NCBI GenBank assembly: GCA_021204405.1
Contig: JAJPZJ010000108.1
Span: forward strand, 1 to 44,049
Reading direction: 5' to 3'
DNA from: Tannerellaceae bacterium
Lineage (GTDB): Bacteria; Bacteroidota; Bacteroidia; Bacteroidales; Tannerellaceae
DNA: 44,049 bases
Below the pieces are notes generated by a model. That model was not told the DNA's origin and made no database searches. It saw only the letters and a list, made by a program, of their open reading frames with translations. Position numbers and translations under genes: made by a program. This document shows positions 1 through 44,049 of this stretch, in pieces. Positions within the stretch are counted from its first letter, which is position 1, and every line of letters begins with the position of its first letter.

Positions 1-45
1 CTTCAAATCCAGAATTTATAATAGGACATTATGCGGATAATCATT
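1..45. repeat. left copy of 45-bp inverted repeat at window end
   Basis: The first 45 bases are the exact reverse complement of 43998-44042. The ATPase reading frame leaves its family sequence exactly where this repeat starts and stops a few codons later. The repeat may continue beyond the window. The likeliest reading is the tip of a multi-copy insertion element at which assembly stopped. No transposase is present to confirm a family. Confidence 0.75.
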
Positions 46-1143
46 TTAATTAATACCGGATGGAGGCTTCTTTCTATTTCGTCTATAACATACACTTTCT
101 CCTTACTGAAAATATCTTTAAAAGCCGGGATAAAATCTAATAATCTTCTTGTTCCGTCAGACTCTTCGTCCAGATCAAAATCGGCCTCTTTTCCTCCTTT
201 GCCTTTGTGTGATATTTTTAATGATTTTATAAATACCTCATCATTTTCACAAACGAGGATGAGCTCTACGCCGTTTCTTGATCCGAGAGCTATCATCCTG
301 TCAGATTCTTCCTTCATTTTTTCCACCAGTTCATTTAGCTTCTCATCTTCTGCATCGCCGAAAAAATCTTTTAATGTGGTTTTCTCAGCAATGAGTTTAT
401 GTATGCCTACATGGAAAGAGGTGATTGTTTTCTCTGCATATTCCTGAAATTCAGCATCTATTTCCAAACGGTGTATTAATGTGGTCGGCCTCGAACCAGG
501 CATAAGGATGGTAAGTACATTTTCAAACCAGTTTAAAGGGGCTTTTATTATTTCAAATGAAGGATTGTCTAACGTGGTAAGAAGTTTAATTATCGGTTTG
601 TTGGGTTTGGCAAGATTCTTTTCTATCACATTTTTAAGTACTTTGTTTTCCTCTATCTCTTCGAATCCCTTAGCAAAAGAGATAGAGGTTATATTTTCAC
701 TATCTGTTTTTCTTTCGAAAATTAAACTATCCGTGTGCTTTCCTAATCCTGATTCATATAGTTCTTCTATTTCAATTCTGTTGCCGGTTATTTGTAAAGC
801 ATAATAGTATGGTTTCTCTTTATAAACGAACTCTATACCAAGTATTTGAGGAGTTTCTTCATTCTCCCGGAATTTGAATTGGGAAGACAATAGTTTGCCG
901 GGTAATTTTTCTTCTGTTACGATATCCTGTAATAATTCCAACGATTTTATAAGATTAGACTTTCCTGCTGCATTTGCGCCGTATATAGAAGATTGTTTCA
1001 GGATTTCTATTCCTGCTTTATTATATTTATGGTTTATTATATTTATGGTTTGCTAATCTTTTTGTATTGGGATTCGGAAGCATGTTGAACTCTTTCTGTT
1101 CTCCGAAGGAGTAGACATTATTTACAAAAAATCGTATTAACAT
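3..1143 (-). pseudogene. AAA_15/AAA_21-type ATPase, frameshifted near N-terminus and truncated at C-terminus
   Basis: This is an ATP-binding protein of the abortive-infection/OLD-like AAA_15 group. With one 16-bp repeat removed, the protein starts at the ATG at 1143 (MLIRFFVNNVYSFGEQKEF) and runs into a Walker A motif, YGANAAGKSN, at about residue 50. Near the window edge there is a Walker B-like segment, VYVIDEIERSLHP. As written, a 16-bp tandem duplication at 1017-1048 shifts the frame and gives a stop after about 38 codons, so the open frame from 941 down lacks its Walker A start. At the 3' end the frame enters the 45-bp terminal repeat and stops, losing the region where this family usually carries its sensor and His motifs. 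Such ATPases are often orphan defence or toxin genes. No partner is visible because the downstream side lies outside the window. Confidence 0.75.
1017..1051. repeat. 16-bp perfect tandem duplication (frameshifting)
   Basis: The unit tttattatatttatgg occurs at 1017-1032 and 1033-1048, followed by a further ttt. It lies inside the N-terminal coding part of the ATPase. Sixteen bases is not a multiple of three, and deleting one unit restores an open frame from the ATG at 1143 through the Walker A motif. Confidence 0.95.
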
Positions 1144-1234
1144 AGTTCGTGATATTTTCTCACAAAGGTAATTTTATATTTGAATAAAAACTGATTTTGA
1201 GCTAAAAAGTTCCAAGGGTTGGTGAAATAATCAC

Positions 1235-1270
1235 AAAAGCACCGTAGCTTCCTGAGCTATGGTGCTTTTT
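1235..1270 (-). terminator. rho-independent terminator
   Basis: AAAAGCACCGTAGCT, a 5-nt loop and AGCTATGGTGCTTTTT form a strong hairpin with A and U runs on its two sides. It could work in both directions. It lies 26 bp past the stop of the minus-strand gene at 1296 and separates that gene from the ATPase start at 1143. Confidence 0.9.
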
Positions 1271-1295
1271 GTACAATCAGGAGATGAGTATTTAC

Positions 1296-1667
1296 TTACA
1301 TCTCCCGGCCTGAATTCAACGCCCGGCGTGCCTGTTCAGCTTCTTCCCTGAGGTCGCTGTTTTCACGCTGGCTTTCCTGGTCGGCTTTTCTTCTGTTTTC
1401 TTTCAGGTTACTTTTACCTGAACGTCTGTTTTCTTTCCGCTGTTTTTCCCAGCTTTCCTGATCGTTAGCCCTGCGGTTGTCCATTCTATCGTCCCAACGT
1501 TCGCGGTCGGTAGCTGTACGATCTTCCATCTGGTCTCTGCGTGTCTGGTCCTGACGCATCTGTTCCTGTCTCATCTGATCCTGTGTTTTTACATCCTGGG
1601 CCATGGCAGTACCTGCCGAGAAAAGAAACGCTGCACCCATCAGGGCAGATATCACAATTTTTTTCAT
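1296..1667 (-). CDS. small secreted, highly charged protein
   Basis: Unrecognised 123-residue protein. It begins with a clear signal peptide (MKKIVISALMGAAFLFSAGTAMA, about 23 residues). The rest is almost entirely charged or polar. It carries degenerate short repeats of the form QDQMRQEQMRQDQTRRDQM near residues 30-47 and alternating Arg/Glu/Asp/Gln further on, which suggests a long helix or disordered periplasmic chain. There are no cysteines. It appears to be monocistronic: it has its own terminator, and the divergent gene at 1864 is on the plus strand. The repeats could make a shadow match to coiled-coil proteins, so function should not be assigned from similarity. Confidence 0.75.
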   Translation of the reverse strand: MKKIVISALMGAAFLFSAGTAMAQDVKTQDQMRQEQMRQDQTRRDQMEDRTATDRERWDDRMDNRRANDQESWEKQRKENRRSGKSNLKENRRKADQESQRENSDLREEAEQARRALNSGREM

Positions 1668-1835
1668 AAATATCTCTTTTAATTATAATTCAATTTTATT
1701 ATTTATGGGGATGAATCCCCTTTTAATACCATTAGTAAACAAACTGTCCTTTAAAATGTTTAGGAAGGTACGGGATGAAGTGCAACTCTTGTTTCTGTTT
1801 TATCGCTTATTTTTCTGACAAAACACATTATTTCC

Positions 1836-1843
1836 TACCTTTG
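1836..1843 (+). promoter_or_regulatory. candidate -7 box of the threonine dehydratase gene
   Basis: TACCTTTG fits the Bacteroidota -7 consensus TAnnTTTG and lies 20 bp before the ATG at 1864. A weak TTTCTG stretch 18 bp upstream may stand for the -33 box. Motif match only. Confidence 0.45.
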
Positions 1844-1863
1844 CGGGTAAATTATATAGTTAT

Positions 1864-3128
1864 ATGTCTGCAAATCATACGGAGAGGTTTAGCCTTCATA
1901 TTGGTAAGGCGCAGGAGAGGTTGAAAGATGTGGTAATGCAAACCCCGCTACAGTATCTTGATTCTTTGTCCGGGCAGTTCGGAGCTAATATCTATCTTAA
2001 ACGTGAAGACCTGCAGGTTGTGCGCTCTTATAAATTGCGTGGGGCCTATAATATGATCAGTAGCCTCGACCGGGCTGTGCTGGATAAGGGAGTGGTGTGT
2101 GCGAGCGCCGGCAACCATGCACAGGGGTTTGCTTTTAGTTGTAATAAGCTTAAAGTGAAAGGGGTGGTATTTATGCCGAAGATTACTCCCCGGCAAAAGA
2201 TCAAACAGACGAGAATGTTTGGGAATGGCTTTATTGAGATTATCCTTACGGGCGATACCTTCGATGATTGTGCAACCGCTGCCAAAGAATATACCCGCGG
2301 GCATGGGATGACTTTTATTCCTCCTTTTGACGATATCCGGGTGATAGAGGGACAGGGTACGATCGGTGCGGAAATACTGGAGCAATTGCCTGGTGAGACC
2401 ATCGATTATATCTTTATACCTGTAGGGGGTGGAGGGTTGTGTTCGGGGGGGTAGGTGCCTACCTGAAAGACCATTCGCCGCAGACCCGTATCATTGCCGT
2501 CGAACCCGAAGGGGCTCCCAGCCTGCGTACGGCACTGAAAGCGGGGCATCCTGTTACCCTGGTGCATATCGATAAGTTTATCGATGGGGCTGCCGTCCAG
2601 CGGATTGGCGACCTGACTTACCAACTCTGCGAAAAAGTGGTAGACGAGGTATGCCTGGTGCCTGAAGGAGAGGTCTGTTCTACGATCCTCAAACTGTATA
2701 ATGAGAATGCTATTGTGGTTGAGCCTGCCGGTGCACTGAGTATTTCTGCCCTGAACCATTATGCCGGTAAGATCAGGGGCAAGAATGTGGTGTGTATTGT
2801 AAGTGGTAGTAATAATGATATAGACCGTATGCAGGAGATCAAGGAGCGGTCGCTTATTTTTGAACGCCTGAAGCATTATTTTATTATCCGTTTTCCACAG
2901 CGTGCCCATGCGTTGAAGGATTTTGTCAATAAGGTATTGGGCGAGACCGATGATATTGTCCGTTTCGAGTATATGAAGAAGAACGAGAAGGAGAATGGGC
3001 CGGCGCTGGTGGGGATAGAGTTGGATACGGTAGAGGATTATAATAAGCTGCTCAGGCGTATGACTGAGTACGGGCTTAATTTTACGGTGCTCGATCCGGA
3101 TAGCGACCTGGGAAGGTATATTGTGTAA
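1864..3128 (+). pseudogene. ilvA: threonine ammonia-lyase (dehydratase), one-base frameshift in a G run
   Basis: This is a PLP enzyme that turns threonine into 2-oxobutanoate, the first step towards isoleucine. The PLP-lysine segment is VRSYKLRGAYNMI, and the glycine loop GGGGLC that holds the cofactor phosphate follows at about residue 190. An ACT-like domain lies at the C-terminus (FERLKHYFIIRFPQRAHALK to the end), so the protein is about 421 residues, the size of single-ACT IlvA. The frame breaks in a run of seven Gs at 2445-2451. Eight Gs would give CSGGVGAYLKD in one frame. As written, the product ends at TAG about 2452. Either the gene is switched off by slippage or a G was lost in sequencing. 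The next gene starts 58 bp downstream. Confidence 0.88.
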
Positions 3129-3186
3129 AAGGATCAACCAATCTGTTTTTTCTTATTTCATTACAAATAGATTAAATAACCAGCTT

Positions 3187-3783
3187 ATGAGCCAGATAGC
3201 TTTGCCCGACTGGGACAGGGAGTTGTTTGTATACCTGAACAGTAAAAATGCCGGTTGGCTGGATCCGGTGATGATCCTGCTGAGTACCTATACGGCATGG
3301 ACGGTTTTGTGTGTATTGGTTATGTTCTTAATGGTTTATAAAGACCGGGTGCAGGGTAAGATCGCCGCTTTGTTCCTGGTAGTGGGTATCGGGTTGAACC
3401 TGTTGCTGAACACCTTTGTCAAACTGCTTATTATGCGGCCCCGGCCAGGGAATGAAGATTTGCTGACGGGGGTTATCAACCAACTGGAAGCGGTGGGCGA
3501 AAGTTATAGTTTTTTCTCCGCCCATTCGTTGAGTTCTGTCTGCCTGGCTACTTTCACCACTTTATATTTTAAGAACAAGCTGTATGGGATAGCTATTTTT
3601 GCCTGGGCCTTGGCAGTGGCTTACAGCAGGATTTATGTGGGTAAACATTATCCGTTGGATGTGCTGGTAGGTATTTTGTTCGGGCTGCTTACCGGATGGC
3701 TTTCCTATTGGGTTTACCGGCGGTATAACCGGCCTTCTATGCTGCCGGAAGAGAAAAGGCAAACGGAAGCCGGTTCCTTTTAA
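3187..3783 (+). CDS. PAP2-family membrane phosphatase
   Basis: This is a membrane phosphatase of the type 2 phosphatidic acid phosphatase family, which acts on lipid phosphates or undecaprenyl diphosphate. The start at 3187 (MSQIALPDWDREL) is preferred over an upstream TTG that would overlap ilvA. Motif 1 is KLLIMRPRPG. Motif 2 is degenerate, with SAHS in place of PSGH. Motif 3 is SRIYVGKHYPLD. Hydrophobic segments separate the motifs as expected of a protein with five or six membrane spans. Its 198 residues are a normal length. Substrate is not predictable; UppP-like or LpxE/LpxF-like roles are both possible. Confidence 0.88.
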   Translation: MSQIALPDWDRELFVYLNSKNAGWLDPVMILLSTYTAWTVLCVLVMFLMVYKDRVQGKIAALFLVVGIGLNLLLNTFVKLLIMRPRPGNEDLLTGVINQLEAVGESYSFFSAHSLSSVCLATFTTLYFKNKLYGIAIFAWALAVAYSRIYVGKHYPLDVLVGILFGLLTGWLSYWVYRRYNRPSMLPEEKRQTEAGSF

Positions 3784-3844
3784 CAGCTTTGACATAGCCG
3801 AGTAGATAGATTTTTTTATCTTCGCTTCCAAAACGAACCCTGGC

Positions 3845-5489
3845 ATGAGAAGCATAGTAGCCATTTTTTGTATCTTCCTTTTTTCAACCTCTTTACCAGC
3901 AGCCGGACACCAGACTGATTCTTTACTGAAAGTGCTTGATGTAACCGTGAAAGAACGGTTTAAATATAGCCGTAAACGGGAGCTCCGGATGGATAGCCTG
4001 CGGATGCGGCTGGGTAGGGTTGCCGACGAAGAGCAGCATTTTCATATTTACCAGCGCCTTTTCAGCGAGCTTCGTTATTATAAAATGGATTCGGCCCTCT
4101 GGGTGGCCAACGAGCGGTTGCGTATAGCCGAAAGCCTGCATAATCGTTCTTATAAAAATTCAGCCCAACTGAATATTGCCGAGATATGGGGTATCACCGG
4201 TATGTATAAAGAGGCAACCGATTTGCTCGGCCGGATCAATAAAAGCGAACTGGATATGAAGCAGCAGGCTTATTATTTCCATCTGTACCATTCTATTTAT
4301 TCTTTAATGATGGAGAATGCTTTTTCCGATTCGATAAGGCGGGAGTATGAAACACGGGTATACGAACTCAAAGATTCTCTGTTACTTTTTAATGAGCCGG
4401 GTACATTGGGGCATTATTTTATTGTGAATGCCAAACTGGTGCAGACCGGCCGGTATGAGGAAGCACTGGAATTGATGAAGTGGTGTTATGAGGAGTTTGC
4501 TTATAAAGAGAATGCCCGGGGAGGCATGGTATATGAACTGGCTAATATCTATCATAAGATGGGAGATAGGGAAGAGGAGAAAAGGTATCTGGCTATGTCG
4601 GCCCTTATCGACCTGCACCAGGGGGTAAAAGAGTATATTGCTTTGTACCAGTTGGCTATCCTGTTGTACCAGCAGGGTGATATCGACCGGGCCTATGCCT
4701 ATATAAAATGTGCTATGGAAGATGCTGCTTTCTGTAAAGCCCGTTTCCGTACGCTGGAGATGTCGGAAACGTTGCCGATCATTGCCGCAGCCTACAACAA
4801 AAAGGAAAAGCAGGATAAAGAGAACCTGATCCGGTACCTGGTGATCATTTCCCTGATGTCGGTTGTCTTGATAATCAGTATTGTGTATATATATTACCAG
4901 TTGAAAAATATCTTCTATTACCAGTTGAAAAATATCTTCCGCCAAACAGGCGATGAAGGTTATGTATGAAGATATGAAAGAGATGAATACGGAGTTGAAT
5001 ATGCTGAATAAAGAGCTTTCAGAATCCAACCAGGTAAAAGAGGCTTATATTGGCTCTGTATTTAACCTTTGTTCTACCTATATTGATAAGATGGAGGCAT
5101 ACCGCCTGGATCTGAACCGTAAGCTAAAGGCCGATAAAATAGCAGATGCCCTCAGGACAACCGGCTCTGCATCGCTGGTGCCGGATGAGTTAAAGGAGTT
5201 TTTCCGGAATTTTGATACGGTCTTCCTGAATATTTATCCGGATTTTGTCCATCAGTTTAATGCACTTTTGCAAAAGGAAGAGCGTATTATCCCGAAAGCC
5301 GGCGATATCCTTACTCCTGAATTGCGTGTGTTTGCACTGATACGGTTAGGTATTAATGATAGCAGCAAAATAGCCGGTTTCCTTCATTATTCTCCGCAGA
5401 CGGTTTATAATTATAAGTTAAAAGTGAGGAATAAGCTTATTATCCCGCGGGAGGAGTTTGAGGAGGCTTTGTTTCGGATAGGAAGGTGA
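3845..5489 (+). pseudogene. DUF6377-type TPR/HTH membrane regulator, frameshifted next to a 24-bp duplication
   Basis: This family of Bacteroidales regulators has a signal peptide, a TPR-like periplasmic part, one membrane segment and a cytoplasmic coiled coil with a LuxR-like HTH. All parts can be seen: the signal at residues 1-20, helical repeats to about 320, the membrane span IISLMSVVLIISIVYIYY, the coiled coil from EDMKEMNTELNML, and the C-terminal HTH (IAGFLHYSPQTVYNYKLKVR). The frame breaks at an A5 run, 4928-4932. One more A would join the halves as LKKISSAKQAMK. Just before it, a 24-bp tandem duplication repeats YYQLKNIF in frame. A likely -7 box, TATCTTCG, is near 3818. Target genes are unknown; regulators of this type are not always next to the genes they control. 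Confidence 0.8.
4892..4939. repeat. 24-bp perfect tandem duplication (in frame)
   Basis: Two identical 24-bp units at 4892-4915 and 4916-4939 (starting tattaccagttgaaaa) have no extra homology at the junction. They add eight residues right after the membrane span of the DUF6377 regulator, 10 bp from its frameshift. Confidence 0.95.
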
Positions 5490-5564
5490 AATTCCCTGAG
5501 GGTACGTCAGGATATCTTTGTACTGGATAGTCAAATCCCCGCCTTTGTGGCAGGGCTATTCAAT

Positions 5565-5900
5565 TCTTGTCCAAACTTTTAATAGTTTACTTGCGCCAAT
5601 TCCCTGCAAGGGTTTCATTTCCACCCTAAAGAGTTTTCCCCGGTGAATAGGCAACCCGCTGCGGGGTTGAGAAAAGAGCGCAGTTTACCCAGGGTACCGC
5701 TCGCTCTGCTCACTCAACCCTGGGCTATTGCTTAAATTCCCTCTGGGAATTGCCATTGGCTCAATCTTAGGTTATTGGTTCACCTTTAGCTATTGACCAG
5801 CTCCGGTCTTCGATTGCTTAAATTCCAGGAAGGAATTACCTTATGCACTCATTCCCTGAATTTGTGGCCAGGACCAATTTTCAGTTGCCCGAACTCCTTT
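5565..5900. repeat. palindromic intergenic repeat block (REP/BIME-like)
   Basis: The gene-free stretch 5490-5904 is filled with short imperfect palindromes: acccagggtacc...accctgggct, aattccctctgggaattgcc, aacccgctgcggggttg, aattccaggaaggaattacc. Segment 5605-5785 is closely matched by 43466-43655. Segment 5690-5830 is also matched, inverted, by 43325-43445. No open frame with protein-like composition is present. Dispersed REP-like elements are normally moved by RAYT-type Y1 transposases; none is encoded here. The block may also end transcription of the two converging genes around it. Confidence 0.8.
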
Positions 5901-5904
5901 CCTG

Positions 5905-7191
5905 TTAGTCGATATTGAAATTGGTATTCAGTAATTTAGTATAGAATGCTTCCACATCTTTCCAGTGGTAATAGGGGAACTGATCTGTTTCTACCGGGAT
6001 AGAGGTTTCCTTTTCATTCCGGAGGAATTTAACGAGGATATCATCCGAACCTTTTTTCCGGAAAAAGACCATCTGGATATTGCCTGCCATGGGTGCTACT
6101 TTGAAAGTACTGAATGCTTTATAGAATTCGTCGGGATCGGCAACGCTGTTGTAGCAGTCTTTCAGGTGCATCAGCATGGCCAGTGGAACGATATTGCCAT
6201 CGTGTGCAAAGCGTAAGGTGGCTCCGTGGCTTCCGGTGGTAATGGCCTGGTTGGCACTCTCGATTATATTTTTTACCAATGGTTTGGCATTTTCCATCAT
6301 AATGCCTCCGTTCAGTGCGCAGTTTGCATCTTCTGCATATACTTTATAGTTTTCACATTGGAAAATATCAAACAGTTCTTCTTTTTCGAAAATATCATAG
6401 AAGCTTACGTTGGTTTCGATATTCTGCATGCCGTTGGCAATGTAAAACATATCCATCATAAATTCTTTAGGGTTCACCCGGCGGTTTATAAACGCAAGGT
6501 CGGAGAAAAGTGAATGTACCAGCCGTTCGGGTTTGACATGTGCCTCTTCAAATTTGCGGTATTGTTCGCGCCAGGTATATCTGGCAGAACGGTACGCAAT
6601 CGCCTGGCGGGTGTGATGGTTGAGGTAGCGTACATATTTCTCGCTGGCTTCGCAGTTGGTCTGTAGGGTAGGGTTTAGTTCTTTCAGCCGTTCACAGAAG
6701 GCATCCATACTTAATACGCAACGTACTACCAGGGTTGAGCGGGCCGAGATAGGTGCATTGTCGGGAAAGACTTCCGGGAAATTATGGTACATGCGTTCGG
6801 CAATGCCACGTTGTTCGCGTACGCCCAGTGGAGAGAGATCGCCGCCGTGGCCTTCTACCTCTTCCCATACCTGTTGCAGGCGGTTCAATACATCTTTTCC
6901 CAGTGGCGTAAGGGCATTTACTTTTGCTGCCTCTTCCAGCGGGTCGATTACCCGGCGGTAGTCTTCGTCGCTGATCAGGTAGCGGGAGCCATGCCGTCCG
7001 AGATGGCTGATATAAAACGGTTGGTAACCTTTCGGAGCAGGTGTCTGTGTTCCGGTTTCATGGGAAGGATAGGCATAGTGTACACCACCACTTTTTTCGG
7101 GTGTAGCGTATATTTCCTCCCGTGTTGTCTGGGCATTTCCTGTGGTTGTGCACAGGAAAAGAAGGGCAAATAGAAAATAGAGGTTCTTCAT
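5905..7191 (-). CDS. secreted histidine acid phosphatase, phytase/MINPP type
   Basis: This is a branch-2 histidine phosphatase, the clan of multiple inositol polyphosphate phosphatase and phytase. A signal peptide covers residues 1-20 (MKNLYFLFALLFLCTTTGNA). The catalytic RHGSR motif is in YISHLGRHGSRYL near residue 70. The proton-donor HD is in LRFAHDGN near residue 330. Its 428 residues are the usual length. It is the third gene of a susC-susD-phosphatase unit, 100 bp behind susD. This suggests that it strips phosphate from a phosphorylated sugar or inositol ligand taken up by that pair. The ligand is inferred, not shown. A 15-bp inverted repeat stands between susD and this gene. Confidence 0.85.
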   Translation of the reverse strand: MKNLYFLFALLFLCTTTGNAQTTREEIYATPEKSGGVHYAYPSHETGTQTPAPKGYQPFYISHLGRHGSRYLISDEDYRRVIDPLEEAAKVNALTPLGKDVLNRLQQVWEEVEGHGGDLSPLGVREQRGIAERMYHNFPEVFPDNAPISARSTLVVRCVLSMDAFCERLKELNPTLQTNCEASEKYVRYLNHHTRQAIAYRSARYTWREQYRKFEEAHVKPERLVHSLFSDLAFINRRVNPKEFMMDMFYIANGMQNIETNVSFYDIFEKEELFDIFQCENYKVYAEDANCALNGGIMMENAKPLVKNIIESANQAITTGSHGATLRFAHDGNIVPLAMLMHLKDCYNSVADPDEFYKAFSTFKVAPMAGNIQMVFFRKKGSDDILVKFLRNEKETSIPVETDQFPYYHWKDVEAFYTKLLNTNFNID

Positions 7192-7208
7192 GCTGATGCT
7201 TTTGAATA

Positions 7209-7267
7209 AAAATACTTATAGTGTAACTAAGTTATGAAATAATATTAGTATGCACTATAAGTATTTT
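7209..7267 (-). promoter_or_regulatory. intercistronic 15-bp inverted repeat
   Basis: The arms AAAATACTTATAGTG (7209-7223) and CACTATAAGTATTTT (7253-7267) are perfectly complementary with a 29-nt spacer. In the minus-strand transcript they form an AU-rich stem between the susD stop and the phosphatase start. It could be an attenuator, a processing site or a stabiliser. It is not a classical terminator, because the stem is AU-rich. Confidence 0.6.
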
Positions 7268-7291
7268 AATATAGTTAACTATGAAAATAAT

Positions 7292-9025
7292 TTATTGGTA
7301 ATCCGGATTTTGTTTCAGGTTTGGATTACTGGTAAATTCCGCAGCAGGAATAGGGAACAGGTTGTATTTATTATCTATATCCTTTCCGTACTGGCTGCCA
7401 TCTGCCACCATGGTGCTGGAGCCTTTCCAGTCCCAATTGTAACCCTGGGTATATTTACCAAAGCGGATCAGGTCGGTACGACGCATAATTTCCATATGGA
7501 GTTCACGGCTACGCTCTTCGCATAGGAAGTCTAATGTAAGTTCAGCTTCTGTTATTCTTCCATTTACCGGAGTTACGCCGGCTGTTTCATATTTACCATA
7601 CATATAAGCCCGGTCGCGTATTTCATTAACATATCCTACTGCTTCTGTTTTATTATACCCATTGGCTCCCCTTAAAATAGCTTCGGCAGCCATCAGGTAA
7701 GCATCGGCGGTACGGAATAGCGGAAAGTCTATAGCAGCATATACGGTTCCTCCCTCGGTAAGTTCCTGGCCGTCTTTGGTAACGTTTCTCCATTTAATCG
7801 GAGCGTAACCATAGAGATAATTGGCAGGGTAATCTGCCCCGTCTACCCATGTTTCGATTGTATGCTGTGAGGCTTCATCGTCTTCGCGTCCACCACTGAA
7901 GAACTGTGCCCGTTTGTCTGCTTTTGTATTACCTTCCGGATCATCCACCTTAAAGAGGCGGTCTTCTTCGTTAAATAATATAACCAATGATCTTTTGGCA
8001 TTGGCATTTCCATTCCAGTCGTTATTAATACCTGAGTTAATATAGCTCCTGGTTGTTGGGCTCAGGAAGGCTTTCATCAGGAAGTTTGATCCTGACTCCG
8101 TATGGATATTGGTTGCATCGTGTTCCAGCGGCCAGATGATTTCAGGGCATGTATTATTATCTGCCAGGAAGATATGGCGATAATCTGATGCCAGCGGATA
8201 TGTATTACTGTCGATTATCTTTTTAGCATATTCGTATGATTCCTGGGCTTTATTCTCGCCAATATAAATCTCTGCATTGAGGTACATGCGTGCAAGGAGA
8301 AACCATGCGGCCACCTGGTCAACCCGTCCGTATTCCTGTGTGCCGGCAGGTTTTAACTGGTTATCAATATCTTTTAATTCGGATATCACATATTCAAAAA
8401 CTTCCTTACGGGTGATTTGCCCGGGAATGGTCTGGTTAGGCATGGTTTCGTCGACAAAGGGGACATCACCATACAGGTCGCACAGCATGCTGTAGCAATA
8501 GGCACGTATCATCCTAGCTTCTGACCGCAGATAGCCAATCTCATCTTTCAGTGCATCATATACGCCGCGGCTTTTCAAAAGGTCTTCTTCAGACTCTACC
8601 AGGAATTCGTTACAATATTTTATAGCAATGAAGAGGCGGTAATAGGGATAACCTGTAATTTGGGTAGATGCATCCCAATTGTGCTGTAATAAGGTACGGC
8701 CACCATGCCCGGTTGCTGTTGTAAAGTTTACTTCGTCGGTAGAGGCTACCTGGACATAGAATAATAACCGCACCAGTCCGCTATAGCCTTCGTCTACCAG
8801 TTCTTTGGAGATGTCCGGATCTCCTGACGGACCCTGCTGGCCTGTAAGTACCAGTGAGGCATAACATTTTGCCAGTGCACCCATATACCCTTCTTTGGTA
8901 CTGTATACATCTTCGTTGGACAGTGTCCTCTCGTCGAGAGGAATTGTATCTAAATCTCCCAGGCAGGCACTGAATAAAAAGAGTGCAGAGATAAATAATG
9001 CTGTGTATTTTGTTACTGTTTTCAT
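7292..9025 (-). CDS. SusD/RagB-family outer-membrane lipoprotein
   Basis: Surface glycan-binding lipoprotein that caps a SusC-type transporter. It has a signal peptide with lipobox FLFSAC ending at Cys21, a helical TPR-like SusD core, and the C-terminal SusD segment ending in FTSNPNLKQNPDYQ. Its 577 residues are a normal size. The frame is intact, unlike its partner. The start lies 18 bp behind the susC stop, so the two are co-transcribed. No glycoside hydrolase, lyase or sulfatase lies nearby, and the only linked enzyme is the histidine phosphatase. The ligand may therefore be a phosphorylated compound. Confidence 0.93.
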   Translation of the reverse strand: MKTVTKYTALFISALFLFSACLGDLDTIPLDERTLSNEDVYSTKEGYMGALAKCYASLVLTGQQGPSGDPDISKELVDEGYSGLVRLLFYVQVASTDEVNFTTATGHGGRTLLQHNWDASTQITGYPYYRLFIAIKYCNEFLVESEEDLLKSRGVYDALKDEIGYLRSEARMIRAYCYSMLCDLYGDVPFVDETMPNQTIPGQITRKEVFEYVISELKDIDNQLKPAGTQEYGRVDQVAAWFLLARMYLNAEIYIGENKAQESYEYAKKIIDSNTYPLASDYRHIFLADNNTCPEIIWPLEHDATNIHTESGSNFLMKAFLSPTTRSYINSGINNDWNGNANAKRSLVILFNEEDRLFKVDDPEGNTKADKRAQFFSGGREDDEASQHTIETWVDGADYPANYLYGYAPIKWRNVTKDGQELTEGGTVYAAIDFPLFRTADAYLMAAEAILRGANGYNKTEAVGYVNEIRDRAYMYGKYETAGVTPVNGRITEAELTLDFLCEERSRELHMEIMRRTDLIRFGKYTQGYNWDWKGSSTMVADGSQYGKDIDNKYNLFPIPAAEFTSNPNLKQNPDYQ

Positions 9026-9043
9026 AACTATTTATTCCTCTAT

Positions 9044-12033
9044 TTAAAAGTTAAGATTTAAGCCCATCATAAATACTCTTGGGCGTTGATAAGAGTTCCG
9101 GTCGATACCGTCTGATAATTCCGGATCGATACCTGAATAGCCGCTAAAGGTGAATACATTCTGAATACCTACGGAAACATTCAGGCTGCTTGTTTTGTCC
9201 CACAAGTTATTGAATGTATATCCCAACCGGATGTTGTCGATACGCAGGAAGGAGGCATTTTCAAGATAATGGTCGCTGTAACGACGGGCATATTCCTGTT
9301 TGAGTTCGTAGGTATTACGAAGGATATTGTTGGATGTTGAGTTACTATATAATTCCTCATATGAATCACTGGCTTTCAGGTAGTTGAAGACGTAGTTGCC
9401 GGCACTCCCGTGTGCATTGATCGCCAAGTCCCAATTCTTGTAAGTTAGTTTTGTTGATAAACCAAAGTAGTAGGGAGCCAGTGAACTCTTACCCGTTACA
9501 TATTTTTCGTTTTCGCTGCTTGTTTGTTCTCCGTTTGCATCCAGATAGACTCCATCCAGGTAGTTACCATTTTCATCGTATGCCTGTTTGGAAAGATAGA
9601 ATGTGTAGGGTGTTTCTCCTGTCGTATGAAGTTGTAAATAATAACCTGTACCACCGGCGCTACCGGTTTGCGTACTTGCTTTATTATCTTCATTTTCTAT
9701 TACGTTCAGTTTAGTGATTTTTGATTGGTTCCAGGTAAAGTTACCACTGATAGACCACTCCCAGTCTCTGGTCTTAACCGGTATGGCGGTTAGTGCAACT
9801 TCCACCCCTTTACTTTCCATATTACCGATATTGGTTTCAATTTCAGCATTGAAGTTACTTCCGGCGGGTACAGTAATTTTGTTAAGCAAATCTTTGGTAT
9901 TCCGTTTATATGCATCTACGCTACCGGAAATACGGTGGTTAAGAAAGCCAAAATCGATACCTATATTGAATGTTTCGGTGGTTTCCCATTTAATATTGGG
10001 GTCATAACCGTTTGGGCGGTAGGTGGTATACCATTTATCTCCAAACTCGTATCTGGCATTATCATATGATGCAGTATACATAGGCATATATACGTAATAG
10101 GAACCAATTTCCTGTTGTCCGGTCTGTCCGTAGCTCAAACGCAGTTTCAAGTCGGAAAGAACATCAATTCCCTGTAAGAATTCTTCATTGATCATTCTCC
10201 AGGCTAAAGCTATTGAAGGGAAATATCCCCAGCGTGTATCCGGCGAGAAACGTGAAGAGGCATCGGCACGTAAAGTTGCCGTAAGCATAAAACGGCTGTC
10301 GAATGAATAGTTTAATCGTCCGAAGAATGAGATAAGGTAAAGTTCACTTACTTCGTATGTGGTTTCATGCCCTATATCATTTCCGTCCCAGTCGAATTGG
10401 GTTACCTCTTTATCTTTCCAGAAGCGTTGCCACTCATAACCGGCCATTGCACTTAAGCTGTGTTTCCGGTTAAATTCTTTGTTGTAATTTGCATAGAGGT
10501 CAAGCAAAGTACTGCGATATTTTTCTATTTCGTGTTTATCAAGGTTGGTACCATCATTTTTGTTATCGGTAAACATCGAGGGTGCATTGGTAGGCGTTTT
10601 AGTATGGTCATCTGCTTTGGAGACATCATACCCTAAGTTCAGGTTGAAACTCAGGTCTTCTAATCCATGCACTTTATAGTTAAATGCGGCACTACCGATA
10701 GAACGGTTGGTATGTTTGTTCTTTTTTCCAGTTCGATCGTGGCTACCGGGTTTACGGCAGCCTGGTTTAATATCGCACCGTTATCATCTCTCCACATAAA
10801 ATAACCCAGTCCGGGACCTGTTGCCCCGTATGTCTCATCATAAACAGGGCGTGTCGGATCGAAGAAGGCTGCCGTACTGATAATACTGCCATCTCTTCCA
10901 TGGTTGTTCTCGAAACTCCCTTTTACATTAATATCCACAGAAAGGTGGTTATCTAAAAATTTAGGATTTAACCCGATACCCAGGTTTGTCCTGTTATAAT
11001 CATTGGATTTGACGATACCGCTTTGGTTGGTATATCCTACTGATACACGGTAAGGCATGTTTTTATATGCCCCTGTAACGGAAAAATTGTGGTCTTGTCC
11101 GAAACCGCTCCGGAAGATCTCATCCTGCCAGTCTGTACTGGCTGTACCGAATTGGAAAGTACCAGGTAAGTTGTCACCCCTTAATTCGTTTACTGCAGTT
11201 CTGAACTCGTCTGCTTTTAATACGTCCAGATGTTCATATACCGTACTGACAGAGAAGTTTGTACTATAGTTGAACTGTGGCTTTTGTGGACCTACACTTC
11301 CTTTTTTAGTCGTTACGATGATAACTCCATTAGAGGCGCGAGACCCGTAGATGGCTGTAGCTGAAGCATCTTTCAATACGGTAAACGATTCGATATCATT
11401 CGGGTTAATGGCGTTCAGGTTAGCACTTCCGCGTGTGGGAAACCCATCGATAATGATAAGAGGATCGTTACTTGCGGAAAGGGAAGAACCCATACGGATA
11501 CGGATGGTAGCGTCACTACCAACTTCCCCGGATGCAGGTATTACATTCACACCGGCAATTTTACCAACTAAGGCATCTTCTGCTTTATACTGGTTACCTT
11601 TGTTGAATTCGTCTGGTTTTACAGAAAGGATAGAACCGGTGGCATCGGCTTTTTTTACCTGGCCGTAACCGATTACTACGATTTCATCGATTAACTCGGA
11701 GTCGTCTGCCAATACGATCATTAAAGTAGATTGTCCGTTAATTTCAACCTCCTGGCTCTTATATCCGATATAAGAAATTGCTAATATACCATTAGCAGGT
11801 GCCCATAATTGAAAGTTCCCATCAAAGTCGGTAATCGTACCGGTAACAGTACCTTTGATGACAACGTTGGCTCCGATAACCGGTTTGCCCGTATTGTCTT
11901 TTACATGTCCCTTTATCAGGATCTCCTGTGCGAAAGTGGAAAGAGACATAAATAAGCCTATCATAAGAAGTAGCCCCCTTACAGATAGTTTAAGTTTCGA
12001 ATGTTTCATTTTCATAAAATGTTTCATTTTCAT
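9044..12033 (-). pseudogene. SusC/RagA-family TonB-dependent transporter, one-base frameshift
   Basis: Outer-membrane active transporter of about 995 residues. In order it has a signal peptide, a carboxypeptidase-D regulatory-like domain (GKPVIGANVVIKGTVTG), a TonB-linked segment, a plug domain with LKDASATAIYGSRASNGV, and a 22-strand barrel ending in RVFMMGLNLNF. The frame breaks at a run of six T on the plus strand, 10722-10727. One more base restores LEKKNKHTNRSIGSAAFNYK. As written, the first product ends at about residue 457 and the barrel half could restart at 10672. The start region carries an 18-bp tandem duplication that repeats the first six codons (MKMKHFMKMKHS). Confidence 0.9.
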
Positions 12034-12035
12034 AA
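12000..12035. repeat. 18-bp perfect tandem duplication over the susC start
   Basis: Units at 12000-12017 and 12018-12035 (aatgtttcattttcataa) are identical. They give two in-frame start codons 18 bp apart and a doubled MKMKHF/MKMKHS N-terminus. A weaker repeat, tacattattgt, follows just upstream of the gene. Confidence 0.95.
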
Positions 12036-12172
12036 TTAATACATTATTGTCAGTTTAGTACATTATTGTTAGTAATGTGTGATTTTAAAAAGTTTGTTAT
12101 TTCTGACTATGCCCCGGAAAATTAAATCTGCGCTATCTCCTGCGGATTCGTAGGGTTGTGTGTCCTATTCTT

Positions 12173-12208
12173 TTTATCGTCTGTTAACAATTTATCGTCT
12201 GTTAACAA
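12173..12208. repeat. 18-bp perfect tandem duplication, intergenic
   Basis: tttatcgtctgttaacaa occurs twice, at 12173-12190 and 12191-12208, upstream of susC. The interval 12034-12735 holds no convincing gene. An 88-codon minus-strand frame across it has unlikely composition. Confidence 0.95.
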
Positions 12209-12337
12209 TGATAAATCTATCACTTTTTGTTGATTTGGATAGTGGGGTAAGTGGTAAGAGTAGGGGATAAGTAGATTTGATTTTATTCTATAATGTTGAT
12301 TATCAGTATTGGTAACGGAATATAATAGTGGAAAAAA

Positions 12338-12359
12338 GTAGATTGTTAGTAGATTGTTA
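12338..12359. repeat. 11-bp perfect tandem duplication, intergenic
   Basis: gtagattgtta occurs twice in a row (12338-12348 and 12349-12359) in the AT-rich region upstream of susC. Confidence 0.85.
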
Positions 12360-12527
12360 TAGAAGTAGTAGGAGATAAAAATAAGCATTAATTTATCAGA
12401 ATGGCAGGGTTTTTTAGCTGATACGTATATAGTACCTGTTTTAGGGTGTGTTGTTGAAACGGGAAACCGGTGTTATTTTTTATTTAAATCCTACATCTTT
12501 TCTTTCCGGCCTCTATAGTTTTTTATA

Positions 12528-12570
12528 TTCCACGGTCGTGAAACCTACGTTCCACGGTCGTGAAACGTAG
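12528..12570. promoter_or_regulatory. two 17-bp direct copies of a near-palindromic site
   Basis: TTCCACGGTCGTGAAAC occurs at 12528-12544 and 12550-12566, a 22-bp period or two helical turns. Each copy centres on the palindrome CACG-GT-CGTG. The second copy is extended by ctacg and cgtag into a near-perfect 27-bp palindrome. This looks like paired operator half-turns for a dimeric regulator, or another of the short duplications. The susC start is about 500 bp away and the carbonic anhydrase terminator about 100 bp away. Confidence 0.5.
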
Positions 12571-12668
12571 AAAAGTAACAGGGAAGTGCAGGAAATATTC
12601 CCTGCCTTTTCACCTCTTTTTGCCGGTAACAACCAATCTTTATGGGTATTAGAAGAAGTATTGTTATA

Positions 12669-12715
12669 AAAAATGAGGCTGTCTAACCTTTCTATTGGGA
12701 GACAGCCTCATTTTT
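12669..12715 (-). terminator. rho-independent terminator of the carbonic anhydrase gene
   Basis: AAAATGAGGCTGTCT, a loop of about 16 nt and AGACAGCCTCATTTTT form a perfect stem with A and U runs. It lies just past the minus-strand stop at 12736. Confidence 0.92.
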
Positions 12716-12735
12716 ATTATTCTATTGGAATACGA

Positions 12736-13497
12736 TCATTCATAGAAATCTACTATTCCTGTATGCATATTATAAACCGCACCTATAATTTTAATCTCCC
12801 CGTTATCTTCCATCTCTTTCAGGATCGGGCTCTGCCGGCGGATCTCTTCTACTGTAAGTTCTATATTGGTATGGCAAACGGCTTCAACAAATTCTGCATT
12901 TTTAGAGGTTGCTTCTCCTGTAAATACACTTTTGGCTTTTTGTACTGCCGGTTATATTTTGGCCAGCAGGGCTGTGATATTACCCAGTTTTACATCATCG
13001 ATAGCCGATTTGATTGCTCCGCAATATTCATGGCCGAGTACTACCACTACTTTAGAACCGGATACTTTGCAGGCGTATTCAAGGCTACCCAGTATGTCTT
13101 CGTTCACAATATTACCGGCTACACGTGCAACAAATATATCGCCGATACCGCGATGGAAGACATCTTCTACCGGTACGCGTGAATCGAGGCAGGAAAGGAT
13201 AGCGGCTTTAGGATATTGTCCCAGGGCGGCATCGCGGATTCTTTCGGAGGTGTTACGGATGGTAAGCCGGTCGTCAACAAAATCCTGGTTTCCTTCTTTT
13301 AATATTTCAATTACGGCTGCCGGGGTAAGTTGTGCCTACTCTTCGGCAGTAAGTACTTTGTTGGATAAGATTTCGTTGGTATCGATCATTTCTACCTTTG
13401 AATTAGGGTCAGTTGTATCTGACGGGTGGGAAGAATTTTTACAACCGGGCAAACCTATTAATAGGCTTGCCGCTAAAAGAGTAATTTTCTTTAACAT
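12736..13497 (-). pseudogene. beta-class carbonic anhydrase lipoprotein with two in-frame stops
   Basis: Zinc enzyme for reversible CO2 hydration. The minus-strand frame from ATG 13497 reads MLKKITLLAASLLIGLPGC, a lipoprotein signal. It continues with the beta-CA motifs SCLDSRVPVEDVF (Cys, Asp, Arg) and VLGHEYCGAI (His-x2-Cys) and ends in AVYNMHTGIVDFYE. Two stops interrupt an otherwise aligned frame. TAG at 13336-13338 replaces a likely Gln in TAEE-x-AQLTP. TAA at 12952-12954 replaces a residue in LLAKI-x-PAVQKAK. There is no indel. Because of these stops, no long minus-strand frame exists here, and the long plus-strand frames over it are shadows. The gene has its own terminator. Confidence 0.88.
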
Positions 13498-13724
13498 AGT
13501 TGGATAAATTAAAAGTTTATATTATTTCCTGTTTCTTTTCAACAACGGTCTTTCCTCTTTTGTTTGTTTAGAGATACTTAACACAGTCTCCTATACTGAT
13601 CCGGTGATAAATATAGATATTTTCTTTAAAGAAATAGGAGATAAGGATAAAAACCGGATGCTTTATATATGTTTTTTAGTTAAAATAACGTATTTCTGTT
13701 AGATTAGAAGTAGAATATAATGAT

Positions 13725-14741
13725 ATGACGGCAAAAGAATATTACTGGAAATTATCACTTATTGTGATTCTTATTCTGTTGGGAACTATTATTTTCTTTA
13801 AGTTGATTCCTTTTTTTAAGTGGAATCCTGGGAGCTATTACCATTTATATGCTGGTGCGCCACCAGATGTTTTATCTGATAGAGAAAAAAATTTCAGGCC
13901 GGGACTGGCTGCCGCTCTGATACTGGTTGAATCGATCCTTTGTTTTCTGGTTCCTCTGGGGCTGGCAGTATGGATGGTATTGCACCAGATCCAAAACCTC
14001 GACCTTGATATAAATGAGGTGGTGGCCTGGGGAGAGCATATGGCCGATGAGGTTAAGGCGAAGACGGGGTATAACCTGCTGGACAAGTCAAACCTGAGTT
14101 CTATTCTTTCTTCCCTGCCTTCGATTGGGCAAATGTTGGTTGGCAGTGTAAGTGATTTTGCACTTAATATGGTTGTATTGGCGCTTGTGCTGTATTTCAT
14201 GCTGACCGGTTGCCGGCAGATGGAGGCTTTTATTTATGATATCCTTCCGTTCAGCGATGAGGATAAACCGAATGTGATGCATGAAATTAATGTGATCGTC
14301 CGTTCGAATGCTATTGGTATTCCTGTACTGGCTGTTATCCAGGGGGCTATTGCCTTGGGGGCTTATATTATCTTTAAGGCGCCCAGTCCTTTTATTATGG
14401 CCTTACTTACCTGTTTTGCCACCATCATACCGGTAGTGGGTACGGCTATTATATGGATTCCGCTGGCTTTGTATATGGGGTTAACCGGCGATTGGCTCCA
14501 TGCCTTGTTACTTGTGTTGTTTGGTGCCATTGTGATTTCAAACGTGGATAACCTGATTCGTTTTATGTTACAGAAAAGCCTGGCCGATATTCATCCGCTT
14601 ATTACCATCCTAGGGGTATTTATAAGGTTGCCGCTATTCGGGTTTATGGGAATTATATTCGGGCCGTTACTTTTATCCCTTTTTATGTTGTGTGTAGGGT
14701 TATTTAAACAGCACTACCTGGATGCTCCTGATGCGGAATAA
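13725..14741 (+). CDS. AI-2E-family permease with a 25-residue out-of-frame patch
   Basis: Member of the AI-2E/YhhQ-PerM-type membrane family (PF01594), 338 residues, with about seven or eight membrane spans. The family core is clear: NFRPGLAAALILVES, the conserved NAIGIPVLAVIQGAIALGAY, and the C-terminal GFMGIIFGPLLLSLF. Residues about 30-54 do not fit the family. In the +1 frame the same DNA reads LSGILGAITIYMLVRHQMFY, which is family-like. A T7 run at 13811-13817 (six expected) shifts the frame, and an A7 run at 13886-13892 (eight expected) shifts it back. The reading frame is therefore open but locally garbled. The substrate of the family is mostly unknown. Confidence 0.85.
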   Translation: MTAKEYYWKLSLIVILILLGTIIFFKLIPFFKWNPGSYYHLYAGAPPDVLSDREKNFRPGLAAALILVESILCFLVPLGLAVWMVLHQIQNLDLDINEVVAWGEHMADEVKAKTGYNLLDKSNLSSILSSLPSIGQMLVGSVSDFALNMVVLALVLYFMLTGCRQMEAFIYDILPFSDEDKPNVMHEINVIVRSNAIGIPVLAVIQGAIALGAYIIFKAPSPFIMALLTCFATIIPVVGTAIIWIPLALYMGLTGDWLHALLLVLFGAIVISNVDNLIRFMLQKSLADIHPLITILGVFIRLPLFGFMGIIFGPLLLSLFMLCVGLFKQHYLDAPDAE

Positions 14742-14815
14742 ATGTAGTATATTTATGGCCAGATAACCGGAAAGCCATTCATACTTATATTATTTGCTAA
14801 CCTTAAAAACGTGCT

Positions 14816-15637
14816 ATGAACCGGATAAAGTATATTGTATTGTTCCTTTTCGTTGTAGGTGCCCTGCCTGCAGCCCGGGTGGAGACTGTGAATGTGTATA
14901 GTGATGCCATGAAGCGGGCGGTGAAAGTGGTGACCATTGTGCCGGAGGTGGCGCTTCGGGGAAAAGCCTGCCCGGTAGTTTATTTGTTGCATGGGCATGG
15001 TGGCAATGAGCAATCCTGGCCTACAAGTAAGCCCGGCCTGGCCCGGCTGGCGGATGAATTGGAGTTTATTTTTGTTTCTCCGGATGGAAAGAACAGTTGG
15101 TACTGGGATGCGCCGGCCGATCCTTCTTCCCGGTATGAGACGTTTATCTCTCAGGAACTGGTTTCTTATATGGATACCCATTATCCTACCCTTGATTCTT
15201 CGGAGGGAAGGGCGATAACCGGGTTTAGTATGGGTGGGCATGGGGCTTTGTGGAATGCTATCCGCCATAGCGATGTGTTTGGGGCTGCGGGAAGCCTGAG
15301 TGGAGGGGTAGATATCCGCCCGTTCCCGGATAACTGGAATATGAAACATGCCCTGGGCGAGTTAAAAGCGAATCCGGAAGTGTGGGATAACCATACCGTG
15401 ATCAACCTGATAGGTACACTTAAAAATAATGAACTGGCTATTATTGTTGACTGTGGCTATGATGATTTCTTTTATGAAGTAAATCAAGCATTCCATCAAG
15501 CCTTAAGAAAAGCCGGTATTGACCATGATTACCTGGTGCGGCCGGGTGGGCATAATTGGGATTACTGGCGGAATGCTACGGATTATCAATTGTTGTTCTT
15601 TAAAAAGTTCTTCGATAAAAACAGGAATCATCATTAA
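14816..15637 (+). CDS. secreted alpha/beta-hydrolase esterase (esterase D / feruloyl-esterase-like)
   Basis: Serine esterase of the putative-esterase family (PF00756), 273 residues. The signal peptide is MNRIKYIVLFLFVVGALPA. The fold begins with VVYLLHGHGGNEQSW. The nucleophile is Ser in GFSMGGHGAL near residue 140. The acid is probably Asp in VDCGYDDFFYE, and the catalytic His is in RPGGHNWDYW near residue 242. The frame is intact. Substrates of this family are acyl esters on sugars or xylans, or S-formylglutathione in some members; the secretion signal points to a polysaccharide or a cell-surface ester. Another esterase of the same family lies at 25339. Confidence 0.87.
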   Translation: MNRIKYIVLFLFVVGALPAARVETVNVYSDAMKRAVKVVTIVPEVALRGKACPVVYLLHGHGGNEQSWPTSKPGLARLADELEFIFVSPDGKNSWYWDAPADPSSRYETFISQELVSYMDTHYPTLDSSEGRAITGFSMGGHGALWNAIRHSDVFGAAGSLSGGVDIRPFPDNWNMKHALGELKANPEVWDNHTVINLIGTLKNNELAIIVDCGYDDFFYEVNQAFHQALRKAGIDHDYLVRPGGHNWDYWRNATDYQLLFFKKFFDKNRNHH

Positions 15638-15692
15638 AAAGGTAATGGGTAATTTTAATTTATAAATCTCTTCTGGAGATTTCCTAAATAGA

Positions 15693-15727
15693 AAGAAGTC
15701 TTTCCTGCCAATGAGGAAAGACTTCTT
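15693..15727 (+). terminator. rho-independent terminator of the esterase gene
   Basis: AAGAAGTCTTTCC, a 9-nt loop and GGAAAGACTTCTT form a perfect 13-bp stem, 56 bp after the stop of the esterase at 15637. Between this hairpin and 15944 nothing else is seen. Confidence 0.85.
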
Positions 15728-15943
15728 GTATATCAGCTTAATTTTAATTATCTCTCAGATCTTAAAGGAACCATCAATCATGGTTACGGTATATCTGTTT
15801 TAATAGAAATTGAATCAATATCAAAACTGATAGTGCATAAATAACAACGAGATAAGGAAAAAGTTTATGTTGTCCGGAATTTTTTTGAGAAAGGAAGGAG
15901 AAGGTTCCAAAATTATGTTTGCGTAAAAACTAAAAAGCAACTT

Positions 15944-16307
15944 GTTCCCCGCGTAGGCGGGGATCGCATAGGACTTGTCAGTTATACTTACAAAATAAGG
16001 AGAAATATTGTTCTAGTGCGGTCCCCGATCAGGTCGCAGAGCTGTTAAATTCTCCCCCTTTAGTCCTGCAAGGACGGCCTATCCTAGCCCAGGGCACCAG
16101 CCCTGGGTAGTTAGGAATATAATGAGGTCGGAGTGCTGTAAGTACGACATAATAAAAATTTGATCTTAGGTATATTTTATGCCGTGCTTACAGCGCTCAA
16201 AAAAAGATCCATATCAACCACCCGGCACTGCGTACCGGGCTAGGATAGATCGTCCTTACAGGACTAAAGATAAGAGAATTTAACAGCCCTGCGATCAGGT
16301 CGGGGAA
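15944..16307. repeat. modular palindromic element, copy 1 (about 364 bp)
   Basis: The block starts with GTTCCCCGCGTAGGCGGGGA and ends with a segment, 16274-16307, that matches 43714-43747. Inside is a nested inverted repeat of about 90-bp arms: 16021-16110 against 16206-16307. Each arm carries smaller hairpins, tagtcctgcaaggac and tagcccagggcaccagccctggg. A central inverted pair (gtgctgtaagtacg / cgtgcttacagcg) forms the tip. There is no coding capacity. It abuts the hemG stop codon. Its two ends, but not its core, are shared with the element at 43172-43750. Confidence 0.75.
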
Positions 16308-17690
16308 CTACTTGTGCTTTTTGGGGACAATCTCTGCGAGTGCTGTACCTTGCCGGATGCGGTCGGCCATACCTATGCCTCCTTTCATATTGCCGGCAAG
16401 GATCAGGCCAGGATATTTTTTTTGGATCTTCTCGATGGCAGCAAAACGGGCACCGCTGTGTATATCGTATTGGGGAATGGCCCGGGGGTGGCGGAACAAC
16501 CTGATCATATCGGGTACACGATTACCGGGGAATTTCAACATCGCCCGGAACTCCCGTACGATCAGGGCATGGAGCTGTTCGTCTGTTGCTTCAGTCAGTT
16601 CCCGTCTGCGCTTGCCTCCGATAAAGAAGGAGAAGAGGGCGCCTTCTTCCGGAGCCTGTTTGTTGAAGCAGGCAGAAGGGAAGAGTATTCCCAGTACATC
16701 TCTTTTTTCGCATGACGGTACCAGTTCACTAAAGGCATTAAAACGCAATGGTTCGGTATTGCGTACACCTACACTGGCTTGTACGATGGGTACATATTCG
16801 AGGTGGGTAATGGCATCCAGTTCATTCTTATGTACAAAAGGAAGGAGTTCCGGTAATGCGTAGGCTCCGGTTGTGGTAATCACCTGGGGGACAGACACCA
16901 TAATTTCTTTCCCGGGTATCCGGAAAGTTACCAGCCAGCGGTTATTTTCCGGACGGATCGTGGTATGGGAGGCAGATAAGAATATCTTTTCCCTGCCAAT
17001 GGCCGCAGCCAGCGCATCGGTCAGGCTGCTCAACCTGCCGCTGGCCGAGAATACTTTTTTAGTGGCCAGTTTATCGCGTTCGGTTTTAGGTTCTTTGGCT
17101 TTGGCGATTCCTTCGCGGATAAAGCTGCCATGCTGTTGTTCGAGGTTGTATAACTTAGGAAGGGCATAGCGGGTAACCAGCGTCATTGGGTCGCCGGCAT
17201 ATACGCCTGATATAAAAGGGTCGACCGCATAATCGAGGTACGATTTGCCTAACCGGCGCTTAACCAGTTCGCCTACTGTTTCGTTGGGGTTGGTACCTTT
17301 TGCCCGGTACGGTTCGGTAAGGATGCGGAACTTATCTGTAAAACTAAACAGGGGTGTAAACAAGCCACCTACCGGGCCGGAGGGAAGTGCGTGAAAGCGG
17401 TTACCTTTCCAGATCAGGCGGCGTTTGGCCTCTTCATGTGCTGTTTCCAACTGGCAGGCAGGTGCCAACAGGTTAAATAGTTCTGCCACTTCGGGGTAGG
17501 AGACAGCTCCGGTATTAGGGCCGCTTTCGAAAGTAAAACCTTCTTCACGGAAGGTTCTTATTTGTCCTCCGGTACGGTCGTTGCATTCAACCAGGAATAC
17601 ATTTTTCCCCTGCCGGCTCAGGTGGAAAGCGGCTGTCAGACCGGTAAGCCCGGCACCTATAATTACTACGTCTGTTTGTATGGTATCCAT
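16308..17690 (-). CDS. hemG: protoporphyrinogen oxidase
   Basis: FAD enzyme that oxidises (copro/proto)porphyrinogen, a late heme step. The N-terminal dinucleotide fold is VVIIGAGLTGLTAAF, and an amine-oxidase-like body follows with GPNTGAVSYPEVAELF. The C-terminal FAD motif is LAGNMKGGIGMADRI. It has 460 residues and no obvious signal. This is the HemY/oxygen-dependent fold, which Bacteroidota annotations usually call hemG. It lies 12 bp behind the hemN stop, so they form one operon. The frame is intact although hemN is broken. The stop codon touches the palindromic element. Confidence 0.9.
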   Translation of the reverse strand: MDTIQTDVVIIGAGLTGLTAAFHLSRQGKNVFLVECNDRTGGQIRTFREEGFTFESGPNTGAVSYPEVAELFNLLAPACQLETAHEEAKRRLIWKGNRFHALPSGPVGGLFTPLFSFTDKFRILTEPYRAKGTNPNETVGELVKRRLGKSYLDYAVDPFISGVYAGDPMTLVTRYALPKLYNLEQQHGSFIREGIAKAKEPKTERDKLATKKVFSASGRLSSLTDALAAAIGREKIFLSASHTTIRPENNRWLVTFRIPGKEIMVSVPQVITTTGAYALPELLPFVHKNELDAITHLEYVPIVQASVGVRNTEPLRFNAFSELVPSCEKRDVLGILFPSACFNKQAPEEGALFSFFIGGKRRRELTEATDEQLHALIVREFRAMLKFPGNRVPDMIRLFRHPRAIPQYDIHSGARFAAIEKIQKKYPGLILAGNMKGGIGMADRIRQGTALAEIVPKKHK

Positions 17691-17701
17691 TACTTTTGTT
17701 A

Positions 17702-19069
17702 TTATACAGGTTTAGAAAACGTACGGGTAGTCCGGAGCATTAACTTATCCAGTGAGGCGGCTACGTTACGTACAAATAGAGCCCCTTCGGGTGTCATTTC
17801 GATATGGTTGTCATCGGCTGTAATCAGTCCGTCGGCTACAAATCCGGCCAGTTTCTGTTCATCGAAGGCAGTAGCTTGTTTAACTTCATCTGCTGTGAGT
17901 GCCAGTTTGCCGGCTACTTCCTGCCAGTCCAGCCGGTAGTTGCACATCAGTATTTCGATCACTTCGCGTGTGATCTGTTCTTCTTTCGAGAGTGAGTATC
18001 CTTTTACCGTAGCGAATGTATTATTTCAATCCGTTCGATATAATCGTCAATCTGTTTACTGTTCTGGGCATATCCGCCGGCCAGTTGGCTGATGCCGGTT
18101 GCCCCGAAGGCATATACCTGGCCGGTAGTGCGGCGGGTACAGTATCCCTGGAAGTTACGGTGAAGTTGTCCTTGCTGCAAAGAGGTATATAATTCATCGC
18201 CGGCTTTTACGAAATGGTCGAGCCCGATGGCCTGGTAACCGGCTTCCTGCAATAACTGCGTAGCTGTGCTGAACATCCGGCTTTTTTCTTCTCCGGTGGG
18301 TAAACCGGCTTTTTCCAGTATCAACTGCTGTTTGTTTATCCAGGGGACATGTGCATACGAAAAGGTTACCAACCGGTCGGGAGATAAAGAAATAGCTTCC
18401 TGTAGGGTGTCGGCAAATGTCTCAGCGGTTTGGTAAGGCAGTCCATAGATAAAATCCATATTGATCTTTACCTGGCGCGAGCGTAACAATTCTACAATCC
18501 AGTTGACAGGCAACAGGCTGGGGCGGCGGTTTACCGTTTTCAAAACTTTCCGGTTGAAATCCTGTACACCCAGGCTTATCCGGTTGAATCCGGCATCTGC
18601 CAGTCCCAGCCAGTAGGCTTCGTCGAGGTAACCGGGATGGCATTCGACCGCGATCTCCGGCTGTGCAATTTGTGGGAAACGGGTATGCAGATGTTCGTTA
18701 AGTTCTTTCAGGTAATACACCGGTAGTGCTGTGGGGCTTCCCCCCTCCGTAGTGGATCTGTGCGATCTGCCGCGAGGGGTCAAGCAAAGCGGTTACCATC
18801 TCTATTTCCTTGTGTACGGCACGGATATAGCGTTTTATCTTTTCTTCTTTCTGCATAGCAAATGAATTGCATCCGCAATAGTGGCAAAGGTGGCGGCAGA
18901 AGGGGAGGTGGATATAAAATGACAGGTGAGCGGGCTCTGCCTGGTTGGAGCGTATCACTGCCGTCCGGAAATCTTCGGCTGTAAACTCGTCGGTAAAATA
19001 ATTAGCCGGCGGATAACTGGTGTACCGCGGGACCGGTTAGTTATATTTTTCCAGCATGCTTGCTTTCAT
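17702..19069 (-). pseudogene. hemN: oxygen-independent coproporphyrinogen III oxidase, one stop and two frameshifts
   Basis: Radical SAM enzyme acting before HemG. Reassembled from three frames it covers the whole family: PRYTSYPPANYFTDEF at the N-terminus, the radical-SAM cysteines in CRHLCHYCGC, the GGG-S/T-P motif with IHYGGG, and the HemN C-terminal domain with MCNYRLDW. Lesions: TAA at 19037-19039 (in KYN-x-PVPRYTSYP); an extra base in the C6 run at 18740-18745, where five bases restore YGGGSPTALP; and a missing base near 18024-18026, where one more restores ERIENNTFATVKGYS. Three lesions in one gene while hemG and the TonB receptor beside it are clean is notable. The length would be about 455 residues. 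Confidence 0.88.
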
Positions 19070-19087
19070 ATCTTTTATTCTCCTGTT

Positions 19088-21454
19088 TTAAAAAGTAATG
19101 GTAACGTCTGCTCCGACCTGGAACGGTTTGCCTTTTTGAATAAATGGAATGGTACGCGATTCGAAATAGAAGGCATCGTAACTGGTGTTTGTCAGGTTGC
19201 GGCTCCATGCATCTACACGGACGATCCCTTTGCGTACGCCGGCTTTGGCATTAACGGTGCCATAAAAGTTTTGTACGATGTCGTTCCGTTCTGTCCAGTA
19301 TATTTTACCTGCACCGTTAAATTGGGCTGAAGCAATAAATTGGTCGATCAACTTATTACGGAACAGTTTTGAGTATTGTAATCCTATACTTAAGGTATGA
19401 CGTGGGGTGTAAGGGATGTAATTGCCTTTATAATTGGTTTCTATAATGGCTCCGTTTTCTTTTTCTTCCTGGATATAATCGCGGAAGGTAGCATGTGTAT
19501 AGCCATAGTTGATATCCGCTGACAACCCCTGGCAAAGCTGGGCTCGTAGGGAAGCCTCTGCGCCATAGCTTTGGGCTTTGCATGCATTAGCCAGGATACG
19601 GCCGTTGCCGCTATTTACAAATTTAGTAAGTTGTATATCACGTACATCCATATAAAAGAGGGTTAGTTCGGCTTCCAGGCGGTTGGAAACTAATTCGCTG
19701 CGCACACCGAACTCATAGTTCCAGCTATGTTCGGGTTTGTAGGAGATGGCTTCTTCCAGCTCTTGCGGCTCTCCGAAATCGGGCAGGTTTACACTCATGC
19801 CCGGACGGGAGTTCTGTTCAATAAAGTTTTCAACTCCTTGCATGATGTCGTATTGCATCTGCGACTGCATGATATCGGCCGACATTTGTACATTGTAGCC
19901 ACCGGTTTTATATCCTTTGGCTACAGTGATGTAAGAGAATGTACCGGGTGTACACTGGTATTTAAGGGATACTTTGGGTAAAGCCTGCCAGAAATTCTGA
20001 TCCAGTTTGCGGTCTATTACCGATTCTTCGTAATATCCGGAAATATCTATTACCGGCATCATGGGGCTCATACTCACACCCATATTCATTTTACCGTTTG
20101 AACGGTAATGGATTTTTTGCTTTTCGTAATCAATTCGTATGCCTGCCGTAAGCAATAAACCTTCAGTAAAAAAATTGTTATAGGTGGACTGGTGGAAGAG
20201 TGTCAGCCCATACGAAGGGGTATCGAAGTCGGACGGAATATATATTGTTTCATCAAGTATCTGCATGGTTACGGGCATAACACCGCTTTCCTGCAGGTCG
20301 TCGAATACTTTTTGCAGGATACCCTGTACACCATCTTCTTTGAAATCCACAGGGCCTTCGGTTTTCACGCTATTGTAGAATCCGAATAGTCCGGCAGACC
20401 ATTGGTAGTTGCTGCGGGTAGTACTTTTCAGGGCGATCTCTTCGCTGAAAGCTTTTTGCTTTTGTTTCTGGTTAAGTGTAAAGATGGAAAGAGGCTCGTA
20501 GTCCTGGTCCATGATCATGTCATCGTCCAGGTACTGGAAGCCTGTAGTGCTACTAACGGTAAACCTGTCGGTTTTGTATTCCAGCAGCAGGTTATTGGCT
20601 AGCATGGTACGGGTATAAGAGGAGGGATCGTTGAAGTTGACCGGTTCGGTTTTCCCGGTTTCCGTATTGTATTTCCCGTATGGGAAAGCGCCTTGGCCGG
20701 TATAATCAAAAGAGAAGCTGTAGGCCAGGGTCAGGGCAGGATGTATGCGCCAGTCCAGCTTCAGGCGACCTCCGGCCGACTCTTCATTGTCAACCTTTTT
20801 CCCGTTATATTCGTTGGTAAAGAAGCCATCGTTCCGGTCGTAATAGGCACTCAGGGAAAGGCTCACCTTTTCGCTTAACTTATTGAAATGGGATGCTTTG
20901 GCATGGAAATGGCCGTAATTGCCTCCTCCTACGGATATTTTAGTTCCCTGGTAGGTAAAGGGCGATTGGGTATAGATATTTATAATACCCCCCATCGCAT
21001 TCCGTCCGTATAATGTTCCCTGCGGGCCACGTAATACTTCAATACGTTGAATATCTGTCAGCTCAAAATCGAAAGAGCTTTTATCCAGGTAGGGCATATT
21101 ATCTACATACAGGCCGATCGATTGCCCGCTGCTACGTGCTCCGATTCCCCGGATATAGATAGCCGAGGTCAACTTGGCACCATAATCGGGCATATAGAGG
21201 TTGGGAACGAATGCACTCAGGTTTTTTAACGACTCGATCTGGCGCCCAGCTACAGCCTGTGGCGAAATTACTGTATAAGAGCCCGGAAAAGCGGTCAGGT
21301 TATTGGTCTCTTTTGTGGAAGAGGTAATGACAATCTCATCCACATTATAAGTTTTTATCGTATCATTCGGGTTAGTGTCCGGCTGTTCTGCTTTCATGGG
21401 TTGATAGGCAAATAAAAAGCCCGCAGCCAGGGCATAAAAGTAATATTTATTCAT
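19088..21454 (-). CDS. TonB-dependent outer-membrane receptor
   Basis: Intact 788-residue receptor. It has a signal peptide (residues 1-22), a TonB box region (NVDEIVITS) near 40, and a plug domain with IYIRGIGARSSGQSIGLYVD and IEVLRGPQGTLYGRNAMGG. A 22-strand barrel follows, ending in the aromatic strand GKPFQVGADVTITF. There is no carboxypeptidase-regulatory domain, so it is a siderophore/heme/cobalamin-like receptor rather than a SusC. It is the first gene of a unit with hemN (starting 19 bp behind its stop) and hemG. It may take in heme, porphyrin or iron for an organism that keeps only late heme steps. This role is inferred from context. Confidence 0.88.
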   Translation of the reverse strand: MNKYYFYALAAGFLFAYQPMKAEQPDTNPNDTIKTYNVDEIVITSSTKETNNLTAFPGSYTVISPQAVAGRQIESLKNLSAFVPNLYMPDYGAKLTSAIYIRGIGARSSGQSIGLYVDNMPYLDKSSFDFELTDIQRIEVLRGPQGTLYGRNAMGGIINIYTQSPFTYQGTKISVGGGNYGHFHAKASHFNKLSEKVSLSLSAYYDRNDGFFTNEYNGKKVDNEESAGGRLKLDWRIHPALTLAYSFSFDYTGQGAFPYGKYNTETGKTEPVNFNDPSSYTRTMLANNLLLEYKTDRFTVSSTTGFQYLDDDMIMDQDYEPLSIFTLNQKQKQKAFSEEIALKSTTRSNYQWSAGLFGFYNSVKTEGPVDFKEDGVQGILQKVFDDLQESGVMPVTMQILDETIYIPSDFDTPSYGLTLFHQSTYNNFFTEGLLLTAGIRIDYEKQKIHYRSNGKMNMGVSMSPMMPVIDISGYYEESVIDRKLDQNFWQALPKVSLKYQCTPGTFSYITVAKGYKTGGYNVQMSADIMQSQMQYDIMQGVENFIEQNSRPGMSVNLPDFGEPQELEEAISYKPEHSWNYEFGVRSELVSNRLEAELTLFYMDVRDIQLTKFVNSGNGRILANACKAQSYGAEASLRAQLCQGLSADINYGYTHATFRDYIQEEKENGAIIETNYKGNYIPYTPRHTLSIGLQYSKLFRNKLIDQFIASAQFNGAGKIYWTERNDIVQNFYGTVNAKAGVRKGIVRVDAWSRNLTNTSYDAFYFESRTIPFIQKGKPFQVGADVTITF

Positions 21455-21511
21455 GTAAGGAATGTATATTTATTTAGTAATGCAAAGAAACATGAATCGG
21501 GAAAAAACAGC

Positions 21512-21531
21512 AATCACTAGATATAGTGATT
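21512..21531. promoter_or_regulatory. perfect inverted repeat upstream of the TonB receptor
   Basis: AATCACTAGATATAGTGATT is a 20-bp palindrome with 8-bp arms, 58 bp before the receptor start on the minus strand. Its size and place suit a dimeric repressor such as an iron or heme regulator. It does not match a known Fur box closely. Confidence 0.45.
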
Positions 21532-21598
21532 TTTAGTAAAACAACCTCTTCTATTTAGTAAGGATTTTAAAACAAAACCTGCATTGTTTCTGTTGATT

Positions 21599-21618
21599 CT
21601 CTATTATTTACAATAGAG
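21599..21618. promoter_or_regulatory. inverted repeat upstream of the CARF nuclease gene
   Basis: CTCTATT, 6 nt and AATAGAG form an inverted repeat 26 bp before the ATG at 21645. It could be an operator or part of the leader of the nuclease gene. Confidence 0.35.
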
Positions 21619-21644
21619 CTAGCGTTTAAAAACAGGTATCATTT

Positions 21645-22778
21645 ATGAAACATCAGGTTATATTACTCAGTAAAGATATTACCTCTTCTTTTATAGGCAT
21701 AAAAGAGTGGAACCCCGATCATATCCATTTATTATTTACAAATGAAACAAAAGCGGTTGCCGAACCTCTTTTTCCTTTATTGCCCGATACCGTGCAGTGT
21801 ACCTGTTATCTGGTAAAGCCTTATGAGGCTCAGACAGTAATAGATGTTTGCCGGGAGATACAGGAGTCGAATTCGGGTGAGTTTCATTATAATCTTTCAG
21901 AAGGTACTAAGGTGATGGCTTTTGCCGCTTTTTCTGTGGTACGGCAATATAATGCAGCCGCTTTCTATGTAACCCAGAAGAATATTTTAATGTATCTGAA
22001 TGATTTTTCGGAGCGCCGTTTGAAAAGCCACCTGACCAATAAGGAAATCCTGCAATTACATGGTAATATCCTTTTGGGTTATGTGGATATAGATGAACTA
22101 ACCAATGATGATATTGAAGCATCCGGCCGGATCAAACAGTTTATTGAACAGTATCCGCGTGAGCATTCCCGCCTGCAAAGTTTTTATAATAACCATTGCC
22201 AGCGCCGCCTGGAATTGTTGCCACGTTCGAATACATTCCCGAATGGACTGGAATACAGCCAGGAGGCAGGTACATTGATTGTTACCTTAAAAGATGAGGT
22301 AATTCTGCACCTGTTGTTACCCAGTGGTTGCCTGCTTTATTTTGATGGCCGCTGGTGGGAGACCCTGGTAGCTAACCAGGTACAGCGTTGGCGGCTGCAA
22401 CAAGCCTGTGTACCTGAAGTATGGCAAAGTATATTGTTCCATGTGAATGAACATAATACCCATATTAAGAATGAGATTGATATCCTGATCAATAATGGGG
22501 AAAAACTGGTTTTTATTGAATGTAAATCCGGAACTGTTACCCAGAATGATATTTATAAAAATGATATTTATAAAGTAGATAGTATCCGTGAAATTTACGG
22601 GGGAGATATTTCCAAAGCTATCCTGGCCAGCTACTATCCGGTAAAGGAAGATCTGTTGGATAAGGCAGATAGTTTACAGATCACCTGCTTTGCTCCCGGT
22701 TATTTTGCAGAACGGATCAATTTTATAGAGACTTTGCCTGATTGGTTAGACCAGTTGGTAAGGGAATTGCAGTTATGA
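21645..22778 (+). CDS. CARF-domain nuclease of the Card1/Can2 type (DUF1887 family)
   Basis: Two-domain effector of 377 residues. The N-terminal half (about 1-140) is a Rossmann-like CARF domain with the ligand-loop segment YNLSEGTKVMAFAAF. The C-terminal half is a PD-(D/E)xK restriction-type nuclease: the acid in NEIDILINN and the E-x-K in VFIECKSG near residue 298. In characterised members, cyclic tetra-adenylate made by a type III CRISPR complex activates the nuclease. Here no cas gene, Cas10 or CRISPR array is within 21 kb on either side, so it is an orphan in this window. Directly after the ECK motif a 15-bp in-frame duplication doubles NDIYK. Expression may be linked to the inverted repeat at 21599. 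A CARF ligand other than cA4 is possible. Confidence 0.82.
   Translation: MKHQVILLSKDITSSFIGIKEWNPDHIHLLFTNETKAVAEPLFPLLPDTVQCTCYLVKPYEAQTVIDVCREIQESNSGEFHYNLSEGTKVMAFAAFSVVRQYNAAAFYVTQKNILMYLNDFSERRLKSHLTNKEILQLHGNILLGYVDIDELTNDDIEASGRIKQFIEQYPREHSRLQSFYNNHCQRRLELLPRSNTFPNGLEYSQEAGTLIVTLKDEVILHLLLPSGCLLYFDGRWWETLVANQVQRWRLQQACVPEVWQSILFHVNEHNTHIKNEIDILINNGEKLVFIECKSGTVTQNDIYKNDIYKVDSIREIYGGDISKAILASYYPVKEDLLDKADSLQITCFAPGYFAERINFIETLPDWLDQLVRELQL
22545..22574. repeat. 15-bp perfect tandem duplication inside the nuclease domain
   Basis: aatgatatttataaa occurs at 22545-22559 and 22560-22574 with no junction homology. It inserts five residues (NDIYK) about 8 residues after the catalytic E-x-K of the CARF nuclease. 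Confidence 0.95.
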
Positions 22779-22867
22779 ATTGTTCTGTATATTTATTGTT
22801 ATCTTTGGGATTATCTTATAGAAGCGGTGCGCTTGTTCCACGGCCGGAGAACGGTTTTGAATATCAA

Positions 22868-23589
22868 TTATGGTATATCAATTGTGATCTGTTTGACGAT
22901 GTGGAGTGCGGAAGTTACTGTTGAAATATCGTAGTTTATTTCCCCGGATGAGCCATCCGGACTACTATGTCCCAGTAAAGTTGCTTTCACTTGTTTATCG
23001 TTTTTATCCAGGTCGATGTCGACATAATAAACAAGTGCCGGTTGTCCACTACCATGTTTTCCGCCGGAATAGAAAGGAGTTCCTTCCGGAGCCTCCGGTG
23101 TATAGAATTCATTGAAATCGGTGGAATGGTTGATCTCGATCTTAATCCTGTATTTTTGATAGAAGGGTCTGCTTGCATACTGGTGGTAAAATCTCCACGT
23201 GGAGTTGCTCCGGAAGCACCATCAGTAAGCGGTTCTTTTTTAGTAGGCATGTATAGGCCATCTTCATATTGTACTCCCCGTGAATAGCACCAGTGGGGAA
23301 GAGCCTCTTTCCGGCGGTTTTCTCCAGCCTGGCGCCAGGATTGATTGGCAATCCGGCTGGTTACGTAGATCATTGTCAGGTAATTGCCTTCCATATCTTC
23401 TGCCCAGATAGCGATTTGTGGGGCATTTTGGATCTTTATGCCCATAAACAGCGGAAAGTTGTGTAACCATTCTTCTCCTTTTTCAACTATTATCTTAATA
23501 TCGCCTTTTTGATATATGGCCGGTTCTTTCCAACATCCGCAGCATATAGAAATAGCCAGGGCTAAACTGGTGGTAAATAGTTTTATCAT
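22868..23589 (-). pseudogene. lipoprotein resembling DUF2271, one-base frameshift
   Basis: Unrecognised lipoprotein with some likeness to the DUF2271 group. It starts MIKLFTTSLALAISICCGCW, with a lipobox-like CCGC. A central part contains IAIWAEDMEGNYLTMIYVTS and WRQAGENRRKEALPHW. The frame breaks in a T5 run, 23153-23157. A sixth base would give SIKKYRIKIEINHSTDFNEF and continue through GHSSPDGSSGEINYD to a TAA at 22868. A repeat of aattgatat with a 14-bp period at that stop raises the possibility that the original end was further on, near 22773. It lies downstream of the tetR gene, so the two may be an operon. The DUF2271 label is tentative. Confidence 0.6.
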
Positions 23590-23604
23590 GATTATTGTTT
23601 TTAT

Positions 23605-24193
23605 TTATTTTTTTAATCCATAGATCTACCAGCTTATCCAGACCGTTTTGTAGTTGTATCCAGCCTGCCTCTTCCTGAAGGGGAATACCATTGTAGAAAT
23701 GGCAGTTTTCCTGAATCAAGGCAAGATAGGTAACGGAGGCGGTTATAAGAGTGGCAATGGGAGCTATTTCTTCCGGGCGGGGATTGACCGGTAAGTTTAG
23801 CGACGGTATTTACGATCGATTTCCCTTTTTGTTCGCGTTCCTCCCGTAATTGTTGTATCCATTTATTATTAGTGTTTAATTCCCACCGGTATAACCTGCG
23901 CAGGATATCATTATTACGGGTAAGTTCGGCCTGTTGGCGGAGCATGGATTTAATGAAGGTTGGTAATTCTTCTTTACCTGATATTTCGGGTATATAATTA
24001 ATCCAGAAATCATGCTGTTTGATATAAGTTGTGAGTAACCCTTCCAGTGATTTGAAATAGCGGTATATTAATATTTTAGATACACCTGCACGGGTAGCTA
24101 CCGCATTAATCTTTACTGCTTCAAAACCTGATTCTGTAATTATTTCTTCTACGGCACTCAGCAAACTTTGTTTGGTTGCTTCTTTATTTTCAT
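23605..24193 (-). pseudogene. TetR-family transcriptional regulator with frameshifts
   Basis: The N-terminal HTH is clear: ITESGFEAVKINAVATRAGV then SKILIYRYFKSLEGLL. The C-terminal ligand domain is helical (FWINYIPEISGKEELPTFIK and onward). Three one-base changes are needed. An extra A in the run near 24187-24190 would start the protein at ATG 24193 as MKNKEATKQSLLSAVEE. One G fewer at 23775-23777 would give GQSPPEEIAPIATLITAS. One base fewer in the T7 run at 23608-23614 would give a stop near 23605. It sits 14 bp from a 44-bp palindrome, so it probably represses itself and perhaps the ferredoxin gene to its right. The inducer is unknown. Confidence 0.82.
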
Positions 24194-24206
24194 TTGTTTT
24201 ATTATA

Positions 24207-24250
24207 ATGTTACCGATTAGTAACAAAATTATGTTACTAATCGGTAACAT
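24207..24250. promoter_or_regulatory. 44-bp palindromic operator for the TetR regulator
   Basis: The arms ATGTTACCGATTAGTAAC and GTTACTAATCGGTAACAT are perfect 18-bp complements around AAAATTAT. Each arm is itself an inverted repeat, GTTAC-N6-GTAAC, so the site offers two adjacent TetR-type operators. It sits 14 bp upstream of the regulator's start on the minus strand. Confidence 0.82.
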
Positions 24251-24435
24251 CCAAAGATTTTTCTTTTTTTATAAAGAATGTCTTATCAAAAAAATAAAAG
24301 AAAGGAGGATAGTGTTTTTATAACAAAAAATATTTTACTTTTTTCCTTTTGTAATGAGTTGATCTTTAACAACACTTACTTCTGGGTAAGTTATTGACTG
24401 TGAGGAAACTTATTTTTTTATCCGTTTTTCTGCTC

Positions 24436-24455
24436 TAGCTTTGCATTCACGTGAA
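24436..24455 (+). promoter_or_regulatory. candidate promoter box and palindrome before the ferredoxin gene
   Basis: TAGCTTTG at 24436-24443 fits TAnnTTTG. A perfect palindrome, TTCACGTGAA, follows at 24446-24455, about 40 bp before the ATG at 24495. The rest of 24251-24494 shows nothing beyond AT-rich sequence. Confidence 0.45.
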
Positions 24456-24494
24456 AGATAGGGTAAAATAATAATGAATGATAACATATAGATC

Positions 24495-25268
24495 ATGGAA
24501 AAGATAACAATTTATTATTTCTGCAACCGGGAATAGTTTGCAGGCGGCATTGGGAATTGCGGGAAAGAGTGCGGATACGGAATTAGTAGCTATCCGGGAA
24601 CATGCAAAGGTGCGTGTGCATCCGAACAGCGGGAAAGTAGGTTTTGTATTTCCTGTTTATATGGGTGCGTTGCCGGAGCTGGTGAAGTCGTTTTTACAGG
24701 GATTTCCTTTCCGGCAGGAAGTATATTATTCGCAGTTTCAACTTATTATACCTATAAAGGGGTGGCGTTGTCGATAGCCGACCAGCTCTTACGGGAGAAG
24801 GGAGTCAGATTACAATATACGAATGCGGTATCTACAGTTGGGATGTGCCTGATGGAATACGAAGTGCGGGCGGAAGACCGTGGTGTTCGCCTGAAAAAGG
24901 CGGATGTGCAGATAAGGAAAATTGCAGCGGATATTGCCCGTGGTGTACAAACAAAATCATTCTGTTCTTCACGGTTATTGGCACGGGGACATGAAAAGTT
25001 GTTTGATATGGTATTTAAAAATACCTATAAAAAGTTTGTGCTGGAGGACAGTTGTGTAGGATGTGGTAAATGTGTAAAGGTTTGTCCGGCCGGGAATATT
25101 GCATTGGCCGGAAAGAAGCCTGCCTGGGGAGTACATTGTATGAGTTGTCATGCCTGCGTACACTGGTGTCCGAAGAATGCTGTGACATTGGGGAAATCGA
25201 AAGGGTGGTTAACCTATCATCATCCGGAGATTAGTTTCACAAAACTAGTTGGGATGAAAGATAAATAA
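24495..25268 (+). pseudogene. EFR1-type flavodoxin-ferredoxin protein, two frameshifts
   Basis: EFR1-family redox protein: a flavodoxin-like N-terminus followed by two 4Fe-4S motifs. Restored, it starts MEKITIYYFSATGNSLQAAL, where SATGNS is the FMN-phosphate loop. It goes on through GFVFPVYMGALPELVKSFL and ends with the clusters CVGCGKCVKVCPAG and CMSCHACVHWCPKN. Lesions: two bases missing in the TTCTGC stretch near 24516, and one T missing near 24728. As written, only the second half, from about 24762, is a long frame. It is divergent from the TetR gene and shares the palindromic intergenic region, so it may be regulated by it. Electron donors and acceptors are unknown. Confidence 0.82.
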
Positions 25269-25274
25269 CCAGAT

Positions 25275-25307
25275 TATTGAAAAGTGGCAATAAAGAAATT
25301 ATCTTTG
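25275..25307 (+). promoter_or_regulatory. Bacteroidota-type promoter of the second esterase
   Basis: TATTG at 25275-25279, a 20-bp gap and TATCTTTG at 25300-25307 fit the -33/-7 pattern. The gene starts at 25339. Confidence 0.6.
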
Positions 25308-25338
25308 TTCGTACCAGATATCTAATTATTATTCTATC

Positions 25339-26225
25339 ATGAAAAAACAAAGTTTTTATCCAATCCTTATTTTGCTGGTATTCTTGCTGCAAAATACTCC
25401 TGTTTTATTTGCACAGGGAGGAAAAGTTTTTGAGACTTATACTGTAAAGAGTTCTATCCTGAATATGGAACGTAACTATGCTATTTATCTGCCTCCGGGT
25501 TATGAAGATACCGATATGAGTTACCCGGTTTTATATTTATTACATGAAGGAGGGGATGATCATACCGGATGGGTACAGTTCGGCCAGGTACAACATATTG
25601 CTGATAAAGCCATCCGGGAAGGGATTGCTGCCCCGATGATTATTGTGATGCCGGATGCAAATACCGGTATCCGCGGATATTTTAATAGTGTGGATGGGGA
25701 ATTTAATTATGAGGATTTCTTTTTTACGAAACTGATTCCTCATATTGAAAAAACTACCGGGTACGTAGTGAACGGCGTTACCGGGCTGTTGCCGGACTTT
25801 CTATGGGTGGCGGTGGGACGATTTTTTATGCTTTGCACCGTCCGGATGTATTTGCTGCTGCCGCTCCGTTAAGTGCTGCTACCGAAAACTGGGATTTAGA
25901 GCAGTACCGTAACCGGGTGAAGGAGTCGCAACCGGAAGTAAATGAAAGTCAGATTGAGCAATTTTTTAACCGCCATAGCATAGAACAAATTCTGAAGAGT
26001 GCTTCGGAAGAGGAACTGAAAAAGATTAAAGAAATCCGCTGGTATATCAGTTGCGGTGATGATGATTTTTTATATGAAGGGAATAGCTTGATGCATATTC
26101 TTTTCCGTAAGAATGAGATCAGACATGAGTACCGTGTAAAAGATGGCGGACATACGTGGAGTTATTGGCGTATGGAATTACCTCTGGTAATGGAGTTTGT
26201 TTCCAGGTCGTTTATGCAATATTAA
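25339..26225 (+). pseudogene. secreted esterase (PF00756 family), one-base frameshift
   Basis: Secreted alpha/beta hydrolase of the same family as the gene at 14816. The signal peptide is residues 1-27. The segment YPVLYLLHEGGDDHTGW opens the fold. The nucleophile motif GLSMGGGG lies in the second half, followed by the acid region SCGDDDFLYEGNS and the His in KDGGHTWSYW. The frame breaks near 25755 (aaactaccggg). One more T gives TYRVRSERRYRAVAGLSMGG, joining the frames. As written, the first product ends at 25872 before the nucleophile is read in frame. Restored length is about 295 residues. Confidence 0.85.
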
Positions 26226-26251
26226 ATTTATTTATACTTTTGTAGCTTATA

Positions 26252-26374
26252 TTCTTCGGGGCAGGGTGTAATTCCCTACCGGCGGTGATAGTCCGCGACC
26301 CTTCTTTGTTTTTCAAAGAGGACTGATTTGGTGAAATTCCGGAACCGACAGTTAAAGTCTGGATGAGAGAAGGA
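26252..26374 (+). promoter_or_regulatory. FMN riboswitch (RFN element)
   Basis: The conserved RFN blocks appear in order: CTTCGGGGCAGGGTG, AATTCCCTACCGGCGGTGAT, AGTCCGCGACCC, a variable arm, GACTGATTTGGTGAAATTCC, GGAACCGACAGT, and AAAGTCTGGATGAGAGAAGG. It precedes ribB by about 155 bp. That leader holds a hairpin (acggatatgaa/ttcatatctgt) and a cccc...gggg pairing that reaches the ribB ribosome-binding region, so translational control is likely. A -7-like TACTTTTG lies at 26235-26242. Confidence 0.96.
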
Positions 26375-26527
26375 TAGTATACATATTAAACGGATATGAA
26401 CTTTCATATCTGTAGATAGCTGGTTGCAGTTATCTTGTTTTTCTTTCCAATGGATATACAATTCTGTATAGACCTGCCCCTATTTAGAATAATAATTTAA
26501 AAAAATTATTAAACGGGGTTTATTACA

Positions 26528-27304
26528 ATGAAAACGATTAAAGATTTTGGTGCGACCTGCAAAGAACGGGTAGAAAATGCGATTGCAGCTTTCCAGGCGG
26601 GAAGAGGTGTATTATTGGTAGATGATGAAGACCGGGAGAATGAAGGGGATATGATTTTCCCGGCAGCTACCATGACTGTCAGCGATATGGCATTGATGAT
26701 ACGGGAATGTAGTGGAATTGTATGCCTTTGCCTTACACCCGGGAAAAGTGAGGCATTAGGTTTATATCCAATGGTAAGCTGTAATACGAGCCGGAACCAG
26801 ACGGCTTTTACAATCTCGATTGAAGCAAAAGAAGGGGTAACCACAGGGGTTTCTGCTGCCGACCGGATACAGACTATCCGTACTGCTGTGGCAAGACACG
26901 CCAAACCTTCCAACCTGGCGCATCCGGGACATGTGTTTCTTTTGACTGCCTGCAGCGGAGGGGTTTTTGAACGGAGAGGGCATACGGAGGGTAGCGTAGA
27001 ACTGACGAAACTGGCAGGGCTTGGCGAGGCTGCTGTTTTATGTGAGTTGACCAATAAGGATGGAAGTATGGCACGGCTGCCGGAGGTTATTGCCTTTGGA
27101 AAGGAACATGGTATGCCGGTTGTCTCGGTAGGGGATATTTATTGGTATCGGTTGTTGAAAGATTCAGTAGTTAAAAAAGGAGTTACGGCACAGCTTCCTA
27201 TAAAACAAGGAGATTTTATTTCCCTGCCTTTCAAAAAGTTACTCACCATCATCACCCATTCCGTAAGTAAAATCTTCATATTTACTGTTGATAAGCCGGT
27301 ATAA
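26528..27304 (+). CDS. ribB: 3,4-dihydroxy-2-butanone 4-phosphate synthase
   Basis: Riboflavin synthesis enzyme that makes the four-carbon unit from ribulose 5-phosphate. The metal and substrate motif is [13 protein letters not shown] at residues 35-47. Further motifs are TTGVSAADR and [11 protein letters not shown]. The segment [13 protein letters not shown] departs from the usual GHxFPLxAxxGGV at two positions. After the RibB domain comes [14 protein letters not shown], which resembles the start of the RibA domain in RibBA fusions. The frame then runs 66 bp over the end of the opposing gene and stops. It may be a trimmed RibBA or a natural stand-alone RibB with a long tail. It is controlled by the FMN riboswitch. 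Confidence 0.88.
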
Positions 27305-27481
27305 TTCTTCCCGGTTATGAGTCGCTAAAAGTTTTTTAAGTAATGGCGTTTTATATTGGATTGCATGTTCGATTTTACGGGCAATCCAATCTTCACGCCC
27401 TTCCTGTGAGGTTCCCGGAATGGCATCTTCAGATGCACGGTACATACCCGCTGCCAGTGTTTCCAATTGTTCGATTGTCAT
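27239..27481 (-). CDS. small hypothetical protein (80 residues)
   Basis: Unrecognised acidic/basic helical protein beginning [20 protein letters not shown] and ending in YGMGDDGE. There is no signal and no cysteine. It shares its N-terminal pattern MT-I/L-E-x-L-x-x-LAA-x-x-x-R with the small gene just upstream at 27730, so the two look like paralogues. It overlaps the 3' end of ribB by 66 bp on the opposite strand. It follows the ferredoxin-nitroreductase gene in the same direction and is probably part of that operon. Confidence 0.6.
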
Positions 27482-27507
27482 AGTTGGTTTGGTATAAGAT
27501 AAATTAT

Positions 27508-27730
27508 TTACTTTTCCTGTTCATATAGTTCTTCAATATAGCGAAATGCTTCTTTTGGTGTACGCTGTTCATCCAGCATATCTTCCAGTTGATAGCTATC
27601 GCTTTCGATAATCTGGTCGATCTTTTTCAGCCATCCATTCATTTTTATCTTCACGAGGTGAGATGCCGGTAGAAGCATTCGCCTTCCGGTGCAAACTGGC
27701 TGCTAATTGCCTTAATTCTTCAAGTGTCAT
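27508..27730 (-). pseudogene. small hypothetical protein, paralogue of the next gene, frameshifted
   Basis: The frame from ATG 27730 reads MTLEELRQLAASLHRKANAS, but breaks in a T5 run at 27642-27646. With one base fewer it continues KMNGWLKKIDQIIESDSYQL to EELYEQEK and a TAA at 27508, giving about 74 residues. As written it stops after 44 codons. It is similar in start and size to the protein at 27239-27481. Function unknown. Confidence 0.5.
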
Positions 27731-27773
27731 ATACTTTATTTATTTGTATATAACAGGGTAGCATAAAAAAGGG

Positions 27774-28640
27774 TTATATTTTCTTCAGTTTAATTTCTTC
27801 TTTATCTATATATTTCGAAAACTTAAAGGCAGGCATACCAAGTGCCATACCTGCATGGATCGTTCCTTCAATACCCAATAGTTCATTGAAACGGCCTTTT
27901 TTATCTTCATCAATAGCACGGCATACAAAACCTGTGTAAAACTGTGAAACGCCTAAGGCTTCTGCCATCAATGAGCCATTCTGGTAAGCCAGGTTGCCAT
28001 CTATTTTTCCATAATAGGCATGTTCTTTAGGTGAATGGATAAAAAGAAGGGCGGTCGCTCCACGCAAAATAGGATCTTTTCCTGCCTTTACCATCGATAC
28101 TAACGCACCGAGGCGTCCTATCATTTTATAAGTATCAGGCATAATGCGGGTTACTAATGCCTTAACGACCGGCCGGTTAATATTCTTCATCTTTTCATCG
28201 AACACATCAACCGTTAACTGAATGATCTGTTTTAGTTTTTCCGGATCCGTTATTAAAGTAAATGCCAACTCTTGTTTATTGCTGGCGGTAGGAGCGCGGT
28301 GAGCAGCTTCAACAATTAGGTCGAGTAAACCTTCCGGTACAACCTGCTTTGAGAAGGCACGGTTAGAACGCCGGGATTTTATCAATAACATTAGCTGGTC
28401 GGGGGCCGGCAGATTATCGTGGTCGATACCATGTACCTTCTCCGGCGGAAAAATAGCATGTTTTACAGAATCTGTAGGACATATAGCCACACAATGCCCA
28501 CACCGGATACAGTTCTCCCGGTTATGTACTTTCACTTCTTCTCTGGCTTTGGATTGGATAAAGATGTGAGCCGGACAAATCCGTACACATTTCCCACACT
28601 TAATACACGTAGTATAATCGATATCTAATGTAAATGTCAT
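27774..28640 (-). CDS. ferredoxin-nitroreductase fusion protein
   Basis: Intact 288-residue flavoprotein. Residues 1-60 carry two 4Fe-4S motifs, CIKCGKCVRICP and CIRCGHCVAICP. The rest is a nitroreductase domain with the FMN-binding SRRSNRAFSKQ near residue 90 and AAHRAPTASNKQ near 112. Such fusions pass electrons from ferredoxin to FMN to reduce quinones or nitro compounds. It lies between the DUF5715 gene (upstream, 44 bp) and the two small paralogues (downstream, 43 bp), all on the minus strand. Confidence 0.9.
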   Translation of the reverse strand: MTFTLDIDYTTCIKCGKCVRICPAHIFIQSKAREEVKVHNRENCIRCGHCVAICPTDSVKHAIFPPEKVHGIDHDNLPAPDQLMLLIKSRRSNRAFSKQVVPEGLLDLIVEAAHRAPTASNKQELAFTLITDPEKLKQIIQLTVDVFDEKMKNINRPVVKALVTRIMPDTYKMIGRLGALVSMVKAGKDPILRGATALLFIHSPKEHAYYGKIDGNLAYQNGSLMAEALGVSQFYTGFVCRAIDEDKKGRFNELLGIEGTIHAGMALGMPAFKFSKYIDKEEIKLKKI

Positions 28641-28684
28641 AATTCATTATTTATTTGATGTATTCCTAATAACAAGACTAAAGC

Positions 28685-29344
28685 TCACTTCATTTTGCGG
28701 GCAGTTATATGAAAGCACCCCTGCTTCCGTTCATGTTTTACATAACATCGTTCTTCCCGCTGCAGATCACGTAATACCATTGCCAACACCATTTTCAGGC
28801 GGTCATTGTCTATATTTAATGTATCTTTTTCATCTATTTTAGTATAACGAGCCCAGGAAACATCGAAAGTCGTTCCGTATAAATGGGCAGAGTTAGATGA
28901 GGAGTTTATATTAGATTTTTGTAAATCTTTAATATCATCACTGGTACGGGTAACACTCGTCACCTTAACTTTATATAAGGAAGCATTATGGTTTTTAAGT
29001 AAATCCTGGAAATTTTTTCCTATATCTTCCAGTAATTGAGCAGCTTCAGGTACCAGGTAAGGGATAGAATGCGTTAACTTCTCAACCTCATAATATTTAT
29101 TAGTTTTAATCTCCTTCATTTTACGCGAGGCATGTCCGGCGGCTTCCCGTGATGGTACCGGCTTAATACCTATCTTTGCCGCTTCTTCGAGATGAAGGGC
29201 ATTCAGGTCGTTGAAATCACGATTATAACTACCGTTATACCATATTCTTTTTAATTCGCCCCGTTTTTCCTTTTTACAGGCTGTAAACGGCAGGCACAGG
29301 CAGAAGGCCAGCAAAAACAATAAGTAGGATGTACTTGTTTTCAT
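28685..29344 (-). CDS. DUF5715 lipoprotein (M15/VanY-like fold)
   Basis: Lipoprotein of 219 residues: signal plus lipobox FTACKKEK, then a domain with VTSVTRTSDDIKDLQKSN and NSAHLYGTTFDVSWARY. The latter resembles the S-x-H...D zinc region of M15-type D,D-peptidases. HITARKMK at the C-terminus could supply another His. This suggests a peptidoglycan peptidase-like function in the periplasm. Activity is not established for the family. A -7-like box (TATTTTTG on the minus strand) is at 29370-29377. Confidence 0.82.
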   Translation of the reverse strand: MKTSTSYLLFLLAFCLCLPFTACKKEKRGELKRIWYNGSYNRDFNDLNALHLEEAAKIGIKPVPSREAAGHASRKMKEIKTNKYYEVEKLTHSIPYLVPEAAQLLEDIGKNFQDLLKNHNASLYKVKVTSVTRTSDDIKDLQKSNINSSSNSAHLYGTTFDVSWARYTKIDEKDTLNIDNDRLKMVLAMVLRDLQREERCYVKHERKQGCFHITARKMK

Positions 29345-29506
29345 TCGTGATATTCTTTTTATTGGTAGACAAAAATAGTGAAATCAACCTTATAAAAAAT
29401 AGGAAAGTGTATATCAAAAGAATGAGAATATTACTACTTTTACCATCTTAATAATATGCTATCCCGTAGAGCTACGATTAGCTGTCTCTGAACAAATTAA
29501 AGTAAC

Positions 29507-29548
29507 GCTGCGGGGGCATGCCTTAAAGCTGCGGGGGCATGCCTTAAA
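29507..29548. repeat. 21-bp perfect tandem duplication upstream of phoH
   Basis: gctgcgggggcatgccttaaa occurs, exactly repeated, at 29507-29527 and 29528-29548 with no junction homology. It lies in the phoH leader, 18 bp before the ATG. Confidence 0.95.
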
Positions 29549-29566
29549 TATGATGAAGGAGAAAGA

Positions 29567-30607
29567 ATGATAGAAAGAATATATATTCTTGAAAATGTTG
29601 ATCCGGTAATTTTCTACGGAGTGAACAATGCCCATATGCAACTGATCAAAACATTGTTCCCCAAACTACGTATTGTTGCCAGGGGCAATGTGATGAAAGT
29701 TATTGGTGATGAAGCTGAATCGGAGCTTTTTCTGAAAAAAATAAGAGAGATCGAGAAATATTGCGAGGAGTTTAATACCCTCAGTGAGGATGTGATCGTG
29801 GATATTATAAAGGGAAAAGAGCCTGTTGCAGTTAAACAGGATAACCTGATCATCCATGGTATGAATGGAAAAGCGATTGTAGCCCGTACTGAGAACCAGC
29901 AATTACTTGTAAAAGCATTTGAAGAAAACGATCTGTTATGTGCTATCGGTCCTGCTGGTACAGGAAAAACATTTGTTGCCATAGCACTTGCGGTAAAAGC
30001 ATTAAAAAGTAAGCAGGTACGGAAAATTATCCTGAGCCGCCCGGCAGTCGAAGCAGGGGAGAAACTGGGTTTCCTGCCTGGTGAAATGAAAGATAAACTC
30101 GATCCATATCTACAGCCATTATATGATGCCTTGCAGGATATGATACCAGCGACGAAACTGAAAGAGTATATGGAAAATAACGTGATCCAGATTGCTCCCT
30201 TAGCTTATATGAGGGGACGTACCCTTAATGACGCTGTAGTTATCTTAGACGAGGCACAAAATACAACACCTCACCAGATCAAGATGTTTCTTACCCGCCT
30301 GGGTGCCAATGCCAAGATGATCATCACCGGCGATGTAACCCAGATAGACCTTCCCTCTACCACCATATCAGGCCTGGTACAATCTATGCAAATCCTGAAA
30401 AATGTAAAAGGAATTGGCCGGATCGAATTCAATAAAAAAGATATTGTACGCCATAAACTGGTACAACGTATCGTAGAAGCATATGATAAGTTTGATGCCA
30501 AAAAGAAAAAAGAGGCCCGGGAATTGCATGAAGGCAGGGGAAATAAAAATGAATCAACTGAAAAACAAACTAAAATAAACAACCGTAATGAAGAAGGCAT
30601 TAGTTAG
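29567..30607 (+). CDS. phoH: PhoH-family P-loop ATPase
   Basis: Cytoplasmic ATPase, 346 residues, of the PhoH family, linked to RNA metabolism in other bacteria. An N-terminal KH-like segment (residues 1-90) is followed by the Walker [14 protein letters not shown] near 125 and the Walker [19 protein letters not shown] near 222. The tail is basic and rich in Lys/Asn. It begins the phoH-purC-ubiE-aroE cluster, and its 3' end overlaps the purC start by 20 bp. The leader carries the 21-bp duplication. Confidence 0.94.
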
Positions 30608-31538
30608 AACAGACTTCAACTTTCCAGGTCAGAAAAGTGTATACCACGGCAAAGTACGTGATGTATATAATATTAATGACGAGGTATTGGTAATGGTTGC
30701 TACCGACCGTATCTCGGCTTTCGATGTGGTATTGCCTGAAGGAATTCCTTATAAGGGACAAATGTTAAACCAGATTGCTGCGAAATTCCTGGATGCAACA
30801 GCCGATATATGCCCGAACTGGAAGATGACATCGCCCGACCCAATGGTTACAGTAGGTGTACAATGCGAAGGTTTTCCGGTTGAAATGATCGTACGTGGTT
30901 ATCTGTGTGGTAGCGCATGGCGTGCCTATAAAAGCGGTGTCCGTGAGATTTGTGGAATAAAACTTCCGGAAGGCATGAAGGAAAACCAACGTTTCCCCGA
31001 ACCCATTATTACCCCGACCACCAAAGCTGCCCTGGGTGCGCACGATGAGGATATTTCCAAAGAGGATATCTTAAAACAAGGATTGGTTTCGGAAGAAGAC
31101 TACGCAATTCTGGAAAAATATACGATGGAATTATTCCTACGTGGCACTGAAATTGCGGCTCAACGCGGACTGATCCTGGTAGATACTAAATACGAGTTCG
31201 GGCACCGTGACGGTAAAATTTACCTGATCGATGAGATCCATACCCCCGATTCATCCCGTTATTTCTATTCAGATGGTTATGAAGAACGTTTTAATAACGG
31301 CGAACCCCAGAAGCAGCTTTCAAAAGAGTTTGTCCGTGAATGGCTGATGGAGAATGGCTTCCAGGGAAAAGAAGGCCAGACTGTTCCTGAAATGACCCCG
31401 GAGATTGTAGAAAGTATCAGTGAACGTTATATCGAACTTTTCGAACATATTACCGGGGAAAAATTCGTTAAAGGTGATACAGACAATCTGGCTGAACGGA
31501 TTGAAAAGAATGTTACCGGATATCTTCAAAACAGATAA
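30588..31538 (+). CDS. purC: phosphoribosylaminoimidazole-succinocarboxamide synthase
   Basis: SAICAR synthase of the purine pathway, joining CAIR and aspartate with ATP. The frame is 316 residues. Recognisable family motifs are GKVRDVYNI near the N-terminus, [27 protein letters not shown] and [11 protein letters not shown]. It is the long form typical of Bacteroidota. The start codon lies inside the end of phoH, suggesting coupled translation, and ubiE follows after 5 bp. The frame is intact. Confidence 0.95.
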
Positions 31539-31543
31539 AAAGG

Positions 31544-32281
31544 ATGGGATACGGTTCGGAAAAAATATTGCCTTATAACGAAAATGAAAATAAGGGAACT
31601 CAGGTAAAACGTATGTTCGATGAGATCGCACCGACTTACGACCCGCTGAACCGTATCATCTCTTTGGGCTTGGATAAAGGATGGCGCAGGAAAGGTATAG
31701 CCTTCCTGAAACCTTTCTCTCCCCAAAAGATATTAGATATTACTACAGGTACAGGCGACCTGGCGATCAGTATGGCAAAAAAACTACGGCCGGAACAAAT
31801 CACCGGAGCCGACCTTTCGGAAGAAATGATGAAAATAGGCCGGAGAAAAGCCGAAGAGGCCGGATATGGGAAAGTCATCACCTTCGAACAACAGGACTGT
31901 ACCGCCTTAACCTATCCGGACAATAGCTTCGATGCAGTTACTGCCGCATTCGGCGTTCGTAACTTTGAACAAATAGAAACCGGACTTGCCGAAATGTACA
32001 GGGTGATAAAGCCCGGAGGACATATCATGATCCTTGAGCTTTCTGCTCCCGGCTATTTCCCAATGAAACAGTTGTATACACTTTATACAACTACAATTTT
32101 ACCTTTGGTGGGACAACTAATTTCCAGACAGAAAACAGCTTATAAGTATTTACCCGAATCAATCCGTGTAGTTCCTCAGGGACAGGTCATGGCCGGTATC
32201 CTGCGGAAATGTGGGTTTACAGAGGTAAAAATACGTACTTTTACTTTTGGGGTCTGTTCACTTTATACAGGAAAAAAATAA
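31544..32281 (+). CDS. ubiE: demethylmenaquinone methyltransferase
   Basis: SAM-dependent methyltransferase (UbiE/MenG) for the last step of menaquinone synthesis; Bacteroidota use menaquinone only, so menG is an equally valid symbol. It has 245 residues. Motif I is LDITTGTGDLAISM near residue 65, followed by GADLSEEMMKIG and AAFGVRNFEQ, then VIKPGGHIMILE. The downstream aroE start at 32301 is 20 bp past its stop. The frame is intact. Confidence 0.93.
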   Translation: MGYGSEKILPYNENENKGTQVKRMFDEIAPTYDPLNRIISLGLDKGWRRKGIAFLKPFSPQKILDITTGTGDLAISMAKKLRPEQITGADLSEEMMKIGRRKAEEAGYGKVITFEQQDCTALTYPDNSFDAVTAAFGVRNFEQIETGLAEMYRVIKPGGHIMILELSAPGYFPMKQLYTLYTTTILPLVGQLISRQKTAYKYLPESIRVVPQGQVMAGILRKCGFTEVKIRTFTFGVCSLYTGKK

Positions 32282-32300
32282 CAACAATCTACGACGATAT

Positions 32301-33044
32301 ATGAAAAAATATGGCTTACTTGGTTACCCGCTTTCACACTCCTTTTCCAGAAACTACTTTAATCAGAAATTTGAAGCGGAAAACATTGATGCAGCATATG
32401 TAAACTTTGAGATACCTGACATCAAAGAAATTAAAAACGTGCTGAAAGAGAACCCTGATTTGTACGGGTTAAATGTGACTTTACCCTATAAAACCCAGGT
32501 GATTCCTTTTCTGGATGAACTTGATGAGGATGCCCGCCAGATCGGTGCGGTAAATGTGATCAAATTTGCAAAAGGCCGGTTCGGTAAGAAGAAACTGGTT
32601 GGTTATAATTCCGATATTATCGGTTTTAAACAATCGATCGAACCTTTTTTAAAACCTTCTCATCAGAAAGGACTTATATTGGGTACAGGCGGTGCTTCAA
32701 AAGCAGTATTCCACAGTTTAAAGCAACTGAATATCACACCAACGTATGTTTCCCGCCAGGAGAAAGACCTCTGCCTTACGTATGAACAGCTTACTCCAGA
32801 AGTAATGAAGGAATATACAGTGATCGTAAATACTACACCGGTTGGCATGTACCCTAAAATAAATGATTGTCCGGATATTCCTTACGATCTGCTTACTCCC
32901 GGCCATTTGTTGTACGATCTGTTATATAACCCTGATACAACTTTGTTTATGAAAAAGAGTGCAGCGAAAGGAGCTACTGTAAAAAATGGTCTGGAAATGT
33001 TACTTTTACAAGCTTTCGCAGGCTGGGAAATCTGGAATAAATAA
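32301..33044 (+). CDS. aroE: shikimate dehydrogenase
   Basis: NADPH-dependent reductase of the shikimate pathway, 247 residues. The start at 32301 (MKKYGLLGYPLSHSFS) is chosen because the shikimate-binding motif YPLSHSFS begins at once. An earlier ATG at 32247 would overlap ubiE and add unrelated residues. The catalytic Lys/Asp region is NVTLPYKTQVIPFLD, the NADP motif is LGTGGASKAVF, and the C-terminal helix is LQAFAGWEIW. It ends the plus-strand cluster and converges on the PPTase gene 14 bp away. Confidence 0.94.
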   Translation: MKKYGLLGYPLSHSFSRNYFNQKFEAENIDAAYVNFEIPDIKEIKNVLKENPDLYGLNVTLPYKTQVIPFLDELDEDARQIGAVNVIKFAKGRFGKKKLVGYNSDIIGFKQSIEPFLKPSHQKGLILGTGGASKAVFHSLKQLNITPTYVSRQEKDLCLTYEQLTPEVMKEYTVIVNTTPVGMYPKINDCPDIPYDLLTPGHLLYDLLYNPDTTLFMKKSAAKGATVKNGLEMLLLQAFAGWEIWNK

Positions 33045-33058
33045 TTTTAATAAACTTT

Positions 33059-33679
33059 TTATTCACTCCAGGTCAGGGCAAATCCGGGAGTAAGAAGAAA
33101 GTGTAACCAATAAGTATGTTGCAGGGAAGTGAAGGTTTCTTTAACCTTGACTTTTCCCGGAGCTGCATATTGGATGGAAGAGATATGTAAATCTTTCCGG
33201 AAATCAATCCCTTCCCGTCCCAGCATTTTGAATAAGGTCTCTTTAGCCGACCAACACAGCAGTGCATATGCTGCTTCCGTGCACGTGGTTGTTAAAGCCA
33301 GTTCTGCATCGTTCATAAACCTGCGGCGTATTTTAAAAGCCCGGTGACTGTAGCATTCAATATCAATACCGGCTACATCATAATTCGATACTAATATCGC
33401 TACATATCCTTTTGTGTGTGAAAAACTGATCGTTCCCGGATAACCCGCTATATAAGGAGCTCCGTTAGCCTTATAGGAGACAGGCAACTCTTCTTCCAGT
33501 AATTCTTTTAATAAGACCCGGCATGCCAGCCACTCACAGCGGCGTTTCTCTATAAGAAATTGTTGCAAGGCCGGTTCATACCAAGCGGGATGGGATAAAA
33601 GGGTCAGCAATTCTTCCGAAGACTCTTCTAACTTCCATACTCCCATTACCGGATTCTTTTGCTTGAATAATAAGGGCAT
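33059..33679 (-). CDS. 4'-phosphopantetheinyl transferase
   Basis: Sfp/AcpT-type enzyme that attaches phosphopantetheine to carrier proteins; 206 residues. The magnesium motif is VAGIDIECYSHR near residue 110 and the second signature is CWSAKETLFKMLG near residue 146. It is the last gene of the mutY-ssb-gldE-gldD unit, 2 bp behind gldD. Its target may be the fatty-acid ACP or a secondary pathway. Confidence 0.87.
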   Translation of the reverse strand: MPLLFKQKNPVMGVWKLEESSEELLTLLSHPAWYEPALQQFLIEKRRCEWLACRVLLKELLEEELPVSYKANGAPYIAGYPGTISFSHTKGYVAILVSNYDVAGIDIECYSHRAFKIRRRFMNDAELALTTTCTEAAYALLCWSAKETLFKMLGREGIDFRKDLHISSIQYAAPGKVKVKETFTSLQHTYWLHFLLTPGFALTWSE

Positions 33680-33681
33680 AC

Positions 33682-34254
33682 TTATTTCCAGTTAAAAGTT
33701 TGGATCAACTCTATAATATCTTTCCTTATATAATTTGTAACAGGCGCCAGTGAGTCGGCATTCGGTGAACAATTATAATACATGGCACCCCGGAAAAAAT
33801 GTTTCTGCCTGTCGGTGATCAGGAACTGAACCGGTGATGCCGATTCGCCATCCAGCAGAAAAAGGGTAGCATATACGCTCCGCTCCGGGTCACTGTATTC
33901 CTGCTCATGGACACGGTGAACCTGCCGGGCCTGCCGCAACACCAGTTCACGCGACTCCGCTTCCACCTCTTCCAACGAGGAGAAATTCAATGGAAAATAA
34001 CTACAATAGATCTTGACGGCCAGCTCCGGATAAGATAGGTTCAACCAGCCGGTAAGGCTATCCACCGGAGGAATTTCAACAGTGGCCTGCCGGGATACAT
34101 CAAAAGTATAAGGAAGCTCTTCCAATAAGAAAGGTTGGTAAACGGCCTCGGCCGGCTCAATGCGAAAATATCCTTTGGGCTTAGGAGTATAATCTACGCA
34201 ACCAGTATAGATTACTAAAATTATAAAGAAGAATAACCCATATAGCGTACGCAT
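33682..34254 (-). CDS. gldD: gliding-motility-associated lipoprotein GldD
   Basis: Lipoprotein of 190 residues. The signal ends at VIYTGC. The family opening, PKPKGYFRIEPAEAVY, follows. In gliding Flavobacteria GldD is needed for motility and the type IX secretion system; non-gliding Bacteroidales keep it next to gldE without known gliding. It lies 15 bp behind gldE and 2 bp before the PPTase gene. The frame is intact. Confidence 0.88.
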   Translation of the reverse strand: MRTLYGLFFFIILVIYTGCVDYTPKPKGYFRIEPAEAVYQPFLLEELPYTFDVSRQATVEIPPVDSLTGWLNLSYPELAVKIYCSYFPLNFSSLEEVEAESRELVLRQARQVHRVHEQEYSDPERSVYATLFLLDGESASPVQFLITDRQKHFFRGAMYYNCSPNADSLAPVTNYIRKDIIELIQTFNWK

Positions 34255-34269
34255 AGTTTCTCCCTTCTA

Positions 34270-35601
34270 CTATTTATTATCTGTCTCCGGATCGATTTTA
34301 TTAAACTTTACCTTGAGGATACGGCGGTTGTCCATTTCCAATATCTGGAAAGAACAGTTATTATATTCTATAACCTCCCGGCGGCGAGGAAAATCTCCTT
34401 TAATTTCCAGCAATAAACCAGCCAGGGTATCTACATCGTCGGTTAATTTGCCAAACGCAGACTCATCTTCACCAGTTATCCGGAAAAAGTCATTCAATGA
34501 TATCTTAGCCTCAAAGATCAGGCTACCATCAGCCATACGGATAAATTGCTTTTCATCTTCATCGTATTCATCAGAGATATCACCCACAATTTCCTCGAGG
34601 ATATCCTCCATGGTAACAATGCCGGAAGTACCACCGAATTCATCCACTACAATAGCCATATGGATCTTATTGGTACGGAATTCTTCCAACAGGTCGTCGA
34701 TCTTTTTGGTTTCCGGCACAAAATAGGCTGGCCGTATAAGGCTTTGCCAGCGGAAGGTATCCGGTTTGTCAATATAAGGTAAGAGGTCTTTGATATAAAG
34801 GATTCCTTTAATATTATCCTGTGAACCGGCATACACCGGAATACGGGAATATCCTGACTGGATAATGAAATCAACCACAGCACGGAAAGAAGTTTTGATA
34901 TCCAGGTCTTCCATATCCAGCCGCGAAGTCATAACCTCACTGGCTGTCTTGTTATAAAATTTGATGATCTCTTCCAGCATCTCCTTTTCTTCCGGCATTT
35001 CCGTAGACGTAAGTTCCAGGGCTTTAGAGAGTTCATCCACCGAAAGATCATACTTCTTTTTACGTAACGCTCTGTTGATCAAAGAGGTGGAAGTAACCAA
35101 TACGTTAGATAACGGACGGCATATCTTTTCCAGTAAGTTCAGCACAGAAACAGAAGCCCTTACAAAACGCAACGAATTACGCTGGGCATAGATCTTAGGC
35201 ATTATTTCCCCCATCAATAATAATAAAAAGGTTAATGCCACCGTTTCCAGCACAAAGCCCAGTACAGGAACTGCAGAGAAGTTGATCCAGGAATGGATCG
35301 CATAAGTACAAAGCATCACCACCGCAACATTCACAAAATTGTTGACGATCAAAATGGTGGCCAGTAAATATTCCGAACGGTCAAGCAACCGTCTGATCAA
35401 AGGATCGGAAGGGTTATTTTCTTCTTTTATATCATTAATATCGGCCGGGGTCAATGAGAAAAATGCGACCTCCGATGCCGATATAAATCCGGATGCAATC
35501 AATAACAGGAAAGCAATACCCAGGGCAACCAAAGGCCCTGTCGTTAATCCGTTTACTATTACGTCATTAAATAATCCGGATATAAAATAGTCTGAGTCCA
35601 A
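34270..35601 (-). CDS. gldE: GldE, CNNM/CorC-type membrane protein with CBS pair
   Basis: 443 residues. The CNNM transmembrane domain covers about 1-200 (ALGIAFLLLIASGFISASEVAFFSLT). A CBS pair, with MTSRLDMEDLD and SGYSRIPVYAGSQ, follows. A CorC_HlyC domain is at the end (EDESAFGKLTDDVDTLAGLL). The family is annotated both as hemolysin-like and as gliding protein GldE. Relatives export magnesium or cobalt. It is co-directional with ssb upstream and gldD downstream. Confidence 0.92.
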   Translation of the reverse strand: MDSDYFISGLFNDVIVNGLTTGPLVALGIAFLLLIASGFISASEVAFFSLTPADINDIKEENNPSDPLIRRLLDRSEYLLATILIVNNFVNVAVVMLCTYAIHSWINFSAVPVLGFVLETVALTFLLLLMGEIMPKIYAQRNSLRFVRASVSVLNLLEKICRPLSNVLVTSTSLINRALRKKKYDLSVDELSKALELTSTEMPEEKEMLEEIIKFYNKTASEVMTSRLDMEDLDIKTSFRAVVDFIIQSGYSRIPVYAGSQDNIKGILYIKDLLPYIDKPDTFRWQSLIRPAYFVPETKKIDDLLEEFRTNKIHMAIVVDEFGGTSGIVTMEDILEEIVGDISDEYDEDEKQFIRMADGSLIFEAKISLNDFFRITGEDESAFGKLTDDVDTLAGLLLEIKGDFPRRREVIEYNNCSFQILEMDNRRILKVKFNKIDPETDNK

Positions 35602-35626
35602 GGGGAACCGTATTAATTAAACAATA

Positions 35627-36106
35627 TCAGAACGGAAGGTCATCCGCACTGCTCGTATCTGTAAATGCCGTATCCTGCTGCCCTCCGGGTTGCTGGAAGT
35701 AAGCAGACGGTTGTTGAGTCTGTTGGGATTGCTGGGTAGCTGTGTTAGTCGTGGAACCATCCTGCGGACGACTACCTGTACTATAGAACTCTACACGGTC
35801 GGCATGAATTTCGGTTACATACCGTTTCACTCCGGCCTGGTCGTCATACGTACGGGTACGGATCTTCCCTTCCACATATACACCCGATCCTTTTTTGACC
35901 CACTTCTCAACAAAAGAAACCAGGTCACGTCTTACCACTATATTATGCCATTCGGTACGTTCGGGAACTTCCGTCCCATTCGACAACCTGTAACCTCTTT
36001 CGGAAGTTGCTACCGGAAAGTTGGCTACAGCAGCTCCACTATCAAAATAACGTACTTCAGGATCACGTCCTACATTTCCAATCAATATAACTTTATTCAG
36101 CGACAT
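35627..36106 (-). CDS. ssb: single-stranded DNA-binding protein
   Basis: 159 residues. The OB fold is at 1-110 (LNKVILIGNVGRDPEVRYF, then EWHNIVVRRDLVSFVEKW and GVYVEGKIRTRTYDD). A Gln-rich linker follows, and the tail ends in DDLPF, the acidic tip that recruits repair and replication partners. It lies 49 bp behind mutY and 25 bp before gldE. Linkage to a DNA-repair gene is usual for Bacteroidales. Confidence 0.95.
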   Translation of the reverse strand: MSLNKVILIGNVGRDPEVRYFDSGAAVANFPVATSERGYRLSNGTEVPERTEWHNIVVRRDLVSFVEKWVKKGSGVYVEGKIRTRTYDDQAGVKRYVTEIHADRVEFYSTGSRPQDGSTTNTATQQSQQTQQPSAYFQQPGGQQDTAFTDTSSADDLPF

Positions 36107-36155
36107 ACTCTATATTTCTATATTTTTCCTAAACTACAAAGAAACATAAATTCAA

Positions 36156-37277
36156 TTACTTTGCCAAGTTTCCACTATGAAACTCTTTTAATTTCTCCAA
36201 ATAAATATGTATAAGTCGGGAGACAGCAAACTTATCCAGTTCTTCCCGTTTCACAGGCAGGTAAGTATCCAATTCCGGACCGGATTTTTCGATGGTTACC
36301 CGGTAGAATGAGGCATACAATATCTGGTGAGAAAGCACATGTTTGATATGGCTGGTATCTACTGTTAGCTCCACCTTTCCACATCCTTCAAACAGTTGGC
36401 GGAAGTTTTCGGTTTGCTGTAACGCTAAAAGATCGCACGGTTGGTTGGTTTCGATAAGGGGAAATTCATACAACCCTTCCCAGATATCCCCTTTCCCGCG
36501 GCGATTCAGGTAAATAGTATCGCCATTTATTATATATAGATAATGAAAATACCGGTTGCGGGTTTTTATCTTATTTTGTTTAACCGGGTATTGCTGTACC
36601 GTATGGGAAAGAAAAGCCATACACTGCTGCTGAAGCGGGCAGAACATACAGGCCGGATTTTGTGGAGTACATTGCAAAGCCCCAAATTCCATAATGGCCT
36701 GGTTATGCAAACCGGCAACAGCCGGGTCCATCACCAACGAAGCCAGCTTTGTAAACTCCTTTTTCCCGGCTCCGGTATCGATCGGAGTAGGTAAAGCAAA
36801 CAACCGGGCTAATACGCGGAATACATTCCCGTCGACAACCGGATAGGGCTAGTTCCAGACAAAGGAGGCGATAGCCGCTGCCGTATATTCGCCAATCCCT
36901 TTCAGCGATAAAATATCTTTATAGGTATGAGGGAAATTACCCCCCCCGAACTTCTCCATGATCATTTTAGCTGCTGCATGCAAATTACGGGCCCGGCTAT
37001 AATACCCTAACCCCTGCCAATACTTCAATACCTCATCTTCACTGGCCGATGCCAGCGAAGCAACATCCGGAAAACGTCCGGTAAAACGATAAAAATAGTC
37101 CATTCCCTGGGCAACCCGTGTTTGCTGTAAAATAACTTCCGATATCCATATAATATACGGGTCTGATGAGTGCCGCCAGGGCAGATCGCGTTTATGCAGC
37201 TCATACCAGTCTATCAATATATGGCTTATTATCAAATCTTTTTTATTTACGGTTTCATCCATGCTTAGTGTATCCAT
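36156..37277 (-). pseudogene. mutY: A/G-specific adenine glycosylase, in-frame stop at mid-gene
   Basis: Base-excision enzyme that removes A opposite 8-oxoG. The N-terminal HhH-GPD domain is clear (WYELHKRDLPWRHSSDPYII, LKGIGEYTAAAIASF). After a TAG at 36849-36851 the same frame continues PYPVVDGNVFRVLARLF. It keeps the 4Fe-4S ligands (CTPQNPACMFCPLQQQC) and a NUDIX-like recognition domain up to 36156. The stop stands where relatives have a residue in FxWN-x-PxPVVDGN. A single substitution (for example GAG or TTG to TAG) explains it. If real, the strain would lack MutY and suffer more G:C to T:A changes. An internal start is unlikely to give an active enzyme. Confidence 0.92.
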
Positions 37278-37436
37278 ATCCTATTAACAATGCAAACTTA
37301 CACACATATAACAGATTATAAGAAATCTTTTTTATAAAAATAAGCATGAAAACTTTTCCCACTTAAATAAAAAGCTATATATTTACATTTTTAAAAATTA
37401 AAAGGTCTATATCAATTAATTAATTCAAATACAGAC

Positions 37437-37709
37437 ATGACTAAAGCAGATATTGTTACTGAAATCTCAAAAAGTACCGGAATTGACAAACAAACGGTAT
37501 TAGCAAGTGTAAAGTCTTTCATGGATATTGTTAAAACATCCTTAGCTCAGGGTGAAAATGTTTACCTGAGAGGTTTCGGAAGTTTTGTTATTAAGAAAAG
37601 AGCCCAGAAAACTGCACGTAATATTTCTAAAAATACTACGATCATTATTCCGGAGCACAATATTCCAGCTTTCAAACCTGCAAAAACTTTCCTGAACGAA
37701 GTAAAGTAA
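37437..37709 (+). CDS. HU/IHF-family DNA-binding protein
   Basis: Nucleoid protein of 90 residues with the family features: MTKADIVTEISKSTGIDKQT at the N-terminus, the conserved GFGSFVIKKRAQKTARN at the base of the beta arms, and IPEHNIPAFKPAKTF at the C-terminus. It precedes the small basic protein and rng on the same strand. Spacing to the small gene is 38 bp. The frame is intact. Confidence 0.95.
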   Translation: MTKADIVTEISKSTGIDKQTVLASVKSFMDIVKTSLAQGENVYLRGFGSFVIKKRAQKTARNISKNTTIIIPEHNIPAFKPAKTFLNEVK

Positions 37710-37747
37710 TTAATAATCATACGTTAAATTAAAAAATTCTACAAACA

Positions 37748-37837
37748 ATGCCTAGCGGAAAAAAAAGAAAAAGACATAAAATGTCTACGCACAAGCGCAA
37801 AAAGAGACTTAAAAAGAATAGACATAAGAAAAAATAA
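37748..37837 (+). CDS. 29-residue basic protein, AURKAIP1/COX24 (bS22/mS38-like)
   Basis: A short frame below usual gene-calling limits: MPSGKKRKRHKMSTHKRKKR, then LKKNRHKKK. About two thirds of its residues are Lys, Arg or His. It resembles the COX24/mS38 domain, which in mycobacteria and mitochondria is a small-subunit ribosomal protein. Bacteroidota genomes often carry such a gene, and the place between HU and rng on the same strand supports a real gene. A terminator follows at 37861. A ribosomal role here is inferred. Confidence 0.7.
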   Translation: MPSGKKRKRHKMSTHKRKKRLKKNRHKKK

Positions 37838-37860
37838 TTCAGTCTATTGACAAACTCTGG

Positions 37861-37900
37861 AAGAACAAACTTAACAAGGAACCTTTTAAGTTTGTTCTTT
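37861..37900 (+). terminator. rho-independent terminator after the small basic gene
   Basis: AAGAACAAACTT, a 15-nt loop and AAGTTTGTTCTT form a 12-bp stem, 23 bp after the small gene's stop and 30 bp before rng. It may limit read-through into rng. Confidence 0.72.
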
Positions 37901-37929
37901 GCGTATTACTCAGGTTCAATTTATAAAAA

Positions 37930-39501
37930 ATGAATAGTGAATTAGTTATCGATGTTCAGCCTAAAGAGGTATCTATCGCTGTATTGGAGGATAAAAACCT
38001 TGTAGAGCTTCATAAGGAAGCGCGCAATGTATCGTTCTCGGTCGGAGATATTTACCTGGGTAAAGTTAAGAAACTTATGCCGGGGCTAAACGCTGCATTC
38101 ATTGACGTTGGATATAAAAAGGACGCATTTCTTCACTACCTGGACTTAGGTCCGAATTTCAATACCCAGCAAAAGTTCCTCAGGCAGGCACTCGACGGGA
38201 ACAAAAAATTCCCGGCTATTGCTAAAATCCAGATCGATCCTGAAATCGAAAAAGACAGCAGCATCAGTAATGTGCTTAAAGCAGGACAAGAGGTATTGGT
38301 ACAAATTGCCAAAGAGCCGATATCGACCAAAGGCCCGCGGCTTACTTCCGAACTTTCATTTGCCGGAAGATTTATCGTTTTGACACCTTTTGCCGATAAG
38401 GTATCTGTTTCAACCAAAATTAAATCAGGCGAGGAACGCGCACGTTTACGCCAATTGATCCAAAGTATCAAGCCGAAGAATTTTAGTGTAATTGTCCGTA
38501 CTTCAGCAGAAGGAAAACGTGTGGCAGAGCTCGACCATGAATTAAAGACATTAGTTAAACGCTGGGAGGATAATATCACCAGATTAAGTAAAGCCAAGGT
38601 GCCGGCCCTGATCTATGAGGAGAGTGGACGTGCCGTAGCGCTTTTACGTGATATTTTTAGTCCTTCCTTCCAAAACATCTATGTAAACGACGAAAGCGTT
38701 TATAACAGTGTTCGCGATTATGTAAGTTTAATTGCTCCCGGCCGTGAAAATATTATACATAAGTATACCGGTGAGCTTCCGATCTTTGATAATTTCGCAA
38801 TCACAAAGCAGATCAAGTCGTTGTTCGGACGAACTGTAACTTATAAAAGTGGTGCCTACCTGATCATTGAGCATACCGAAGCTATGCATGTGATAGATGT
38901 AAACAGTGGTAACCACTCGAAAAGAAGTGATGCCCAGGAAAAAACCGCTATCGATGTGAATATGGCTGCCGCCGATGAAATTGCCAGACAGTTACGCTTG
39001 CGCGATATGGGTGGTATTATTGTGATAGACTTCATTGATATGTCGGAGCCCGCTAACCAGCAGAAGTTATTCGAACATATGGCTAAAGCCATGGCTGGCG
39101 ACCGGGCCAAACACAACATCCTGCCTTTAAGTAAATTCGGTTTGATGCAGATCACCCGCCAGCGGGTACGTCCGGCGATGGGCATTACTACATCCGAAAC
39201 CTGCCCTACCTGTTTCGGCACAGGTAAAATAAAACCCTCCATCCTGTTTACCGATAGCCTGGAAGGAAAAATAGCATGTTTAGTAAATAAACATCATGTG
39301 AAGAATTTCGCCCTGCATGTACATCCATATGTTGCAGCGTTCATTAATCAGGGATTTATCCCGTTAAGTTTGAAATGGAAATTGAAGTACTCCTGGAGTA
39401 TGAAAATCATTCCCGATCAGAGTCTCTCATTTATGGAATATAAATTTATAGATTCCGACAAAAATGAGATCGACATGATGGAAGAAAAAGAAATGCAATA
39501 G
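37930..39501 (+). CDS. rng: ribonuclease E/G
   Basis: Endoribonuclease for RNA processing and decay, 523 residues. An S1-like domain is near the N-terminus (VGDIYLGKVKKLMPGLNAAF). The catalytic region has MHVIDVNSGN and GGIIVIDFIDM, whose acids bind magnesium. The zinc-link motif is CPTCFGTGK near residue 420. It lacks the long scaffold tail of RNase E, so it is the short RNase G type. It has its own terminator. The frame is intact. Confidence 0.94.
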   Translation: MNSELVIDVQPKEVSIAVLEDKNLVELHKEARNVSFSVGDIYLGKVKKLMPGLNAAFIDVGYKKDAFLHYLDLGPNFNTQQKFLRQALDGNKKFPAIAKIQIDPEIEKDSSISNVLKAGQEVLVQIAKEPISTKGPRLTSELSFAGRFIVLTPFADKVSVSTKIKSGEERARLRQLIQSIKPKNFSVIVRTSAEGKRVAELDHELKTLVKRWEDNITRLSKAKVPALIYEESGRAVALLRDIFSPSFQNIYVNDESVYNSVRDYVSLIAPGRENIIHKYTGELPIFDNFAITKQIKSLFGRTVTYKSGAYLIIEHTEAMHVIDVNSGNHSKRSDAQEKTAIDVNMAAADEIARQLRLRDMGGIIVIDFIDMSEPANQQKLFEHMAKAMAGDRAKHNILPLSKFGLMQITRQRVRPAMGITTSETCPTCFGTGKIKPSILFTDSLEGKIACLVNKHHVKNFALHVHPYVAAFINQGFIPLSLKWKLKYSWSMKIIPDQSLSFMEYKFIDSDKNEIDMMEEKEMQ

Positions 39502-39537
39502 AAAAACTCCGGAGCCAATCACTCCGGAGTTTTTTTT
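39502..39537 (+). terminator. rho-independent terminator of rng
   Basis: AAAAACTCCGGAG, a short loop and CTCCGGAGTTTTTTTT form a strong GC stem with a long U run directly after the rng stop. Confidence 0.95.
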
Positions 39538-39554
39538 AATGAACTATCTACTTA

Positions 39555-39586
39555 TTGGGATGTATATTTTTGGGATGTATATTTTT
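39555..39586. repeat. 15-bp perfect tandem duplication, intergenic
   Basis: ttgggatgtatattt occurs at 39555-39569 and 39570-39584 between rng and phnW. A looser 12-13 bp direct repeat, tttcgcagggaa, follows about 22 bp apart (39585 and 39607). Nothing else is seen in 39538-39691. Confidence 0.92.
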
Positions 39587-39691
39587 CGCAGGGAAAAAGT
39601 TTTGTTTTCGCAGGGAAGTATGTTCATTTTCCCAGAAAAATATTTTATCTTTTCTACCTATTTTCTGACATCTGCCGGTACACACTTCTAT

Positions 39692-40768
39692 TTACCGGAT
39701 CGCTTCTATCAGCCGCGCCATATCTTCCGGATAAACATCGCCAATATTACCAATACGGAAGGTTTGTGCATCTGATATTTTTCCGGGATAGATCACAAAT
39801 CCTTTCTTTTTTAATCGCTCATAGAACTCCACAAAGTCAAACGACTCTGCCGGATACAAAAACGACGTGATGATAGGCCCCTGTAATTCATCAGGCAAAA
39901 GCGTACAATAACCTAATGAACGCATGCCTTCCACCAATACCCGGTGATTCTCTTTATAACGCTCATATCTTTCAGCTACTCCTCCCTCTTCTTTCAGCTC
40001 CTGTATAGCCTGGTAAAAAGCACGCACAACATGTGTAGGAGAGGTATAACGCCATTTACCCTTACCCTTTTCCATAGCTTCCCACTGGTCGTAAATATCC
40101 AGTGAAAGCGAACGTGCCACCCCTTTGCATTCCATTAATTTAGCCCGGTTGGCAATAATAAACCCAAAGCCAGGAACCCCCTGAATACATTTATTGGCAC
40201 TGCTAACCAGGAAATCAATGCCCAGCTTCTCCATATCAATTGGGATTCCTCCGAACGTACTCATGGCATCTACAATAAAAGTTATATTGCGTCCGGCTAA
40301 CACACCGGCTACCTCTTCTATGGAGTTAACCAGTCCCGTAGTAGTCTCGCCATGTACCATCGCCAGGTGGGTGGTACCCGGATATTCCGATAAGGCCCGG
40401 CGAGCCGTTTCTCCTGTGATCTGTTCGGTTTCGTGGAGTGAGATAAGCCGGTAATTTAATTTATAATAAGAGGCAATCTCTCCCATCCGGTCGCCATAAG
40501 CTCCATTGGCAAGTATTAACAACTGGTCTTCCGGCTTAACGGTAGCCCCTAAAGTAGCTTCCACACAATACGTTCCGCTTCCCTGTAACAAGACACTTGT
40601 ATAGGTTTTTTCATCCAGTCCGGCTATGGCCAGTAATTCCTGCCTGATTACCGTTACAATATCTTCATTATAATCTTTATCCCAGGTACACCAATCCTGA
40701 AGCATGGCCTCCCTTACAGTTTGCGAAGTACTTAAAGGACCCGGTGTTAACAAAAGATAGTTTCTCAT
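39692..40768 (-). CDS. phnW: 2-aminoethylphosphonate:pyruvate transaminase
   Basis: PLP enzyme that turns 2-aminoethylphosphonate and pyruvate into phosphonoacetaldehyde and alanine; 358 residues. It starts MRNYLLLTPGPLSTSQTVRE, the family signature. The PLP lysine is in LVSSANKCIQGVPGFGF near residue 194. VDAMSTFGGIPID marks the cofactor Asp. It follows phnX on the minus strand. Without the 26-bp duplication at the junction, its start would overlap the phnX stop in ATGA. The frame is intact. Confidence 0.95.
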   Translation of the reverse strand: MRNYLLLTPGPLSTSQTVREAMLQDWCTWDKDYNEDIVTVIRQELLAIAGLDEKTYTSVLLQGSGTYCVEATLGATVKPEDQLLILANGAYGDRMGEIASYYKLNYRLISLHETEQITGETARRALSEYPGTTHLAMVHGETTTGLVNSIEEVAGVLAGRNITFIVDAMSTFGGIPIDMEKLGIDFLVSSANKCIQGVPGFGFIIANRAKLMECKGVARSLSLDIYDQWEAMEKGKGKWRYTSPTHVVRAFYQAIQELKEEGGVAERYERYKENHRVLVEGMRSLGYCTLLPDELQGPIITSFLYPAESFDFVEFYERLKKKGFVIYPGKISDAQTFRIGNIGDVYPEDMARLIEAIR

Positions 40769-40803
40769 GGCTGCTTAAAAAGATAGTTTCTCATGGCTGC
40801 TTA
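40752..40803. repeat. 26-bp perfect tandem duplication over the phnX-phnW junction
   Basis: Units at 40752-40777 and 40778-40803 (aaaagatagtttctcatggc...) are identical and have no junction homology. The duplication copies the phnW start and the phnX end. The upstream copy forms a nine-codon frame, MRNYLFKQP, whose TGA overlaps the true phnW ATG. Confidence 0.96.
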
Positions 40804-41594
40804 TTTTTTAGTTGCTGGTTAATCTGTTCTATGCAGGCGGGTAATTCACGGATAGAGTCGAGCACATAAGCAGCTCCGGCATTATACATGCGGGTGCGTA
40901 CCTCTTCCATCCGTATTTGAAGCTGTTCCGGGGAAAGGGCATTTGTCTCTGCCTCCGTCAATCCCATTTCGTTACTTCCCAGGATAACCCCTATACTCCA
41001 TACCTTAGCATTTACACCTTCTTTGATATCGGCTATTGTATCACCTACTTTTACTACCTGCTCTACCGAAGGGATAGCCAGCCCGATCATATTCTGGTAA
41101 ATCATATAAGGAGCCGGCCGGCCCGCCGGTAAATGATCGGGTGTAACCAGCTTGTCAACCGTATACCCTTTTGCCGCCGCACCCGGTTGTACTACATCCA
41201 TCATAGCCTGTGTATAACCGGTAGTAGAGCCAATCTTAATACCGTTGTTACGTAACTGTTGCAAGGTATCTATCACATAGGGGATAGGACCGGTAAAATC
41301 AGTCAGTGAGTCAAACAGATGTTTCTCAAAGCGCAGGTACATCTTCTGCACATCCTGCTCATTCCATGCACGGCCATATCTATTTTCAAAAGAAGCATTT
41401 ACTTCCGGCATTTGTAAAATAGCCCGTATATGGTCTATTTTAAGTAATCCCATGGGTGCACGGGCCTGGCCGGTTGTGATATCAATCCCTCTCTCTTCTT
41501 TAAAAACTTTGATAAAAGCATTAAGCGGAGCAAAGCAACCATAGTCGACAGCAGTGCCGGCCCAATCCATAATTACACATTTAATTTCGCACAT
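40791..41594 (-). CDS. phnX: phosphonoacetaldehyde hydrolase (phosphonatase)
   Basis: HAD-superfamily enzyme that cleaves the C-P bond of phosphonoacetaldehyde to acetaldehyde and phosphate; 267 residues. The nucleophile motif is VIMDWAGTAVDYGC (Asp within residues 9-13). The Schiff-base lysine is probably in APMGLLKIDHIRAIL. GSTTGYTQAMMDVV and VVKVGDTIADIKEGV are HAD motifs II and IV. The upstream neighbour is the DUF5690 permease, the downstream one phnW. The frame is intact. Confidence 0.95.
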   Translation of the reverse strand: MCEIKCVIMDWAGTAVDYGCFAPLNAFIKVFKEERGIDITTGQARAPMGLLKIDHIRAILQMPEVNASFENRYGRAWNEQDVQKMYLRFEKHLFDSLTDFTGPIPYVIDTLQQLRNNGIKIGSTTGYTQAMMDVVQPGAAAKGYTVDKLVTPDHLPAGRPAPYMIYQNMIGLAIPSVEQVVKVGDTIADIKEGVNAKVWSIGVILGSNEMGLTEAETNALSPEQLQIRMEEVRTRMYNAGAAYVLDSIRELPACIEQINQQLKNKQP

Positions 41595-41627
41595 TGTTAT
41601 TTATAGTTTAAGTTATATTTTGTCTTT

Positions 41628-42963
41628 TCAGATAGTGGTATAAGCATTGTTATTCACAGGCTTTTCCTGTTCCAGCGGCACAGCATGCGGATATTCTTTG
41701 CGATAACGTTGTTGCAGGTAAATAAACGAGAAAAGAAAAGAAATAAAACAGATAATACCTACGTAGCCAGCCATCTGGTTATAGAAATAATTCCAGTTTA
41801 CATCTGGATTGAAAAACTCTTTCATTACCAACACGATCACTGTGCCGGCATAGCCCAGGAAATCATTTAAGGCAATGAAAAATCCTACATTTCCCCTGAT
41901 CTTAAAGCAGGCAATAAACCGGTCAAAGAAGATCGTCCGAAAAGTAAGGTAAGCCATATACAGGCAAAGGCTCTGTATAAACAGCCAGGTAACCAGGCTC
42001 AGCAGCAACGTCTCATTCCTGAACGAAATGAAAGACATTACCACCATACCGGCCATAATAAGAAGAAGTAATATATTGAGGACTCTAAGGTTATCTCTTA
42101 CAAATACCATTAATCCGAAAATTGCCAGGATAATAAGGGTTACAATGCTATCTATCTGTGCAAACAACCACGAAGAATAGCCGGAGATATCAATGATATT
42201 TACCAGGAAATCCTCTTTGATATCCCGCAATACCACTAATAAAACATTGGCTACAAAAAGCAATGTCAGGAAAGGTATAAAATTGCGGAAGAGTTGCCAG
42301 CGTTGTTCTTTATTTAATGTCTCCCTTTCTGATTTGCAGGCAATATCTTCTGCCGACGGATGCGGCAGGCGGGTGAGCAGGTAGCCCAATAAAGCCAGTA
42401 AAGGTACCGCCAATCCACCAATTAAGGCCGGCATCCAAAAAGGACTTACTCCCAATACATCCATCACATACAGCCCTGCCGATTTAGCCGTACCCGAACT
42501 AACCACCATACTTACTCCCATCAGGCTGGCCAGTATATCGGTTAAACGCCGCCCTTCCAGGAAGCTGAACAGGATTCCCCACATACACCCTAAAGACAAG
42601 CCATTAAAGAACATGGCAAGTACGTTCCACGGTGTAGGCAATAAGCCAAAAAATACCAGCGACAGCTCTGCCGCAACAGCAGAAACCAGTATAAATTTAA
42701 GCCGGTTCTCTTTTTTAGTTCCGAAATGAGTTTAATTCTACAAACTTAGATATTACATATCCGAATATCTGGATGATAGTTACCACCACTTTATAATCCA
42801 TCCCCAGTATCTCCATGCCTTCAAAGGAGGCTGCGGTGAAAGGTTTACGTAACGCATATACCAGGGAATAAGAGAGAAGTGCTGCACCACCGGCCCAAAG
42901 AATAAAAAGCAGGTCGTGTAGCGGTTTGCTTACCGGAGCGGATGTTTTTTCCATTTGTTTCAT
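41628..42963 (-). pseudogene. DUF5690-family membrane permease, two one-base deletions
   Basis: MFS-like membrane protein linked to phnX/phnW. The N-terminal part, from ATG 42963 (MKQMEKTSAPVSKPLHDLLF), has the span ILWAGGAALLSYSLVYALR. The long C-terminal part has the remaining spans (NVLAMFFNGLSLGCMWGILF onward). Between them two bases are missing: one near 42737 and one in the T6 run at 42711-42716. Together they would restore KLISELKKENRLKFILVSAV. As written, the first product stops at 42715. From context it may import 2-aminoethylphosphonate; this is not established. It is the first gene of the phn unit. Confidence 0.82.
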
Positions 42964-43171
42964 ACAGAGGAGATCTATCTGGTTTTCGGAGCAAAAGTAC
43001 ACGGCCTATATTACAGCCGTATTACTGAAAACATAAATAATCAAAATTCATATAAACCTGGTAATCATATCTTTATTTATTAATATTTATGTAACATATA
43101 TGCAATACCAATGAAATCCTTTCCCTTTTATAAAAACAAATGAGGGCGAATGTCTCAAAAAATCCTGATTA

Positions 43172-43750
43172 GTTCCCCGCGAAGGCGGGGAGCGCAGAGG
43201 AACAGGCGGTATAAGTTACAAAAAGAGAGATACAAACCTGTTCTTTTGCCATCTCCGATCAAGTCCCGGGGCTATTAAATTCTTTTCCAAACTTTTGATA
43301 TTTTACTTGCGCCTGATACCTTGTAAGGCCTTAAAGCAATCGGGAAGACCGGCCCTGGTCAATAGCTTAAGGTTGAGCCAACAGCGATACCCTGAAAGGG
43401 TGTAAAGCAATAGCCCAGGGTTGAGTGAACGTAGTGAACGGTACCCTGGGTAAGCAGATAATAAATCGAAAACCCTGTAAGGGTTTCATTTCTACCCTAA
43501 GGAGTTTTCCCCGGTCCATAGGCAACCCGCTGCGGGGTTGAAATAATACACACTTGTAACCCAGGGTATCGCTCGCTCTGCTCACTTAACCCTGGGTTAT
43601 TGCTAAATCCCCAGCGGGGATTACCATTGGCTCAACTTTAGGCTATTGGCCAGGATCAATTTTCGATTGCCCGAATTCCTTTCACGGATATGTTTATAAA
43701 AAAACAGAGGTATCAGAGAACTTAACAGCTCTGGGATCAAGTCCGGGAAC
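43172..43750. repeat. modular palindromic element, copy 2 (about 580 bp)
   Basis: It starts with GTTCCCCGCGAAGGCGGGGA and ends in AGAGAACTTAACAGCTCTGG (ending 43750), both shared with the element at 15944-16307. The core is different. It holds an inverted pair of the 5690-type repeat, with acccagggtatcgctcgctc at 43561 and its inverted partner at 43400-43445. Thus two core types sit between the same ends. No protein-like frame is present. The stretch 43003-43171 before it shows only AT-rich sequence. Confidence 0.75.
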
Positions 43751-43766
43751 ACTTCGTTGGGAAAAA

Positions 43767-43825
43767 TTGCAGGATACAGTGGCTACACTAATAAGAAAAG
43801 GTTACATATGCCACTGTTCCTGCAA
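43767..43825 (-). terminator. hairpin terminator of the truncated receptor gene
   Basis: TTGCAGGATACAGTGGC and GCCACTGTTCCTGCAA are near-perfect complements. On the minus strand the stem is followed by a U run (aatttttccc). It lies 28 bp past the stop at 43853. Confidence 0.72.
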
Positions 43826-43852
43826 CGGGAGATATAGTATCAGTCAATCATG

Positions 43853-43997
43853 TTATTTACCGGTACTCATCACGCCTGAATCAGAGTCGGCATTATGAAT
43901 CTTTTTACCTCCGGAACTATACGAGCGCCCGAATGAGAAATTATACGAGAACTGGACCATAAACATACGGGAACTTTCGTTGATATACATTTTCTTT
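43853..43997 (-). pseudogene. 3' fragment of an outer-membrane beta-barrel receptor
   Basis: About 47 residues remain: KKMYINESSRMFMVQFSYNF, then SFGRSYSSGGKKIHN and DSDSGVMSTGK. The alternating aromatic strand and the tail resemble outer-membrane beta-barrel (CarboxypepD_reg/OMP_b-brl_3) receptors. Upstream, at 43998, the sequence turns into the 45-bp repeat shared with the window's left end and the frame meets a stop. The gene is therefore cut by that element or by the assembly edge. It has its own terminator. Confidence 0.65.
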
Positions 43998-44042
43998 AAT
44001 GATTATCCGCATAATGTCCTATTATAAATTCTGGATTTGAAG
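43998..44042. repeat. right copy of 45-bp inverted repeat at window end
   Basis: Exact inverted match of bases 1-45, followed by tcggagt. It begins right where the receptor fragment loses its frame. See the left copy. Confidence 0.75.
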
Positions 44043-44049
44043 TCGGAGT

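Follow-up and report, generated by a model that had tools for sequence, protein, structure and literature searches.

Scattered perfect tandem duplications in a Tannerellaceae genome and their possible origin from topoisomerase I

Introduction

The origin of tandem repeats from unrepeated DNA has been termed unknown (PMC6954433). The closest described system is the topA R168C mutator of Escherichia coli (Bachar et al., PMC6954433), which yields repeat-independent tandem duplications of 2-19 bp in galK. Its mechanism is left unresolved there, the duplications match no known cleavage motif, and a direct or an indirect role of the enzyme is left open (PMC6954433). The duplications described here resemble those of the E. 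coli mutator in being de novo, head-to-tail and repeat-independent, in that a type IA topoisomerase is implicated, and in that they cut genes. The E. coli case came from laboratory evolution with a known substitution, whereas the present one is a natural genome with R168 and R35 unchanged; the duplications here are larger; and cytosine at -4 (4 bases 5' of the break) is enriched at both breaks here, whereas the E. coli authors saw no motif match (PMC6954433). Within the excerpts of the literature surveyed, no report of such a -4 cytosine mark at duplication ends was recognised.

A eukaryotic paper on topoisomerase misfunction also speaks of 'de novo duplications' (PMC11477040). The eukaryotic duplications are reportedly very short and come from trapped topoisomerase II, whereas the mark here is that of a type IA enzyme. 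Small tandem duplications by break-end fill-in need complementary protruding ends and non-homologous end-joining (PMC8355091), whereas here Ku was not found in the genomes searched and the mark favours one strand. Mutation accumulation lines of E. coli mutS mutators gave, in the tabulated results, one verified tandem duplication, which was listed among structural variants and is hence larger than those here (PMC10292909). The mutS gene is frameshifted in the present genome too, and loss of mutS alone does not explain the duplications here.

Duplications in the window

The window, meaning the whole analysed stretch of 44,049 nucleotides, contains the following duplications; the strand, where given, is that on which the -4 bases are read.

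1017..1051: exact doubling of 16 bp, with 3 extra matching bases and an ambiguous break position
4892..4939, + strand: exact doubling of 24 bp within a DUF6377 gene that is frameshifted alongside; -4 bases T, C
12000..12035, - strand: exact doubling of 18 bp that covers the start codon of a TonB-dependent receptor gene, itself split; -4 bases T, C
12036..12073: imperfect pair of 19 bp, 89% identical, adjoining the 12000 doubling and possibly an older duplication
12173..12209: exact doubling of 18 bp, intergenic; in the tested placement, a pyrimidine pair at -4 on neither strand
12337..12359: exact doubling of 11 bp, intergenic, of a size class without genome-wide excess
12528..12571: imperfect pair of 22 bp, 86% identical
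22545..22574, - strand: exact doubling of 15 bp, in frame within a Card1-like (CARF/DUF1887) gene; both breaks have C at -4
29507..29548, - strand: exact doubling of 21 bp within a PhoH-like gene's leader; both breaks have C at -4
39555..39586, - strand: exact doubling of 15 bp downstream of an RNase E/G gene; in the leftmost placement (2 extra bases) both breaks have C at -4
40752..40803, + strand: exact doubling of 26 bp, with -4 bases T, C, spanning the boundary between a HAD-like gene and a gene for an aminotransferase of class V

All nine exact doublings of the first-pass annotation were found again, the 11-bp one starting at 12337 rather than 12338, while the mean expected by chance was 0.13 (exact doublings with period of at least 10 in 30 order-4 Markov shuffles, of which 4 gave one and 26 none). 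A tenth, annotated as 17 bp with a 22-bp period, is indeed a pair at 12528, but an imperfect one of 22 bp. The extra junction matches of the nine exact doublings are, in coordinate order, 3, 0, 0, 1, 1, 0, 0, 2 and 0. The copies look recent, as had been proposed, and the unit at 22545 is present as a single copy in all five relatives' Card1-like proteins that were read. The Card1-like protein of a near relative is 88% identical. The window, which had been chosen for its richness, is richer than the rest of the sampled genome (Poisson P = 0.002), where 93 doublings of period 11-45 were found in 1,481,013 bp.

Genome-wide occurrence and size range

The observation of scattered perfect tandem duplications is confirmed genome-wide. 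Exact two-copy duplications of 15-45 bp, counted with arrays of three or more copies omitted, number 90 in 1,525,062 bp sampled from the genome of this Parabacteroides-like organism, versus 2 in 1,065,357 bp of Tannerellaceae relatives over the same period range, a 31-fold lower rate (about 29-fold in view of some 84 kb of redundant sequence in the Tannerellaceae set). The excess over relatives, which the first-pass annotation had named as the sign of an active process, is thus present. Four Tannerella-labelled loci (L021, L023, L030, L031) were grouped with other Bacteroidales, and these four loci contain 0 duplications of this kind. Sizes peak at about 15-30 bp, with most periods at 18-28 bp; periods of 6-14 bp show no excess over relatives, and no exact case of 46-140 bp occurs in the sampled genome. 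The four longest duplications measure 92, 108, 133 and 366 bp, and both of those scored lack the break motif described below. The scan for older pairs covered 0.58 Mb of the sample.

Junctions and cytosine at -4

Flanking homology is hardly used at the junctions, which agrees with the earlier reading that simple slippage does not fit. Genome-wide, 0, 1, 2, 3 and 4 extra matching bases were seen in 50, 22, 7, 3 and 3 duplications, compared with 47, 26, 11, 4 and 1 expected. Replication slippage was rejected as a candidate on this near-chance distribution, aside from the 5 of 90 duplications with at least six extra bases (0.2 expected).

The breaks are not random, and topoisomerase I sites, that is, cytosine at -4, are enriched at both ends. 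Irrespective of orientation, 16 of the 50 duplications without an extra base have same-strand cytosines at -4 of their two breaks, compared with 0-6 for the eleven remaining offsets from -1 to -12, while a same-strand pyrimidine pair is found at -4 in 40 and at other offsets in 16-31. When up to two extra bases are allowed, the cytosine pair occurs in 20 of 79, versus 5.7 +/- 2.3 in 2000 decoys (maximum 14), and it is present in all three sampling batches (10/34, 6/25 and 4/20); among duplications of other genomes it was found in 0 of 8. These motif tests used 79 of the 90 duplications, those with more than two extra bases, at a contig edge or with N being dropped, and orientation scoring left ties in 14 of the 79. 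In a held-out test of the motif, a median of 5.8% of local decoys scored equally high (KS p = 1e-19, n = 79). Composition profiles drawn without orientation were weak; the signal emerged once strand was allowed for and was then confirmed orientation-free. It is an enrichment and not a feature of every break, with C at -4 in only about 40-45% of oriented breaks. A GC pair directly 3' of one break was also observed, for which the excerpted literature offered no explanation.

Bacterial topoisomerase I prefers to cleave with cytosine at -4, a preference reportedly not common to bacterial topoisomerase III (PMC7587558, PMC11999072). Since the break points often carry this preferred pattern, topoisomerase I is the likely maker of the doublings.

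The break motif lacks symmetry and lies mostly on a single strand. Same-strand-only cytosine pairs outnumber opposite-strand-only pairs by 10 to 1 among the 50 (decoys 2.2 versus 2.3), although opposite-strand pairs also exceed decoys (7 versus 3.5 of 50), 6 of these 7 being same-strand pairs too. This strand preference bears on the proposal that staggered nicks were made on opposite strands by another nuclease, filled in and rejoined, in the manner of plant paired-nick repair or Pol alpha-primase fill-in. Fill-in with end joining predicts near-zero flanking homology, as seen (PMC8355091), and the duplicated units, which are AT-rich (mean GC 0.31), would part easily, as suits staggered nicks. 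Staggered breaks, however, need opposite-strand cuts, while the mark favours the same strand, and the machinery for end joining was not found: Ku was absent from 23 of 23 genomes searched (with control matches in Bacillus subtilis) and ATP-dependent ligase from 24 of 24, this genome being included in both searches. Such a route therefore seems quite unlikely.

Mobile elements of the IS1202 or IS1634 type have target repeats of 15-30 bp, and their excision could leave target-site duplications whose sizes the units resemble; moreover, left ends of one insertion sequence number at least 105 in the genome. A symmetric transposase, however, would not be expected to leave the asymmetric motif (opposite-strand-only 1/50, same-strand-only 10/50), a search of 1.14 Mb identified no element with flanking repeats of 15-30 bp, and the insertion-sequence ends sampled (31 x 42) share no target repeat longer than 12 bases, their matches being AT-rich, at most 12 bases long and attainable by chance. 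The 1.14 Mb element scan did find three 18-20 bp repeat pairs spaced 0.6-3 kb, one of which was inspected by its ORF list only. Scars of excised elements are thus a very improbable source. Copies of the abundant insertion sequence sit at contig ends.

Coding context and the assembly

The first-pass annotation had placed many duplications in start or leader regions. Coding DNA is indeed avoided relative to GC-matched random sites (32 versus 45.6 expected of 83 with 150-bp flanks, 21 versus 35.7 of 82 with 210-bp flanks, and 19 versus 27.9 of 82 with 270-bp flanks), but several duplications lie inside genes. Multiples of three are not favoured among coding duplications (6/17 in one test and 8/21 in another), so that no sign of selection on reading frame emerges. 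Frame selection, which a first inspection of the ORFs had suggested, was dropped after these blind tests. Phosphofructokinase proteins with and without a 28-bp duplication, on contigs outside this genome's, are 100% identical across the aligned part. A search with the aspartate-ammonia ligase found no same-species protein among the best 120 of 8000.

The doublings might instead come from the assembly, if neighbouring contigs that overlap by 15-30 bases had been concatenated unmerged and the true genome carried one copy. In keeping with this, three contig-end pairs have exact overlaps of 16, 18 and 31 bases (0.003 expected by chance for at least 11; two further pairs, sharing 52 and 55 bases, are consistent with a repeat and a tRNA gene), a single unit would leave an open frame at 9 of the 11 coding sites with a period not divisible by three, and the unduplicated phosphofructokinase occurs on another contig. 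An assembler, however, is not expected to put a cytosine precisely at -4 of the two ends. Overlaps shorter than k (55, from the contig-end ceiling) should not peak at 18-30, and they predict neither the missing excess at 11-14 nor the zero exact cases at 46-140. Two duplications, L225:15770 and 15799, overlap with about 38 bases between their junctions, which is under one k-mer, and the depletion in coding DNA survives GC matching. Moreover, the duplicated forms also occur on other contigs, of 1905 nt for phosphofructokinase and of at most 2635 nt for the Card1-like gene, which may come from the same sample but, being shorter than this genome's contigs, were counted against an artefact. An assembly origin is thus considered unlikely.

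Topoisomerase genes

The TopA open reading frame is intact and full length (793 aa). In TopA the RR..DR residues of the -4 pocket are retained, while Y177 is replaced by F, a residue that a review describes at this position for reverse gyrases. Aligned with the E. coli enzyme, TopA shows the known mutator positions R35 and R168 unchanged; the present case is therefore not filed as the E. coli allele but only as working like it. Seventeen changes fall at columns that are invariant in four relatives, and topB has two frameshifts. No causal lesion for the duplications was found in this genome; the frameshifted topB and mutS come into question only as candidates, as does a TopA substitution yet to be characterised. 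A TopA match without a second full-length type IA gene occurs in at least eight genomes, and duplications are absent from 5.5 kb of one of those eight (G012) and from 24 kb of a half-complete genome without any match (G006). Since a second type IA gene is missing elsewhere, topB loss should not be taken as sufficient on its own.

The topB frameshifts and the AT-rich units would also suit an indirect course, offered as an alternative in the E. coli study (PMC6954433), in which supercoiling disturbed by topB loss and a weak TopA leads to melted AT-rich DNA and R-loops, and another enzyme makes the duplications. This course predicts no base-precise cytosine at -4 of both breaks, and only a slight chance is given to it.

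Proposed mechanism and significance

The three causes put forward by the first-pass annotation (fill-in of staggered breaks, excision scars and unmerged overlaps) all fit worse than topoisomerase I. We estimate at about 0.66 the probability that these recent, homology-independent tandem duplications were made by TopA, through cutting one strand twice and joining the wrong ends, and the best reading of the sequence would be a natural topoisomerase I mutator within a decaying genome. TopA would cut the same DNA strand twice, at a spacing of 15-45 bases, possibly behind the fork or in a melted AT-rich stretch, and its tyrosine would hold the 5' end of the unit. This end might then be handed to the 3'-OH in which a second copy of the unit, on the sister or newly made strand, terminates, and the resulting loop of 15-45 bases would be fixed by replication as X-U-U-Y. 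Loops of 15-45 bases would be too large for mismatch repair.

It may be an even bet that topoisomerase I itself writes new tandem repeats, with C at -4 of both breaks as its fingerprint, and that whole natural lineages act as mutators. With 90 duplications and a base-precise topoisomerase I mark, the question of repeat origin would become testable by counting, and the -4 mark would serve as a signature for spotting other mutator lineages. If true, the way in which tandem repeats arise out of unrepeated sequence could be read directly in genomes.

Excess of Short Tandem Duplications

The nine exact two-copy doublings that the first-pass annotation had reported were all found at their positions, against a chance expectation of 0.13 per window for periods of at least 10 (order-4 Markov model). 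A genome-wide excess over relatives is also present, the 15-45 bp rate ratio against Tannerellaceae being 31 (binomial p = 1e-18), for which ~29 is the safer value since ~84 kb of the relatives' sequence is redundant. The unmasked bases sampled amounted to 1,525,062 in the window's own genome (window included), 1,065,357 in Tannerellaceae and 994,356 in other Bacteroidales.

Exact two-copy duplications by period (own genome, Tannerellaceae, other Bacteroidales)
6-8 bp: 902, 627, 627
9-10 bp: 39, 35, 29
11-14 bp: 12, 10, 7
15-17 bp: 12, 0, 6
18-22 bp: 45, 2, 7
23-30 bp: 29, 0, 2
31-45 bp: 4, 0, 0

The copies had been proposed to be recent, and nearly all are indeed fresh, since the first 0.58 Mb of the own genome holds no excess of imperfect pairs (86-94% identity) outside the window; the window itself has two such pairs at 86-90% identity. 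In that 0.58 Mb, three one-mismatch pairs (in stretches L084, L101 and L114) may be older duplications, as may a pair that lies in an insertion-sequence end (L092), and two of these four have cytosine four bases 5' of both breaks (position -4). A 20-bp duplication (L112:33-75) covers an insertion-sequence end together with five flanking bases and, therefore, arose after the insertion. Clustering was observed (window 12000-12571; L225:15452-15855), with 9 neighbour distances below 600 bases, compared with a mean of 3.8 and a maximum of 9 in 200 uniform simulations. Among the exact tandem repeats of period 10-60 in other Bacteroidales loci, arrays of period 22 occur most often (10 of 38; in L014, L020, L039, L046, L055, L065, L072 and L074).

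Sequence Signature at the Break Points

Applied to both boundaries, an EM with two orientations reached a score of 171, compared with 89 +/- 10 for 60 GC-matched random sets, and in ten-fold held-out scoring the true boundaries beat local decoys (median 5.8% as good, KS p = 1e-19, n = 79). When strand was assigned solely by the GC-rich outer flank (65 of 79 assigned, 14 ties), cytosine occupied -4 at 29/65 upstream breaks (p = 9e-8) and 26/65 downstream breaks (p = 5e-6), against a background of 16%, while guanine was found there at 1 and 3 breaks, respectively.

Among the 50 duplications whose junctions carry no additional matching bases, an orientation-free count of those with cytosine on the same strand at offset j from each break gave 0, 1, 2, 16, 0, 4, 3, 6, 4, 3, 5 and 3 for j = 1 to 12. 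At -4, the 16 same-strand pairs compare with 7 opposite-strand pairs (decoys 3.4 and 3.5), and 10 were same-strand-only versus 1 opposite-only (decoys 2.2 and 2.3); the spike is present in all three sampling batches. By length, cytosine stands at -4 of both breaks in 4/9 (11-14 bp), 4/8 (15-17 bp), 10/40 (18-22 bp), 4/27 (23-30 bp) and 2/4 (31-45 bp) of the own duplications. No comparable spike was seen in the own short pairs (7/37 at 9-10 bp, 7/180 at 7-8 bp) or in the 9-14 bp pairs of other genomes (9/64), whose duplications gave 0/8 for -4 cytosine pairs and nothing by full-motif score among 11. The full-motif score ranked the own 11-14 bp class weakly (3/11 under 0.05). Longer two-copy duplications also occur (L160:3444, 92 bp; L183:5822, 366 bp; L159:14427, 133 bp; L171:13644, 108 bp); the -4 motif is absent in both of the two scored, so a second process may exist.

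Duplications in the DNA or in the Assembly

Overlapping contig ends left unmerged would double a unit in the assembly only, an origin that we consider unlikely. Three pairs of contig ends do overlap, by 16, 18 and 31 bases, and at coding sites with a period not a multiple of three a single unit would leave the frame open in 9/11. However, contig-end sharing stops abruptly at 55 bases (22/132 ends at 55, 0 above), which is typical of a graph with k = 55, and unmerged overlaps from such a graph would not pile up at 18-30 bases. Graph loops are written as 100 N by a common assembler; of the three 100-N gaps, two interrupt the second copy of the 133- and 108-bp duplications, leaving 55 and 54 bases of it on either side, and the third adjoins a 30-bp array, as expected if all three were placed as loops in such a graph. 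Also against unmerged ends, ~38 bases separate the junctions of an overlapping duplication pair in L225, and coding flanks are avoided even relative to GC-matched sites (21/82 vs 35.7 expected, p = 0.0006; p = 0.002 with shorter and 0.02 with longer flanks).

Moreover, a Card1-like protein with the duplication (377 aa) is listed in a protein collection with two contigs, the longest of 2635 nt, while the five relatives' proteins read have 372 aa and one copy each. Phosphofructokinase appears there both duplicated and truncated (P0241, contig 1905 nt) and without the duplication (P0242, contig 3119 nt, 100% identical to P0241 over the aligned part); the own-genome contig carrying it has 17,497 nt. 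It is possible that these collection entries come from the same sample as the own genome. Judged from sequence, the duplications are taken as real and partly polymorphic.

Genome Decay

The window is one entire contig of 44,049 bases, in a Tannerellaceae genome that comprises 3.45 Mb in 184 contigs and is 95% complete. The window's RNase E/G shares 86-87% identity with its closest counterparts in Parabacteroides and other members of the family, and the list of 39 relatives contains none from the same genus. Frame changes affect 41 of 193 homology-covered genes, compared with 1 of 136 in relatives, and long-ORF coverage is low (0.59 vs 0.74). The genome carries at least 105 left ends of one insertion sequence, which has the terminal repeat GATTATCCGCATAATGTCC and AT-rich targets; each of the 27 in sampled stretches outside the window is no more than 160 bases from the end of a stretch, and both window ends (42 and 44000) are copies of it. 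The frame changes, insertion-sequence ends and low coverage together indicate a genome in decay. Genes cut by duplications include those for aspartate-ammonia ligase, phosphofructokinase, an AsmA-family protein and polysaccharide export, as well as two further long genes (~1000 codons each). The three split window genes are part of this genome-wide pseudogene formation.

Split genes and RNA elements of the window
3845-5489, DUF6377 protein, split
9044-12033, TonB-dependent receptor, split
25339-26225, esterase, split
26248-26378, + strand, FMN riboswitch
16062-16107, - strand, Acido-Lenti-1 RNA match (47 bits, cut-off 37; host Bacteroidales)

Topoisomerase I and a Possible Mechanism

According to excerpts of two reports, cleavage by bacterial topoisomerase I favours a cytosine at the fourth base 5' of the cut, a preference that bacterial topoisomerase III lacks (PMC7587558, PMC11999072). 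In the E. coli enzyme, residues R169, R173 and Y177 matter for it, and reverse gyrases carry phenylalanine at 177, as excerpted from the first (PMC7587558). The own TopA is an open frame of 793 aa; alignment to the E. coli enzyme shows both arginines retained and phenylalanine in place of the tyrosine at 177. It differs at 17 columns that do not vary among four relatives, none of these changes being known to matter. The topoisomerase III gene topB (L241) has two frameshifts, and full-length topB is missing in several relatives too, so topB loss by itself probably does not account for the duplications. In addition, mutS (L208:10730-13325) has a frameshift close to a G run, while mutL, recA, polA and recJ are open; a third MutS-family gene looks split.

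Each duplication involves two breaks, with an enriched same-strand -4 pyrimidine and near-chance homology. TopA might make two cuts in the same strand, one on each of two copies of a unit U between flanks X and Y, after which the 3' end of one copy would be joined to the 5' end that TopA holds by its tyrosine on the other copy, so that X-U-U-Y results. The GC pair found 3' of one break might mark where a melted AT-rich stretch ends.

The closest known kind is the topA duplication mutator. In its E. coli example, TopA R168C, head-to-tail duplications arise that do not depend on repeats and measure 2-19 bp in galK; in the excerpted text, the authors could match them to none of the known cleavage motifs and left undecided whether the role of TopA is direct or indirect (PMC6954433). 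The sequences compared here indicate that the duplication process is real, genome-wide and sequence-marked, and we infer a role for TopA. New relative to those mutators are the occurrence in a natural lineage, the range of sizes and a cleavage mark at each of the two duplication ends.
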